Source of the DNA: a virus
Virus record (IMG/VR): IMGVR_UViG_3300028829_005709
Span: 1-48,192 of that record
Reading direction: 5' to 3' (one strand)
Length of the DNA: 48,192 nucleotides
The notes under the pieces were generated by a model. The model worked only from the letters and a program-made list of their open reading frames with translations, was not told the origin of the DNA and did not search any database. Every line of letters begins with the position of its first letter. Within the stretch, counting starts at the first letter, position 1. The position numbers were made by a program, and so were the translations under genes. Shown one piece after another: positions 1-48,192 of the stretch.

Positions 1-247
1 CTATATCATTAAATATATCCTTATTCGCAGCTATTACTCCCTCTAAAGCTATGATATAAGCTCTTTGGCCTTCGTTCTGGTTGTTTAATTTATAGACAGC
101 ATCTCTCATCGAGTCACACTCTTCTATTTTAATACCTATTTCTTTCTCCTCGCTCATTGTCATTGCCCCTTTCTGAATGGCCTTTACGAAATCATCACAA
201 ACATAAAATGGCTGATGCCATGATCTGCAATACTTACAGTTATCCAC
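1..247 (-). CDS. Small protein with CxxC pair, truncated by window edge
   Basis: The reading frame runs off the left edge, so only about 82 N-terminal residues are visible. I chose a GTG start at 247, which overlaps the stop of the upstream lipoprotein gene (GTGGATAA junction). The first residues then read VDNCKYCRSWH, followed by a Cys at about residue 17, a possible small zinc-binding motif. The alternative ATG at 157 has a better Shine-Dalgarno (AAGGGG, 8 bases upstream) and would remove the Cys part. The rest is charged and predicted helical. It is the last visible gene of the minus-strand operon that includes the amidoligases. Function unknown. Confidence 0.5.
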   Translation of the reverse strand, partial: MDNCKYCRSWHQPFYVCDDFVKAIQKGAMTMSEEKEIGIKIEECDSMRDAVYKLNNQNEGQRAYIIALEGVIAANKDIFNDI

Positions 248-410
248 TTACACTCTCTTTATCTTTTTGTTTCTGTATAAATTGCTCTGCTCTGTGCATA
301 ATATCTTCAAACGCTCTACCCCTATCTTCTCTATTATCTGGAATAGTAACTTTTGATCCGCTACAGCCTATAATACCTAGTAATACTAGGGAAATTAGTA
401 TTTTATTCAT
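240..410 (-). CDS. Small lipoprotein (56 aa)
   Basis: The product begins with Met-Asn-Lys, a hydrophobic stretch and the lipobox IIGC at residues 13-16, followed by Ser-Gly-Ser. It would be exported, cleaved before Cys16 and lipid-anchored. The mature part is about 40 residues, charged and helical. An AGGAG Shine-Dalgarno lies 5 bases before the ATG. The gene overlaps the upstream membrane protein gene by 8 bases and the downstream gene by 8 bases. Small lipoproteins of this size in phages can be outer-membrane spanin subunits or superinfection-exclusion proteins; neither can be shown here. Confidence 0.6.
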   Translation of the reverse strand: MNKILISLVLLGIIGCSGSKVTIPDNREDRGRAFEDIMHRAEQFIQKQKDKESVSG

Positions 411-687
411 TAACTCTCCTTTGGTTTTTTATTGTTTTTATTATAAATTTATTTTTTCTCGTAAAATGATCCTCGTAAAATGATCCTATATCGTATGCAA
501 CTCCTCCTGTAAGTACCCAACTAATTGTTAAAAGTATTAACGGTAACATTGCTATGACTAATACTGTATATATAAAAACTGCTTCTGTTATTGTGCTAGA
601 GCTACTAGCCATAAAAAATGCAGGAATTAATAAAAATATATCTACCATATAGGCTATAAATAATAACCTTTTTATTATAAATTTCAT
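403..687 (-). CDS. Membrane protein with two predicted helices (94 aa)
   Basis: Two hydrophobic segments are seen at about residues 8-27 and 36-60, followed by a basic, Lys/Arg-rich C-terminal tail of about 30 residues that should lie in the cytoplasm. The ATG overlaps the stop codon of the cyclotransferase gene (TAATG), and the 3' end overlaps the lipoprotein gene, so the three are translationally linked. Family not recognised. Confidence 0.65.
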   Translation of the reverse strand: MKFIIKRLLFIAYMVDIFLLIPAFFMASSSSTITEAVFIYTVLVIAMLPLILLTISWVLTGGVAYDIGSFYEDHFTRKNKFIIKTIKNQRRVNE

Positions 688-1040
688 TAGAATTCCTCTA
701 TTATATTAAAATCATTTCCGAATACATCTGGATGAATGTACGCCCAAACTTCTATTTTATCACCATTCTCTGTCGTTGTCAAGATCTTTTTTCTTTCATA
801 GAAATTAGGATGTCCCTCGATCTTATCTAACCATAACATTGTCGGAGCATCAACTTCATATAACTCTCCTATAGCACCTTTACCATTTCTTTCTATCAAA
901 AAAGGAAAGTTTGCGCCGTCTATAAGGGTGTAATTATCTGTTGTCCTAGCTTTACCTAGATACTCACTATTTTTTAAAACTTTGTTTAAACCGTAACCTT
1001 TCTTAAGGCTTCCGTATGCTAATATAATATTTTTATTCAT
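687..1040 (-). CDS. Gamma-glutamylcyclotransferase-like (AIG2/GGCT fold) protein
   Basis: The 117-residue product has the family's N-terminal signature YGSLKKG at residues 9-15 (usual form YGSL(K/R)xG), the central GELYEV strand at 59-63, and LDKIEGHPNFYER at 71-83, where Glu75 matches the catalytic acid/base and the Tyr-x-Arg is also typical. Length is normal for the single-domain family. Members cleave gamma-glutamyl amines or isopeptides by cyclising the gamma-glutamyl group to 5-oxoproline. It lies in the operon that carries a glutamine amidotransferase and two amidoligases, so it may trim or recycle gamma-linked products made by them (inference, following published comparative-genomic links of amidoligases with this fold). 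Confidence 0.88.
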   Translation of the reverse strand: MNKNIILAYGSLKKGYGLNKVLKNSEYLGKARTTDNYTLIDGANFPFLIERNGKGAIGELYEVDAPTMLWLDKIEGHPNFYERKKILTTTENGDKIEVWAYIHPDVFGNDFNIIEEF

Positions 1041-1041
1041 T

Positions 1042-1239
1042 TTATCCCAACTTTCTTAGTAAATATTGAACTTCATTTAAAGCTATTGCTAATTTAGAAG
1101 TCTCTTTTTCCATTCTCTCGACTATTTCGTAATATTCTGATAATTCTATATACTCAAAGTTTTTACGGTTTCCATTGTAACCGTTTATTTCTTTTACAGA
1201 GCCATCATCATTAAATACAATTTCTCCTGTCTTATTCAC
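1042..1239 (-). CDS. Hypothetical small protein (65 aa)
   Basis: Acidic protein with a Gly/Asn-rich N-terminal 25 residues and a helical, probably coiled-coil C-terminal half (about 32-64). It sits one base from the cyclotransferase gene, and its start overlaps the stop of the preceding gene by 4 bases (ATGA). Not recognised. Confidence 0.6.
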   Translation of the reverse strand: MNKTGEIVFNDDGSVKEINGYNGNRKNFEYIELSEYYEIVERMEKETSKLAIALNEVQYLLRKLG

Positions 1240-1478
1240 TTTGTTTCCTTATCTACTTGTTTCTGTAAATCCTTTAGCTCTTTATATAACTCTTTCTTTC
1301 GTTTTTCGTAGTAATTAAGTTCGTCCAAAGCTTCAAATGAAGCTTCCATCCTATTACCCATACTTTGTGCCTCCTCTATTAGTCCAGATAAATAGGAATA
1401 ATTAGAGGTTTTGTCGCATTTCCTCATTTCATCTAATACATCGCACAATGTCCTATTCAAATAAGGTTTATGTACCAT
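1236..1478 (-). CDS. Hypothetical coiled-coil protein (80 aa)
   Basis: Almost wholly helical and charged; heptad-like Leu/Tyr/Lys spacing over residues 45-78 suggests a coiled coil. The start lies 22 bases inside the preceding gene and the end overlaps the next gene by 4 bases, as is usual for this compact operon. No known family recognised. Confidence 0.6.
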   Translation of the reverse strand: MVHKPYLNRTLCDVLDEMRKCDKTSNYSYLSGLIEEAQSMGNRMEASFEALDELNYYEKRKKELYKELKDLQKQVDKETK

Positions 1479-1717
1479 TCTATATTCTCCTGTTGAAATA
1501 TTTCCATTTCAGGGAATTGTAATGCCGATAAAGCTTCTAATTCGCCGTCCTCATTAGTTATTATACCATACTTTATGTAAATTGGCAAGTTTTTTAACCA
1601 TTCTATATATTTTTTATAGTCTTCTTCAAATCCTTGATAACTAAGTCTCCTGCTATTACTAGCTGATCTAATGGTCCCATAAGTAACTTCTAAAACTCTA
1701 CTTATAAATTTATCCAA
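1457..1717 (-). CDS. Hypothetical protein (86 aa), TTG start
   Basis: The only good start is TTG at 1717, with a strong GGAGG Shine-Dalgarno 6 bases upstream, located inside the end of the HicA-like gene. The product has an aromatic-rich centre (about 35-50) and an acidic C-terminal half. It occupies the position where a HicB antitoxin could be expected, but I see neither the HicB partial RNase H-like fold signature nor a DNA-binding domain. Function unknown. Confidence 0.6.
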   Translation of the reverse strand: MDKFISRVLEVTYGTIRSASNSRRLSYQGFEEDYKKYIEWLKNLPIYIKYGIITNEDGELEALSALQFPEMEIFQQENIEWYINLI

Positions 1718-1886
1718 CTTTTGCCTCCGATATTAGTCTTTTTGCTAGCATATTGTTAACTTCTCTACTTTTTGGCACAGACATTGTTCTTCTGCTATTG
1801 CCCCAAATCTCATGACTACCCTTACCCTGTCTTATGAAATAAAACCCATGAGTTTTTAGAATAGTAGTTAATACTTTGTATTTCAT
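1710..1886 (-). CDS. hicA: HicA-family toxin-like protein (58 aa)
   Basis: The product matches the HicA (YcfA) small dsRBD-like fold: an N-terminal helix ending in ILKTHGF, then FIRQGKGSHEIW at residues 18-29 containing the family's RQxGSH core with the catalytic His (about residue 25), then a short strand ending SVPKSREV, which corresponds to the usual VPxHxxxEl, and a C-terminal helix. HicA proteins are ribosome-independent mRNA interferases normally neutralised by HicB. No HicB is visible next door, so this may be an orphan toxin used against host mRNA, or a domesticated RNA-binding protein. Its ATG overlaps the upstream stop (ATGA). Confidence 0.72.
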   Translation of the reverse strand: MKYKVLTTILKTHGFYFIRQGKGSHEIWGNSRRTMSVPKSREVNNMLAKRLISEAKVG

Positions 1887-2029
1887 AGTTTTCTACACTC
1901 CTCTATTAATATATCAAACAACTCTAGCAATTCTGTATTCATATTATAATAACTATTTAATAGATATTCGTCAAATCCTATATACAATAATAAGCACACT
2001 ATAATAATATATAAATATTTATTTTGCAT
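1883..2029 (-). CDS. Small single-span membrane protein (48 aa)
   Basis: One hydrophobic segment at about residues 5-18 (YLYIIIVCLLLYIGF) is followed by an acidic, Leu-rich amphipathic tail. The stop overlaps the start of the HicA-like gene (ATGA) and the start lies within the end of the gene upstream, so expression is coupled. It has no features of HicB. Function unknown. Confidence 0.55.
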   Translation of the reverse strand: MQNKYLYIIIVCLLLYIGFDEYLLNSYYNMNTELLELFDILIEECRKL

Positions 2030-2204
2030 ATGTTGTTACCTCCCAAGACTTTCTCCAACCTTCTTTAAACTTTAGAACTTTTGGATCTTGTTTTAACATT
2101 ACAATAACACATCTATGTTTATTATCGTACCCTATCTTTGCTACTTCTGCTACACGGCCCGATAGATCATCGTAAATTAACTCTCCTACTTCAAATGTTG
2201 TCAT
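2019..2204 (-). CDS. Small beta-rich protein, possible SH3-like fold (61 aa)
   Basis: The frame is open to an ATG at 2210, but the GAGG Shine-Dalgarno abuts that codon; the second ATG at 2204 has a 6-base spacing and is preferred. The sequence alternates charged and hydrophobic residues (FEVGELIYDD, RVAEVAKIGY, RCVIVML), as in small SH3-like or KOW-like barrels. It follows the amidoligase pair. Not recognised. Confidence 0.6.
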   Translation of the reverse strand: MTTFEVGELIYDDLSGRVAEVAKIGYDNKHRCVIVMLKQDPKVLKFKEGWRKSWEVTTYAK

Positions 2205-2301
2205 TTTCATCCTCTTTTTTGTTATAATTTAGTAAAATATATATAGCTAAGTATACATAGCCCATCCACCAATATTTAATAATAGTATCTATTATAGACA
2301 T
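2191..2301 (-). CDS. Micro membrane protein (36 aa)
   Basis: The ATG overlaps the stop codon of the first amidoligase gene (TAATG), and the ORF covers the whole gap to the next gene. The product has one hydrophobic, aromatic segment at about residues 6-25 and a charged tail (KKEDENDNI). The position and junctions argue for a real coupled micro-gene; function unknown. Confidence 0.5.
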   Translation of the reverse strand: MSIIDTIIKYWWMGYVYLAIYILLNYNKKEDENDNI

Positions 2302-3086
2302 TAATCAAACTCTCTTTCTTTTATAAACTCTTTTGTTTCAACTTTAAAGTTAGTAATCTTTATTAACTTTTCTGGTGATAAGTCTTTTTTGTCGTATAAA
2401 ACTCTTTTTTTAGCTATAGTAATAAGTAATTTAATCCAATTACTAATAAGTTTAAGGTCTAGAGTAGCATCTTGCATTCTTATTTCAATAGTATCTATTT
2501 CAGATATTTCTATTCCATAAGAATGACTACTATAAGTACAAATATTATTCAGATCTTGTTTTCTACAATAAGTAGAATATTTCCTATCATCTGAGGATAG
2601 TTTATATAAAAGATCTTGAGCATATAAAAAATTATGAAATACTTTATTTACGTCTCTATTTCTAGTATCTATATGTACATGCAATCCGCACGATTCGTTT
2701 GTATAAGCTTTATGATCTCTCAATATAAGCAAAACCTGTTTTAAAGTATTATTTATACTCGACTCCTCATCTATAACTTTAACCTCGTACCCTTCGCCTT
2801 GTTGTAGCGAATTAATACTACAATCAAAACCCAAAACTACTTTATTTTCCAGTCCTGAGTCTCTAATATCAAAAGCTATGTCGAAATATTCTGATTTAGA
2901 TATAAACTCTATTTCTACTCCTACATGATTCTTTTTTGATAGTGGAGTTATAAGCCTAGTATCTGAAACATCCTCAATAAGATCTCTCACAAAATAATTA
3001 CACCTATCTAAAACATCTTCCTTATAATAATACCTATCATCTAAATCACCAATATAATCTAATGCTCTTAAAACTCTTTTTATCAT
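2301..3086 (-). CDS. Amidoligase (COOH-NH2 ligase family), short paralogue
   Basis: The 261-residue product carries the Amidoligase_2 motif series in order: VGVEIEF (55-61), GFDCS (86-90), GYEVKV (99-104), CGLHVHID (133-140) and TIEIRM (199-204). The Glu-x-Glu, the His-x-His and the late Glu-x-Arg are the metal/ATP-binding residues of this glutamine-synthetase/GCS-like fold, which joins a carboxylate and an amine in an ATP-dependent amide bond. It is the minimal paralogue, lacking the long N-terminal domain of the other two. Its ATG overlaps the stop of the neighbouring amidoligase (TAATG), so the two are probably made in fixed ratio and may form a hetero-complex (inference). Substrate unknown. 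Confidence 0.87.
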   Translation of the reverse strand: MIKRVLRALDYIGDLDDRYYYKEDVLDRCNYFVRDLIEDVSDTRLITPLSKKNHVGVEIEFISKSEYFDIAFDIRDSGLENKVVLGFDCSINSLQQGEGYEVKVIDEESSINNTLKQVLLILRDHKAYTNESCGLHVHIDTRNRDVNKVFHNFLYAQDLLYKLSSDDRKYSTYCRKQDLNNICTYSSHSYGIEISEIDTIEIRMQDATLDLKLISNWIKLLITIAKKRVLYDKKDLSPEKLIKITNFKVETKEFIKEREFD

Positions 3087-4603
3087 TATGATACCCTCTC
3101 TTTTAAAAATTCAAATTGTTTTTTATCAATAACTTTAGTCTTTGTTAGAAATTTTACAGCTTCTAAAGCGGTAGCTCCTGCCGTTGCCGAATAAATAAGA
3201 TCTTTTTTATAATTAGAGATATTAACAAGTAATTTAATCCAATTTAATATCCTAGTTTTTTCTAAACATCCATCTAATAACCTAACTTCTATTGTTTCAA
3301 ATCTAGAGTAAGATGCCTTAGAACTAATTGCCATATACCTATCGTTTTCCGACTCATTCCATACATCGGTTTCAACTTTTTTACAATAAGTATTAAAAAC
3401 TCTGTCACTACTAACTAACTTTTGTAGTATTTTTTGTGACCTAACTAAGTTCCTAAAAACTCTTTCTTTATTCTTATTTCTAACATCTAAATGCACGTGC
3501 ACTCCGCACGATTCATTAACTCTCGCACCAAGATAGTTTAATACTTTTAAAGTTCTAGTAGTTACGCTTGCTATTTCATTTTCTGGAGCTATTATGTTTA
3601 CTTCTAAAGCAGACCAATCATCCCAATCACAATCATCATCTAATTCAATACTACTATCGCCTTTTACAAAAACATATTTATACAAATCAGCCTTTACAAA
3701 CATCTGTTTTAAATAGGACGGATCACTCTCAACAAAAAACTCTAATTCGACTCCTACACAATTTTCACTCATACTAGGGGCTTTAGTTGAATTAATATAA
3801 TCATCTTTAAAGTTTCGTATTATTGCTAAAAAAGTTCCCTCTCTATTATGCACTCCTCCAACAGTAAATATTTCGTTTCTATTGTTAATTACTCTATAAT
3901 TTACTTTTTTATCTCTGCTCTCTCGCCTTTTTATTTGTAATAACTCTTTTACTCTGCTTAATAAATAATTATACGCCCCAATATTTGAGCTAAAATGTTT
4001 AAACCCATATGCATTATATGTAGAAAAGGTAACATATGTACCAACACCTTTTTTAGGTAAAGAGCAATGCAATCTCATACGTCTACTCTCTTTTACTCTT
4101 AATCTAATAGCTATTATCTTATCCTTTAAGATTTTACCATAATTAGACTCCTTTTCTTTTTTGTCTAGAGAATTATACAAATCTAAAGTCTTATATAAAG
4201 TTGTAAACTCTTTACGAGTCACTGTAGTCTCTGATTTAATCTCTAATTTTAAATCTCGTAATGTTCTTCTATCAAAATATTTTCTGAAATAGTTTCTCAT
4301 GTTATTAACTCCTTTAGTGTTAGTTTGTATTGTTCCCCAGTCACTTATACTATCCAATACATATGAATGGCTATCAGCCATAATATTATTTGTTGGCATA
4401 TAATCTAGGTATGTTCCCCCTAAGTCTGCTTCCATATCCGCAATTAAAGCTACTACGCTACCTCTCCTAAGAGAGGCCCTATCATAAGGACTGGCAGCTC
4501 TATTAGCCGCCCTTCTTTGTCCTGCTATACTATTATCTGGCGGTATGCGATTATTATCATAACTTGCCGAGTTATAGTTTCTAGCATTTCTCCTACAAGA
4601 CAT
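3086..4603 (-). CDS. Amidoligase (COOH-NH2 ligase family), long paralogue
   Basis: In this 505-residue protein the C-terminal catalytic domain has VGVELEF (283-289), KGDSSIE (314-320), ALEVNIIAP (332-340), CGVHVHLD (366-373) and TIEVRL (437-442), the full Amidoligase_2 set. The first 280 residues form an extra region: an Arg/Asn-rich disordered start (1-50), then a helical, basic part and a segment (about 185-265) that resembles the N-terminal region of the amidoligase at 9545-10756. That extension could bind the acceptor protein or peptide. The gene is joined by one-base TAATG overlaps to the glutamine amidotransferase upstream and the short amidoligase downstream. Confidence 0.87.
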   Translation of the reverse strand: MSCRRNARNYNSASYDNNRIPPDNSIAGQRRAANRAASPYDRASLRRGSVVALIADMEADLGGTYLDYMPTNNIMADSHSYVLDSISDWGTIQTNTKGVNNMRNYFRKYFDRRTLRDLKLEIKSETTVTRKEFTTLYKTLDLYNSLDKKEKESNYGKILKDKIIAIRLRVKESRRMRLHCSLPKKGVGTYVTFSTYNAYGFKHFSSNIGAYNYLLSRVKELLQIKRRESRDKKVNYRVINNRNEIFTVGGVHNREGTFLAIIRNFKDDYINSTKAPSMSENCVGVELEFFVESDPSYLKQMFVKADLYKYVFVKGDSSIELDDDCDWDDWSALEVNIIAPENEIASVTTRTLKVLNYLGARVNESCGVHVHLDVRNKNKERVFRNLVRSQKILQKLVSSDRVFNTYCKKVETDVWNESENDRYMAISSKASYSRFETIEVRLLDGCLEKTRILNWIKLLVNISNYKKDLIYSATAGATALEAVKFLTKTKVIDKKQFEFLKERVS

Positions 4604-5889
4604 TAGCCGCCCCTTTTATGTCTTCTAGTTCTATTAATTAAACTAGCCTTTTTAATATTTTTATTGTTACTATCATAATTAGCATCATCAATATTCTTTA
4701 AGACAATATCGTTTAACTCTTCAAAATCATATCCGCCATCATTATCAAAAGGGTCTATAAATACCTTACTATAATTCTCTGATTGAACTTCCTCGGCTGT
4801 TAATAAATCATCATTTGTATGGTATTCTTTATGCTCTGGAATTTCTGCTTTGTATGGATCACGTTCATCAATTTTATCTTGCTCCCAATTATCTTTGCTG
4901 CCATCATTGTTAGTTTTCCACGCATTATAATACTCTTCATAATCTTTATTATCATCTTCCATTGCTTGTTTCCAATTCTCTCCGTATCTAGACTTATAAT
5001 AAGTTTCACCATTAGTAGTTGAATTATTATTACGTGCTTCAAATACAAAGTCGTTTTCTTCTATAACCTCTCCAGTAATGGCATTAAGTCTTAGCTGCAT
5101 ACGATCTCTCAAAAGAAAAGTCTTGCTTGTTTTATAACCTAAAACTCTACAAGTTGCTTCAACAGCCGTTGAGCTTGTGCAGAACATGCAAACGTCAAGG
5201 TCTTCTACATAAGTAATATGTAGAGTTGCATCCGCTTTAAACATATCCAAAATAGGAATAGTGTTTTTATCTTTATCAATAGTATTAGTTAATACTAAGC
5301 AAGCTAAATAAGCGTCAACATCATCTAAAGAACTTGGTAACTCTCTTGAATCCATAGCTACGCCATACATATTATATTGATGCAATAATATTTCACTGTC
5401 ACAAGTTGATAATGTCTTATAAAAAATAGGGTCTTGGTCATTATATATCATACCATTGTGAACTAGTGCCGTATTGTCTTCAACAAAAGGGTGCACTTCA
5501 TTTATGGTTTTATCTCCGCATGTAGAAAATCTACTATGCATTACTACAGCCACCGCATCCCCTAAAACTCCTGTACCATACTTAGCATATTTTTGTTCTC
5601 CTTGTGTATGCAATAAAGGATTGTCGCCTTCTATAGAAGTTCCAAACTTTTCTAATAAAATTTTATCACTTTCTGGAACACTTATCTCTTTAAACTCTTG
5701 TCTACGCTTCCAAGCCTCATTAGTATCTAACCACTTTTCGCCGTACACTTCGCCTTCTGCATTAATCGCAGCGTACCCAAATCCGTCTTGTTCTACTACG
5801 CATAATCTAGGCGTAATTGCTTTCATGACTCGGATCACTTTATCTCTATTTTTATTCGTTATTCCTGTTACTCCAAATACTTTACACAT
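4603..5889 (-). CDS. Class II glutamine amidotransferase-like protein
   Basis: The product (428 aa) starts Met-Cys, giving the N-terminal nucleophile Cys after Met removal. The rest of the GATase II site is present: HSRFSTCG (118-125) with the Arg that binds the glutamine carboxylate, HPF (133-135), the oxyanion segment VHNG (143-146) and CDSE (163-166). There is no synthase, sugar isomerase or asparagine-synthetase ATPase domain; residues after about 290 are acidic, Asn/Asp-rich and probably disordered. It should hydrolyse glutamine and hand ammonia, or a glutamyl group, to a partner. The partner is most likely the amidoligase encoded immediately downstream. It is the first gene after a consensus sigma-70 promoter. 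Confidence 0.88.
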   Translation of the reverse strand: MCKVFGVTGITNKNRDKVIRVMKAITPRLCVVEQDGFGYAAINAEGEVYGEKWLDTNEAWKRRQEFKEISVPESDKILLEKFGTSIEGDNPLLHTQGEQKYAKYGTGVLGDAVAVVMHSRFSTCGDKTINEVHPFVEDNTALVHNGMIYNDQDPIFYKTLSTCDSEILLHQYNMYGVAMDSRELPSSLDDVDAYLACLVLTNTIDKDKNTIPILDMFKADATLHITYVEDLDVCMFCTSSTAVEATCRVLGYKTSKTFLLRDRMQLRLNAITGEVIEENDFVFEARNNNSTTNGETYYKSRYGENWKQAMEDDNKDYEEYYNAWKTNNDGSKDNWEQDKIDERDPYKAEIPEHKEYHTNDDLLTAEEVQSENYSKVFIDPFDNDGGYDFEELNDIVLKNIDDANYDSNNKNIKKASLINRTRRHKRGG

Positions 5890-5927
5890 CTTATAAAACC
5901 TCGTTTGTTGATTGTTTAAGTTAATTT

Positions 5928-5956
5928 ATTATCTCTTATTCACTGTTCTTTGTCAA
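5928..5956 (-). promoter_or_regulatory. Host sigma-70-type promoter for the amidotransferase-amidoligase operon
   Basis: On the minus strand, TTGACA and GATAAT are separated by exactly 17 bases. The hexamers and spacing match the promoter at 7194-7222 almost base for base. Transcription would begin near 5921, about 30 bases before the ATG of the glutamine amidotransferase gene. Confidence 0.82.
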
Positions 5957-5968
5957 GAACTATTTTAA

Positions 5969-6334
5969 TTATTCTACTACTCCGTGCAATACTTCTACAT
6001 GCGTATGCATTTTTAATGTGTCCTCGTCATGCCAAGCACTAAAAGGTATTGGCTTATCAAATTCCCTAACGCTATAGCTATATCCTCCGTTTGAGCTTAT
6101 TGTCTCTATTATCATTTTAACGCCTAAACAATTATAATATCTTTCATTATAATAAGGCTCTCCCCCTCTTAATCCATTACGCCCAACTTTATTATAAGTT
6201 ACTATGTCGCCAACTTTAAACATTGGTTCGCCCTTAGCTCTTACTCTCTTAAACTTAGGCTCTACTTTCATTGTAGGAAGTAAAGCACTAACGCCTAAAA
6301 ATTGTAAGAATCCTCGTCTCTTCATACTATTCAT
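5969..6334 (-). CDS. Exported protein with Tat-like signal (121 aa)
   Basis: The frame is open further upstream, but GGTG six bases before the ATG at 6334 gives Met-Asn-Ser-Met-Lys-Arg-Arg. KRRGFLQFLG resembles the twin-arginine signal (usual S/T-R-R-x-F-L-K), followed by a short hydrophobic segment. The mature part contains KVGDIVTYNKVG (about 53-64), typical of small SH3-like barrels, and an aromatic GGYSYSVREF segment. The hydrophobic stretch is short, so export is uncertain. Function unknown. Confidence 0.6.
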   Translation of the reverse strand: MNSMKRRGFLQFLGVSALLPTMKVEPKFKRVRAKGEPMFKVGDIVTYNKVGRNGLRGGEPYYNERYYNCLGVKMIIETISSNGGYSYSVREFDKPIPFSAWHDEDTLKMHTHVEVLHGVVE

Positions 6335-6524
6335 TATGTTCACCACAAAAACAATGCTTACAAAAACCATGTTCACATAATAAATGCAAATAGTTGCAAT
6401 GTTTACATCTTTCTTTCTTTATATTTTTATCCGATTCAATCGTCTTTAATAAATCAATAGGATTAACAGACTTTACTTTTAAAAAATTTATATGGCCTGC
6501 ATCATCGTAATAATTATCGCTCAT
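6327..6524 (-). CDS. Cys/His-rich zinc-binding small protein (65 aa)
   Basis: The C-terminal half contains CKHCNYLHLLCEHGFCKHC (about 40-58) and then CGEH, that is two or three CxxC pairs with interspersed His, a good candidate for a double zinc knuckle. The N-terminal half is acidic and hydrophobic. It overlaps its neighbours by 8-11 bases. No family recognised. Confidence 0.65.
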   Translation of the reverse strand: MSDNYYDDAGHINFLKVKSVNPIDLLKTIESDKNIKKERCKHCNYLHLLCEHGFCKHCFCGEHNE

Positions 6525-6735
6525 TTTTACCTCGCTCTTTGTTTATAATATTAATTAGCTTACTGTTAGTCTTTTCTAAATCCTTAGACATCTTTACTAG
6601 GATTGTGTTATAGCTTTTAGTTGCTTCTAGTTCTGCTTTTAGCTTGTTATTCTCAGCTAATAGCCTATGACATTCCATTGACAAAGCTTGAGGGTCTACA
6701 ATAGACATTCTCCGCATTTCACTTTTACTTTTCAT
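6514..6735 (-). CDS. Coiled-coil protein (73 aa)
   Basis: Residues 20-66 show regular Leu/Ile spacing with alternating Lys/Glu, indicating a long coiled coil, and the C-terminus is basic (NKERGKNER). The short length and lack of other domain suggest an oligomerisation or inhibitor peptide. It overlaps the next two genes by 4-11 bases. Confidence 0.6.
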   Translation of the reverse strand: MKSKSEMRRMSIVDPQALSMECHRLLAENNKLKAELEATKSYNTILVKMSKDLEKTNSKLINIINKERGKNER

Positions 6736-6923
6736 AAATAATCCCCACTTTCTAGTTTAATTTCTGCCATCATATTATCTTTTAGTTTAGTTATATCTCT
6801 TTTCATTAATTCTATAATAGCCTTTAAATCTATTATCTCTTGTTCTGACTTATTTGTTCTTACTGCTACCTTAGCTAGTAGTAAGTTGGTTGATATACCA
6901 TCTAAATCTTTCATAGTTTTCAT
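6732..6923 (-). CDS. Small helical protein (63 aa)
   Basis: Predicted all-helical with a heptad-like segment at 25-58. The start overlaps the upstream stop by 4 bases (ATGA) and the end overlaps the downstream start by 4 bases. Not recognised. Confidence 0.58.
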   Translation of the reverse strand: MKTMKDLDGISTNLLLAKVAVRTNKSEQEIIDLKAIIELMKRDITKLKDNMMAEIKLESGDYL

Positions 6924-7171
6924 AATTTTAATCCCTTTCTTATATTATCTAAGTTAAATTGATGAGACTTTTCACTATAAGATAAGTCTCCGCTTTGGTA
7001 GCCTACAGTTGCCATAAATTTGACTAACAGCTTATATGTATTAGCATCATCTAATTCTTTTATACTATCCTCAACCATTTCAAGAGAGTGGTAATCATTA
7101 TCAGTTTCTAATTCTGGCGAGTATTTAACTATATATGCTATTAATGTTTCTTTTAAATTAACTGATTTCAT
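6920..7171 (-). CDS. Hypothetical protein, first gene of its operon (83 aa)
   Basis: Mixed acidic protein with a helical N-terminal half (LKETLIAYIVKY) and a YQSGDLSYSE segment near residue 60. Transcribed from the consensus promoter just upstream at 7194-7222. Not recognised. Confidence 0.6.
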   Translation of the reverse strand: MKSVNLKETLIAYIVKYSPELETDNDYHSLEMVEDSIKELDDANTYKLLVKFMATVGYQSGDLSYSEKSHQFNLDNIRKGLKL

Positions 7172-7193
7172 AATTTTCCTTTCTTGTTACCTT

Positions 7194-7222
7194 ATTATCT
7201 CTTATTCAATATCCTTTGTCAA
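7194..7222 (-). promoter_or_regulatory. Host sigma-70-type promoter
   Basis: Minus-strand TTGACA and GATAAT with a 17-base spacer. The hexamers and 9 consecutive spacer bases next to the -10 box are the same as in the promoter at 5928-5956, so the two look like copies. It serves the genes from 7171 leftward. Confidence 0.82.
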
Positions 7223-7256
7223 CGATTACTTTAATTCTTTTTTAGTGTTAAACTTC

Positions 7257-7285
7257 TTGACATATGTCTAAAAGTATGATACAAT
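7257..7285 (+). promoter_or_regulatory. Plus-strand sigma-70-type promoter for a non-coding RNA
   Basis: TTGACA at 7257-7262, a 17-base spacer and TACAAT at 7280-7285. It fires divergently from the minus-strand promoter at 7194-7222 into a stretch without any plausible ORF. The predicted start, near 7291-7293, coincides with the first base of a stem-forming segment. Confidence 0.75.
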
Positions 7286-7290
7286 TCAAT

Positions 7291-7576
7291 ATAGCCTAGA
7301 AGTGGTTTTAGTATTACCAAGTTAGAGGCTTTAAAGAACTAATTAAGACAAATACTTGTTACTTAGCACAAAGAACCTCTAAGTAAGTAAGTTCAAATAG
7401 AGCCTCTGCTTGAAGTCACTCCGAACTAACGACTGGCAATCAGTTATCGGACGGCCTAAACAATGAAGAATGTTAGGCTATCTTAAAGAACCTTTAGACA
7501 GAAGGTATTGCCCTTGCTTTATCTAAAAGCTCTTATAAGACCTTTAGTGAGTGATGCGCAGCGAATAACGAACGAT
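7291..7576 (+). ncRNA. Candidate structured non-coding RNA, about 285 nt
   Basis: No ORF of note exists on either strand, and a consensus promoter points into it. The first bases, ATAGCCTA (7291-7298), pair perfectly with TAGGCTAT (7474-7481). Inside are AGAGGCT (7324-7330) with AGCCTCT (7401-7407), and a long hairpin near 7420-7460 (CTCCGA/TCGGA outer stem; TAAC-ACTG/CAGTTA inner stem). The 5' segment AGCCT can instead pair with the nearer AGGCT at 7326-7330, so two folds are possible. AAAGAAC is repeated three times (7334, 7370, 7485 region), followed by CTnnTAG-like bases. No T-run terminator is obvious, so the 3' end is a guess. It matches no RNA class I know; tmRNA is excluded by the absence of a T-arm. 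Confidence 0.55.
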
Positions 7577-7843
7577 TTAACTTGACTTTAATAATTTATA
7601 ATTAATATCTACAGTCTTAATTTCGTCTTCTAATCTTGTTAAAAGTTCTTTCCTAAAAAGGTCTAGTTGATTTTCTTCTAACTGAAAAGTAAAATTTTCC
7701 TTATTTTCGCTAGAGCTATGCTCATTTTTTAATGTAATCTCTGCTAGATTGTAATCTCCTGTTTTTAGGAAGTTTACAACTTTTAATAAGTCTGTTAATG
7801 TTTCGCTTAAATCCAATTTTCTCTCTAGTAATTCATTATCCAT
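7577..7843 (-). CDS. Hypothetical helical protein (88 aa)
   Basis: A GTG at 7858 extends the frame, but GAGGG placed 8 bases upstream favours the ATG at 7843. The product is acidic, with helices at 1-30 and 58-85. It is the last gene of the operon that begins near 11185; its end abuts the antisense non-coding RNA. Not recognised. Confidence 0.58.
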   Translation of the reverse strand: MDNELLERKLDLSETLTDLLKVVNFLKTGDYNLAEITLKNEHSSSENKENFTFQLEENQLDLFRKELLTRLEDEIKTVDINYKLLKSS

Positions 7844-7844
7844 A

Positions 7845-8012
7845 TTATTTTCCCTCACTTTCTACTAAAACATTTTCAAATCTTTCTTTAAAATCCGCTA
7901 ACGCTATTTCAAACGATTCTTGGAAATTATAAGTATCTACTAAAGCATTAAAGTCACTTTTTAGATTGTCTATTTCATCTTGAATTTTTTCTATTTTTTC
8001 TTTTCTATTCAT
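7845..8012 (-). CDS. Small coiled-coil protein (55 aa)
   Basis: The ORF fills the gap between two genes and starts with ATG at 8012 behind a purine-rich site. The first 25 residues (MNRKEKIEKIQDEI...) form a charged heptad pattern and the rest is acidic and amphipathic. Codon use and packing match its neighbours. Function unknown. Confidence 0.52.
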   Translation of the reverse strand: MNRKEKIEKIQDEIDNLKSDFNALVDTYNFQESFEIALADFKERFENVLVESEGK

Positions 8013-8027
8013 ATAATATTGTTTCCT

Positions 8028-8426
8028 TTATGAGTTAGTATGTACATTTATATTGTAACATGTTTCTAGTATATGTTCAAAGTAATTTGTATTATCTATT
8101 TCTTTTACGTTTGTGTTAACAACTCCCTCTGGTGTAACGTCTGGCGACTTTATTGTAGAGCTAGGGTTAGGCATAGGAACTTGTTTGAGTTGTCTCATTT
8201 TAGCACTTAAATAAGTAGTATTAATAGTTGATTCTGCTATAAAGGTGTGAGCACAAACTAGCCTATCATTCATTGAACAATAATCTATAATTCTAAACTT
8301 GTTATTAGAATAATTATAATTTTCTATAAACCACGTTAAGCCTTTAAAATCAAAAATTGTATTATTACTATGGTATGTATAAAAATCATCAATAACTTGC
8401 TTTGAAAAGTATTTAATAGACTTCAT
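8028..8426 (-). CDS. Hypothetical protein (132 aa)
   Basis: The N-terminal 80 residues are rich in Tyr, Phe and Asn and look globular; residues 85-105 contain a Pro/Ser/Thr linker (VPMPNPSSTIKSPDVTPEG), and a short Cys-containing tail follows. The start codon overlaps the preceding stop (TAATG). No family recognised. Confidence 0.6.
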   Translation of the reverse strand: MKSIKYFSKQVIDDFYTYHSNNTIFDFKGLTWFIENYNYSNNKFRIIDYCSMNDRLVCAHTFIAESTINTTYLSAKMRQLKQVPMPNPSSTIKSPDVTPEGVVNTNVKEIDNTNYFEHILETCYNINVHTNS

Positions 8427-8656
8427 TAAATAACCTCACTTAACAAGTAAAAGTGTAATTTTGCTCTAGCTGAAGATAAAGCGTCATTTATCAAGTCTTT
8501 TTGTAACTCAAAAGGAACGCCTATCTCAGAGCGATCAGGATTGTTCATGTCGAATGAATTATCAAATCCTATAAAGATGTAAGGCTTATCTTTTAAGTCC
8601 TGTAATCGAGCTATATAAGCCTGTAAAGCCTCAATTTCGTATTTTATTGTTTCCAT
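8426..8656 (-). CDS. Hypothetical protein (76 aa)
   Basis: A helical N-terminus (about 1-22) is followed by a hydrophobic YIFIGFDNSF strand and an acidic helix ending in LHFYLLSEVI. It lies 2 bases from the upstream gene. Not recognised. Confidence 0.6.
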   Translation of the reverse strand: METIKYEIEALQAYIARLQDLKDKPYIFIGFDNSFDMNNPDRSEIGVPFELQKDLINDALSSARAKLHFYLLSEVI

Positions 8657-8658
8657 AA

Positions 8659-8850
8659 TTATAATCCTCTCTTAAATTTATTTTCGTAATCATTTCCAAT
8701 TTCATCTAATGTTTTATAATCTGTTTTTAATATTGTAGCGGTCCACTCACTGTCAAGGTTTAATAAAACCTTTGAGGCCATTAATCGACTTGTAAAGTAT
8801 TGTTCAAACCGAGACTTACTTTTATTTATTCCTATTACTTTATAAATCAT
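8659..8850 (-). CDS. Hypothetical protein (63 aa)
   Basis: Small mixed alpha/beta-looking protein (MIYKVIGIN strand, then helix, then WTATILKTD strand). It starts in a 4-base ATGA overlap with the upstream micro-gene. Not recognised. Confidence 0.6.
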   Translation of the reverse strand: MIYKVIGINKSKSRFEQYFTSRLMASKVLLNLDSEWTATILKTDYKTLDEIGNDYENKFKRGL

Positions 8851-8966
8851 TTTAACTCCTCTATTGTTACTACATTTGTTATCTCATTAGCTTGTATAGT
8901 TTGTAAAAATATAATTGTACAGGATATAAGTACAAATATTATTGTTGATTTAATTACTATGCTCAT
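8847..8966 (-). CDS. Exported or membrane micro-protein (39 aa)
   Basis: The first 22 residues are a Lys-containing, strongly hydrophobic segment with an ISC motif; the last 14 are acidic. It could be a signal peptide with a tiny mature part or a single-span membrane protein. ATGA overlaps at both ends with neighbouring genes support it as a real gene. Confidence 0.5.
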   Translation of the reverse strand: MSIVIKSTIIFVLISCTIIFLQTIQANEITNVVTIEELK

Positions 8967-9256
8967 TTTTTAACTTCCTTTGTTGTTGTTGTTTTAGCTA
9001 TTATAAAGGTCTTAATAAACCTTTTAAAGAATTTATCATCATTAGCCATGTTTGTCAATAGTAAATCTATTTTAATTAATTTAGTTTTCAATTCAAGATC
9101 TAAATGAGACCTAAAGTAACTTTGTTTCTTCATACCCACAAAATCTAATGTTACTCTCTCAAAAATATCTTTAGGATAATCCTGTTTTAATACTTTTATA
9201 AAGTTGCTTGCTTGATAAGCTAATGGTTCATTTTTAAATATTGATATTACTTTCAT
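8963..9256 (-). CDS. Hypothetical basic protein (97 aa)
   Basis: Rich in Lys and Phe, alternating helices and short strands, with a Thr/Lys tail (KTTTTKEVKK). Overlaps the next gene by 4 bases. Not recognised. Confidence 0.6.
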   Translation of the reverse strand: MKVISIFKNEPLAYQASNFIKVLKQDYPKDIFERVTLDFVGMKKQSYFRSHLDLELKTKLIKIDLLLTNMANDDKFFKRFIKTFIIAKTTTTKEVKK

Positions 9257-9423
9257 TTTAATTGTCCCTTTGTTAGTTTAATAACTTTGTTTGTTTTTAT
9301 ATTTTCAATGTATGCATCATCATAATCATAAAACCATTGGTCAAACCAATTTTTACAACTTTGTTTGTTCGTTGACTCAAACATAATATTGCCGCCAACC
9401 CATAATATATAATTATATTTCAT
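9253..9423 (-). CDS. Hypothetical aromatic-rich small protein (56 aa)
   Basis: Contains KNWFDQWFYDYDDAY (about 24-38), an unusual aromatic and acidic cluster, and a Cys at 23. The ORF fills an otherwise empty gap, has an ATG behind AAAGGA and ends in a 4-base overlap with the next gene. Function unknown. Confidence 0.5.
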   Translation of the reverse strand: MKYNYILWVGGNIMFESTNKQSCKNWFDQWFYDYDDAYIENIKTNKVIKLTKGQLK

Positions 9424-9437
9424 AAATTATTCCTTTG

Positions 9438-9545
9438 TTAACTATTTAATATGCCAAGTATTGATATCCCTATAAATGCTCCTAGCAACCACAATGCAGC
9501 GCTAGGAAAGAAAATCATTAATAACATTAAGATTATAAAAAACAT
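9438..9545 (-). CDS. Micro membrane protein (35 aa)
   Basis: Nearly the whole product is hydrophobic (two short segments around a central Pro-Ser). Its ATG overlaps the stop of the third amidoligase (TAATG). The short amidoligase at 2301-3086 is likewise followed by a TAATG-coupled membrane micro-protein, which is suggestive of a shared arrangement. Confidence 0.5.
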   Translation of the reverse strand: MFFIILMLLMIFFPSAALWLLGAFIGISILGILNS

Positions 9546-10756
9546 TAAGATGCTTCTGCAAATTTAGCAATGCGACTTTTTACATATACTTGTGCGTCTT
9601 CATTAAGCTTTATAATATCAAAAAACTTTTCGATTTTTACAGGGCAGCGCATTACTTTATCTTCCAAGTTTGCAATATTAGTTAATATGTTAACCCAATA
9701 GTTGATCTTTGTATCGCTTAACGTGGCACAATGCATTCGGACCTCAATAGTTTTATAGTTTCTATAGCTTTGAGCGTTTACGCCTTTATATCTACTATTG
9801 TAGCCGTTTCCTCTAATGTGTTTATCAAAGTCTTTTCCTCTAGTTAGCTTTGAGTATTGGCCATTTTTACGACTCTTAGGGTTCATTGCATACATATATT
9901 TTTGAAAAGTACATAAATTATGGAATACTGTTTTATGGTCTCTATTTCTAACATCTAAGTGAACATGTATTCCGCACGTTCTATTAGTCTTGCAGTCTAA
10001 CTTGGTCAATAAATCAGTTACTTGCTTTACTGTATTTTTAATATTACTTTCCGTATCTAAGATTGCAATTTCAACTCCAGAATAATCATTTGAAATTCCG
10101 TTATTATAAATTGAGCCGTCTCTTTTTATCGTTAACTTGTTTGCTAGTTCTGGCAATAAAGCAAAAAATTCCGATGATAATTCTTCTACACTGTCCAAAG
10201 ATAAAAATTCCATTTCAACCCCTACATACTTACTTGTGTCTTCATTTGAAGGACTGCACGACTCTCTAAAGGCTTTAGATTTTACAGCATTGGCCGCATT
10301 GAGGAAAATATTAGGCTTAGTATTAACCAAGCCTACAAGCCTAGTTCTACTACCTCCTACATAAATAGTTCTAGTATAGCGATAATTATTCATAAGCATA
10401 TTTTCTCTTTTCCTTTGAACGCCTCTTTTATAAGATCTATAAAGACTTGATACTATGCTATGCGTACCAGAAATATTTTTAGCCGTATCATAAGCCTCAA
10501 AATCATGTTTATCACTTTTAAGCGTTATTTTAAAATAACCTTGTGAGGCTTTTAAGGATATTAAGCCCTCTCTAAGATCACGTATTGACGATTTAAAATA
10601 ATAAAGATCTAAATTTCCACTAGTGCTGTTTTCCTTTCTAAACTTAATCATTGTCCTAAGCATAGCTTTTACTTCATTAATCTTTTTAAAATTCATTGCT
10701 GAACTTTTTGGCTTTACATGTTCAATTATTAATTCTAATCCATTCTTTTTAGACAT
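9545..10756 (-). CDS. Amidoligase (COOH-NH2 ligase family), third paralogue
   Basis: The 403-residue product has a catalytic domain with YVGVEMEF (177-184), KRDGSI (211-216), GVEIAI (227-232), CGIHVHLD (261-268) and TIEVRM (336-341), all diagnostic of Amidoligase_2. Residues 70-160 resemble positions 185-265 of the 505-residue paralogue (an aromatic strand, a basic helix, then a Tyr-Arg and Val-Gly-Gly segment), so these two share a family-specific N-terminal domain. It lies in a separate operon about 3.7 kb upstream of the amidotransferase pair. It may act on a second acceptor or extend the same product (inference). Confidence 0.87.
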   Translation of the reverse strand: MSKKNGLELIIEHVKPKSSAMNFKKINEVKAMLRTMIKFRKENSTSGNLDLYYFKSSIRDLREGLISLKASQGYFKITLKSDKHDFEAYDTAKNISGTHSIVSSLYRSYKRGVQRKRENMLMNNYRYTRTIYVGGSRTRLVGLVNTKPNIFLNAANAVKSKAFRESCSPSNEDTSKYVGVEMEFLSLDSVEELSSEFFALLPELANKLTIKRDGSIYNNGISNDYSGVEIAILDTESNIKNTVKQVTDLLTKLDCKTNRTCGIHVHLDVRNRDHKTVFHNLCTFQKYMYAMNPKSRKNGQYSKLTRGKDFDKHIRGNGYNSRYKGVNAQSYRNYKTIEVRMHCATLSDTKINYWVNILTNIANLEDKVMRCPVKIEKFFDIIKLNEDAQVYVKSRIAKFAEAS

Positions 10757-10795
10757 CTTATTTTCCTCTGCTCTTTCAAGCTTTAAAAGTTCATA

Positions 10796-11185
10796 TTAGT
10801 TTTTTACAATCCAATAACGTCCGTCAAATTCTGTATAACTATCCTCTAGCAATGCTTCACCTTTTGGAACACAAACAAAGTTACCGATTGACTCAATAGA
10901 GTTATTAGCTCCCAAATGATATAATTCAGCCTTTCTTTCAGGGTTAACCACTAAAACAGCATCTTGGCTGTGCTGTGCAGCAAGCGACAATACGCTCCTA
11001 AGCGTTTCTAGGTCACTAAATGGCACCACGTAGCTATTCTCACTAACGCCTTGCCAAACCCCCTTTACGGCCCTCAGAATTGAAATACCAACCCCTTTAA
11101 AGGCTAGTAAGTCCTGATCTTGAGTTTCGTTATTTAAGGCTAATACCACAAATGATTTTTTTACTTGATTAGTTTCAATTAACAT
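10796..11185 (-). CDS. Hypothetical protein (129 aa)
   Basis: Globular-looking alpha/beta protein (SFVVLALNNE, VGISILRAVKGVW, AVLVVNPERK segments) with a C-terminal YTEFDGRYWIV strand pair. It is visibly less AT-rich than its neighbours in this operon, which could mean a different origin. First gene after the promoter at 11216-11244. Not recognised. Confidence 0.6.
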   Translation of the reverse strand: MLIETNQVKKSFVVLALNNETQDQDLLAFKGVGISILRAVKGVWQGVSENSYVVPFSDLETLRSVLSLAAQHSQDAVLVVNPERKAELYHLGANNSIESIGNFVCVPKGEALLEDSYTEFDGRYWIVKN

Positions 11186-11215
11186 TTTTTAATTCCTTTG
11201 TTTTGAGTTAACTTA

Positions 11216-11244
11216 ATTATTATTCATTTTTAAGTGCCTGTCAA
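11216..11244 (-). promoter_or_regulatory. Host sigma-70-type promoter
   Basis: Minus-strand TTGACA (11244-11239), a 17-base spacer and AATAAT (11221-11216). It would start transcription near 11209 and serve the operon from 11185 to 7577, including the third amidoligase. Confidence 0.78.
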
Positions 11245-11276
11245 GCACTAAATTATATTTTTTTGTATTCGTTTTT

Positions 11277-11501
11277 TTATCCCAATTTTAAATGGTTCAT
11301 CTGAAATTCAGTAATAATATCACCAATTTCCATTGAAATATCACTTTCTAGGTCTTTTTTGTATATATAATGGTCTCCTAAAAGAATGTCGTATAGATCT
11401 TGATTAGATGGATTAAAATCATCATCATAATCAAATAAATTTTCATTTTCTTGAAATAACCTTACTATGGCTTGCTCTCTCCTATTCTTGAATTTTAACA
11501 T
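11277..11501 (-). CDS. Small acidic protein with LYDILLGD motif (74 aa)
   Basis: Residues 36-43 (LYDILLGD) followed by an acidic helix resemble VYYILLGDW in the protein at 12951-13202, and the spacing to the next Asp/Ile-rich helix is also similar, so the two are probably distant paralogues. Helical, no Cys. Function unknown. Confidence 0.58.
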   Translation of the reverse strand: MLKFKNRREQAIVRLFQENENLFDYDDDFNPSNQDLYDILLGDHYIYKKDLESDISMEIGDIITEFQMNHLKLG

Positions 11502-11504
11502 CTT

Positions 11505-11735
11505 TTAGTTTTCCTTTCTAACATAGAGATTAAAAGACTGACTTCGACCTTTCAAGTCTGGGGAAGTCTCAAAGTAATAGTTAGGACGTCCGAAAAAGTT
11601 GGCATTGCCTTTCCTTGCTTGAGCCGTTACCTTTCCGCCGTTTTTTCTCCAGTCTCGTATCAATTCCTTAATTTGAGTTAGGCTAATGTCGTTTGTTGGG
11701 TTTTTTAGTTTGCTTGAGCTTATCGTAAATTTCAT
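11505..11735 (-). CDS. Hypothetical basic protein (76 aa)
   Basis: Basic, with a central helix (about 18-32, IKELIRDWRKNGG) and a C-terminal beta-looking part with aromatic residues (YYFETS, FNLYVRKEN), a composition seen in small nucleic-acid-binding proteins. First gene after the promoter at 11774-11802. Not recognised. Confidence 0.58.
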   Translation of the reverse strand: MKFTISSSKLKNPTNDISLTQIKELIRDWRKNGGKVTAQARKGNANFFGRPNYYFETSPDLKGRSQSFNLYVRKEN

Positions 11736-11773
11736 TTTTTTAATTCCTTTGTTTGAGTTTTTCTTCTACAATT

Positions 11774-11802
11774 ATTATCTCATAGGTAGGACATCATTAC
11801 AA
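11774..11802 (-). promoter_or_regulatory. Sigma-70-type promoter with CCTACCTA in the spacer
   Basis: Minus-strand TTGTAA, a 17-base spacer and GATAAT. The spacer contains CCTACCTA, a short word that recurs in the spacers of the promoters at 13461-13489 and 21580-21608 and could be an operator. It drives the genes at 11735 and 11501 leftward. Confidence 0.65.
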
Positions 11803-11818
11803 GATAAAAATTATCTTT

Positions 11819-11837
11819 TTAACAAGTAAATATAAGA
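11819..11837 (+). promoter_or_regulatory. Late-promoter-like motif (variant)
   Basis: TTAACAAGTAAATATAAGA is one of eight plus-strand copies of a motif whose consensus is TTAACAAGTATATATAGA. This copy precedes no ORF; it faces the structured region that follows. It lies just upstream of, and divergent to, the minus-strand promoter at 11774-11802. Confidence 0.6.
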
Positions 11838-11838
11838 G

Positions 11839-12100
11839 ACTGTGAAATAATGCTGCGCCGAATCAAGCGTGAGAGTCGAGACACATCGGGACAAACTAGG
11901 GTAATGTCTAGCATGGGGAACCTAACGATGACTAAGAAAGCGAATGTCAAAAGCACTTAGCGGAAAGCTCTGAATTATGCGTCAAGTGGCGCATTACCAT
12001 AGAATACTCGTGAATTTTAGAAGTAATGAGGTATGTTTAAAAGATTGACAATCGTCTACTCCATAGACATAGATATTCCTGTGCATTTTTGATAAATTAA
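11839..12100 (+). ncRNA. Candidate structured non-coding RNA
   Basis: There is no credible ORF on either strand. Pairings seen by eye: AATGC-GCGCC near 11850 with GGCGCATT (around 11987); the local hairpin ATGCG/CGCAT with an 8-base loop (about 11976-11993); CTAAG/CTTAG (about 11931 and 11957); and AGACA/TGTCT (about 11879 and 11907). Purine-rich single-stranded stretches (GGGGAACC, GCGGAAAGC) separate the stems, as in large folded RNAs. The boundaries are estimated, the 5' end from the late-promoter-like motif. I cannot assign a class; I see no group I intron or RNase P core. Confidence 0.45.
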
Positions 12101-12247
12101 GGAAAGTCAAGTAAAATATTAACTAAATTCTCTACTCCAATTAGGTAGGACTTGAGATAAAAAAATTTGGTGACACAAAAAACAAGCTTTGTCAACCTAA
12201 AAATAAATAAACTTTCTTCTTGACAAACAATAAAACACTCTCTGAAG

Positions 12248-12324
12248 CCAATACAGGCCCATTACAGCACGATAAAAAGCACCTATCCTCTACTACTAAT
12301 AAATAAATTACGTCCAATACAGGC
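12248..12324 (+). repeat. Two direct copies of CCAATACAGGC, 66 bp apart
   Basis: CCAATACAGGC at 12248-12258 and again at 12314-12324. In both copies a CAGCA follows 7-8 bases later, so the repeat unit is about 22 bases long. The area around them (12100-12390) is very AT-rich, has no gene, and contains hairpins such as GGTGACA/TGTC-ACC near 12170-12200. Iterons of a replication origin or operator sites are possible; neither is shown. Confidence 0.45.
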
Positions 12325-12398
12325 AATCCTCAGCATCGGCTAATTCTCCAATAATATCGGATATTTAGGAATAATTAAGAAATAACTTGACAACAGAC

Positions 12399-12415
12399 TT
12401 GGCATGGATCTTGCA
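12399..12415 (+). promoter_or_regulatory. Sigma-54-like promoter element
   Basis: TTGGCATGGATCTTGCA fits the -24/-12 consensus TGGCACG-N4-TTGC with the GG and GC doublets exactly 12 bases apart. A TTGACA lies 6 bases upstream. It points into the gene-poor region before 12700. Confidence 0.4.
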
Positions 12416-12452
12416 TAAAAAAGAAAAGTAAAATAAAGCTTGACATTGAAAG

Positions 12453-12469
12453 TTGGCACGAATATTGCA
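12453..12469 (+). promoter_or_regulatory. Sigma-54-like promoter element (best match)
   Basis: TTGGCACGAATATTGCA matches the sigma-54 consensus at every conserved base, with 12 bases from GG to GC. As in the copy 54 bases upstream, TTGACA precedes it and an A-rich run follows. A third, incomplete TTGGCATG (12493-12500) lacks the -12 half. Confidence 0.45.
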
Positions 12470-12512
12470 ATAAAAAAAGCAGGTGAGGAAAGTTGGCATG
12501 AAAAATCAGTTC

Positions 12513-12541
12513 TTGACACATATAAAAAAATCTGATATAAT
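12513..12541 (+). promoter_or_regulatory. Perfect consensus sigma-70 promoter
   Basis: TTGACA (12513-12518), a 17-base spacer and TATAAT (12536-12541), both hexamers perfect. The predicted start is near 12548. No ORF with a start codon follows the AAGGAGGAGG that lies just downstream, so a small RNA is the likely product. Confidence 0.75.
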
Positions 12542-12547
12542 ATAAGG

Positions 12548-12676
12548 AGGAGGCGGGTAGAATCTCTGTATATAACTAAAACTTGTTTAGAAAACCTCAG
12601 AATAATCATAAGAAATATTTCGGGCAGGGGAGGTGAGAGTCCCTTGCTTCTAAAAGGTCTATAATTAATTATAACA
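12548..12676 (+). ncRNA. Candidate small RNA, about 130 nt
   Basis: Begins close to AAGGAGGAGGCGGG, an unusually strong anti-SD-complementary sequence that is not followed by any start codon at a useful distance. GCAGGGGA (near 12625) pairs with TCCCTTGC over 8 base pairs with an 8-base loop. The 3' end is unknown; transcription may stop near the inverted repeat at 12679-12700. A ribosome- or anti-SD-binding decoy is one idea; there is no direct evidence. Confidence 0.4.
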
Positions 12677-12678
12677 TT

Positions 12679-12699
12679 AAAAAAAGGGTTTTGCAACCC
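12679..12699 (-). terminator. Rho-independent terminator
   Basis: Read on the minus strand: GGGTT-GCAA-AACCC (5-bp stem, GCAA tetraloop) followed by seven T. It lies 15 bases after the stop of the gene at 12714-12908 and ends that minus-strand unit. Confidence 0.8.
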
Positions 12700-12713
12700 C
12701 TAAATCAATTATT

Positions 12714-12908
12714 TTAGTAAAATGCTGCTAAATCATATTGATCGTCTGATAAACACTCTTTAAGGTAGGATAAGACTTCCGAGCTATCATTAGCCCACAA
12801 GTGAAAGCCATCGAACCATCTAGGATCTTGTTCTGTGTCTAATCTGCAAAATACGCTATAGCATGTTAAACCTTGCTCTTGTCCGTCAATTTCGTTACTT
12901 GTAATCAT
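12714..12908 (-). CDS. Hypothetical acidic protein (64 aa)
   Basis: Acidic, with Cys16 and Cys21 in CYSVFC and an aromatic DPRWFDGFHLWAND segment (28-41). Second gene of a two-gene unit ended by a clear terminator. Not recognised. Confidence 0.6.
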   Translation of the reverse strand: MITSNEIDGQEQGLTCYSVFCRLDTEQDPRWFDGFHLWANDSSEVLSYLKECLSDDQYDLAAFY

Positions 12909-12950
12909 TTTAAGTCCTTATGGGACCTAAGTCCCTGTTATTGTTATTGT

Positions 12951-13202
12951 TTATGCTGGTTTACCTGCTGCTAATTGTAGGCTAATTCTCTTTTTAACAT
13001 ATAATGTGTGAATTTTATTTAGTACGTCCTTATTCACCATCTCAGCTAGGATTGTAAAGTCTATAGCAAAATCATTGCTAGGCCAATCACCTAATAGAAT
13101 ATAATAAACCTCTTCATAATCTAGAGAGTCTTGCTCTAGGGCTCTATGTATTAGCTTGCTGTTAGTATTTCGAGTTATGCTTAGTCTTTCAGTATTAGTC
13201 AT
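12951..13202 (-). CDS. Hypothetical protein with VYYILLGD motif (83 aa)
   Basis: The frame is open to 13280, but the ATG at 13202 has an AAAGGA Shine-Dalgarno and lies downstream of the predicted promoter, so I start there. Residues around 31-40 (EEVYYILLGDW) resemble the protein at 11277-11501, suggesting distant paralogy. Helical; function unknown. Confidence 0.6.
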   Translation of the reverse strand: MTNTERLSITRNTNSKLIHRALEQDSLDYEEVYYILLGDWPSNDFAIDFTILAEMVNKDVLNKIHTLYVKKRISLQLAAGKPA

Positions 13203-13240
13203 GTTAAGTCCTTTGGTTGTATGCGTTATGCACATATACA

Positions 13241-13258
13241 TTGCATTCTTTGTGCCAA
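13241..13258 (-). promoter_or_regulatory. Sigma-54-like promoter element
   Basis: Minus strand TTGGCACAAAGAATGCAA: perfect -24 half, a -12 half with one mismatch (ATGC for TTGC), and 12 bases between the doublets. It would start transcription near 13232, 30 bases before the ATG of the gene at 12951-13202. I see no sigma-70 alternative with good hexamers for that gene. Confidence 0.45.
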
Positions 13259-13420
13259 GTAAATTCTCCAGTAATTTCATGTGCCAAAACCTCAGATCAA
13301 ATCTGTTGGTGTCAAACTTACAGTAATCGTATAGAAGTTAGCCAGTAAATAAGATTAGTTGATTGTTGCGGAAATGTTGCAGGGGGGGTGGGTTACTTTA
13401 AATGTTGTGTAGTACTCGTA

Positions 13421-13449
13421 TAGGTCAGAACAAAAGTGGACCTATTTTT
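13421..13449 (+). terminator. Rho-independent terminator-like hairpin
   Basis: TAGGTC (13421-13426) pairs with GACCTA (13439-13444) around a 12-base loop, followed by TTTTT. It ends just before the promoter at 13461 and may insulate it from upstream plus-strand transcription. The stretch 13281-13420 has no gene; it contains a run of seven G near 13382. Confidence 0.55.
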
Positions 13450-13460
13450 GATAATACCTA

Positions 13461-13489
13461 TTGACAAACCTACCTTTATATGATATAGT
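13461..13489 (+). promoter_or_regulatory. Sigma-70-type promoter for the tRNA-like/large RNA
   Basis: TTGACA (13461-13466), a 17-base spacer and TATAGT (13484-13489). The predicted start, about 13496, is the first base of the tRNA-like acceptor stem. CCTACCT (13469-13475) lies in the spacer. Confidence 0.75.
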
Positions 13490-13495
13490 AATAAT

Positions 13496-13563
13496 GTAGA
13501 TGGGACCTGGGTGGCCTGCATTAGAGAGATCTAGTGTATGTAAGTTCGATTCTTACCATCTAC
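13496..13563 (+). ncRNA. tRNA-like cloverleaf without an anticodon loop
   Basis: GTAGATG (13496-13502) pairs perfectly over 7 bp with CATCTAC (13557-13563). The T-arm is canonical: GTAAG-TTCGATT-CTTAC (13540-13556), joined directly to the acceptor stem. The D-arm position has a small GG(A)CC/GGCC hairpin with loop TGGGT (13503-13516). The anticodon position has a 7-bp stem CATTAGA/TCTAGTG closed by a GAGA tetraloop (13519-13536), so no 7-base anticodon loop can form. The whole is 68 nt, shorter than a normal tRNA. It could be an RNase P/CCA-enzyme substrate or mimic, or the 5' domain of the RNA that follows. Confidence 0.6.
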
Positions 13564-13564
13564 G

Positions 13565-14240
13565 GTAGGCGGCGTTGGAAGCTGTGGTCGTGGTACTGGT
13601 AATTCGGGACTATGGACGCTGGAGAACGCACTTATAGCTAGTAAGATTTATATCTGGAGTAGCGAAGCAAAGACCAATCACTGTTTAGCAGCAGTATAGT
13701 AGTCAATGTGTGTAGTGAAGATATAACTGTCAGAGTAGCGACTGGCCCTACCTTTTTTTGATATTTACCGATAACTGGGATTGATAGGTTCGCCAGTAAG
13801 CCCTTGGTGTATGTTTAGCACGTTGGATAGACTCCAGAGGATATGGCAGACCGAGCTTATCAGTTAGCCCTGTTGCTAGTATCAAGTTAAGCTTATCAAA
13901 CGCATGGATGAAAGTCCTGGTTCGCCCTGACTTGAGAAAAGAACAGGGAAAGTTATTTTTCTAGCTTTCTCGGCTAAAGAGCTATATTCAAATGAATAAG
14001 GATTATTCCTAAGAAAGGCTTATTTGACTGAGTTATACTTATTCATTTATTAGCCATAACCTACCTGTAACATTTTACTAACTATCGGGATATACCTCAT
14101 GGTATGTAGGTAGGCTATATATCGCGATTTGCTCGTCTAGGTAGGATTCTATTTTATATTATTTTTAGGATAATGATAGTGGGGCTGTCTACCTCAAGTA
14201 TTTATATGATAGTATAGAGTATATACTACCTCATAGTAAT
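13565..14240 (+). ncRNA. Candidate large structured non-coding RNA (up to about 740 nt with the tRNA-like part)
   Basis: No ORF above noise is seen for 700 bases. Stems found by eye: ACTGG/CCAGT (13774-13778, 13793-13797); CCCTG/CAGGG (13925-13929, 13944-13948); AAGTC/GACTT (13912-13916, 13928-13932); alternative pairings of AAATGAATAAG (around 13993) with CTTATTTGA or CTTATTCATTT; CCTACCT/AGGTAGG (14060-14066, 14108-14114) enclosing ATACC/GGTAT. Repeated words are GAGTAGCGA (13657, 13733) and GGTTCGCC (13787, 13919). Large phage RNAs such as GOLLD and ROOL are typically found beside tRNAs and lack ORFs; this could be one of them or a new class. A T7 run at 13753-13759 might instead end a shorter RNA. 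Confidence 0.5.
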
Positions 14241-14250
14241 AACATACCTA

Positions 14251-14268
14251 TTAACAAGTATTATTAGG
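14251..14268 (+). promoter_or_regulatory. Late-promoter-like motif
   Basis: TTAACAAGTATTATTAGG, one of eight plus-strand copies, 8 bases upstream of the ATG at 14277, so that its 3' end overlaps the Shine-Dalgarno AGGAG. Confidence 0.65.
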
Positions 14269-14276
14269 AGATTATT

Positions 14277-14522
14277 ATGTCAGACAAAATCAACAAAGAA
14301 ATATTAGAATTGCTAGAAAAAAGAAAGCGTGAAGAAATCTCTAAGGTAGGCAAGGAGTCTCGCAGAGAAGCTCGTATTATGGAGAAAGGTAGTCCACTTA
14401 GGGGTAAGGCCAAAGAAGCTCGTGACGAGGCTATGGACTACGCTAAGGCTAAGAAAAAGTACCGTGACGATAATATGAAAAAGAAGAAGTCTAGGTTCTT
14501 GGGAATGTTCAAGAAGGACTAA
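14277..14522 (+). CDS. Highly charged basic helical protein (81 aa)
   Basis: More than half of the residues are Lys, Arg, Glu or Asp; the protein is predicted to be a long helix with a basic C-terminus ending RFLGMFKKD. It stands alone on the plus strand, behind a late-type motif, and converges with a minus-strand operon (4-base overlap of coding ends). The composition suggests a nucleic-acid-associated or packaged virion protein (inference). Confidence 0.65.
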   Translation: MSDKINKEILELLEKRKREEISKVGKESRREARIMEKGSPLRGKAKEARDEAMDYAKAKKKYRDDNMKKKKSRFLGMFKKD

Positions 14523-14710
14523 CGACTATAGGTCGTATCATCAGACCCATCACCAAACGTCCCAAATTGGATATACCATATAATTGCTACCCCCAGTGGG
14601 ATAAAGTACACGTTAATCCAAGGTATCTCTGAGCCCAGTGACACAACTGCTGTATAGGCCACATTACTCCACCAAGCTAATATTAAAAATATTGATGGTT
14701 CATTCTTCAT
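14519..14710 (-). CDS. Membrane protein, two predicted spans (63 aa)
   Basis: Open to 14725, but the ATG at 14710 has the better-placed GAGG. Hydrophobic segments lie at about residues 6-23 and 29-48; the C-terminus is polar. It ends the minus-strand operon with the cytochrome c gene. Not recognised. Confidence 0.58.
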   Translation of the reverse strand: MKNEPSIFLILAWWSNVAYTAVVSLGSEIPWINVYFIPLGVAIIWYIQFGTFGDGSDDTTYSR

Positions 14711-14882
14711 CTTTACCATCCTCATATAAATTCTTAGCTATTGTCCCAAAAAAGTAAGATCCTGTTATCATAACACATGTTAGAGGGAATGATACTAGTA
14801 GTAGAATAGCTCCATATCCTACCAGCATAACCAAAAGCCCTAAAATCATTATCTTTAGGTGTACCACTATAAAGTCTTTCAT
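14700..14882 (-). CDS. Membrane protein, two predicted spans (60 aa)
   Basis: Two hydrophobic helices (about 8-29 and 31-50) separated by a Pro-containing turn; the C-terminal tail is acidic. Its start overlaps the stop of the cytochrome c gene by 4 bases, so it is translated with it and might anchor or partner the cytochrome (inference). Confidence 0.58.
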   Translation of the reverse strand: MKDFIVVHLKIMILGLLVMLVGYGAILLLVSFPLTCVMITGSYFFGTIAKNLYEDGKDEE

Positions 14883-15157
14883 TTCTTCTCCAGATATTTT
14901 GATAATACTTCAATTTCTTCTTTTGTTAACTCTTTAAACAATGGAGTCATGACAAAACTCATCCCATTAGTGCGCCGCTCCAATTTAATGTCCCTAATCT
15001 GATCTCTTAGATACTGCCAGTGTTGACCAGCTAAACGTGGACTATACCCAGCTATACCCTCACCTTTTTGTCCATGACATCCTGCACATCTCTCTTTATA
15101 TACATTGTTTCCAAATGCTGGAAAAGACATTAATAATGTCAATATAATTGTTTTCAT
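14879..15157 (-). CDS. Exported class I cytochrome c (c4/c5-like, 92 aa)
   Basis: A 16-residue signal peptide (MKTIILTLLMSFPAFG) is followed by ERCAGCHGQKGEG, with the CxxCH haem-attachment site at residues 24-28. The downstream order matches small class I cytochromes: SPRLAGQHWQYLRDQ (39-53), a basic segment, then GMSFVMTP (65-72) offering the axial Met, and LTKEEIEVLSKYL at the end. The mature protein of about 76 residues is of normal size. It would carry one electron in the periplasm after haem attachment by the host maturation machinery. Such a gene is unusual in a phage. Confidence 0.88.
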   Translation of the reverse strand: MKTIILTLLMSFPAFGNNVYKERCAGCHGQKGEGIAGYSPRLAGQHWQYLRDQIRDIKLERRTNGMSFVMTPLFKELTKEEIEVLSKYLEKK

Positions 15158-15621
15158 TTTTCACCTCTCACTAAACTTATTATTTCATTAACTGTATATT
15201 TTTGAAATCCTAAAGACATAAACTCTCCACTACGTTCAGAGAACCTTCTTATTATATTTAGAATATCTTCTTTTAATTTTTCTTCGCTTTCAGGAGTTCT
15301 TAATACTTCTGACTTGGGTGCCCACTCTATAACATATCCTCCAAAGAGTTCTACAGTTCTTTCGTGTTCCATTTTTTGAGTGATAGGGTTATATATCCTC
15401 CTATCACTATAAAGCACTTCTGGTATGTACTTGCTAATATCTAGCGTAAGGCCGATAGGAACATACCATAGTGGGTCTATAGTAGGAGGTCCGCTAAAAG
15501 GTTCGACCTGTACTTTAGATACATGTATTTCTAATCTATCGCCAGCTCTTCTAAAAGTAGCGAAGTCGTAGCCAGATAATTTATATGACTCCCACTTAGA
15601 TAGTATTCCTAGTTTCTTCAT
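15154..15621 (-). CDS. Hypothetical protein (155 aa)
   Basis: The frame is open to an ATG at 15681, but the residues between 15681 and 15621 look non-coding, whereas another frame there encodes a 16-residue peptide behind a proper GGAG. I therefore start at ATG 15621, which overlaps that peptide's stop (ATGA). The product has a WYVPIGLTLDISKYIPE segment near the middle and a helical C-terminus with REKG-like basic end. Start is uncertain. Not recognised. Confidence 0.55.
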   Translation of the reverse strand: MKKLGILSKWESYKLSGYDFATFRRAGDRLEIHVSKVQVEPFSGPPTIDPLWYVPIGLTLDISKYIPEVLYSDRRIYNPITQKMEHERTVELFGGYVIEWAPKSEVLRTPESEEKLKEDILNIIRRFSERSGEFMSLGFQKYTVNEIISLVRGEK

Positions 15622-15668
15622 AATATGTTTTCCAATACTTCTTCTATATACCAAATTGGATCGGTCAT
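15618..15668 (-). CDS. Mini-ORF (16 aa) overlapping both neighbours
   Basis: ATG at 15668 with GGAG five bases upstream; it overlaps the upstream stop (CAATGA) and ends in ATGA at the start of the next gene. The peptide MTDPIWYIEEVLENIL reads like a natural amphipathic N-terminus of the protein that follows, so the two frames may once have been one gene, or a frameshift may join them. Confidence 0.35.
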   Translation of the reverse strand: MTDPIWYIEEVLENIL

Positions 15669-15937
15669 TGTACATCTCCATTTTGTTTAATTTTTAAATC
15701 CTCGTAGGGCGCAACGGTTCTTCTATAAAATTCCATTTGTGCTCCGGCAAGAGCTCCCATAACATCATTACAGTTTTGGTAGTTCAAACCTTTACGTTCC
15801 ATGTAACTATTTATAAGTGTAGCGATAGCAAACTGCATCTCACCTGCGTTATCGATATTACCTGTCTTAACTATGTCTTCAAAGTGTTCATCCCAATCTG
15901 CTATGTCAACTCTGTCTTCAAATTTTATATATGGCAT
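15665..15937 (-). CDS. Conserved phage protein of unknown function (90 aa)
   Basis: Starts MPYIKFEDR and ends with YRRTVAPYEDLKIKQNGDV (about 71-89); MPYI at the start, a central NDVMGAL and the PYEDxKIxxNGDV tail are the hallmarks of a small family found in many phages and marine metagenomes. The role of that family is not known to me. Its start overlaps the upstream stop by one base. Confidence 0.75.
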   Translation of the reverse strand: MPYIKFEDRVDIADWDEHFEDIVKTGNIDNAGEMQFAIATLINSYMERKGLNYQNCNDVMGALAGAQMEFYRRTVAPYEDLKIKQNGDVQ

Positions 15938-16431
15938 TAAAAAACTCCTTTAATAGTTTCCCACATAGATTTCTTTTTTACTGGGTCTATTGAGATAAAA
16001 GGCACAGAGTTATTTTCAAATGTAACTTCATACCCCCCATTATTTTCTAAATGCTTAACTTCTTTTAATTTAATAAAATCTCCATAATGAAAGTCTTCTG
16101 GGCTATTTTTTGTAACGTCTTTGAAATATTCTATAGAAGATATTAATATAGGAAGAACTCCTTTACTACTAAAATAATCTAATCTAGCAGAAACTCCATA
16201 CCCTAGAACTACTTTGAGCTCATTAAAAGGGAGATTAGTTTCTCGAAATATGCTATCTTTAATAGTGCCCTCTAGACCATTCTCTGGTTTAGACTTTAAT
16301 TGTGGGATGTGAGATATGTTTCCCATAGAAGGTCCTGGGATATTTCCCATTCTCTTAGACGGATTCTTTATGTTTTCTATTTCTTTAGTAATTGCTGCTG
16401 TTATGTTATTAATTGTTCCTGTTGTATTCAT
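15937..16431 (-). CDS. Hypothetical protein (164 aa)
   Basis: The N-terminal 60 residues are rich in Asn, Pro, Gly and Met and probably disordered; the rest looks globular with strands (LKVVLGYGVSAR, GVLPILISSIEYF). No signal peptide. Transcribed with the metzincin gene upstream, gap 9 bases. Not recognised. Confidence 0.58.
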   Translation of the reverse strand: MNTTGTINNITAAITKEIENIKNPSKRMGNIPGPSMGNISHIPQLKSKPENGLEGTIKDSIFRETNLPFNELKVVLGYGVSARLDYFSSKGVLPILISSIEYFKDVTKNSPEDFHYGDFIKLKEVKHLENNGGYEVTFENNSVPFISIDPVKKKSMWETIKGVF

Positions 16432-16440
16432 TATACCTCC

Positions 16441-17013
16441 TTAGTATTCGCAACTTAATGTTTTATAATCAACTTCTTCAATACTTCTTCTAACTTCTCC
16501 TCTAGCTAAATAAGGATTCATTACACTTCCTTCAGCTAGATTATGAGCAAGCCCCAGAGCATGGCCAAACTCATGTACCATTAAACTTTCTAAATCAAAA
16601 TAGTTTGTAGAGAATTTATAATTACCATTTATAGCTATATCAGTTTCTGTTAAATAAGATCCCGACCAATGAGCAGTAGTTAAGCCTTCTATATTACTTT
16701 CCCATCTCCACTCAGTATTATAATAAATAACAGAGTATCCATCCGTATAAGAAAAACCATAACCCCCAACTACTCCAGGTCTAATAACTATAACATCTCT
16801 TCCTATAGCTAGGTTCCATTTGTCGGCAGCAGATCTTATAGTATCTCTAAACTCGCTAGGGATATTTTCGTGCATATACATCGTGGCTTGTCTTTCCATG
16901 CCCCACGATACTCTTCTTCCCATAGAGTTCTGTAGATAGTTACAAGGGTCTTCGGCCTTCATAGGCCTAGCGCATCCTGCTAGTAGTAGGGCTAATACTA
17001 ATAATAGTTTCAT
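16441..17013 (-). CDS. Metzincin (matrixin-like, M10) lipoprotein protease
   Basis: A hydrophobic signal with lipobox LLAGC (10-14) makes Cys14 the lipid-anchored residue. The catalytic zinc motif HEFGHALGLAH (147-157) is a complete HExxHxxGxxH, and SVMNPY (163-168) supplies the Met-turn, which identifies a metzincin of the M10 matrixin type. There is no propeptide cysteine switch, and the catalytic domain (about 40-190) is the minimal size. A membrane-anchored secreted protease could act on envelope proteins of the host or of competing phages. It is part of a minus-strand cluster of exported proteins. Confidence 0.9.
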   Translation of the reverse strand: MKLLLVLALLLAGCARPMKAEDPCNYLQNSMGRRVSWGMERQATMYMHENIPSEFRDTIRSAADKWNLAIGRDVIVIRPGVVGGYGFSYTDGYSVIYYNTEWRWESNIEGLTTAHWSGSYLTETDIAINGNYKFSTNYFDLESLMVHEFGHALGLAHNLAEGSVMNPYLARGEVRRSIEEVDYKTLSCEY

Positions 17014-17026
17014 TTCTCTAATCCCT

Positions 17027-17299
17027 TCATTTAATCCTCGTCATTCTATTTAGATTCTCCATGTCTACAACAGTAGGATAGAGCAATGTTATCACATGTT
17101 CCTCAGAATGTCCTGTACTGAACGTATAAGTTATATGGTATACTCCGGGTCGAACTGTCGTGTACATGGGCGTGGCGGGGATGCTAGAGGCCTCAGAATC
17201 GATATTTGGGGGTACTTCAATATCTGCTTCTACAGCCTTTGGTAACAGTAATGAGCCTACACCTAATAGGATCGACTTGAGTACATTCCTTCTTTTCAC
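17027..17299 (-). CDS. Exported protein with Tat-like signal (90 aa), GTG start
   Basis: Starts at GTG 17299 in a GTGA overlap with the upstream micro-gene. KRRNVLKSILLGVGSLLL (2-19) resembles a twin-arginine signal, with a likely cleavage after AVEA (about 22-25). The mature part is beta-rich (VYHITYTFSTG, EEHVITLLYP). The start of this protein is similar in design to that at 5969-6334. Function unknown. Confidence 0.62.
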   Translation of the reverse strand: MKRRNVLKSILLGVGSLLLPKAVEADIEVPPNIDSEASSIPATPMYTTVRPGVYHITYTFSTGHSEEHVITLLYPTVVDMENLNRMTRIK

Positions 17300-17454
17300 G
17301 GGTTCATCGCAATCACCATGCTAATCATACCAGCTATTGCAGGAATATTAAATACTAGTATAGTCTTAAGTAGACTAGGATTCATATTGTTAGATATGGT
17401 TGTTGTTGTAATGCTGGCAAACAGGAATAATATTACTATCGCTACTAAATTCAT
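17296..17454 (-). CDS. Membrane micro-protein (52 aa)
   Basis: ATG at 17454 overlaps the stop of the sigma factor gene (ATGA) behind a GAGG, and its stop overlaps the next gene's GTG. Two hydrophobic segments (about 2-17 and 30-49) are separated by a polar SNNMNPS turn. Coupled translation after the sigma factor raises the option of a membrane-bound regulator; no motif supports a specific role. Confidence 0.55.
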   Translation of the reverse strand: MNLVAIVILFLFASITTTTISNNMNPSLLKTILVFNIPAIAGMISMVIAMNP

Positions 17455-17909
17455 TTTAAATCCTCTATTGTTTGTTTATATAGATAAGCTATATTTTGAA
17501 AAGAGCAGTTATACATCTTACTTATATCTACGTTAGAATACCCATTTAATTTATGCTTTAGCACATCTTTTCTTTGTTCCGACATATTATCTATTTTAGT
17601 ATAAAGCCTATTCATTATAACTGACTCATTTATATTATAACACATCTCATATTCTTTGTCAACCTTTTTCATTATATCATCGAATTTAGGTCTTAGGGGT
17701 TTAAAATAAGATATGAGCTTGTAGTATATAGTTTTATATGCGAATGTAGAGAACTTACCTTTTTCGGGATCGAAGTTGTCTGTGGCATTCCATAAGGCTA
17801 TTAAGGCCACCTGATCTATATCATCTCTAGTTCTATGTCCAGAAGGTTTATATCTATTTGATAGTTTATAGGCTAATCCTACATTGTCGTTGAATAACTG
17901 TTCTTTCAT
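17451..17909 (-). CDS. Phage sigma-70-family RNA polymerase sigma factor
   Basis: The 152-residue product has region 2 at about 8-70: DDIDQVALIALWNATDNF with FDPEKGKFSTFAYKTI (46-61), the typical core-binding and -10 melting segments (usual DLxQxGxxGLxxAxxxFDPxxGxxFSTYA). After a 35-residue linker comes a helix-turn-helix (about 108-150, MSEQRKDVLKHKLNG...) that fits region 4. Regions 1 and 3 are absent, as in ECF or phage sigma factors. It should redirect host polymerase, most likely to the eight TTAACAAGTATATATAGA motifs in front of late operons (inference). Confidence 0.88.
   Translation of the reverse strand: MKEQLFNDNVGLAYKLSNRYKPSGHRTRDDIDQVALIALWNATDNFDPEKGKFSTFAYKTIYYKLISYFKPLRPKFDDIMKKVDKEYEMCYNINESVIMNRLYTKIDNMSEQRKDVLKHKLNGYSNVDISKMYNCSFQNIAYLYKQTIEDLK
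17634..17662 (-). promoter_or_regulatory. Perfect sigma-70 promoter inside the sigma factor gene
   Basis: Minus-strand TTGACA (17662-17657), a 17-base spacer and TATAAT (17639-17634), located in the part of the gene that codes for the linker between regions 2 and 4. It would start RNA near 17627 and give separate expression of the downstream membrane, Tat-like, metzincin and cytochrome genes. Confidence 0.6.
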
Positions 17910-18187
17910 TGAATACCCTTCATTACATCTAAATTCTTAGTTTTACCACAAGTACTACATTCTAATACGTCAAATAAGAATCTCTTCTCTAATTTCCATT
18001 TGTGGCTACAAGAAGGGGGATCAGATAGCTTTCCCAGTTGGTCTACATGGTAACTCATCTGAGGAGGGATTAAGTTAGTATCCCAAAATTCTACTAAAAG
18101 TTTACCGCTTTTTCTTACTCTTTTTACTGTACCAACTACATTGCTGGGATGGTGCTTGATTTTTACGCTATCTCCGATTTTAAACAT
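17906..18187 (-). CDS. SH3/KOW-like domain plus zinc-ribbon protein (93 aa)
   Basis: Residues 1-38 (MFKIGDSVKIKHHP, VVGTVKRVRKSGKLLVEF) look like a KOW/SH3 barrel. The C-terminal half has Cys60-x-His and, 16 residues on, CSTCGK (77-82), a zinc ribbon. It overlaps the sigma factor start by 4 bases. A transcription-linked role is plausible because KOW and ribbon domains occur in polymerase-binding factors; this is inference from context. Confidence 0.62.
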   Translation of the reverse strand: MFKIGDSVKIKHHPSNVVGTVKRVRKSGKLLVEFWDTNLIPPQMSYHVDQLGKLSDPPSCSHKWKLEKRFLFDVLECSTCGKTKNLDVMKGIQ

Positions 18188-18221
18188 TTTACCTCCGTTT
18201 TTAACTCCCTCCTACCTAAAT

Positions 18222-18239
18222 TTAACAAGTATAGGTATA
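18222..18239 (+). promoter_or_regulatory. Late-promoter-like motif
   Basis: TTAACAAGTATAGGTATA, weaker than consensus in its 3' half, 18 bases before the ATG at 18258. CCTACCT (18211-18217) lies immediately upstream. Confidence 0.6.
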
Positions 18240-18257
18240 TAACAAGGAGAATCTTAT

Positions 18258-18470
18258 ATGGAACAGAATATCACAACTTGCTCGGTTTGTCAAGCAAATA
18301 AAATAAGAATTAAAAAAGGCTTGTCGCCAAACGGCAAAAGACGTTATTATTCGGATGAGAATGGTAAGGCTTGGAGAGGTAAGGTTTGTCCTTCATGCTC
18401 TAAGAAGAAGCACTCGGATTATATACGTGGAAAACGTGAAGACAAAGAAATAGTAGCTGTCATAGAATAA
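18258..18470 (+). CDS. Zinc-ribbon protein (70 aa), single plus-strand gene
   Basis: CSVC (8-11) and CPSC (44-47) form a four-Cys zinc site around a basic loop (KIRIKKGLSPNGKRRYY), with a basic C-terminus. Good AAGGAG Shine-Dalgarno. It lies alone on the plus strand inside a minus-strand cluster, behind a late-type motif. The architecture resembles small ribbon transcription factors or structural zinc knuckles; I cannot decide. Confidence 0.68.
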   Translation: MEQNITTCSVCQANKIRIKKGLSPNGKRRYYSDENGKAWRGKVCPSCSKKKHSDYIRGKREDKEIVAVIE

Positions 18471-18500
18471 TAAAATAAAGGAAGTAAGGAAAACAAACTA

Positions 18501-18528
18501 AGTAAGGAACAAACCAAGAAACCTTACT
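18501..18528. terminator. Bidirectional terminator-like hairpin
   Basis: AGTAAGG (18501-18507) pairs with CCTTACT (18522-18528), 7 bp with a 14-base loop, between the converging genes ending at 18470 and 18542. T-rich bases follow on both strands, but no perfect T-run. Confidence 0.5.
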
Positions 18529-18541
18529 CCCTTTCAATAGC

Positions 18542-18805
18542 TTAATCGTTTCCTAGAAACTTTCTAGATTCGGATGTCTCTTTTTTGTCTTCGTCACTAT
18601 TTAACTTTAGTGTAAGATCTGTTAGAACAACTACGTCATCATCTAGAGAAATCTTTTTACTTTCTGATAAGATCGTAATACTATCTACATCTGCGTTTAG
18701 AAACGGATGTGTTTTTAAATGAGAAGGTATTAGGGACTTAGTACCTGTCTGAACTAACACTAGAACGTCTTCTCCTTTTCTTTTTACTTGTACAAAATAA
18801 ACCAT
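18542..18805 (-). CDS. Hypothetical protein (87 aa)
   Basis: Begins MVYFVQVKRKGEDVLVLVQTG, a likely beta hairpin, and ends in an acidic, Ser/Lys-rich tail (DEDKKETSESRK). No known family recognised. Follows the membrane protein gene by 10 bases. Confidence 0.6.
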   Translation of the reverse strand: MVYFVQVKRKGEDVLVLVQTGTKSLIPSHLKTHPFLNADVDSITILSESKKISLDDDVVVLTDLTLKLNSDEDKKETSESRKFLGND

Positions 18806-18815
18806 TATAATCTCC

Positions 18816-19076
18816 TTATAGGTTTGCTACTTTTTCTAAAGATAGTGTTTCAATATCTTCTTCGGTAAAGAATGAAGTAGAGTATTTATTTTCAAAACAA
18901 TTATAATCAACTAATTTAACATATACATTATTAGTTTTAGCGCTATACCATACTTCGCTTTTTACATCTTCTTCCCATAATACAGGAGTAGTTTTTTTAG
19001 TAAACAGTGAGGACAATATATAAACTAGTACAATTAATAAAGCCCATACGATAATAATATTAAGAAACAGGTTCAT
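18816..19076 (-). CDS. Membrane-anchored small protein (86 aa)
   Basis: One N-terminal membrane segment at about residues 4-24 (IIIVWALLIVLVYIL), followed by a polar domain with aromatic strands (VWYSAKTNNVYVKLV) that would face one side of the membrane. Overlaps the upstream gene by 17 bases. Function unknown. Confidence 0.6.
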   Translation of the reverse strand: MNLFLNIIIVWALLIVLVYILSSLFTKKTTPVLWEEDVKSEVWYSAKTNNVYVKLVDYNCFENKYSTSFFTEEDIETLSLEKVANL

Positions 19077-19368
19077 TAGATTCCCCTGATGCGTTATTAG
19101 CTATAGTAGATTTAACTAGGTTAATAAACTCTACTAAAGTCTCTGGAGAGTTTTCTGATACTGTAATATTAGCTCCACCTGTAGCAATAATATCTTTTAC
19201 TGCATTCATAATAACTCCTTGACCATTATATGTAGCATTTAACATATCATTATTATAATCTTCGATAGACATGTTAATAGTCTTTTCTGTGGATTTATTA
19301 GATATGTTATTTGCTAAGTTCTCTAATTGATTTTTTAATAGTGCCACTTCTTCCTCTATTTTTGACAT
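19060..19368 (-). CDS. Hypothetical protein with N-terminal coiled coil (102 aa)
   Basis: Residues 3-25 form a heptad pattern (IEEEVALLKNQLENLANNI); the rest has alternating hydrophobic residues and a Ser/Glu-rich tail. First gene after the perfect promoter at 19403-19431. Not recognised. Confidence 0.6.
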   Translation of the reverse strand: MSKIEEEVALLKNQLENLANNISNKSTEKTINMSIEDYNNDMLNATYNGQGVIMNAVKDIIATGGANITVSENSPETLVEFINLVKSTIANNASGESNEPVS

Positions 19369-19402
19369 AATTTCTCCTTGCGTTTGTATTTAATAATATC
19401 TT

Positions 19403-19431
19403 ATTATAACATATAATAATATATATGTCAA
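19403..19431 (-). promoter_or_regulatory. Perfect consensus sigma-70 promoter
   Basis: Minus-strand TTGACA and TATAAT with a 17-base spacer of alternating A/T. The -35 box overlaps the end of the upstream gene. It drives 19368 and genes to its left, probably including the sigma factor operon if the hairpin at 18501 is leaky. Confidence 0.83.
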
Positions 19432-19616
19432 GTATTATTTTGTTTTTTTATTTCTAATATGTTTACGAATGGTATAAATACTTTATTTAGATTTAAAGAT
19501 AAAATATCTCTTCCTTCAATACCATGAGTTTTAATCTCTATTAGTTTTAGAATTCTTACTCTATCAGAAGTAATCCTAACTTCTACAATGTCGCCAATGC
19601 TAGCATCTGCTATCAT
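19428..19616 (-). CDS. Small beta-rich protein (62 aa)
   Basis: IGDIVEVRITSDRVRILKLIEI (6-28) looks like an SH3-like barrel; hydrophobic C-terminal strand VFIPFVNILEI. Coupled by ATGA to the gene upstream. Not recognised. Confidence 0.58.
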   Translation of the reverse strand: MIADASIGDIVEVRITSDRVRILKLIEIKTHGIEGRDILSLNLNKVFIPFVNILEIKKQNNT

Positions 19617-19789
19617 TTTACTGGCTTTGTGTATTTTAATATAAAATCATGTTTAGACTTTGTAGATGTACCATCGTCCCACTCCACTATAACATAATAA
19701 TCTGATATTTTGGTTACAGTACCAGGAGTAACTCCTTTGTATCTTCCTTTCCAAAAATAGTTGATTCTATTACCTTCTTTTAATTCCAC
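19613..19789 (-). CDS. Small SH3-like protein (58 aa), GTG start
   Basis: GTG at 19789 with GGAG at the right distance. Sequence pattern VTPGTVTKISDYYVIVEWDDG (20-40) is the characteristic turn-strand of SH3/KOW-like small barrels. Fills the gap between the phosphoesterase gene and the next small gene; ATGA overlap at its end. Function unknown. Confidence 0.58.
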   Translation of the reverse strand: MELKEGNRINYFWKGRYKGVTPGTVTKISDYYVIVEWDDGTSTKSKHDFILKYTKPVK

Positions 19790-19791
19790 AC

Positions 19792-20493
19792 TTACTCCTT
19801 TTCATAGTTTATAATAACTGGTTCATTATCTGCTGCATAAGTCTCTCCGCAAATAGATGCGTTGTAATAAGATACTTCGTCTTTATGTTCTTCTCCATAA
19901 CCACAATGTATGTGACCAAAGAGTACTAACTTAGGCTTTACTATTTTTATTCTATCTTTAAGATGTCCGCATCCTACGAATTCTCCTTTAGGAGTTCCGT
20001 CTGCAAATACTAACTGATCTAGTGTACCTAATGGCGGCCCATGACATACTACAATATCTGCTTTCTTAGATATCTTTTTATGCACATCTTTTGAAAAAGG
20101 TTTGTTATAATAGCCTGCTTCTGCTATAGATCGTCCAGTATTATAAGCCCAATTATGAAAATAAGGTGTGTAAGGTGTTCCATGTATATTAATACCTTCT
20201 ACAGTTACCATCTTATTGTCTAATAGTATCACATCTGGGCAATTCTCTTTAGCTAACTTTTCACAAAACTTAGGATCTTTTTCCCATCCTAGTTCATGGT
20301 TACCTTGAATAGAGACTTTGTGTTTAGCAGGCTGTTCATTTAGCCAACTATAAAAACCTTCTATTTCCCAATTTCTACCTCGAAAACTATAATCCCCACA
20401 ATGAATTAAAATATCACATTCTGGAATGTTTATTTTATGGTGTATATTGTGGGTATCACTTATGACTACAATTTTAGTGAAATGTTTTTCCAT
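19792..20493 (-). CDS. Calcineurin-like metallophosphoesterase (233 aa)
   Basis: I start at ATG 20493 rather than the TTG 15 bases upstream. The dinuclear metal site is complete and in order: SDTHN (about 12-16), CGDYS (about 32-36), QGNHE (about 62-66), VVCHGPP (about 147-153) and FGHIHCG (about 194-200). The short length and the SDTHN/GNHE arrangement resemble MPPED-type enzymes that hydrolyse phosphodiesters such as cyclic nucleotides. It might degrade a host signal or RNA end; the substrate cannot be told. Overlaps the upstream gene by 20 bases. Confidence 0.88.
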   Translation of the reverse strand: MEKHFTKIVVISDTHNIHHKINIPECDILIHCGDYSFRGRNWEIEGFYSWLNEQPAKHKVSIQGNHELGWEKDPKFCEKLAKENCPDVILLDNKMVTVEGINIHGTPYTPYFHNWAYNTGRSIAEAGYYNKPFSKDVHKKISKKADIVVCHGPPLGTLDQLVFADGTPKGEFVGCGHLKDRIKIVKPKLVLFGHIHCGYGEEHKDEVSYYNASICGETYAADNEPVIINYEKE

Positions 20494-20698
20494 CGTCTTC
20501 GTCCTCAAACTCTAGTAGTGGATCTTTTTTTTCTGCTTCATCTAACTCTTCTATTCCTTTAACAATACTCTCTAAAAATTCTGGTTTACCTATTACTAAA
20601 CCTTGTATATCTTCGTCTAACTCTCCTACAGGAATAACTATATCCCATCCCAAATCTCCGATAGCTTCCACTAAAGTCTCAAACTTTTTTTTATCCAA
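20474..20698 (-). CDS. Acidic small protein (74 aa)
   Basis: Very acidic, especially the C-terminus (EFEDEDDGKTFH). An N-terminal helix, DIVIPVGELDED strand and a second helix can be predicted. DNA-mimic inhibitors have such composition, but so do many others. Lies between the subtilase and phosphoesterase genes. Confidence 0.58.
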   Translation of the reverse strand: MDKKKFETLVEAIGDLGWDIVIPVGELDEDIQGLVIGKPEFLESIVKGIEELDEAEKKDPLLEFEDEDDGKTFH

Positions 20699-20707
20699 AA
20701 CAACTCC

Positions 20708-21547
20708 TTAAAATGTTATTAATATTTGAATTTCTTTATCAATTATCATGTTAGTAATAGGTATAATGTATTTACTACTTTTTGGCAGTTTCTTTTTTAT
20801 TTTTTTCTCTATTTCTTTTATTTTATTCTTTATTGCAGGAATTTTTGTTATTGCTTCAGTAGTTTTACTTTCAATGCTTTGGGGATATCTTAGTCCGTGC
20901 TGGTGTATAAGCCTTCCAGTGAATACTGCTGTAGCTTGGCTAGTACCTGTTAAAGTATATCCTCCTGCAGATACGTTAGTGCCTATCTCCCAGGCTTTAA
21001 CTATACTACCAAAGTTACTAGTAATATTTCTTTTTGTTGAAGACGATAAATTTCCTACTACTACGAGCCTTTTATCATAGCAAGCTGGATAATAATTACA
21101 GTTTTTATCTAAATCTTGTCCATTATTTCCTGCAGCAACTACAATAACCATGTTAGCATCTAACATCTTTTTAATTAGTATATGCTCTTCTATATCATAT
21201 CCCTCTCCGCCACTACTATAATTAACTATAGCGGCCCCATTTTTCCACGCATATTCCATGGCTGACATAGTGGCCAATAGGCTATTAGCTACACCATAAT
21301 ATTTCAAAGGCATTTGACAATATTTGCCACTTTTTGCGTGTTTATCTATGATATGAGATATATTATTCCCATGACCGTTAGTATCATGCATCCCTAAACC
21401 AGTAAAATCTACAGATCCGCTCTTACAAATAGGAAAAGTCTTGTGTTTTGTGTTAAAACCCGTGTCTATTACAGCTACTTTTAGTATTTTTGCTTCTGAT
21501 ACGTTAAAATATGCTATAAAAAGTATTATTATCAGGAGTAATCTCAT
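20708..21547 (-). CDS. Exported subtilisin-like serine protease (S8)
   Basis: 279 residues with a signal peptide (1-19, ending SEA). The catalytic triad is in the usual order: VIDTG with Asp28, TNGHGNNIS with His (about 58) and GTSQATAV with Ser (about 203). The oxyanion Asn is in VVAAGNNG (about 136-143). There is no recognisable propeptide between signal and catalytic domain, so folding may be assisted differently. Together with the metzincin and the cytochrome it makes a phage set of envelope-targeted exported enzymes. First gene after the promoter at 21580-21608. Confidence 0.88.
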   Translation of the reverse strand: MRLLLIIILFIAYFNVSEAKILKVAVIDTGFNTKHKTFPICKSGSVDFTGLGMHDTNGHGNNISHIIDKHAKSGKYCQMPLKYYGVANSLLATMSAMEYAWKNGAAIVNYSSGGEGYDIEEHILIKKMLDANMVIVVAAGNNGQDLDKNCNYYPACYDKRLVVVGNLSSSTKRNITSNFGSIVKAWEIGTNVSAGGYTLTGTSQATAVFTGRLIHQHGLRYPQSIESKTTEAITKIPAIKNKIKEIEKKIKKKLPKSSKYIIPITNMIIDKEIQILITF

Positions 21548-21579
21548 ATTATCCTCTATTTTAGGTTAATCTTATATAC

Positions 21580-21608
21580 ATAATAGCATATTAGGTAGAA
21601 AATGTCAA
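21580..21608 (-). promoter_or_regulatory. Sigma-70-type promoter with CTACCTA in the spacer
   Basis: Minus-strand TTGACA (21608-21603), a 17-base spacer and TATTAT (21585-21580). It drives the subtilase operon and lies back-to-back with the late-type motif at 21623, so early and late transcription diverge here. Confidence 0.78.
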
Positions 21609-21622
21609 GTATTATTTTTATT

Positions 21623-21640
21623 TTAACAAGTATATATAGA
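21623..21640 (+). promoter_or_regulatory. Late-promoter-like motif (consensus copy)
   Basis: TTAACAAGTATATATAGA, the full consensus, in front of the packaging operon. Distance to the first ATG is about 90 bases. Confidence 0.72.
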
Positions 21641-21731
21641 ACAGGTACGCAATAAGCGAAGCTTACAATAAGCAATACTAAATAGATAGGCTATAACGCA
21701 AAGCTGTTACATTTTTTTAAACGGAGATTTG
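21641..21731 (+). promoter_or_regulatory. Leader with two hairpins before the packaging operon
   Basis: TAAGC-GAA-GCTTA forms a 5-bp hairpin just after the motif; further down, TAAC and GTTA enclose GCAAAGCT and are followed by CA and a run of seven T, a weak terminator-like structure 20 bases before the start codon. Attenuation or RNA stability control is possible; only the pairing is seen. Confidence 0.4.
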
Positions 21732-22028
21732 ATGAAAGATAAAATTATATCTATTTTAATGAATATTAACGTACCTATGATAGCTTTTGTTTCTTATATA
21801 TCTAAATTAGTATTATTTCAAGCTACTTTAGCAGATTCTATAATCGTAATAGCCCTAACCTCTTTATTTGGGTACACTAGGTTCTTAGATAAAAGAAATG
21901 TATTGTGGACTAGAGCTGTAGAAAAAGAAATTAGTGAATTAAAACTAAAAGTTCAATCATTAGGGTCTAAACAAAATGCAAGGTCTTTATATGAACAAAA
22001 AGAACAGTCTTCAAAACGAAGATTCTAA
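21732..22028 (+). CDS. Membrane protein at the head of the packaging operon (98 aa)
   Basis: ATG 21732 lies 5 bases after GGAG. Two hydrophobic segments (about 15-33 and 36-50) are followed by a charged coiled-coil tail (60-98). A holin-like topology is possible (two spans, charged C-terminus), as holins sometimes lie near terminase genes, but the phage also has a separate lysis-like island. Overlaps the next gene. Confidence 0.6.
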   Translation: MKDKIISILMNINVPMIAFVSYISKLVLFQATLADSIIVIALTSLFGYTRFLDKRNVLWTRAVEKEISELKLKVQSLGSKQNARSLYEQKEQSSKRRF

Positions 22029-22431
22029 TCTAAAGAATATAAAAGTTCCCAAGAAAAATAATAAAACAAAAAATGAGCTTATAGAAGAATTAAACTCTCT
22101 TAAAAATATTATGTCTAAAAAAGATGACCTAATAGAAAAGATGATGAGTGATATTTCTAATCTAAAGCAGGAAATTAATGCTGCGAAGTCTTTAGAAATG
22201 GACAATGAAGAGCTTATTGCCGAGATGCAATTATCTATGATAAAAGATACTGCTACATCAAGACCTCTAACTTTAGAAGAAGCTCGTAAATATGAAATAT
22301 TTTCTAAAATAAAAAATAATATAAATAAAGATCGTAATGTAATTATAGATTATAGCAATCTACCTGAAAACATGTCAGAAAAAAAGTTACTAGATATAGC
22401 ACAAAAAGCTATTCCGGATAAGGATAGTTAA
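21991..22431 (+). CDS. Coiled-coil protein, possible terminase small subunit (146 aa)
   Basis: ATG 21991 has AAGG at the right distance; the frame extends to 21976. Basic N-terminus (1-35), a coiled coil (about 35-85) and a more globular C-terminus. The stop overlaps the ATG of the terminase large subunit (TAATG), the classic place of TerS, but no helix-turn-helix is clear, so the call rests on position. Confidence 0.55.
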   Translation: MNKKNSLQNEDSNLKNIKVPKKNNKTKNELIEELNSLKNIMSKKDDLIEKMMSDISNLKQEINAAKSLEMDNEELIAEMQLSMIKDTATSRPLTLEEARKYEIFSKIKNNINKDRNVIIDYSNLPENMSEKKLLDIAQKAIPDKDS

Positions 22432-23921
22432 TGAGTGATATAGGAGACTATAACGAAAAAAAAGATATACTAGAAGCAAGAGATATTTTATGGTACAGAG
22501 GTAACATAGAATGGAAACTAGATCCTACGCAAAAAAGGATGTATAAACTATGGAAAGAAAATTCTGAAAAGATTACAGTTATTAATATATCTAGAAGGGT
22601 TGGAAAATCTTACTTTCTGACCATACTTGCTATACAACAGTGTATAAAACAGCCTAAGTCTATCGTAAAGTTTTTACAGCCGGAACAAAAGATGGTTCGT
22701 ACTAACTTAAGACCTATTATGGAGGAGATCTTAGACGATTGTCCTACTAAACTTAGGCCACAATTTAAAACACAAGATAATATATATAAATTTCCTAATG
22801 GAAGTGAGATTCAACTAGCTGGGACAGATGGCGGTAACGCAGAAAAAATTCGTGGTGGTAATGCTGACCTATGTTTAATAGATGAAGCGGCTTTTGTGAA
22901 GAGTGAGCTACGATACCTAGTTAATTCTGTTCTTATTCCTACTACGATGCTTACGAGAGGCAAGATTATACTGTCTTCGACATCTCCTAAAGAAGCTACT
23001 CATGATTTTGCTAAATATATGGAGACTGCAGAGATAAAAGGGACTTTAATACGCTCTACCATCTTCGATGCACTAGATGACAATGAAGGATTAGAAAATC
23101 CACGCTTTACTGAAGAGATTGTTAACGAAATAATAGAAGCTTACCCTAGTGGGATCGCTGATGACGAATTTAGGCGAGAATATATGTGTGAGATCCTCCA
23201 AAACGGAGATAACTCGGTTATTCCCGAATTTACTAACGAATTAGAGGCCGAAATAGTAAAAGAATGGCCTAAGCCTACCTTTTGTGACAAATATGTGTCT
23301 ATGGATATAGGTTTTAGAGATTTAACTGTCGTATTATTTGCATATTATGATTTTGAGAATGCTGTTGCAGTTATAGAAGACGAATTGACTATGAATGGCA
23401 AAAAAATGACTACAAAGAGGCTAGCCGAGGATATAATCCTAAAAGAGAGGCATTTATGGACTGATAAGCTGACTTTAGAGGTTCAGAAGCCATATATGAG
23501 GGTTTCAGATAATAATTTGATAGTAATCAACGATCTCCAAAGATTACATGGAATAACTTTCCTACCTACGCAGAAAGATAATAAAGAATCTGCTGTTAAT
23601 AACACTAGAATCATGATAGGCGGCTATCAAGTATATATAAACCCTAGGTGTACTACGCTTATAAGCCATCTGAAACATGCTACATGGTCTAAATCAAGAG
23701 ACAAGTTTACTAGAAGTCCTGATATGGGTCACTACGATGCTGTCGATGCTTTAGTATATTTACTTAGGAATATAGATAAAAATAAAAACCCTTTTCCTAA
23801 AGGATACGCCCATTCCCACCTCAATGCAGGAGACGGTAAATTCTTAAATCCTTACTATGATGACACCACTTCTAGCAACTCTGTGTTCAAAAAAATGTTT
23901 AATGTGAAAAAAAAGATTTAA
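22431..23921 (+). CDS. terL: Terminase large subunit
   Basis: 496 residues. ATPase domain: Walker A SRRVGKS (54-60), Walker B CLIDE (148-152), coupling motif SSTSP (182-186). The RNase H-like nuclease domain has Asp292 in SMDIGF and a C-terminal YDAVDAL (435-441) giving the other acidic residues. It pumps DNA into the prohead and cuts it. Length and order are normal. It is followed after 21 bases by the portal gene, with a late-type motif between them. Confidence 0.95.
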   Translation: MSDIGDYNEKKDILEARDILWYRGNIEWKLDPTQKRMYKLWKENSEKITVINISRRVGKSYFLTILAIQQCIKQPKSIVKFLQPEQKMVRTNLRPIMEEILDDCPTKLRPQFKTQDNIYKFPNGSEIQLAGTDGGNAEKIRGGNADLCLIDEAAFVKSELRYLVNSVLIPTTMLTRGKIILSSTSPKEATHDFAKYMETAEIKGTLIRSTIFDALDDNEGLENPRFTEEIVNEIIEAYPSGIADDEFRREYMCEILQNGDNSVIPEFTNELEAEIVKEWPKPTFCDKYVSMDIGFRDLTVVLFAYYDFENAVAVIEDELTMNGKKMTTKRLAEDIILKERHLWTDKLTLEVQKPYMRVSDNNLIVINDLQRLHGITFLPTQKDNKESAVNNTRIMIGGYQVYINPRCTTLISHLKHATWSKSRDKFTRSPDMGHYDAVDALVYLLRNIDKNKNPFPKGYAHSHLNAGDGKFLNPYYDDTTSSNSVFKKMFNVKKKI

Positions 23922-23935
23922 CAAGTATAAATAGA
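23918..23935 (+). promoter_or_regulatory. Late-promoter-like motif abutting the portal start
   Basis: TTAACAAGTATAAATAGA, 7 bases before the ATG of the portal gene; the terminal GAGG doubles as the Shine-Dalgarno. If the AT-rich part is a -10 box, the RNA would start within 3 bases of the ATG. Confidence 0.62.
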
Positions 23936-23942
23936 GGTATTA

Positions 23943-25955
23943 ATGGCAAATGACAACGAAACTTACTTTGCGGCAGAAGACGCTGAGAAAACTGCTGCTA
24001 ACTTATTAGGTAAAGCTGATAGTTGGTACAGAGAATTAGACACTAATGGATATTTAGAAAAGCTACGTTTAATGTGGACTTCTTATCATGGCGCATACTA
24101 CTCAGATTTTGGTGATGGCCATACAATTTCGTTTGGTGGCGAACAAGGTGAGCTTGCTAACATGTCCGTTAATCATATAAGAAACTTGGGACAGCATATG
24201 TTAAATATGGTTACTGCTACAAGACCTTCATTACAAGCAAGATCAATTAATACAGATCATAAATCATTAGTACAAGCTAGATTAGGTAATGGAATATTAG
24301 ATTACTACTTAAGAGATAAAAAATTAGAAGACTATTTTAAAGTTGCAGTTGAATACGCTATCGTATTAGGTACTGGCTATATTAAATTAGAATGGAACTC
24401 TATGGTTGGTGACGTTTACGATGTAGATGAAGAGACTGGAGAAGAAATAAGAGAAGGAGAGATTGAATTTTCTAATTTATCTCCTTTTGATGTTGTTGTC
24501 GACTCTAGTAGAGAAGATCAAGACCATGATTGGATTATATGTAGATCATTTAGAAATAGATATGATTTCATAGCAAAATATCCAGAACAAAAAGAAAAGA
24601 TTTTAGGTTTACCAAGCAAATCTGAATTACAAAGTCAGTATTTAGAAAGCTCTTTCTTCAATGATACTGAATTAATACCTGTTTACGAGTTTTACCATAA
24701 GAGATCTGAATCTATGCCTAACGGAAGATTCTTAAGTTTTCTTTCTGAAGACGTAGTACTAAGTGACGGAGATATGCCTTATAGAGATTTGCCTATCTAT
24801 AGAATATCTCCTTCAAATATACTAGGATCTCCTTATGGTTACTCACCTCTATTTGATATACTTCCAATTCAAGATGCTATCAATATGATGTACAGTACAA
24901 TATTAACAAATCAAAATGCATTTGGTGTACAAAACATTTTAGTTCCTCGTGGAGCTGATGTTAGCATTAGTGAATTATCTGGCGGACTTAATATTGTAGA
25001 AGCTAATACACAGTTTGGTGATATAGCTCCTTTAAATTTAACACAAACTCCTGCAGAAGTATTTGAATTCTTAACTACTTTAGAAAGAGCTGCAGAAACT
25101 ATATCTGGAGTAAACTCAGTATCAAGAGGTAATCCTGAAGCTAGTTTAAAATCTGGATCTGCCTTAGCTCTAGTCCAAAGTATGTCTTTACAGTACATAT
25201 CGGGATTACAACAATCTTATGTTCAAATGATCGAAGGTGTTGGAACTGGTATAATAAATATATTAAAAGATTTTGCAGAAGTTCCTAGGATTGCTACAAT
25301 TACAGGCAAGAAAAATAAAACAAGTGCTAAAGAATTTGTAGGAGATGATTTGTCTTCTGTAAATAGAGTTGTTGTTGATATCGGTAACCCTTTATCTAGA
25401 ACTACGGCAGGTAAAATGGAAATGGCACAAGAATTTTTACAGATGGGTTTAATAAAAACTCCTGAACAATACTTCCAAGTTATGAACACTGGAAATTTGG
25501 ATGTGATGGTAGAAAATACTCAAAGTGAGCTAGACTTAATCAGAGATGAAAACGAAAGACTGGTAGAAGGTGGAGATGTTGTAGCTATTGCTATAGATCA
25601 ACACGCTATGCACATAAAAGAGCATAAGTCAGTATTAGCTGATACAGAATTAAGATTAGATGTAGAATTAGCACAAAGAACTTTAAATCATATACAAGAA
25701 CATGTAAATCTACTTAGAAATACTGATCCTGATTTATTAAGTCTAATACAAGAACAGCCTCTTGGGCCTGCTGGCGGTAGTCCTGCTGCTCCTGCTCCAC
25801 AAGGCGGGCCTGCTCCACAAGGCGGGCCTGAGACAGTTCCTCCTGCTCCTCCTGGTGGCCCACAAGCACAAGGACCTGCGCAGCCTGGATTACCAGATCC
25901 TGCCACTCCTCCTGCACCTTTTGAGAATATGCCTACAGATCCTTCGGAGATGTAA
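23943..25955 (+). CDS. Portal protein (670 aa)
   Basis: Sequence features of podovirus-type portals: WYRELDTNGYLEKLRLMWTSYHGAYY near the N-terminus, NHIRNLGQHMLNMVTATRP (about 79-97), a clip/stem region with SPFDVVVDSS and a long C-terminal helical part. Residues after about 605 form a low-complexity Pro/Gly/Gln/Ala tail with repeated APQGGP. The portal dodecamer is the packaging motor docking site and DNA exit. The position directly after TerL supports the call. Confidence 0.88.
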   Translation: MANDNETYFAAEDAEKTAANLLGKADSWYRELDTNGYLEKLRLMWTSYHGAYYSDFGDGHTISFGGEQGELANMSVNHIRNLGQHMLNMVTATRPSLQARSINTDHKSLVQARLGNGILDYYLRDKKLEDYFKVAVEYAIVLGTGYIKLEWNSMVGDVYDVDEETGEEIREGEIEFSNLSPFDVVVDSSREDQDHDWIICRSFRNRYDFIAKYPEQKEKILGLPSKSELQSQYLESSFFNDTELIPVYEFYHKRSESMPNGRFLSFLSEDVVLSDGDMPYRDLPIYRISPSNILGSPYGYSPLFDILPIQDAINMMYSTILTNQNAFGVQNILVPRGADVSISELSGGLNIVEANTQFGDIAPLNLTQTPAEVFEFLTTLERAAETISGVNSVSRGNPEASLKSGSALALVQSMSLQYISGLQQSYVQMIEGVGTGIINILKDFAEVPRIATITGKKNKTSAKEFVGDDLSSVNRVVVDIGNPLSRTTAGKMEMAQEFLQMGLIKTPEQYFQVMNTGNLDVMVENTQSELDLIRDENERLVEGGDVVAIAIDQHAMHIKEHKSVLADTELRLDVELAQRTLNHIQEHVNLLRNTDPDLLSLIQEQPLGPAGGSPAAPAPQGGPAPQGGPETVPPAPPGGPQAQGPAQPGLPDPATPPAPFENMPTDPSEM

Positions 25956-25958
25956 TAT

Positions 25959-26420
25959 ATGGCCGCACCTCCTAAAAGCAAACTAGATGCAAACCAAGTA
26001 CTGCAGTCCTCATTCGATGATGCCACTGGAGAACTTCGTGTAAATGCTTCTCTTAGTGTTGGTGGAGGAACAGAAGTCATAATAAATCATGCAGATGATT
26101 CTATAAAAATAGGCGATGGTACAAATCTAATAGGAAGTACTCTTATTGGAGGAAGATATAAACTTGATGTTGCTGCATCTATAATGGATGGTAGCGGTAA
26201 TACTTTTAACTCTACTTCAGGGTCTTTAAATGTAGCTCCTCAAGATGTCCTAATGAATGGTTTAACAGAAGCCGATGCAATAGATATTGACGAGTCTGCA
26301 GGAACATTTAATTCTTATACATACTATCTAGGAGGTTTAGCTGGAACTCTTTTAGGAACTATTACAATTAACTTTACAAACTCTAGCAAAAATACAATTG
26401 ATTCGGTGGTTAGAACATAA
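25959..26420 (+). CDS. Structural protein, fibre- or tail-associated (153 aa)
   Basis: Gly/Ser/Thr-rich beta-type sequence with an N-terminus (MAAPPKSKLDANQVLQSSFD) like those of small phage tail-fibre-associated proteins. Starts 3 bases after the portal stop and its stop overlaps the next ATG (TAATG). Role inferred from context. Confidence 0.62.
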   Translation: MAAPPKSKLDANQVLQSSFDDATGELRVNASLSVGGGTEVIINHADDSIKIGDGTNLIGSTLIGGRYKLDVAASIMDGSGNTFNSTSGSLNVAPQDVLMNGLTEADAIDIDESAGTFNSYTYYLGGLAGTLLGTITINFTNSSKNTIDSVVRT

Positions 26421-26842
26421 TGAACAAAGACTTAGTTTACCAAATACCAATAAAAGGGTTTCAATATTTAAGAAGAGACGCTTTTAACTATTATGTAATC
26501 CCTAGCGGAGAAGAAGTGCTTATTCCTATATATACTGAATACACTTTAACAACTGATATTGAAGTTATAGGAGATCTTACTGTAGAAGGGAGATTATCAA
26601 TTTTAGATTTTATATATGAGGAGGTGCCTTTGGCGTTTCAAGAATTTGATGACGTTGGCGGAGGAGTTAGTTACTTGGGCAGCTCTTCAGCAACAGCTTG
26701 GGAGATAGCTATAATAACCGAGACAGGAAAAGATATATCCAAGAGATATGCTACAGTAGCGAATAATCCTACTTATACTACGTTTGCGACAGCATGGGCG
26801 GCACGATTAACATTAACATATGAATTAACGGAAGACATTTAA
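26420..26842 (+). CDS. Structural protein (140 aa)
   Basis: Beta-rich with YRILPSGEE-like early segment (YYVIPSGEEVLIPIYTEY, 25-42) and GDLTVEGRL (about 53-61), a short version of the 'GNLTVxG' fibre element. Probably a virion component between portal and fibre genes. Not recognised beyond that. Confidence 0.6.
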   Translation: MNKDLVYQIPIKGFQYLRRDAFNYYVIPSGEEVLIPIYTEYTLTTDIEVIGDLTVEGRLSILDFIYEEVPLAFQEFDDVGGGVSYLGSSSATAWEIAIITETGKDISKRYATVANNPTYTTFATAWAARLTLTYELTEDI

Positions 26843-26864
26843 TACGAACTAAAGGAGACTATAA

Positions 26865-28571
26865 ATGGCCATACAAGACGATTTTACGATAGCAGTAAAC
26901 GGAGATATCCGTCATACAGCTAACAATAACCATTATACAGTGTTAGAACTGCATAGATGGTTACAAGACGAAGCGGATAACGCTCAAGCAGTAGATACAT
27001 CAAATGATTTTGTTGATATAACTACAGCAACTCCGTCAGAAAGAGCAACGGATAACATTATTACATTAATCAATGGATTTAACATTGATGATGATGCAGC
27101 AGAATATTTATATGATGGATCTATAGAGAACAGTGATGGAACTTTATATTCTGGATTAACAGTGCTTGGGGCTGTAAATAATACAGCAACTCAAATTGTT
27201 GTTATTCAAGATAATGCTCTTTACACTTACACAACTACACCAGCATCACCTTTCTGGGGAACTCAAGCTGGCGGTGGTTATAATGGTGACGCAGCATCCG
27301 GTCTATTAATGAAATGTTTAATTAAAACTTCAATAGCTGGATCTGATATTGATGGTAAAAGAATCAGAGTGCAAGCAAGACACTGGGGCGATACTTACGA
27401 TTTCTTTAACGTGCAAATGGGAACAGGTTCTTCGGTTGCGGCCCTAGGTACAACTCCAGATGCGCAGAATAACGGAACTCAAGGCACAGTAACAGCTTAC
27501 TCTCATGTAACTAATACTGAAGGCTACCAAACTATTGACTTAAGTAATGGTAATGGTCCGCAACCTTATTACTCACAATGGACTTATGGTGCTGACACTT
27601 CTGGTGATGGTATTAAAGGTATTTATGAGTATATTAAAGATTTAACAGGAAATACTACAGCAAAAACTATTCATGGTATTAACGGAGAGTTATTCTTAGG
27701 TGTTACGCATGAATATGCTTATGATACTGAAACTGGCGCTTCGTTTATAGAAGATGACGTAATCACTTGGGGAACTGGTGCTACTGCTGGAACAGGTTTG
27801 CTACTTGCTCTTAATGATGGAGGAACTACTGGTACAGTATGGATGCAATTACTTACGGGCGTTGCTCCCACTGATGGATTAACAATTAGTAACGAAGCAG
27901 CCGATGGTACTCATGATTTAAACGGCGCTCCTACGCTAAGAACAATCCCAAAGATTTTCTTAGGTTCTTATACAGGTACTTTAATTGGAGCTTTTGGTGT
28001 CGGTCTTTTAGCAGGTGATCTTAGTTCTAGTGATCGTATTACTGATTTACTTAACGTCAACCAAACTCCTCCAAATAATCAAACATTTACAGTTAGTGGC
28101 TTAGTAGCTTCTGAGGATTATGTTTTAGTTGGACCAGAAGTAGCTAATGATTTTGAATTTGACCAACTTACAAGTAATGCAGTTGAAACAGGTGCAGCAG
28201 TAACATCATTATTAATGAGTGCAGTAATACCCACAGATACTCCTTCTAGTGGAACATTAAGAATCCATTTAGCAAGTGGTATTAGACTGAAAGTTGCTTA
28301 CTCGAGTTATACGGGTTCTACATTTACGATTGCTTCTACTGACTTTAGTGGAGATAATAGTAATGCAGATAAAGCTGTAATGATTAGTTATATTGATGTC
28401 GCAACAGCGTCTACGAGTGAGAGTTTTACTGCGGTATATTCATCTAATAGAGATTTAAGAGTTAGACGTAGAGATGGCGGTGCAGGTTCTCCTACTAAAA
28501 CTTATGAGTCAAATGCTACATTTACATCTAGCGGTGGTTCAGCAGTTGCAGCAAGAATTACGGATGCGTGA
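26865..28571 (+). CDS. Large structural protein, probably tail fibre/appendage (568 aa)
   Basis: Acidic, Gly/Thr/Asn-rich and beta-predicted throughout. N-terminal NGDIRHTANNNHYTVLELHRWLQDEAD (about 8-34) is a recurring start of phage structural proteins in this gene position. AAGGAG Shine-Dalgarno. No enzymatic motif seen. Followed after 4 bases by another large structural gene. Confidence 0.72.
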   Translation: MAIQDDFTIAVNGDIRHTANNNHYTVLELHRWLQDEADNAQAVDTSNDFVDITTATPSERATDNIITLINGFNIDDDAAEYLYDGSIENSDGTLYSGLTVLGAVNNTATQIVVIQDNALYTYTTTPASPFWGTQAGGGYNGDAASGLLMKCLIKTSIAGSDIDGKRIRVQARHWGDTYDFFNVQMGTGSSVAALGTTPDAQNNGTQGTVTAYSHVTNTEGYQTIDLSNGNGPQPYYSQWTYGADTSGDGIKGIYEYIKDLTGNTTAKTIHGINGELFLGVTHEYAYDTETGASFIEDDVITWGTGATAGTGLLLALNDGGTTGTVWMQLLTGVAPTDGLTISNEAADGTHDLNGAPTLRTIPKIFLGSYTGTLIGAFGVGLLAGDLSSSDRITDLLNVNQTPPNNQTFTVSGLVASEDYVLVGPEVANDFEFDQLTSNAVETGAAVTSLLMSAVIPTDTPSSGTLRIHLASGIRLKVAYSSYTGSTFTIASTDFSGDNSNADKAVMISYIDVATASTSESFTAVYSSNRDLRVRRRDGGAGSPTKTYESNATFTSSGGSAVAARITDA

Positions 28572-28575
28572 TTAA

Positions 28576-30423
28576 ATGGCAGCAGTCTCTGTAACAGCAC
28601 AAAATGTAAGATTGGACGATGCAGAAGTAGCTACCAAATGGGTAGATATTGGTTCTGGTCCAGGCGGAGCTATACAGTTCGATTTCTTTTATCAGGGATC
28701 GAACAGTTATGCACGTAAAGGTACTACTGGTATTAAGGGAGTCGCATTAGACGACTCTCTAGGTACTGCTAATACCGAAGATCTTAGTGGTGCTGGCACA
28801 CATGACGTTGTTTTAATGAAATATAGTACGATTACTCCAGGACTTTTAGAATTAAAAAGCGTTCCTGGGATACAATTAAGAGTAGGCTCTGGATCTGGAG
28901 CCTATTATTCATATGATGTACAAGGTAGTGATACATATCCCGTAGATAAATCATGGTTAGTGGCAGCAATAGCTCCTAGCATTGTAAGCCATAGAGACGG
29001 AACTACAGGTTCTCCTTCTTTGACTGTTTGTGATTATTATGGTATGGCTCAAGACCAAACAGGTACTTCCAAAGATTTAAACTTTGCATTAGATGCAGTT
29101 GATGTTGGTACTGGATTAACTTTAGTTGGCGGAGACGGTGTTTCAACAGATGGAGTATGGCAGGATTTAAGCGACCATGATTGGGGTACAGTTAATAATC
29201 GTTACGGTTATATTAGAGAATCAGAAGGTGCCTTTATTGTTTACGGAACTATGATTATAGGTAACGCTACAGCCACAGTATTTCAAGATAATGGATCTGT
29301 TTTACTATTCCCAGAAGGATTATTTCCTGCAGGTTGGTCGGGCATAGAAGTTGGTTTAGCTAATGCTACTAACGATATAGATTTTATATCCAATATATTT
29401 GTTGGACAAGGAACAGCAGCAGGCGAAGATACGAGACCAGTAGTTAATGTTACTGGTACAACAGGAACTTGTGATTTTATAGGATGTTCTTTTGATAACT
29501 TTTCAACAATAGTTTTAACTAGCGCTACCAACTTTACTGATTGTATCGTTAAAGATAGTGCTCAAATTACCCAAGCAGGTTCGGATATCACTGGTTGTAC
29601 GCTTTCAGGCGGTACTTCTGCTGTCCAAATAGTTGCAGACGATGCTGCACTAATAGCAGATTGCTCTTTTACTTCTGGCGGCACAGGACATGCAATTGAA
29701 ATTACAGATGCAGGCGCAGGACCTATAACTATTAATATGAGCGGAAATCAATTTAGTGGTTATGCTGGTACTGATGGGTCTACAGGTAACGAAGCTATTT
29801 TAATTAATCCGGCAACATCTAGTGCAGATATAACTCTTAACATAGTCGGAGGCGGTAATACGCCAAGTATTATGGAACATGCTAGTTATACGGGAACATT
29901 TACTTTAGTAATCAGTCCAGTAACTTTAACAGTTAAGGTTACAACGACAGCAGGTGCTAACATACAAAATGCTATGGCGTTAGTTTTAGTGGGAGATGCT
30001 TTAAATTTTCCATACGATGCCACAGTAACAGCTACAAGTTCTGGGACCACAGCTACTGTCACTCATACGGCACACGGCTTATCTAGTAATGATTATGTAC
30101 AAATAACAGGTGCTAATGAAAATAACTATAACGGATCTTTTCAAATTACAGTAACTGGTGTTAATACTTATACATATACAATGCCAGGAACTGGTGGTAG
30201 CCCAGCAACAGGTACTTTAAAATGTACTACTGTTCTTATTAAAGGTTTAACAGATGTTAATGGTGAAATTTCAAATACCAGAAGTTATGGTGTTAATCAA
30301 ATTATTACAGGTAGAGTTAGAAAATCAACTGGCTCACCTTATTACAAAACGAGCGGTATAGCTGGAACAGTTAATAAAGATAGCGGTGCTACTGTAAACA
30401 TACAACTAATCGGAGATGAATAA
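28576..30423 (+). CDS. Large structural protein with beta-helix and Ig-like-type domains (615 aa)
   Basis: The middle (about 235-440) has repeating short strands (CDFIGCSFDNF, FTDCIVKDS, ITGCTLSGG) typical of a right-handed beta helix. Around 490-560 is a module HTAHGLSSNDYVQITGA followed by NTYTYTMPG, a common phage structural domain. Overall a fibre or appendage protein; receptor or depolymerase function is possible, but no catalytic residues are evident. Confidence 0.75.
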   Translation: MAAVSVTAQNVRLDDAEVATKWVDIGSGPGGAIQFDFFYQGSNSYARKGTTGIKGVALDDSLGTANTEDLSGAGTHDVVLMKYSTITPGLLELKSVPGIQLRVGSGSGAYYSYDVQGSDTYPVDKSWLVAAIAPSIVSHRDGTTGSPSLTVCDYYGMAQDQTGTSKDLNFALDAVDVGTGLTLVGGDGVSTDGVWQDLSDHDWGTVNNRYGYIRESEGAFIVYGTMIIGNATATVFQDNGSVLLFPEGLFPAGWSGIEVGLANATNDIDFISNIFVGQGTAAGEDTRPVVNVTGTTGTCDFIGCSFDNFSTIVLTSATNFTDCIVKDSAQITQAGSDITGCTLSGGTSAVQIVADDAALIADCSFTSGGTGHAIEITDAGAGPITINMSGNQFSGYAGTDGSTGNEAILINPATSSADITLNIVGGGNTPSIMEHASYTGTFTLVISPVTLTVKVTTTAGANIQNAMALVLVGDALNFPYDATVTATSSGTTATVTHTAHGLSSNDYVQITGANENNYNGSFQITVTGVNTYTYTMPGTGGSPATGTLKCTTVLIKGLTDVNGEISNTRSYGVNQIITGRVRKSTGSPYYKTSGIAGTVNKDSGATVNIQLIGDE

Positions 30424-30735
30424 ATGAAAGATGTAAATATTATAGTACAAAAAAAGAAATTATCTGAGATGACTGATGAAGAAATAAATATATCTAAATA
30501 TAGATCTTTAGAAAAAAGATATAATAGTTTAGTAGAAGCATGTGATAAACTAGAAGAACAAAATAATATGTTCAGAGCAGAACTAGAGATGGGATACCAA
30601 AAACTAGAGAATGCCCAAAAAAATGTAGAAATAAACAAAATGATCGTACAAAATGCGTTGTCAGAGAAAAATTCAAGAGAGCAATCTTTTCTTGGAGAGA
30701 TAGCAGATCTAAAAGCTAAAATAAAGGCTATGTAA
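30424..30735 (+). CDS. Coiled-coil protein between fibre genes (103 aa)
   Basis: All-helical, with continuous heptads over about 20-100. Starts directly after the stop of the preceding gene (TAA-ATG). May be a trimerisation or fibre-assembly chaperone (inference from position and coiled coil). Confidence 0.65.
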   Translation: MKDVNIIVQKKKLSEMTDEEINISKYRSLEKRYNSLVEACDKLEEQNNMFRAELEMGYQKLENAQKNVEINKMIVQNALSEKNSREQSFLGEIADLKAKIKAM

Positions 30736-30736
30736 A

Positions 30737-33355
30737 TTGGCTATTTCTGTAGATTGGGGCACAAAAGTAATTTCTGTTAATAAAGTCGATATGGTTTTAG
30801 TTCAGTCAGTACCTTCTGAGATTTATGAGCTAGATTTAGATGTATTTCGTCTAGCTCTTGGTGAGTTATTAGATGACGAAACTGGTATGGCTTTTCCTGA
30901 CACACATAACTACTTTCCTCCTTTATCTGTTGGTGGGGCCTCACTTGCTAGAGTTATTGAGATAATAAATGGTTATACTATTACATTTGAAGATGGACAG
31001 TATAGAGCTCAGATAGTAAATGGTAACTCTAATATAGGAGAAAACGTAAACGTAAATCAAGTCTCAGTAAGTACAGCCAATAGTGCCGGACTACAAGATT
31101 TAGGAAGTTTACAAGCAGCAAGTTTCAATGGAGGAGTTACAGTTAACACTTCATCATCATATACTGGAACAACTTTTCCAGTAGGGACTAGACAAACGCC
31201 AGTGAATAATATGGCAGATGCTTTAACTATTGCAAATGAAAGAGGTCTTAAGGTTATATATCTAGCATCAAGTATAACTCTATCTTCTGAAGATGCTACA
31301 GGACACGAGTTTATAGGAGATAGTGCCGTTGTTAATACTTGTACTATTGATGCTGGAGCAAATGTATCGAACTGTACTTTTAAAAATTTAACTATCATGG
31401 GAACTTTAGATAATGCAAATATACTAAGAGAGTGTAGCATTGGAGCCTTATCATCACTTAACGGATTTATATTTCAATGTGCTTTGGGAGATACTATTAC
31501 TTTAGGAGGGAATGCTCAAACTACAATTATGAGTTGTTATTCAGGAGTGGCAGGTGCTTTAACTCCTGTAATTGATATGGGAGGTAGTGGCCAAGCTTTA
31601 GTATTAAGAGATTATAGTGGTGGAATTAAGATTACTAATAAAACTGGTAATGATAATGTATCTATTGATTTAACATCTGGACATGTAATTTTAGATAGTA
31701 CGGTCTCAGATGGCGCAATTATCGTTAGAGGTTCAGGAAAAATTACCAATAGTGCTACAGGAACAGCCGTTGTAGACTCGTTAAACTTAATTACTGGTGA
31801 TAAATTTACGAACATTGCTCATATGGTAGAATCAAAAGATCCAACAACAACTAAATATGGCAATGTTTATTATGTTGATCCTATTAATGGCTCTGATACA
31901 AATGTTGGTACCGATCCAGCAAGAGGATTTGCGACTATAAGTGGAGCTCTTAGCAAAACAACTCCAAATAACGGAGATATTATTTTCTTGATTTCGCCTG
32001 GAGAGGCATCTATAATAATTGATGAAGTTGTTAATATGAATGTTGCTGGTGTAGCATTAAGATCAGAAAAGTTGGACGTTAAAATAAAGCCTACGGCTAC
32101 AGGAACACCTCCTTTAACAATAAGTGCAAATTATGTTCAAATTATGAACTTAACTGTTGAACCTACTGCTGGCGGTACAGATGATGCGATATTTATAGAT
32201 GGCGTTGATCATGTTGTTTTAGATAAAATTAGAGTAGAAAACTCAACTAATAGAGGAATTCATGTTGAGCATAGTCATCAGTGTGTTATTAGAAACTCTT
32301 TTATTGGGTATTCTGCTAGTCATGGAATACAGTTTGATGACTGCCAAGACGTAGACGTTAATGAATGTCATATAGACACTAATGGTGGTGATAATTTAAA
32401 GTTTACATCTACGGGTGTTGGTAATACTCACGAAGTTATTATAAGAAAAACTATAATCCATGAAGCTAGCGGCTATGGTGCAAATATAGGCACTAATTGT
32501 GAAACAATTCAATTTTTAGACGGATGTAAATTTATACTAAATGGCACAGATATTTTAGATAACGGAATTACGACATTTATAGAAGATACTACAGGATTAA
32601 CTGAGAGTCGATATGTAGAACTAAGCCAATCATTAAAATATGATGGTCATGTTCATGTAGATGCAAATAATGGGGTAGCAGGTACTACTTATCCATTAGG
32701 AGTCTATTCGAGCCCAGTTTCTAATATAGCAGATGCTTTAGTTATTGCAGCAGCTAATAATATAAGTAAAATCCAAGTACTAGAAGATATAACTATATTA
32801 GCAACAGATGATGTTTCTGGTTTTGAAATAGAAGGGTCTCATCCTCTTAAATCTGAAATAACAGTTGCTGCCGGAGCTACTACTACTTTTACTGAGTTTT
32901 CTAATTGTAATCTTATAGGTACTTTAAATGGAGATGTTATAGTTAAAGATTGTACTATAGGAGATTTAGCTAATTTTAGTGGTATTGTATATGGATCTAC
33001 TTTTAGTGGTACTATCACTTTAATAGGAACTAAAGCTGTACACTTTTTAGATTGTTACTCTGCTGTGCCAGGGTCAAATACACCTTCTATAGATTTTAAC
33101 AGTGCTAATACTCCTCTAACAATTAGAGCTTATAGTGGCGGTATTAAGTTAGAAAATAAAACTACAACTGCTGCCTTAAGTATAGATATGCTTTCAGGAC
33201 AGGTTATTGTAGACGGATCTGTTACAGCAGGCGACATTTTGGTTAGAGGCCAAGCAAAATTAACTGATAATAGTAATGGAACAGCAGTAGTAGATTCTAG
33301 CTCATTGATAGAAGAGCAAGGTTTAACTAAGAAACAATTTTTAGCTTTAAAATAA
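30737..33355 (+). CDS. Tail appendage protein with duplicated beta-helix module (872 aa), TTG start
   Basis: TTG is the only start. Residues 1-125 are a known phage tail N-terminal domain (YELDLDVFRLAL, INGYTITFEDGQY, NSNIGENVNVNQVSV). About 143-352 and 650-858 are two copies of the same module: GTTFPVG/GTTYPLG, a NxADAL segment, CTFKN/FSNCN strands, YSGGIKI/YSGGIKL, then GTAVVDS. Between them (about 378-630) lies a right-handed beta helix starting YYVDPINGSD, as in pectate-lyase-like fibres. Host attachment or glycan binding is likely. Confidence 0.82.
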   Translation: MAISVDWGTKVISVNKVDMVLVQSVPSEIYELDLDVFRLALGELLDDETGMAFPDTHNYFPPLSVGGASLARVIEIINGYTITFEDGQYRAQIVNGNSNIGENVNVNQVSVSTANSAGLQDLGSLQAASFNGGVTVNTSSSYTGTTFPVGTRQTPVNNMADALTIANERGLKVIYLASSITLSSEDATGHEFIGDSAVVNTCTIDAGANVSNCTFKNLTIMGTLDNANILRECSIGALSSLNGFIFQCALGDTITLGGNAQTTIMSCYSGVAGALTPVIDMGGSGQALVLRDYSGGIKITNKTGNDNVSIDLTSGHVILDSTVSDGAIIVRGSGKITNSATGTAVVDSLNLITGDKFTNIAHMVESKDPTTTKYGNVYYVDPINGSDTNVGTDPARGFATISGALSKTTPNNGDIIFLISPGEASIIIDEVVNMNVAGVALRSEKLDVKIKPTATGTPPLTISANYVQIMNLTVEPTAGGTDDAIFIDGVDHVVLDKIRVENSTNRGIHVEHSHQCVIRNSFIGYSASHGIQFDDCQDVDVNECHIDTNGGDNLKFTSTGVGNTHEVIIRKTIIHEASGYGANIGTNCETIQFLDGCKFILNGTDILDNGITTFIEDTTGLTESRYVELSQSLKYDGHVHVDANNGVAGTTYPLGVYSSPVSNIADALVIAAANNISKIQVLEDITILATDDVSGFEIEGSHPLKSEITVAAGATTTFTEFSNCNLIGTLNGDVIVKDCTIGDLANFSGIVYGSTFSGTITLIGTKAVHFLDCYSAVPGSNTPSIDFNSANTPLTIRAYSGGIKLENKTTTAALSIDMLSGQVIVDGSVTAGDILVRGQAKLTDNSNGTAVVDSSSLIEEQGLTKKQFLALK

Positions 33356-33364
33356 GGAATATAT

Positions 33365-35431
33365 ATGGGTAAAATTAAAATAACGAACCAAACAGCGCCA
33401 GATACTCCTGCTACAGGCATAACTGAAATATATGTCGATTCTACTAGTAAAAAACTTACTACAAAAGATGATACTGGAACAGTTACAAATTATGGTGCCG
33501 GAGGCGGCGGAGGTGTAACCGATCATACAGCTCTAACAAGCATTGGAACAAATACACATGCTCAAATAGATACTCATATTGCATTAGGAAATGAGCATAT
33601 AGATTGGACGCAATCTGGTGTAGGTACTATACACGCATCTAACTATGTAAATACTGATACAACAGACCACACTGCTTTTTCTAATATTGGAACAAATACA
33701 CATGCTCAAATAGATACTCATATAGCTAGTACTGCTAATCCTCACAATGTTGATAAAACAGATGTAGGATTAACTAATGTAGAGGACATAAAGAATAACT
33801 TTGCTGGTACAGTTGCTCCGACTACTACGGATGATACTGGATCAGGCTACTCAGTAGGATCAGAATGGATTGATACTGTAGGAGGGGTTACTTATCAATG
33901 TACAGATAATACTAGTAGTGCTGCAGTATGGGTTGAGACAGCTAATGCTGCAACAGTTGGCGATATTGCTGGTCCTTTATCTTCTACAGATAATGCTATT
34001 GTAAGGTATAACGGAGCTACTGGTAAAGTAGTACAAGATAGTTTAGCTAGTGTAGATGATTTAGGCAATATTTTAGCTGGTAGTGGTACTATAAGTGCTG
34101 CTGGTATAGGTTTTTTATCTGATCCTGATACTGGGTTTTATTTACAGAATACTGGAGTTATTAGTATGTTAGCTGGCGGAGAAGCTGGGCTTAGCATGAA
34201 GTATGTTAATTCATCTTCCGCTAACATAGGTTTTGGTTTAATTCCAGGAGTTTCTGTTACTGAGCCTTTTGAGTTACAGAGGTCTGTTAGTGTAGACGCT
34301 TATGCTATTTTTCAAAATCAAAATACAGGAACAAATGCTGGTTTTTATCTTAGAGTGGGGACTACTTCTCAAAGAATAAAAGTAGGATGTCACAGGTCTA
34401 CTAATACAACAGATGCATATGCTGGAGGCCGTGCTTACATAGAGTCTGATAACAACGGTGCTGGTTTAGCTATCATAGGAGAAGATGCAGACGATACTAT
34501 TCAATTCTATTCTGGAGGTAAAACTGACGCAGATAGAGTATTAGAAGTTCATCCAGATTTGACGTTAGAATTTACACAAGAAATTACAACTCCAGTAACA
34601 AATCCTGCTACTGGCGGACATAAATTATACTTTAAATCTAATGATAATATGTATTCGTTGAATGATGCAGGAGAAGAAATTAATATTAGTAAAAGTAGTA
34701 CGTGGAACCCTGTTAGTACGGATTGGAAAGTTTATTGGAATGATTTTTTCGGGTATCCTCCAGCAAGTATAAATTTTCCTGTTGGTAGCGGTTCTTTAGG
34801 ACTAAATGCTTTTATATCTGGTACTAGTGAAACGTGGACTACAGCAGCATCGCCAGAAGTTGACAGGATAGGAGTTCAAGATATAGGATTAGGTACAAGT
34901 GTTGGGGCTATTAGTGCAGGCGAAACAAGTTCTGAAGATAGTACATTTAGATTTGGAGATGGCAGAATAAAGATTGGCGGAGCAATTAAGTTAATTGATT
35001 TACCTGCAGCAGGAGAGGATATGAGAGTATTTATAACTCTCGGTGATAATGTGGCCCCCGGACTTTCGTCAAACTGTATGTCACTAACTACGTTCTATTC
35101 GCAACATTCAACTAATTGGGTGGCACATTCAAACGGAGTTTCTTCAAAGCACACAGATACAACTATAGCCTTTGATACTAATTGGATAAATTTAGAAGTT
35201 GACGTAGCTTCGGACTTGTCGACTGTTAAGTTTTATATTAATGGGACTCTGGTTTATACGGAAACAGATTCGGCTTATATACCAGTAGCAGGATCGGACG
35301 CAGGATTTAGTATTGGCGGCAGAGTAGGAACTGTTACACAGGTTAATCATTTTTATGTGGATTGGGCTTATATGGCCATCAAACCAGACAATGCTAGAGG
35401 TTCAATAACAACTTGGATTGATGAATTATAA
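33365..35431 (+). CDS. Tail fibre protein with C-terminal lectin-like domain (688 aa)
   Basis: The N-terminus (EIYVDSTSKKLTTKDDTG) is typical of fibre starts and is followed by a duplicated segment IGTNTHAQIDTHIA (about 60 and 105). The last 220 residues, with YWNDFFGY and aromatic/Gly-rich strands, look like a concanavalin/LamG-type jelly roll. The role is probably receptor recognition. Confidence 0.75.
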   Translation: MGKIKITNQTAPDTPATGITEIYVDSTSKKLTTKDDTGTVTNYGAGGGGGVTDHTALTSIGTNTHAQIDTHIALGNEHIDWTQSGVGTIHASNYVNTDTTDHTAFSNIGTNTHAQIDTHIASTANPHNVDKTDVGLTNVEDIKNNFAGTVAPTTTDDTGSGYSVGSEWIDTVGGVTYQCTDNTSSAAVWVETANAATVGDIAGPLSSTDNAIVRYNGATGKVVQDSLASVDDLGNILAGSGTISAAGIGFLSDPDTGFYLQNTGVISMLAGGEAGLSMKYVNSSSANIGFGLIPGVSVTEPFELQRSVSVDAYAIFQNQNTGTNAGFYLRVGTTSQRIKVGCHRSTNTTDAYAGGRAYIESDNNGAGLAIIGEDADDTIQFYSGGKTDADRVLEVHPDLTLEFTQEITTPVTNPATGGHKLYFKSNDNMYSLNDAGEEINISKSSTWNPVSTDWKVYWNDFFGYPPASINFPVGSGSLGLNAFISGTSETWTTAASPEVDRIGVQDIGLGTSVGAISAGETSSEDSTFRFGDGRIKIGGAIKLIDLPAAGEDMRVFITLGDNVAPGLSSNCMSLTTFYSQHSTNWVAHSNGVSSKHTDTTIAFDTNWINLEVDVASDLSTVKFYINGTLVYTETDSAYIPVAGSDAGFSIGGRVGTVTQVNHFYVDWAYMAIKPDNARGSITTWIDEL

Positions 35432-35446
35432 CAAGGAGAATATATA

Positions 35447-35707
35447 ATGGCTTTTACACCAAAAACCCCAAGTGCGAATGATAGATCTTTAAGTACTATT
35501 TCGATAGTAAAAACTAAAGATCCGTACTTTGAAGATTTTTATAATGATGAAAAATTAGACGGCGAATCTAGAGAAGATTTTATTTTACGTCATATGATGA
35601 TATTAGTAAATAAACATGCTATAAAAAAAGAAAAGGAATCTTATGTAGAAAACTATAAGACTGAAAAAGCGAATGCAATATCAGGATTAGATTTTATTAA
35701 GGATTAA
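35447..35707 (+). CDS. Hypothetical protein (86 aa)
   Basis: Acidic and helical; FEDFYNDEKLDGESREDFILRH in the middle. AAGGAG Shine-Dalgarno. Lies between fibre and lysozyme genes; the next ATG follows within 2 bases. Not recognised. Confidence 0.62.
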   Translation: MAFTPKTPSANDRSLSTISIVKTKDPYFEDFYNDEKLDGESREDFILRHMMILVNKHAIKKEKESYVENYKTEKANAISGLDFIKD

Positions 35708-35708
35708 T

Positions 35709-35867
35709 ATGGCTAGAGTATACATAGTCCCTAAAGGGCATGAGAGCCCTAAATATGGAAAAGGAAAACGTACTACTAAATTAGATATATACAAAAGAGT
35801 TTGTATAGGATTATCTTTAGTGGTTTTAATGGAGACAGGATACATTGCATGGATGATGTTGAATTAA
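35709..35867 (+). CDS. Small membrane protein (52 aa)
   Basis: Basic N-terminal 30 residues (KGKRTTKLDIYKR) and one hydrophobic segment at about 31-49. It overlaps the lysozyme start by 19 bases. A small basic membrane protein in front of a muramidase could be a holin or signal-arrest partner; not proven. Confidence 0.55.
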   Translation: MARVYIVPKGHESPKYGKGKRTTKLDIYKRVCIGLSLVVLMETGYIAWMMLN

Positions 35868-36493
35868 AAGATTTTTTAAAAAGATATGAAGGTTCAGAGG
35901 CAGGAGTTTACAAAGACTCTAAAGGTATTCCTACGGTTGGAGTAGGATCTAATTTAAATAGTCCAGAAGTACCTAAGTTATTAGAGAGTTTAGGCACTTC
36001 TAGACAAGAGATTTTAAGCGGTAAACAATTGTCTCCAGAGCAATCAGATACACTACTAGATAAACAATTAGAAGAGAAAAAAAGATATTATAATAATATA
36101 CAAAAAAGAGATTTCCCTAATTCTGATATACAAGAACATGAAAGAAGGGCTCTTGATTCATTAATGTTTCAAAATCCTAGTTTAGTAGGACCTAAGTTAA
36201 GAGGGTACTTAGAAAATAATGATGATATAGGCGCTGCTAAAGAGATACTTCTTAATAGTAACAAGAATAATTCTGGGGGAGTTGCTAAAAGAAGATTGGG
36301 AGAGGCAAAAATGTTCTCTGGCGATAGATTTTCTGAATTAGTAGAGAGTTTATCTGATCAAGAAGTACAGCAAATTTATAGTATGGTAAACTCAATAAAA
36401 AATCCTTACACAAGACAACAAGTATTAGATGAGTACCCATTCTTAAAGCAAATTGTTAAACCAACAAGATTTAAGAATATAATAGGAAAGTAA
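35849..36493 (+). CDS. GH24-type phage lysozyme (214 aa)
   Basis: The frame opens at 35801, but ATG 35849 with AGGA 8 bases upstream gives a sensible N-terminus. RYEGSEAGVYKDSKGIPTVGVGSN (about 10-33) matches the T4-lysozyme-type E-x8-D-x5-T active site; a central Lys/Arg-rich helical part and a C-terminal NPYTRQQVLDEYPFLKQ follow. It cleaves peptidoglycan. The location inside the structural operon suggests either endolysin or a virion-borne lysozyme used at entry. Confidence 0.82.
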   Translation: MDDVELKDFLKRYEGSEAGVYKDSKGIPTVGVGSNLNSPEVPKLLESLGTSRQEILSGKQLSPEQSDTLLDKQLEEKKRYYNNIQKRDFPNSDIQEHERRALDSLMFQNPSLVGPKLRGYLENNDDIGAAKEILLNSNKNNSGGVAKRRLGEAKMFSGDRFSELVESLSDQEVQQIYSMVNSIKNPYTRQQVLDEYPFLKQIVKPTRFKNIIGK

Positions 36494-36494
36494 T

Positions 36495-37592
36495 ATGGAT
36501 GAAAAAAGTTTAAAAGAAAAAGCATTAGAAGCATTAGCTGCTGCAGGAAATAAGTATGACTCTTATATGGGAGCTCCTACTAGATCTGCTATTGGCGCAG
36601 CAAAAGAAGGAGAAAATCCTTTAAGCGCATTTGCAGACCAGTTTGGAGAAGATCCGTCTACTGCTCCTACAGGATTTGATCTTACTAAAGAAATAGAAAA
36701 CCCTTATTTAGGTGCTATAGCTGCTACAGCCGTTGATGTTGTAGATCCTTTATCATTAACTGGCGTAGGTGCTGGAGTAAAAGCTTTATCTAAATCAGGA
36801 AAAGCTCTTAAAGGTTTAGGAAAAACTGGTAAAGCGGTGCCTACTCCTGAAGAAATAAAAAGATTTAAAAAAATACTTCCGTCAAGCCCAGAAGATTTTA
36901 GAAGTTATTTAGATAAATCAAGAAACATAGATGATCAAATTAAGGAGTTTACTCACATGTATTCTCCAGAAGAGTATAGTAAAATGAAAACATTTCTAAG
37001 TGCTGATAAAAAATCTGGTATGGCAATCAAGCCAGACGGAGATATCGTATCTGCTTTCTCTAAAGTAAGAGGTCAAAATAGATTAGACGATATAATGGAA
37101 ACAGCTTCTAAAGAGGGCGGATCTAAATTAGACGCTTTTGACGGCAAGCTTCCAGAATTATATAGAAAAAAAGGGTTTAAAGAAGTTAGAAGAGAGCCTA
37201 ATTGGACACCTGGAGAACCAGACGTAGTATTTATGAATAGACCTAAAATGAGTAGAGCAGATATAGCTAAAGAAGATGTAATGAATATGAGGAGACCTTT
37301 TTTTGAGGATGTTTTTGGAAAAGGAGCTTCAAAACAAGAAGTCCTTAAGTCTATGAATAATAAAAGATTCTCTACTCTTAAAAATCCTAAAAATGCTCTT
37401 GTAGAAAATACGTTAAAATACATGGACGATGTTCCAGCAAAAACTCCTTCTCAGTTGGATAGAATAGATTTATCAGTTATGCAAGATACATTAGAAAAAG
37501 CAAAAAAAGCTGTGGCCGAAGGAAAGATGGCACAACAAGAATTTGAAGCATTAGCTAAAAGTCTTGGAGAATCCATGCTTAAGGGGAACTAA
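36495..37592 (+). CDS. Probable internal virion/ejection-type protein (365 aa)
   Basis: Ala/Gly/Lys-rich helical N-terminus with MGAPTRSAIGAAKEG (25-39) and FADQFGEDPSTAP (about 45-57), a segment found in large internal or ejected phage proteins, and a hydrophobic stretch AIAATAVDVVDPLS around 75-90. The rest is charged and helical. Located between lysozyme and scaffold genes. Function assigned by resemblance and context only. Confidence 0.6.
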   Translation: MDEKSLKEKALEALAAAGNKYDSYMGAPTRSAIGAAKEGENPLSAFADQFGEDPSTAPTGFDLTKEIENPYLGAIAATAVDVVDPLSLTGVGAGVKALSKSGKALKGLGKTGKAVPTPEEIKRFKKILPSSPEDFRSYLDKSRNIDDQIKEFTHMYSPEEYSKMKTFLSADKKSGMAIKPDGDIVSAFSKVRGQNRLDDIMETASKEGGSKLDAFDGKLPELYRKKGFKEVRREPNWTPGEPDVVFMNRPKMSRADIAKEDVMNMRRPFFEDVFGKGASKQEVLKSMNNKRFSTLKNPKNALVENTLKYMDDVPAKTPSQLDRIDLSVMQDTLEKAKKAVAEGKMAQQEFEALAKSLGESMLKGN

Positions 37593-37610
37593 TTAACAAG
37601 TATTAATAGA
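37593..37610 (+). promoter_or_regulatory. Late-promoter-like motif
   Basis: TTAACAAGTATTAATAGA starts at the base after the stop of the previous gene, 64 bases before the scaffold ATG. Confidence 0.68.
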
Positions 37611-37673
37611 AGATCTATCCAATTAAGGACGATCATTAACAAACCTATCGAGAGACGGTTAAAGGAGATTAAT

Positions 37674-38681
37674 ATGTCAGAAGATATATCAAATGCATCA
37701 GAGGTTCTAGATTCAATAGACGGAGCTGAAGAAGTAAGTAATGTGCCAGCAGGCGAAGAAGGCGAAGAAGGTTCACTAGATATACAGGATGCTGTGAACG
37801 AAGCACTAGGTGGCGGAGAAGGTCCAGAAGGATCAGAAGAAGAAGAAAATTCAGAAGAAAGTGATTCTGAAAAAAAAGATCTTGAGGAAGAGATCAAATC
37901 CCTAAAAAAGAAATTAAAATTAAAAGTAGATGGAGTTGAAATCGAAGAAGAAATTGATTTCGATGATGATGAGCGTTTAATTAAAGCTTTACAAAAAGAA
38001 AAAGCGTTTGATAGTAGATCTCAAGAATTATCTTCTATGAAGAAACAAGTAACTGATTTCGTAGGAGCTTTGAAAGCTAATCCAGCAAAAGTTTTGGCTG
38101 ATATGGGATTAAGTATGGATGATATTGCTGAAACTCATATTGAGAGTATGATTGAGCAAGCTAAAAAGTCTCCAGATCAGATAGCTAAAGAAGAGATGGA
38201 AAATGAGCTTAGAGCTTTACGTGAAGAAGCTGAAAATGCTAAGAAAATGCAAGAAGATGCTGAAATGGAGAGAATGAGAAATGAACATGCTCAGCAAATT
38301 GAAGTTGACATTAAAGATGCTTTAGGAGATACTGAGTCTATTCTACCAGATAGTAACCCTTGGGTCCTTAGAAAAGTAGCTGAAACTATGCTATTTGCAA
38401 TGAGAAACGGTTATCCAGATGTAACAGCTAAAGATGTTATACCTCTAGTAGAAGATCAGTATAGAACCGACCTAAAAGGTTTATTCGATGTACTTCCTGA
38501 AGAAACTTTAGAAAAGATTATAGGAAAGAATAATCTTGATAGAATGAGAAAAAAGCGTCTTAAGAAAAGACCAAAAACTGCTACACCAAAACAAGCGGTA
38601 AAAACTACCTCAAGTAAGGTAGATAATAGTGGTAAAAGCGAAGATAAGAAGTCATATAAGGACTTTTTTAGTATAACATAA
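37674..38681 (+). CDS. Capsid scaffolding protein (335 aa)
   Basis: Strongly acidic N-terminal 75 residues (EEGEEGS, GSEEEENSEES), a central helical part with coiled-coil character (about 170-215) and a basic C-terminus (RMRKKRLKKRPK) that would contact the coat. This profile and the position before the capsid gene are typical of scaffolds. AAAGGAG Shine-Dalgarno. Confidence 0.85.
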   Translation: MSEDISNASEVLDSIDGAEEVSNVPAGEEGEEGSLDIQDAVNEALGGGEGPEGSEEEENSEESDSEKKDLEEEIKSLKKKLKLKVDGVEIEEEIDFDDDERLIKALQKEKAFDSRSQELSSMKKQVTDFVGALKANPAKVLADMGLSMDDIAETHIESMIEQAKKSPDQIAKEEMENELRALREEAENAKKMQEDAEMERMRNEHAQQIEVDIKDALGDTESILPDSNPWVLRKVAETMLFAMRNGYPDVTAKDVIPLVEDQYRTDLKGLFDVLPEETLEKIIGKNNLDRMRKKRLKKRPKTATPKQAVKTTSSKVDNSGKSEDKKSYKDFFSIT

Positions 38682-38689
38682 TATAGGTT

Positions 38690-38707
38690 TTAACAAGTAT
38701 ATATAGG
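38690..38707 (+). promoter_or_regulatory. Late-promoter-like motif
   Basis: TTAACAAGTATATATAGG, about 125 bases upstream of the ATG at 38832. The stretch between has no ORF; it includes a T-run and hairpin-poor AT-rich sequence. Confidence 0.68.
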
Positions 38708-38831
38708 AATACTCTATTTTATTAATGGAATAGACTTTTTCGTACCCCTCTGGGATCGATTAACACCGAAGCTGTGGCGTAAAAAGAGAGATATTACCAA
38801 TATAAATAAACAATTTTCGGAGGAAAATAAT

Positions 38832-39272
38832 ATGTCAAATGATTTACGACCAAACCCCGATGTACAAAATAGAATGCTTAAGTCGCAAAGACTTCTAGTT
38901 AAGGTAAATATCGTTAGTGATGCTGATCCTGCTAGTAAGACTTTAAATGACGATTCTTCTATTGCTACATTAAGATGTGAAGGCCAAACAGCTAAAGCTG
39001 ATGCTAAAGAAGATGTTTCTGCTGTTGCTACTACTGCTGCTGATGCCACTGGTATTTTCAGTGTTTTAATTGATGAAGCTAATGTTGATCAAATTTATAA
39101 GGTTGACTTACAGTCTTCTAGTGGTACTGTTGCTCTTGGAGCTGCTGGTGCCGTTGTTACTGCAGGAAAAAGAATGCTAATTGATTTAGACTCTAGTTTA
39201 GATCTTTCAACTGCTGCTGGTGCCGTAGAAAGCGAATTCACACTAGTTATCGATTATTCGGTAAGCAAATAA
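38832..39272 (+). CDS. Probable capsid decoration/head-associated protein (146 aa)
   Basis: Ala/Val/Ser-rich beta-type protein immediately upstream of the major capsid gene. Both genes have the same Shine-Dalgarno context (CGGAGGAAA-TAATAT). Ends in LVIDYSVSK. The size and place fit a head decoration or stabilisation protein; no specific family recognised. Confidence 0.68.
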   Translation: MSNDLRPNPDVQNRMLKSQRLLVKVNIVSDADPASKTLNDDSSIATLRCEGQTAKADAKEDVSAVATTAADATGIFSVLIDEANVDQIYKVDLQSSSGTVALGAAGAVVTAGKRMLIDLDSSLDLSTAAGAVESEFTLVIDYSVSK

Positions 39273-39298
39273 TTAAACAATTTCGGAGGAAATAATAT

Positions 39299-40522
39299 AT
39301 GTCAAGTTCAGCAAATACGCTAGATACGCTAAACGGCCTTTTTAAGGAAGTTTATGCTAAAGATCTAGAAGAATTAATACCTGATGGTGTTAAACTTTTA
39401 AATAAAATCCCTTTTGCTAAAAAAGAACAGCAATTAGGTAATTTCTATCACCAACCTGTTGTTTTAGGACACGAGCATGGTGTAACTTTCGCTCAATCAG
39501 GCGAAGATGCATTTAATTTAAATGCTCCTGTTGCTGGTAAAATTAAAGATGCTACAGTTCGTGGTACTCAATTAGTTTTACGTTCTGTGATGGGTTATAC
39601 TTCTGCGTCTCGTTCTGCAGAAGGCGGAGCTAAAGCTTTTAAACAAGCTACTAAGTTCTTAGTTGGTAACATGCTTAGATCTGTTACTAAAAAATTAGAA
39701 ATCGAATTACTTTATGGTCAATCTGGATACGGTGAAGTTGCTTCAATAGCTGGTAGTGTAGTTACTATTTCTACGGCTGAATGGGCTCCTGGTATTTGGG
39801 CTGGTGCTGAAGATATGCCAATTGAAATTTTATCGGCTGACGGTTTAACTTCTAGAGGCGAAACTTCTATTTCTGCAGTAGATTTTGACAACAGAGCTGT
39901 TACTTTAAGTAGCGTTCCTGCTGGCATAGTTGCTACAGATGTAATTTACCATAAAGGTGCTTTCGGTAACGAATTCGCTGGTATCCATAAAATTATCACC
40001 AATACTAGTTCTCTTTTCGGCATTTCTGCTACTGAGTTCAGTCTTTGGAAGGGTAATGAGTATGGTGCAGGTTCTGCTGCTTTATCTTTCAACAAAATCC
40101 AAATAGCTATCGCTAGAGCGGTTGAGAAGGGTTTAGATAGTGATGTAATGGTTTTAGTTAACCCTAAAACATGGGCAGATATCCTAAATGACCAAGCAGC
40201 TATGAGACGTTTCGACAGTTCTTATGGTAGTGATAAGTCTAGTAACGGTGCTAGAAGTATCGAATTTCACGGCCAAAATGGTATGATTGAAATCGTTCCT
40301 TCTATTTACTGTAAAGAAGGGTACTCTTACGTTATGTCTATGGATGAAATGGTTCGTATCGGTTCTACTGATGTGACTTTCAGACGACCAGGAAAAGGCG
40401 ATGAGTTCTTTAGAGATTTAGAGAACAGTGCTGGTTATGAGCTTAGAGCTTATACTGATCAAGCATTATTCTGTCACGCTCCAGGACGTAATGTTCTAAT
40501 TTCAGGAATTGTTAATACTTAA
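39299..40522 (+). CDS. Major capsid protein (407 aa)
   Basis: Typical coat gene: strong Shine-Dalgarno GGAGG, less extreme AT content and preferred codons, followed by a strong terminator. N-terminal LFKEVYAKDLEELIPDGVKLLNKIPF, then TQLVLRSVMGYTSASRS (about 97-113) and C-terminal FRRPGKGDEFFRDLENSAGYELRAYTDQAL; these fit HK97-fold coats of podovirus-like phages. Confidence 0.88.
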   Translation: MSSSANTLDTLNGLFKEVYAKDLEELIPDGVKLLNKIPFAKKEQQLGNFYHQPVVLGHEHGVTFAQSGEDAFNLNAPVAGKIKDATVRGTQLVLRSVMGYTSASRSAEGGAKAFKQATKFLVGNMLRSVTKKLEIELLYGQSGYGEVASIAGSVVTISTAEWAPGIWAGAEDMPIEILSADGLTSRGETSISAVDFDNRAVTLSSVPAGIVATDVIYHKGAFGNEFAGIHKIITNTSSLFGISATEFSLWKGNEYGAGSAALSFNKIQIAIARAVEKGLDSDVMVLVNPKTWADILNDQAAMRRFDSSYGSDKSSNGARSIEFHGQNGMIEIVPSIYCKEGYSYVMSMDEMVRIGSTDVTFRRPGKGDEFFRDLENSAGYELRAYTDQALFCHAPGRNVLISGIVNT

Positions 40523-40553
40523 TTATTAACAAATAATATTCAGAGATTTAAAG

Positions 40554-40578
40554 GGGAAGTTTTTACTTCCCTTTTTTT
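40554..40578 (+). terminator. Rho-independent terminator after the capsid gene
   Basis: GGGAAG-(TTTTTA)-CTTCCC followed by seven T. It ends the late capsid unit 30 bases downstream of the capsid stop and separates it from the converging minus-strand island. Confidence 0.88.
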
Positions 40579-40581
40579 ATG

Positions 40582-40737
40582 CTATCCTCTCTCTAGTGTT
40601 TTTATTCTTATACTAAGAGCTGCTATCCCCGCTATAAGCAAAGATAAACATGCGATTGGTCCTATAGTATTATCATATACTAAGAAGCCAGCAATAAAGC
40701 AAGTATGACAGCCTGCTATCTTAAGTACTATTTTCAT
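40582..40737 (-). CDS. Small membrane protein in the lysis-like island (51 aa)
   Basis: Two hydrophobic segments (about 3-21 and 26-44) and a basic C-terminus (RIKTLERG). GGAG precedes the ATG inside the upstream micro-ORF. Holin-like in size and topology, but with Cys residues and no known family. Confidence 0.52.
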   Translation of the reverse strand: MKIVLKIAGCHTCFIAGFLVYDNTIGPIACLSLLIAGIAALSIRIKTLERG

Positions 40738-40809
40738 CTACTCTCCTATAAAAACTAGTGTTACCATTAAAAATATCAATGTTGTCATATGTATAGGTTC
40801 AATACACAT
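40738..40809 (-). CDS. Membrane micro-ORF (23 aa)
   Basis: ATG overlaps the stop of the M15 peptidase gene (TAATG), and its stop abuts the next gene. Almost entirely hydrophobic (TTLIFLMVTLVFIGE). It may encode a tiny membrane peptide or merely serve coupling; weak evidence. Confidence 0.35.
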   Translation of the reverse strand: MCIEPIHMTTLIFLMVTLVFIGE

Positions 40810-41237
40810 TACACGAATTGGATGTGAAAATGCTTTCCAAGTTTCTTACCTTTACTATTAGTAACCTCATGATATTTAGCAGTCCAAGCATACCCGTTAT
40901 CACTGTTATGTTTACTATTTAAATAATTTTTTATGGCCTTAATTTCCTTATTAGTGAACATCTTAGTTCTAATATCAAAGGCTGTCCATATCTGATGTGG
41001 AGATTTCCAAGGCTTTTCATCATATTTTCTAATACCTCTAACAACTCCTGAATAGATCATATCCTGCTCTTCTTTTGTTCTTTGTATCATAGTAAGTACT
41101 ATATCTTTACCAAAAGCTCTTAAAACATAATACTTCAGTCCTTTTAATATATCATATAAAGCAGGGTTAAGAGTTTCTAGTCTAACTAGTTCGTCCTTTA
41201 AACGCTGACTATTATTTTTTACTTTAATAAATCCCAT
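40809..41237 (-). CDS. M15-family peptidase, probable endolysin (142 aa)
   Basis: The long upstream extension lacks a start with Shine-Dalgarno; ATG 41237 has AGAGG 7 bases before. Zinc-site motifs of M15 D-Ala peptidases: SPHQIWTAFDIR (about 79-90), with His81 and Asp88, and the terminal HFHIQF with its His (about 136-141); WTAKYHEV supplies the Glu/His region. It should cut stem peptides of peptidoglycan. It complements the GH24 lysozyme on the other strand. Confidence 0.8.
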   Translation of the reverse strand: MGFIKVKNNSQRLKDELVRLETLNPALYDILKGLKYYVLRAFGKDIVLTMIQRTKEEQDMIYSGVVRGIRKYDEKPWKSPHQIWTAFDIRTKMFTNKEIKAIKNYLNSKHNSDNGYAWTAKYHEVTNSKGKKLGKHFHIQFV

Positions 41238-41475
41238 TATCATCCTCTTCTTGGCTACCATTAGGTAGTCTGCCACAGCTATCACATACCATATATTCTT
41301 GTTCAGTATCCTCATTTTTATATATCCAAGCATGAGGCTTGCAATTAGCAGGTTTTATCCTTGTTTTCTTATTTGATAACAGTTCATGCACAAATCCATA
41401 TATAAAAGGTAGCATAACTAGCGTAGGATCGATTTGAAACAATAATATACTTAATAAGGTCATAATAAATATCAT
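41224..41475 (-). CDS. Membrane protein with C-terminal zinc motif (83 aa)
   Basis: The frame is open to 41523, but the promoter at 41482-41510 would start RNA near 41475, exactly at an ATG; ATG 41463 is the next option. One or two hydrophobic segments (about 1-30) are followed by CKPH and CDSCGR (about 45-67), a probable zinc site. It overlaps the peptidase gene by 14 bases. Confidence 0.55.
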   Translation of the reverse strand: MIFIMTLLSILLFQIDPTLVMLPFIYGFVHELLSNKKTRIKPANCKPHAWIYKNEDTEQEYMVCDSCGRLPNGSQEEDDNGIY

Positions 41476-41481
41476 ATAGTC

Positions 41482-41510
41482 ACTATAACACATAAAACTG
41501 CCTTTGTCAA
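41482..41510 (-). promoter_or_regulatory. Host sigma-70-type promoter of the minus-strand island
   Basis: TTGACA (41510-41505), a 17-base spacer and TATAGT (41487-41482). It lies back-to-back with the late-type motif at 41517. It gives the peptidase island host-type, not late-type, expression. Confidence 0.8.
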
Positions 41511-41516
41511 GTCTTT

Positions 41517-41534
41517 TTAACAAGTATATATAGA
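41517..41534 (+). promoter_or_regulatory. Late-promoter-like motif (consensus copy)
   Basis: TTAACAAGTATATATAGA, 26 bases before the TTG start of the gene at 41560. Confidence 0.72.
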
Positions 41535-41559
41535 GGATATTACCTAATAGGAGACTAAA

Positions 41560-42045
41560 TTGGCTACCAAATCACTTACAGTAAATAATAACACATATGA
41601 CTACCCTGCAGACGGAGAAGATCCAGGATGGGGTGCTGAAGCAACAGGGTGGGCAGAAGAGGTAACAAATACCCTTGACTCATTACTAGGCGCAGGAGAC
41701 ATCCTAGAGACTCCTGGAGAGATTGCCAACAACCAATCGGTAGCTTTAGACGTTTTACAGTTAGCCTTCGAACCTACAGTAACTAGATCTGCAGTAGTAA
41801 CTTACAGTATATACAGAAATACTGATTCAGCTAGTCTTTCTGAGACTGGTACTATAAATATTCTATATGATGCATCCCAACCAACTAATGAAAAATGGGT
41901 AGTTACTCAATCATTTGTAGGTAATGCTGGAGTTATATTTACTATTACCGATGCAGGACAATTTCAATATACTTCAACTAACATGGCTGGAACAGGTTAT
42001 GTAAATAAGTTTAAATTTAAAGCAACTACTACTTCTGCCGTATAA
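41560..42045 (+). CDS. Fibre-associated structural protein (161 aa), TTG start
   Basis: TTG with AGGAG 6 bases upstream; no ATG is better placed. The N-terminus NTYDYPADGEDPGWGAEATGWAEEVTNTLDSL (about 10-41) is a well-known start of phage fibre/baseplate-type proteins. C-terminal beta-rich. First gene of the last fibre operon. Confidence 0.72.
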   Translation: MATKSLTVNNNTYDYPADGEDPGWGAEATGWAEEVTNTLDSLLGAGDILETPGEIANNQSVALDVLQLAFEPTVTRSAVVTYSIYRNTDSASLSETGTINILYDASQPTNEKWVVTQSFVGNAGVIFTITDAGQFQYTSTNMAGTGYVNKFKFKATTTSAV

Positions 42046-42054
42046 GGATAATAA

Positions 42055-45000
42055 ATGAATTTTTTCGGAATAATTAAAGGTCTTTTAATAAGAAAAGAAG
42101 GCGATACTACTGCAACTACGACAGTATCTATTAATAGTAATATTACTACTCCAACAGCGTTAACTTTACCGGAAGGTGATGATCAACTAGTTGGTAGAAT
42201 TTCTACAGATGACTTATCTAATAAGACATTACAATCTGATACAGTAAAATTTCAAGACCTATCTACTCCAGCTAACGAGTTAATAATTGATTTAACTAAT
42301 ACTGGCGGATATACAACTACCATAGGCGCATTTCCTCAAGCAGGTAATATAGTATTATCTCTTCCTGCTACTAGCACACAACTTATAGGAACAGATACTA
42401 CAGACGATGTATCAAATAAAACATTCGTAACAACTGCTACCCCATTCCAAGCTAATATTCCTAGTACTAGTACTACTGACGGTACTATTGTAGTTACTGG
42501 CGGAGTTGGTATAAGTGGGGCTGTTAATATCGGAGGTAATACTGTTATAACAGGTAATCTTACTGTTACAGGAAGTACCACTACTATAAATACTACTGAC
42601 TTAGTTGTATTAGATAAAAACATTGTTATTAATGACCAAGGTACTGTTGCTTCTTCTGAAGGAGCTGGGATTACAGTTGATAGAACTGATGGTGAAGCAA
42701 TAGGTGGTTCGATCATCTATGCTAGAGGAGCTGACGATAATAATACTAGATTTAAAGTTGGGCCTTTAGGTGCAGAAGCTTATATAGTAGATATATCTAC
42801 AACACAAACTATTACCAATAAAGAAATGGTCGTAGCTTCTAATACAATAACTACAGCAGCTTCCGGTAACTTAGTTGCCACTGAATTAAATGCTGCCTTA
42901 GCTGAATTACAAACTGATGTAGATACTAGAGCTGATAGGTACTTAAGTAATTTAATATCGCCAACAACTGTTAGCGAAAGTTTAATACCTGTGTCTACTC
43001 AAGAGCTTGGAACAATAGCAAAACCTTGGAAGAGTTCTCTTAGTGAAAGTCATATAATATCAAACGGATCTTTGTCTCTTGGCGGACTAGTTAATACACA
43101 ATCAGCAGAATTTTTCAACCCTGTCGGTAATAGAGTCGCTGGCGTAGCTTTAATAAGCACTAACGCAGGAAATAATGGTAATATTCTTATAGGCTCCAGT
43201 GATAGAACTGATACTTCTAATTCTGCGGCTATATATATACAATCTGGAGACCAAGGTGGAGCTGCCGGAGATTCTGGATTAATAAGAGTTGAAACTGGAG
43301 ATTCTGATCAAGGAGATTCTGGGTCTATGTTTGTAGGGACAGGACAATCAATTGATACTTTAGGCAGGTCTGGGACTTTAACTATTGCGTCTGGAAATAC
43401 TAGCAATGCTGCAGGTGCTAATAATAATACTGGAGCAGTATCGATTGCATCTGGTACAGTACAGACATCTACAAATGGAGTCTCTGGAAATGCTAATTTT
43501 GGATCAGGTTCAGTATCGCAAGGATCTGGAAATTCTGGGACTGTTGGCATATCTTCTGGTGGCGCTATTAGCGGAAATTCTGGAGATATTAACTTAACAA
43601 TTGGAGCTTCTAGCAGTGGAACAAGAGGCTCAATAAATTTAGATGCTTTAGCAGTTAATGTAACAGACTTTGCATCTTTTGAAAGTACATCTTTACCTTC
43701 ACAGTATTGGGGAACTTTGCCTGCATTAGTGTTAGATGGTAAATCTGCAGATGCTATATCTAATGGAGCTGTTGGTATCATATTTGATATGGACGAAGCT
43801 ACAGGAAATGAAATATTTATTTCCGGTAATGATTTAGATAGTGGAGGAAACAACACTTCTGGTATGACAATAAAAACTGGTTCTCATGGTGGGACTGGTA
43901 CTACTGGTAGTATTTATATGCTTACTGGTAATCAAAATAATGCTACTGGAGATTCTGGCGGAATAGATATTGTTTCAGGAGAATCTGTTGTTAACTCTGG
44001 AGCAGTTCGTATTAACTCTGGCGGAGGTACAACCTCTAGTGGAGTTGTAGAGTTAAAATCTGGAGGTTCTGGCAGTGCTAGTGGTGACATTGATTTAATT
44101 TCTGGTGGCGGCGGTGCTGGTACTTCTGGTAATATTAAGTTAACTGTCGGCTCTGCAACTACGCAAGGAGATATACAATTCCTAAAAACTGGTATAGCTA
44201 ATACAATAGGAGATATATGGACAGCGACTAGTGTAGACGGTAAAGGTTACTGGGCTACTCCTACTGTAGGTGCTGATATTAATTTAAGTAATATAACTGC
44301 TACAGCTATTCCTGTAAATCTAATCCCAGATACTGCAGCAACTATACAATTAGGCTCACCTAGTTTACCATTCAATAAATTTAATGGTACTGGCGTTGCT
44401 TTATATAGCGCAGCTAATACTCTCAAAGGGCATATTTCTACTACAGGCTCACAAACGCCTCTTGGTGTAAGTACTGATGTAGCTTTATTTTCTACTGCTG
44501 GAAATGTTTTAGGAATTTTTAGCGCTAATGATAGTACTGCGGATGTTAATCCTACTGGAAGTCTTCATATAGAAACAGGAAATAAAACTGCTGGTACTGG
44601 CGATTCGGGCTTAATTAGTATAGTATCTGGAGACTCTCAAGGAGGCGATACTGGATCAGTAACTGTTGCTAGTGGTAAAAATGATTTTGGTGCAAATAGC
44701 GGAGACTTAAATTTAGAAAGTGGTATTGCTTCTTCAGGAGATTCTGGTAGTATTAATATAACCGTAGGCACAGCTACAGGTACTAGAGGTACAATTAACT
44801 TTGTAGATGGTTCTGAGGGAACTTCTGGGCATGTGTGGACTTCTTCTGGTACTGCTGGAGAAGGTAACTGGGCAGCGCCAGTAGGAGGCGCAACAACGGC
44901 TTTAGATAACCTAGCTAGTGTAGATTTAAATGCCAATTTAGAAACAACTAAAGCGTCTGATTTAATTTTAAGACATAATACAGAAACACAACAAGTAAAA

Positions 45001-46314
45001 GTCCTCTCTGCTGATTCGGCTTTAGGTGGCGGTACAATTACAGGTTACGTGACAGTATCAAGTGGTAACGTTATTACTACAGGTGCAGGTGAATCTGGTG
45101 TAGTTAATGTTAATACAGGTTATAATACTTCAGCAGGCGGCGGTGGTACTGGAAATTTAGAGTTATTCAGTGGTCAGGCTTCTGGTTCCGGTGTGTCAGG
45201 TTCAGTTAATCTTTACACTGGACCGTCAAATGGCGGTGTGTCCGGGAACGTTGCAATTTCTACAGGCAATTCGGCGGCAACTGGTTCAGGCGATATTACA
45301 CTACAAACTGGTACTGCAGGTGGAACCAGGGGCGATATAATCCTTAATGGTAATAATATACAATTATCTCCTGCATCTGGGGCATCTGCTATTGGCGAAA
45401 TTTGGACTGCAACTGATACTAGTGGGTCTGGAGAGTGGGCTGCAGCTCCTGCTAGTGGAGCAACAACGGCTTTAGATAACCTAGCTTCTACTGCTATAAA
45501 CGTAGACTTACTCCCAGGCACTACCGGAAGTATTAATTTAGGTTCTAGTTCAAAGACTTTTAATCAAATAAGTAATAGACTAATTTCTATGTACAATTCA
45601 TCTGATGTATGGAAGGGCTATCTAGAAGGAAATTCTGCTTCGTTGCCTAGTGGTGATACAGCTAACTTAGTTCTTGCAACGGCTGCTGAAGGTGATGGAG
45701 TTGGTGTATTTAGTGCGACAGCTTTTAGTGCTTCAACATCTAGTGGAATAGCTAACTTAGAATCTGGGAATGTAACAGATGCAGGAGGTTTTACATCTGG
45801 GATCGTAAAGATAAAATCTGGTAACTTAACTCATGCTTCAAATAATTTTAATTCAGGAGCCGTTATAATAAGTACAGGTACAGTAGCAGGTTCTGGTTCT
45901 AGAGGTACAATTAATTTAGTAGACGGTTCTGAAGGAACAAGCGGTCATATTTGGACTTCTTCTGGTACTAGCGGAGAAGGTAATTGGGCCGCAGCTCCTG
46001 CTGGCGGATACGCTGTTGTCGCAAAAACTACAACATATAATCCTGCAGTTCATAACGATCATATATTTGCAGATAGTACAGGCGGAGCATTTACAATAAC
46101 ATTGCCTGCTACTCCTTCTTTAGGAGATAAAGTAAGAATCACAGACCATATAGATGCGACAACTGGTGGTGGGTTTGCTACTAATAATGTAACAGTTGCA
46201 AGAAACAGTTCTACAATAGATAGTGTAGCTTCAGATTTTACATTAGATGTAGATGGCGGAGATGTTGAGTTTATTTATAACGGATCTACTTGGAGGGTTT
46301 TAAACCTTGGCTAA
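42055..46314 (+). CDS. Giant repetitive tail fibre protein (1419 aa)
   Basis: N-terminal repeats of the type DDLSNKTL/DDVSNKTF, then GNLTVTGSTTTINTTDLVVLDKNI (about 166-190), a common fibre shaft element. From about 355 on, four long blocks of Gly/Ser/Thr-rich strands (TGDSGLI, SGSVTVASG, SGDINL) alternate with conserved joints of the form GxWAAP...GATTALDNLAS. The C-terminal 100 residues form an LP-rich knob (FTITLPATPSLGDKVRI). Likely a long side fibre; no catalytic motif. Confidence 0.82.
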   Translation: MNFFGIIKGLLIRKEGDTTATTTVSINSNITTPTALTLPEGDDQLVGRISTDDLSNKTLQSDTVKFQDLSTPANELIIDLTNTGGYTTTIGAFPQAGNIVLSLPATSTQLIGTDTTDDVSNKTFVTTATPFQANIPSTSTTDGTIVVTGGVGISGAVNIGGNTVITGNLTVTGSTTTINTTDLVVLDKNIVINDQGTVASSEGAGITVDRTDGEAIGGSIIYARGADDNNTRFKVGPLGAEAYIVDISTTQTITNKEMVVASNTITTAASGNLVATELNAALAELQTDVDTRADRYLSNLISPTTVSESLIPVSTQELGTIAKPWKSSLSESHIISNGSLSLGGLVNTQSAEFFNPVGNRVAGVALISTNAGNNGNILIGSSDRTDTSNSAAIYIQSGDQGGAAGDSGLIRVETGDSDQGDSGSMFVGTGQSIDTLGRSGTLTIASGNTSNAAGANNNTGAVSIASGTVQTSTNGVSGNANFGSGSVSQGSGNSGTVGISSGGAISGNSGDINLTIGASSSGTRGSINLDALAVNVTDFASFESTSLPSQYWGTLPALVLDGKSADAISNGAVGIIFDMDEATGNEIFISGNDLDSGGNNTSGMTIKTGSHGGTGTTGSIYMLTGNQNNATGDSGGIDIVSGESVVNSGAVRINSGGGTTSSGVVELKSGGSGSASGDIDLISGGGGAGTSGNIKLTVGSATTQGDIQFLKTGIANTIGDIWTATSVDGKGYWATPTVGADINLSNITATAIPVNLIPDTAATIQLGSPSLPFNKFNGTGVALYSAANTLKGHISTTGSQTPLGVSTDVALFSTAGNVLGIFSANDSTADVNPTGSLHIETGNKTAGTGDSGLISIVSGDSQGGDTGSVTVASGKNDFGANSGDLNLESGIASSGDSGSINITVGTATGTRGTINFVDGSEGTSGHVWTSSGTAGEGNWAAPVGGATTALDNLASVDLNANLETTKASDLILRHNTETQQVKVLSADSALGGGTITGYVTVSSGNVITTGAGESGVVNVNTGYNTSAGGGGTGNLELFSGQASGSGVSGSVNLYTGPSNGGVSGNVAISTGNSAATGSGDITLQTGTAGGTRGDIILNGNNIQLSPASGASAIGEIWTATDTSGSGEWAAAPASGATTALDNLASTAINVDLLPGTTGSINLGSSSKTFNQISNRLISMYNSSDVWKGYLEGNSASLPSGDTANLVLATAAEGDGVGVFSATAFSASTSSGIANLESGNVTDAGGFTSGIVKIKSGNLTHASNNFNSGAVIISTGTVAGSGSRGTINLVDGSEGTSGHIWTSSGTSGEGNWAAAPAGGYAVVAKTTTYNPAVHNDHIFADSTGGAFTITLPATPSLGDKVRITDHIDATTGGGFATNNVTVARNSSTIDSVASDFTLDVDGGDVEFIYNGSTWRVLNLG

Positions 46315-48190
46315 TCTCTCTAAATTTTTTAATGAACAAAAAGAACAAAAGAATTATTTCTCTGCTATTAACGACCAAGTTAATGATAATAATGTAACTA
46401 ACGTAGTTGCTTATGAAGAAGCTAGTGCTCCATATGCTGATGGTACAGGTGGATCTCCTGCAACTGTAAGTGTTGCTGCTACAGCAGTGGCTGCTGAGTT
46501 ACTAGAGGGTGCATACAGTATAGAGATATTAAAAGCAGCTACAGATGGTTCAGGTGAGGGTGTTAGTTTAGTAACCAGCACGATAGACAGACAAGATTAT
46601 GGTAGAACACTTTGGGGATCTATAGAGGGTGACTTCACAGAGATGGTAACTTCAGGTGACTGGAGTTTATACGCTTACGATGTAACTAACGCTGCAATTT
46701 TACCAGTAGTAATGAATGATGCTGATGATGTTACGATAGCTAATAAGCAAGGTAAACTACAATTCTCTGTATTCCCTGCAAGCACAACAGCTAGTATCAG
46801 ATTAAGTTTACATTTAGAGAGTGATTCAGATACTGCATCTGCTTACTCACTTTATATAGATGATATTAAGCTAGGTCCACAGGCTAGTATGCCTGGGTAT
46901 GTTTCAGAGCCAGCGCAAGATTTTACACCAACATGGGCTGTTGGTACATTCACTTTAGGTGACGGTACAGTTAATTATGCTAATTACACTAGAGATGGGA
47001 ACTGGATGACTGGTGTTGTACGTATAACTTTTGGTAGTACAACAACCATGGGTTCTGCGCCCAAGATGGATATACCTAACAGTCTAACAGTTGATACTGC
47101 CGTGTGGCCAGTGGTTACAAATATGATAGCTGGTGGTGGATCTATAAGAGATTCAGGTACTGGTGTTCATCAAGCTAGAGTACAGGCTATTAGTTCCACA
47201 CAAGTGTTAATTCAATACATTAATTCATCGGCGGCAGCGACAGCTATTAGCTCTACAGCTCCAATGACATGGACTACAAACGATGAGATTGAATTTAGCT
47301 TCCGCATCCCAATCTCAGGCTGGAAAGCTAGCAACTTAATAAGCACTCAGGAGGCTTTGTTTAGTGTACCTAAAAGCTATACAAGTAATGTAACTCCTAC
47401 GGGCACTTTAACGGGAACACTTAGTACTGCAATCTTTGGTACTTTAGAGAATAATGATTTAGGATTATATGATACTACTACAGGGATATGGACTGCTTCT
47501 AGAAATGGTGATGTCGATGTTGCCGCAGGTCTTTGGTACAACTACGAATCTGCAACTAATAGATCCGTTAGAGTCGCAGTTAAAAATATTGATACAGGAA
47601 AATATGTATATGCTAACAATAGATCGGTGGGAGCAAGTACAAGTGCTCAAGTAAATGTTTCGGGTACGTTAGAAGTAACTAAAGGGGATAGGCTTGTTGT
47701 CCAATCTTACTGTGATGGAACTAGTCCAACATTTGCATCAATCCTTAGTCATTTTAGTTTTGCATATAGACCAGACTTCTCAGTATTTGGAGTGCAGGGG
47801 GAGACGGAGCTTGTTGAGAGTACAACAGACGCCCAAGCTACGTGGCCATTTGCAGCATCAACTCCAGGAAATTTAACTAGCATTACTTTAACTCCGGGCG
47901 AATGGGATCTAACTGCATACTTAGGGATTAGAAATTCGGCGGTGGGCGCTGCATACTTTGTGGATCTATTAATGACTCCAACTTCGGCTAGTATTAGTGG
48001 TATAAAATATGCAGATAACGCATCTTATGTTAGAAATAATGGAGCACAATTTGACGCATATCATATGACAATTCCTAGACTTAATGTTACGGTCACTGAA
48101 ACAACAACATATTATTTAGTTGGTAACATGAGCGCAAATACTGGGGTCCAATATAAAGGCTATAAAATCTCAGCAAGAAGGATTAAATAA
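46307..48190 (+). CDS. Tail fibre/receptor-binding-type protein (627 aa), TTG start
   Basis: Starts with TTG inside the last codons of the giant fibre gene. The N-terminal 130 residues are polar; FTPTWAVGTFTLGDGTVNYANYTRDGNWMTGVV (about 205-237) is a jelly-roll element found in fibre tips, and further beta domains follow to the end. Very likely a distal fibre component. Confidence 0.75.
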   Translation: MANLSKFFNEQKEQKNYFSAINDQVNDNNVTNVVAYEEASAPYADGTGGSPATVSVAATAVAAELLEGAYSIEILKAATDGSGEGVSLVTSTIDRQDYGRTLWGSIEGDFTEMVTSGDWSLYAYDVTNAAILPVVMNDADDVTIANKQGKLQFSVFPASTTASIRLSLHLESDSDTASAYSLYIDDIKLGPQASMPGYVSEPAQDFTPTWAVGTFTLGDGTVNYANYTRDGNWMTGVVRITFGSTTTMGSAPKMDIPNSLTVDTAVWPVVTNMIAGGGSIRDSGTGVHQARVQAISSTQVLIQYINSSAAATAISSTAPMTWTTNDEIEFSFRIPISGWKASNLISTQEALFSVPKSYTSNVTPTGTLTGTLSTAIFGTLENNDLGLYDTTTGIWTASRNGDVDVAAGLWYNYESATNRSVRVAVKNIDTGKYVYANNRSVGASTSAQVNVSGTLEVTKGDRLVVQSYCDGTSPTFASILSHFSFAYRPDFSVFGVQGETELVESTTDAQATWPFAASTPGNLTSITLTPGEWDLTAYLGIRNSAVGAAYFVDLLMTPTSASISGIKYADNASYVRNNGAQFDAYHMTIPRLNVTVTETTTYYLVGNMSANTGVQYKGYKISARRIK

Positions 48191-48192
48191 TG
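48190..48192 (+). CDS. Start codon of the next gene (TAATG overlap)
   Basis: The stop of the preceding gene ends in TAA and the last two bases of the window complete ATG, the same one-base overlap used at many junctions here. Only the codon is visible. Confidence 0.3.

Follow-up and report, generated by a model that had tools for sequence, protein, structure and literature searches.

The middle/late promoters of phage phiEco32 have a single element, tAATGTAtA, with transcription starting 6–8 bp downstream, and the phage sigma factor gp36 lacks region 4 (PMC8948821). Phage 7-11 has a two-part promoter, GTAAtg-(16)-aCTA, and its sigma factor gp47 contains region 4 (PMC8948821). T4 late promoters are served by gp55, gp33 and gp45 (PMC2988020), and the late promoter of the AR9 non-virion RNA polymerase is AACA-(6N)-TA/G (PMC5312081).

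We analyzed 48,192 bases of the genome of a tailed phage (the window, meaning the whole stretch of DNA under study), which lack about 32 kb of that genome, as estimated from the lengths of its relatives. A repeated block, TTAACAAGTATATAT, stands ahead of the late genes and very probably marks their transcription start. The motif works like the phiEco32, 7-11, T4 and AR9 systems, and we do not claim membership in any single one. As in phiEco32, terL, portal, scaffold and capsid genes share one strand with early genes opposite, and one-element promoters stand at the heads of late-strand operons; phiEco32 reads these with the host core and a small phage sigma, whereas the corresponding reader here is a candidate. 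The promoter is not of the phiEco32 type proper, since TTAACAAnT replaces tAATGTAtA. The window sigma also has an ECF-type full-length match, unlike gp36, and a sigma is not recognizable in most relatives. With 7-11 the window shares a phage sigma containing region 4, which drives late genes in 7-11 and is a candidate for doing so here, but the promoter there is bipartite and here is one block with nothing at −35. In the phiEco32/7-11 pair, region 4 goes with the two-part promoter; the reverse is seen here, and an ECF-type, region 4-containing sigma on a one-element promoter would be a combination absent from that pair. T4 late promoters similarly have a single block near −10, no −35 conservation and several copies ahead of late genes. 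The T4 late box reads TATAAATA, in place of which the window has TTAACAAnT, together with an ECF-like sigma. The AR9 promoter resembles the motif in its AACA block, in a T followed by an A/G start and in having no other element. The arrangement here is AACA-(8N)-T-A/G, however, and AR9 relies on a multisubunit polymerase encoded by the phage; we found no sign of one here. Among the papers listed by a literature search for the motif, none pointed to it as a late promoter of phages.

All eight copies of the TTAACAAG-type block listed in the original prediction are on the plus strand exactly where it had placed them (Table 1). Their predicted location in or at the edges of gaps also holds, as copy 5 overlaps the final terL codons, copy 6 directly follows a stop codon and the rest lie in gaps. 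Scanning the window with TTAACAAGTATATATAGA at up to three mismatches gave 8 matches, compared to 0.39 ± 0.57 in shuffles, and 0 on the minus strand, which agrees with the claim that this strand has none. Seven of the 8 are listed copies; the other, at 23624, is inside terL and lacks TTAAC, and listed copy 14251 has more than three mismatches to TTAACAAGTATATATAGA. The octamer TTAACAAG alone has two extra plus copies (3222 and 8440) and one minus copy (7642), and its strand pattern by itself is not perfectly clean. These further plus-strand TTAACAAGTA copies lie within or between minus-strand genes and are probably due to chance; the one at 8440 has T at −1 and G at +1. Copies equally common on the minus strand when a full genome is scanned had been named as a finding that would overturn the prediction. 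This was not seen in the closest relative, the complete-length G025, where all ten TTAACAAGT copies (10/10) are on the late strand.

Table 1. Predicted promoters and associated genes in the window
Feature	Position	Strand	Remarks
Late promoter copy 1 (predicted), TTAACAAGTAAATAT	11819-11833	+	Predicted +1 = 11834 (A)
Late promoter copy 2 (predicted)	14251-14265	+	Predicted +1 = 14266; ahead of 81-aa gene 14277-14522
Late promoter copy 3 (predicted)	18222-18236	+	Predicted +1 = 18237; ahead of 70-aa CxxC-containing gene 18258-18470
Late promoter copy 4 (predicted)	21623-21637	+	Predicted +1 = 21638; head of packaging operon
Packaging operon	21729-22028, 21976-22431, terL 22431-23921	+	Behind copy 4
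Late promoter copy 5 (predicted)	23918-23932	+	Predicted +1 = 23933; ahead of portal 23943-25955
Late promoter copy 6 (predicted)	37593-37607	+	Predicted +1 = 37608; ahead of 37674-38681
Late promoter copy 7 (predicted)	38690-38704	+	Predicted +1 = 38705; ahead of 38832-39272 and major capsid 39299-40522
Late promoter copy 8 (predicted)	41517-41531	+	Predicted +1 = 41532; ahead of 41560-42045 and fibre-like 42055-46314
ECF-like sigma factor, 152 aa, candidate motif reader	17451-17909	-	PF04542 1.9e-11; TIGR02937 7.1e-17
93-aa gene	17906-18187	-	Same operon, upstream of and overlapping sigma gene
Sigma-70-like promoter of sigma operon	18265-18293	-	TTGACA-17-TATTCT, TG before second hexamer
Perfect sigma-70 consensus	19403-19431	-	Ahead of minus-strand gene 19060-19368
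Other good sigma-70 sites	21608-21580, 11244-11216, 7222-7194, 5956-5928	-	Consensus matches

The late-type genes of the window, encoding terminase, a P22-like portal, lysozyme, major capsid and fibres, are on the plus strand, and the small genes left of 21.6 kb are mostly on the minus strand. The motif precedes the portal gene in relatives as well. The gene behind copy 6 is conserved in 19/19 genomes and is the scaffold by position. The CxxC gene family occurs in 11/19 genomes, and the motif precedes its member in G004, G019 and G023 too. No convincing plus-strand gene was found in the 2.4-kb stretch behind copy 1 (11.8–14.2 kb), a region that also contains a perfect sigma-70 consensus (12513-12541, +). 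There, a sigma-70-like promoter (13461-13489) lies directly ahead of a degenerate tRNA-like fold (13496-13564, +; RF00005, 23.6 bits, below the 29-bit cut-off); no RNA family reached its gathering score in the window. Elsewhere on the minus strand, three proteins (2301-3086, 3086-4603 and 9545-10756) share ‘GVExEF’ and ‘CGxHVHxD’ stretches and look like putative amidoligase-type enzymes, adjoining a glutamine-amidotransferase-like protein (4603-5889).

A terminase search retrieved more than 80 loci plus 18 other near-complete genomes of about 79–96 kb, several with terminal repeats such as arise when a circle is assembled (G002, G004, G010, G017, G018, G021 and G023). A scan of bacterial genome bins added G025, an 82,488-base contig in bin NORP111 whose terL is 67% identical, and G026, an 81,385-base contig with a terminase 53% identical. 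Whole or near-whole phage genomes of the group are contigs in bacterial bins labeled Proteobacteria (NVTQ01000001.1, L189), Bacteroidales (CAIWIS010000237.1, L190) and Bacteroidia (JALHRL010000022.1, L191); the labels conflict and so leave the host undecided. No repeated motif of this kind is seen in CP017838, the nearest cultured relative found (Silvanigrella host, portal 29%). In G004, the ribonucleotide reductase (62741-65626) has 961 aa compared to 624 aa in G002, and its mid-protein insert resembles an intein that carries features of a homing endonuclease.

Most of the roughly 20 relatives, down to a terminase identity of about 40%, have the block of the window at the heads of their late-strand operons. 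Unsupervised de novo searches upstream of late-strand operon heads, performed genome by genome, gave a top motif of the same kind in most relatives (TTAACAAGTAT, TTAACAAGTTAG, TTAACAAATA, TTAACAACTATA, TTAACAACTTATA or a close variant), with drifted forms in G011 (TAACACCCTTATAT) and G022 (TTTAACATATAT). In G004, G013 and G015, where no sigma was recognized, the predicted promoters have the forms TTAACAAC/TTAACAAA. The motif was weak or not found by this search of operon heads in G018, G021 and G024. As a control, the known phiEco32 element TAATGTATA was recovered, ranked second, and only in phiEco32. When each genome was scored with a matrix built from the others, the late strand had 97 strong matches immediately ahead of genes and the opposite strand had 13, the relatives being non-independent samples; noncoding DNA among phages so distant should nonetheless be well scrambled. 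Whole-genome motif-like matches at 12 bits were only modestly above the reversed-sequence null (223 versus 171), so it is the placement of the matches, and not their number, that carries the signal. The promoter role itself and its late timing we infer from sequence, and comparison across relatives strongly supports the single-block late promoter of the original prediction.

The position of the start is indicated by three signals. Since gene starts came from a simple caller, the start-codon count was redone without it, recording for each motif copy the position of an ATG that opens a frame of at least 60 codons. Start codons peak 15 nt from the first T of the motif (22 sites, C/G forms), compared to 4 at 14, 3 at 16, 11 at 17 and 0–2 at 18–20, with a broad class from 21 up; shuffled words of the same letters gave a nearly flat 0–3 at every offset. 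The smaller, second excess at offset 17 counts against the reading favored here; some of its ATGs are within coding stretches, and others may belong to genes whose leader is two bases long. Three leaderless genes, in G002 and G026, have motifs of the TTAACAAGT class, which is also that of the window. The second signal is an initiator: among 119 aligned sites, T is at −1 in 71% and a purine at +1 in 91%, mostly outside the positions fixed by the search patterns, and in the window T(−1) and A(+1) occur at all eight copies. Shine–Dalgarno sequences beginning at +1 are the third. The predicted mRNA of copy 2 begins AGGAGATTATTATG, with the Shine–Dalgarno at its very 5′ end, and that of copy 5 begins AGAGGTATTAATG, with the Shine–Dalgarno from the first RNA base. 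From these signals we infer a start 15 bases past the first T, and a start fixed there predicts two classes, genes that are leaderless and genes with a leader long enough for a Shine–Dalgarno sequence. We rejected the idea that the leaders serve to form RNA structures, as those of the window fold no better than shuffles. The scaffold-gene leader is alike in several relatives, UAUCCrAUUAaGGAC or ‘accgcactaacg’ (window 37608-37673; L234:17732-17800), and is possibly an RNA element; it folds better than shuffles in G025 (z −2.4) and not in the window (z −0.7).

Upstream of −18 nothing is conserved, with information at or below 0.08 bit from −19 back to −60 (119 sites). In addition, 12 back-to-back divergent motif pairs were found compared to 0.22 expected, some overlapping as AGTTGTTAACAACT, and the same pair count gave 0 convergent or tandem pairs. 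The lack of upstream conservation, together with divergent pairs that leave no room for a −35 element, indicates a one-element promoter. The motif shares with the one-element phage late promoters of the phiEco32 or T4-late kind a single block near the start, nothing at −35, and copies that precede late operons on the coding strand. A T4-like reading with the TATATATA half as the recognized part was dropped, since G002 keeps TTAACAAGTTAG and loses TATA. Examples of back-to-back or overlapping divergent copies are at G015 5570, G017 58819, G024 1473, L065 2472, L067 2750, L069 5845, L071 1145 and L081 2589, and a leaderless endolysin gene is often at one side of such pairs. Leaderless genes with the motif on the opposite strand include those for endolysins and an HNH endonuclease, which are late-type functions, so the motif tends to follow late-type function, not strand; only a minority of opposite-strand late-type genes have it.

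The lack of a partner also bears on host sigma-70 holoenzyme, which could in principle read the motif as a −10 or a −35 (TTAACA) element. TTAACA is similar to TTGACA and the 3′ half of the motif is TATA-rich, but the 119-site profile has no partner hexamer 16–18 bp away on either side, the strongest conservation falls on AACAA, which is no sigma-70 element, and good sigma-70 sites precede the other gene set. We regard this reading as very improbable. Action of the motif in RNA, as a cleavage or translation signal, would suit its usual position just upstream of start codons, often touching the Shine–Dalgarno sequence. Several observations make this very improbable. Terminator-like hairpins lie just upstream at 8/212 gene-linked sites, compared to 0.55 in shuffles, and where such a hairpin abuts the motif (for example L018 4039 and L019 4178), upstream RNA would stop where the motif begins. 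Overlapping divergent copies are read from both strands, the T(−1)/R(+1) initiator is independent, and the mRNA of leaderless genes would not carry the motif.

The original prediction that the phage encodes its own sigma factor is borne out. The window product has a confident region 2 (PF04542, 44.1 bits) and an ECF-type match to TIGR02937 of 61.5 bits over residues 3–152 (cut-off 42.9). Region 2 is certain, and region 4 is supported by the full-length match, as region 4 alone is weak (PF08281, E 0.06). With regions 2 and 4, no region 3 and a length within about 150–200 aa, the protein agrees with an ECF-type sigma-70 factor. No relatives of it were found in viral contigs, and an AlphaFold model from the single sequence has a pLDDT of 44. 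The minus-strand genes were predicted to have sigma-70 promoters, and this holds in part. Between 1 and 20 kb there are 121 sites compared to 95.6 ± 8.9 expected, and those at 19431, 11244, 7222 and 5956 have 11–12/12 matches, each about 20–40 nt before a minus-strand gene; between 20 and 40 kb there is no excess (80 versus 80.2). A sigma-70-type promoter on the sigma operon, together with these near-perfect sites, fits an early-to-late cascade. The proposed sigma cascade is in tension, however, with the finding that most motif-bearing relatives have no recognizable sigma.

Small sigmas similar to that of the window are present in G025, G002 and G010, barely alignable to each other, and G026 probably encodes one too, so that about 5/21 genomes have a recognizable sigma. 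Pfam and PHROG models detected none in the remaining genomes; PF08281/PF04545 matches in G016 and G017 proved to be an exonuclease-type protein and a resolvase. In a pooled NCBIfam scan of 95 mid-sized proteins from G004, G009, G013 and G015 plus four sigma controls, TIGR02937 was matched by exactly four members, which the output leaves unnamed, and we found no sigma in these four motif-bearing genomes. Either the sigma drifted past recognition in most relatives or another factor reads the promoter.

The motif is conserved across the group while the sigma is not, and a different, group-wide phage factor may read the same one-element promoter, with the ECF-like sigma serving other genes or being an accessory. 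Such a reader could be a sigma too diverged to recognize, or the universal 121–203-aa family cl14 with its neighbor cl51. All 20 relatives that are complete or nearly so contain cl14, and 17 of the 20 contain cl51 beside it, both on the strand opposite to the late genes. However, neither has a known function or relatives, nothing ties either to transcription and the link is a guess; the cl14 structure model is also of low confidence (mean pLDDT 65). In addition, phage sigmas diverge fast, those of phiEco32 and 7-11 being 15% identical (PMC8948821), and a sigma may simply have been missed. Region 4 of the window sigma counts against its reading the motif because the promoter offers no −35 target. 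We consider a different reader unlikely on balance, though a serious competitor. In G002, cl14 and cl51 are adjacent at 65653-66222 and 66155-66583 (−), with homologues in nearly all relatives; cl14 has a conserved RNNxRNR stretch, cl51 has one or two repeat copies, and genomes with two copies seem to be those whose motif takes the form TTAACAACT.

The likeness to the AR9 late promoter (PMC5312081) and the compactness of the block, with the predicted start directly behind it, raise the question of whether a phage-encoded RNA polymerase, of the T7 type or multisubunit like that of AR9, reads the motif. This is highly unlikely. The single-subunit polymerase gene expected with a T7-type promoter was not found, PF00940 having 0 matches in 19 genomes (T7 control 1e-109; the window itself is incomplete), and the complete G002 and G004 have no unexplained early-strand protein of polymerase size. 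The beta-prime catalytic motif occurs in no long frame; a single DFDGD, in a G019 frame of 90 residues, is a chance match.

We therefore return to the reading that we favor and hold to be probable, a phage-specific one-element late promoter used by the host core with a phage factor. The factor in the window phage is most likely the ECF-like sigma. The promoter would run from −15 to −1 as TTAACAAGTATATAT, followed from +1 by AG(A/G). Positions −15 to −7 (TTAACAA-n-T) would be the recognized block, and the A+T-rich stretch behind it would aid opening. RNA would start 15 bases past the first T, at a purine (A or G) that follows a T, with no −35 box. The sigma, made early from its sigma-70-type promoter, would redirect the host RNA polymerase core to the packaging, portal, scaffold, capsid and fibre genes and to some small late genes.

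More tentatively, the phage group of about 80–95 kb may share the late promoter TTAACAAnTATA-T|R, read by a universal factor not recognizable as a sigma and driving leaderless genes as well as back-to-back bidirectional promoters with upstream ends in common. The spacing of leaderless genes allows the starts of late genes to be predicted to the single base from sequence alone, in a large group of phages for which metagenomes are nearly the only source. The promoter is constant across terminases about 40% identical and the expected sigma is found in few of these phages, which poses the question of the reader. Once found, that reader would either reveal the extent to which phage sigmas can drift or represent a new type of protein that redirects polymerase.

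What the first reader, a model, noticed from the sequence alone, without database searches (positions are those of the whole stretch)
13461..14240. Large structured RNA led by a tRNA-like cloverleaf that has no anticodon
A consensus promoter starts exactly at a perfect acceptor stem; acceptor and T-arm are canonical tRNA, but the anticodon arm is a 7-bp stem with a GAGA tetraloop. About 680 further bases lack ORFs and contain many stems and repeated loop words. GOLLD and ROOL RNAs of phages are known to sit beside tRNAs and reach 500-800 nt; this could be a member or a new class in which a tRNA mimic is the 5' domain.
Basis: partly seen in the sequence, partly recalled or inferred. Interest (0 to 1): 0.75.

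Follow-up and report, generated by a model that had tools for sequence, protein, structure and literature searches.

The report
New phage RNA with tRNA-like cap
The stretch encodes a roughly 264-base phage RNA made of an anticodon-less tRNA look-alike fused to a member of a widespread, previously uncatalogued phage RNA family whose fold is supported by covariation, which points to an unknown RNA function shared by many environmental phages.

Summary
The tRNA-like cloverleaf is real, but the 780-nt "large RNA" is not. A strong promoter (13461-13489) is expected to fire at 13496, the first base of a perfect acceptor stem; Rfam's tRNA model scores the cloverleaf 23.6 bits, below its cut-off of 29. 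No GOLLD or ROOL match exists. Directly behind the cloverleaf (13564-13752) lies a member of a conserved RNA family absent from Rfam 15. A model built from 16 phage relatives, window held out, finds it at 57.7 bits (E=3.4e-13). Across 55 distinct sequences all 20 modelled pairs show compensatory changes. The closing stem is followed by a U-run (13753-13759), so the transcript is about 264 nt; 13760-14240 is not shown to belong. In promoter-led relatives transcription starts at the RNA's own first stem, so the tRNA-like is an added 5' module. tRNA-like pieces recur in variable arms of, or just upstream of, other members. Neighbouring genes are not conserved. A very conserved relative sits on chromosomes of one alphaproteobacterial lineage, behind treY where checked. 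Function is unknown; my best guess is a trans-acting scaffold RNA with variable arms into which tRNA-like modules were captured.

The parts
13461..13489 (+). sigma70-type promoter TTGACA-17-TATAGT with extended -10; start expected at ~13496
   Evidence: relatives L199, L203 and L210 have a promoter whose expected +1 falls on P1 of the core RNA (by inspection)
13496..13564 (+). tRNA-like 5' module: acceptor 13496-13502/13557-13563, reduced D-arm 13503-13516, central hairpin 13517-13538 (9 bp, GAGA loop, no anticodon), T-arm 13540-13556, discriminator position 13564
   Evidence: z -2 to -3
13564..13752 (+). core of the new RNA family (held-out covariance-model hit 13564-13755)
   Evidence: 57.7 bits, E=3.4e-13; family covariation
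13564..13569 (+). P1 5' strand GGUAGG, pairs with 13747-13752
13572..13629 (+). P2 (13572-13575/13626-13629), internal loop GGAAGCU (13577-13583) / UGGAGA (13620-13625), short P3 (13584-13586/13617-13619) and variable P3 loop
13630..13728 (+). variable P4 region (includes helix UUAUAUC/GAUAUAA by inspection)
   Evidence: inspection of the sequence
13729..13746 (+). P5 hairpin GUCAG-AGUAGCGA-CUGGC with conserved 8-nt loop
13747..13759 (+). P1 3' strand CCUACC followed by U7: intrinsic-terminator-like end
   Evidence: 31 of 55 members have a U-run here versus 4.7 expected

Best explanation
The locus encodes a discrete phage non-coding RNA of about 264 nt (13496 to ~13759) with two modules. Shown by comparative evidence: 13564-13752 belongs to a new RNA family with closing stem P1, a two-nt linker, P2/P3 around a conserved internal loop, a variable P4 region, and hairpin P5 with loop AGU(A/C)GCG(A/C/U) abutting P1; a U-run after P1 marks the likely 3' end. 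Shown by sequence: an anticodon-less tRNA-like cloverleaf occupies the place between the promoter's expected +1 and P1. Inferred: the RNA acts in trans during infection. The invariant loops bind a constant partner (protein or RNP), and the variable arms (P3, P4, 5' module) are exchangeable effector or handle modules into which tRNAs and tRNA-like pieces have been captured. The 5' tRNA-like most likely serves as a stabilising or processing handle: tRNA 3' processing after the discriminator base 13564 would give the same 5' end (GTAGG...) that relatives obtain from their promoters.
For: Held-out window scores 57.7 bits, E=3.4e-13, against a model built from other phages. 16-sequence alignment: 99.4% of cells paired, 14 of 20 pairs with changes on both sides, 0/500 shuffles; 55 distinct sequences: 20/20 pairs; the top mutual-information pairs are those of the modelled helices. 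P1 was in no search pattern. No conserved gene neighbour, own promoters in the window, L199, L203, L210, and U-runs in 31/55 suggest an autonomous RNA. T-arm hairpins inside P3/P4: 5 found versus 0.38 expected. A tRNA-like (48.6 bits with Rfam tRNA, missed by ARAGORN) lies directly 5' of the RNA in L266, an ordinary tRNA-Tyr in L139. Chromosomal homologues with strong sequence conservation and a covarying pseudoknot.
Against: No expression data were available. Function and partner are inferred. Most members lack any tRNA-like module, so it is not essential to the family. Many members sit a few nt behind a co-directional stop codon, which also fits a cis-acting 3'-UTR or attenuator role. No unusual antisense match to the rest of the window was found.
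Confidence: 0.6

Rival explanations
1. The core RNA is a cis-acting attenuator or 3'-end element: folding of P1 followed by the U-run stops transcription and controls the gene that often starts right behind it.
For: U-run after P1' in 31/55 versus 4.7 expected; 41/55 have a co-directional downstream ORF and 35/55 a co-directional upstream ORF, often within 25 nt.
Against: Downstream genes are unrelated; 24/55 lack a U-run; tandem copies occur; in the window the next ORF is ~520 nt away and has its own AACAAGTA-type upstream motif.
Confidence: 0.22
2. The tRNA-like is a decaying tRNA gene that by chance sits in front of the RNA; only the core matters.
For: Score below the tRNA gathering cut-off; most relatives lack it; other members contain or adjoin ordinary or degenerate tRNAs.
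Against: Acceptor and T-arm are perfect and the promoter's expected +1 falls exactly on the acceptor; other tRNA-like pieces without an ordinary anticodon arm occur in L182, L184 and L266.
Confidence: 0.3
3. One ~780-nt ornate RNA of the GOLLD/ROOL sort.
For: Phage origin, tRNA-like nearby; part of 13760-14060 folds better than shuffles (z=-2.75).
Against: No Rfam match; whole-region z=-0.97; P1' plus U7 closes the RNA at 13759; no homologue of 13760-14240 found.
Confidence: 0.04
4. The cloverleaf is a chance fold.
For: Similar acceptor plus T-arm patterns occur 0.4 times per shuffled window.
Against: Exact coincidence with the promoter's expected +1 and with the start of the conserved RNA; consensus T-loop.
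Confidence: 0.05

Closest known systems
GOLLD RNA (phage/prophage; PMC12286853)
   Same: Phage non-coding RNA with a conserved part and a variable part that sometimes contains tRNAs; function unknown.
   Different: GOLLD members often exceed 800 nt and have another fold; no cmscan match here; this core is about 75-280 nt in the members found.
ROOL RNA (PMC12286853)
   Same: Phage/prophage structured RNA often near tRNA islands.
   Different: No cmscan match; different size and fold.
tRNA (RF00005)
   Same: Acceptor stem, T-arm and T-loop of the 5' module.
   Different: No anticodon, reduced D-arm, no CCA; below the gathering score; fused to another RNA.
tmRNA tRNA-like domain
   Same: Acceptor plus T-arm with a weak D-arm and no anticodon loop, attached to a larger RNA (from general knowledge; see also abstract of PMC3985003).
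   Different: Here the tRNA-like is a contiguous 5' block, not formed by the two ends; no tmRNA match by ARAGORN or Rfam.

Membership tests
GOLLD | match to the Rfam covariance model | tested here: not met
   no match in the window at gathering score or E<=10
ROOL | match to the Rfam covariance model | tested here: not met
tRNA | score above the RF00005 gathering cut-off | tested here: not met
   23.6 versus 29 bits
tRNA | 7-nt anticodon loop | tested here: not met
   central arm is a 9-bp hairpin with a GAGA loop; ARAGORN none
tRNA | acceptor stem and T-arm with consensus T-loop | tested here: met
tRNA | RNase P processing, CCA addition, aminoacylation | not testable with these tools
   needs the bench; the expected +1 coincides with G1, so no 5' leader is predicted
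tmRNA | tag-encoding tmRNA found by model | tested here: not met
new phage RNA family (model R1) | significant match of a held-out sequence to the covariance model | tested here: met
   57.7 bits, E=3.4e-13
new phage RNA family (model R1) | P1, P2, P3, P5 with conserved loops GGAAGCU, UGGAGA, AGU(A/C)GCG | tested here: met
   P3 is weak in the window (one mismatch and a G-U) and P2 has 4 sure pairs
any known Rfam family for the core | match at the position of the core in the window, in relatives or in chromosomal copies | tested here: not met

The most novel reading that the evidence does not exclude
A previously undescribed, widespread phage RNA family with a chromosomal counterpart forms a scaffold whose variable arms repeatedly capture tRNAs and turn them into anticodon-less tRNA mimics, giving phages modular RNA decoys or handles for the tRNA-handling machinery.
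Probability: 0.3. Interest if true: 0.9.

Novelty: categorically new. Interest (0 to 1): 0.78.

Why it matters
It gives a testable model (alignment, secondary structure, covariance model R1) for an RNA family found in dozens of environmental phage contigs from about 8 to 175 kb and on chromosomes of one bacterial lineage, yet absent from Rfam 15. Such strongly conserved unpaired loops usually mean a specific partner. The recurrent association with tRNA-like modules links it to the open question of why phage non-coding RNAs such as GOLLD and ROOL travel with tRNAs. 'Categorically new' refers to the RNA family; I could not search unpublished or subscription-only descriptions.

Tried and rejected
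DNA similarity to cultured phages and plasmids: nothing useful. The neighbouring 81-aa protein as bait: no relatives. Exact search for the T-arm/acceptor word: no match. Terminase relatives alone: no DNA match to the region; portal relatives gave the break. A relaxed ARAGORN run on members gave only noise. Antisense pairing of the RNA to the window: longest match 13 nt, within the shuffled range. Gene-neighbour enrichment: none. Bacteroidota genomes: 0 of 296 with strict filters, which the tool warns shows nothing without a positive control. Literature: no description of the chromosomal RNA found in two Bradyrhizobium papers, but I do not know that the lineage is Bradyrhizobium. Two early descriptor scripts had coding errors and returned almost nothing (one search was partial); they were corrected. 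The script stopped part-way and that failed; the latter was rerun. A Pfam call with wrong coordinates failed and was replaced.

Full report
Observation. The promoter and cloverleaf are as described. TTGACA-17-TATAGT with an extended -10 predicts a start at 13496, the first base of a perfect 7-bp acceptor stem. The T-arm (13540-13556) is canonical, and the central arm is a 9-bp hairpin (13517-13538) with a GAGA loop and no anticodon. Rfam's tRNA model gives 23.6 bits (cut-off 29) and ARAGORN calls nothing. The cloverleaf folds better than shuffles (z -2 to -3). The 764-nt region as a whole hardly does (z=-0.97), and no GOLLD or ROOL match exists.

Finding relatives. The window is a 48-kb virus record of IMG/VR whose terminase and portal proteins define a group of environmental phages with contigs up to ~88 kb. 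A DNA search of 50 portal-sharing records showed two with short matches to about 13728-13758 and, in one, to 13565-13588 on the same strand. Reading them revealed a shared RNA: promoter, then GTAGG(N)CGGYGYKGGAAGCTGTKG, a variable stretch, CTGGAGA plus the second P2 strand, another variable stretch, GCCAGAGTMGCGACTGGC, the complement of the first stem, and a T-run.

The family. Two sequence-pattern scans and a gapped one of IMG/VR gave many more members on diverse phage contigs from 8 to 175 kb. Alignment of 16 members without the window (A2) supports four helices: 99.4% of cells paired, 14 of 20 pairs with changes on both sides, no shuffle equalling this, and all slid controls at 30-42% pairing. 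P1 was not used in any pattern. A covariance model from these 16 found the held-out window at 13564-13755 with 57.7 bits, E=3.4e-13. With 55 distinct matches every one of 20 pairs shows compensatory change, and mutual information ranks modelled pairs on top. That larger alignment is fitted to the model, so the 16-sequence result plus the held-out hit are the cleaner evidence; a descriptor that scored pairing also helped pick some members. Nothing in Rfam 15 matches the core in the window or in the relatives tested.

Anatomy in the window. P1 is 13564-13569/13747-13752; the CG linker is 13570-13571; P2 is 13572-13575/13626-13629; the internal loop is GGAAGCU/UGGAGA; P3 is weak here; P4 (13630-13728) is variable; P5 is 13729-13746 with loop AGUAGCGA; U7 is 13753-13759. 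In L199, L203 and L210 the promoter's expected start falls on P1 itself (by inspection). In the window that position is taken by the tRNA-like block, whose discriminator position, 13564, is also the first base of P1.

tRNA link. Of 47 members scanned, five carry a consensus T-arm inside P3 or P4 (L182, L187, L184, L115, L117) against 0.38 expected from shuffles, and the window carries one upstream. By inspection, the L182 and L184 pieces also have an acceptor-like stem and a short hairpin instead of an anticodon arm; minimum-energy folding does not return the full cloverleaf for these pieces, and Rfam's tRNA model did not score L184, L115, L182 or L187, so they are T-arm-bearing fragments rather than proven tRNAs. 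L117 scores 28.4 bits with the tRNA model and ARAGORN calls it a tRNA without a normal anticodon. A targeted scan found L266, where a tRNA (48.6 bits, 109 nt, with an enlarged central arm and missed by ARAGORN) ends a few nt before P1. In L139 an ordinary tRNA-Tyr ends just upstream. The association is therefore recurrent but occurs in a minority of members.

Context. Neighbouring genes differ between members. Many copies start within 25 nt of an upstream co-directional stop codon, and 31 of 55 are followed by a U-run against 4.7 expected. Several records hold two copies, some in tandem. Only 9 of 36 portal-sharing records tested have it, so it is not tied to this phage lineage.

Chromosomal counterpart. 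One of 398 Pseudomonadota genomes and 13 of 41 relatives of that genome, itself included, carry a very conserved copy without P3 (81% mean column identity in 11 copies); in a class-wide draw it is 4 of 385 genomes. In the three cases where the upstream gene was tested it is TreY. Its P4 holds a pseudoknot whose second helix changes in step (GGCCAU/AUGGCC, GACCAU/AUGGUC, GGUCAU/AUGACC). Direction of transfer between phage and chromosome is unknown. That the lineage is alphaproteobacterial is my inference from gene content, not told by the tools.

How it may work. Shown: a discrete, conserved fold with invariant unpaired loops and a terminator-like end. Inferred: a trans-acting scaffold RNA with a constant partner and exchangeable arms; the 5' tRNA-like is a stabilising or processing handle. 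A cis-acting attenuator remains the main rival, and the tRNA-like may simply be a relic. I put about 0.95 on the family assignment and structure, and about 0.3 on the proposed mode of action; 0.6 is the combined figure.

Noticed in passing
window 13760-14060: Non-coding stretch behind the RNA's U-run that folds better than shuffles on the + strand (z=-2.75); no homologue found.
   Followed up: partly
window ~7257-7500: Another TTGACA-17-TACAAT promoter followed by an ORF-free stretch with significant folding (z about -2.3 to -3.5), ends complementary (AUAGCCUA/UUAGGCUAU).
   Followed up: partly
window 11736-12713: Almost 1 kb without a convincing gene; holds a perfect promoter TTGACA-17-TATAAT at 12513-12541 (+) and a GC-richer stretch 11835-12030 behind an AACAAGTA motif.
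   Followed up: partly
window 11821, 14253, 18224, 21625, 23920, 37595, 38692, 41519 (+): Recurrent intergenic motif resembling TTTAACAAGTATATATAGA, probably a phage-specific promoter; the 81-aa ORF at 14277 has one.
   Followed up: partly
window 3086-5889 and 9545-10756: PHROG matches to amidoligase and glutamine aminotransferase families.
   Followed up: no
L201 1501-1870 and L202 1288-1704: Tandem copies of the RNA family side by side.
   Followed up: no
L173 4774-4847 (-): Minimal member: P1, P2 and P3 only, lacking P4 and P5.
   Followed up: no
L112 2335-2392 (+): Sub-threshold type II hammerhead ribozyme match, 30.9 bits, E=0.017.
   Followed up: no
G002 contig 17474-18070 (in L009): Another promoter-led, well-folding ORF-free stretch in a relative (z=-2.68).
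   Followed up: no
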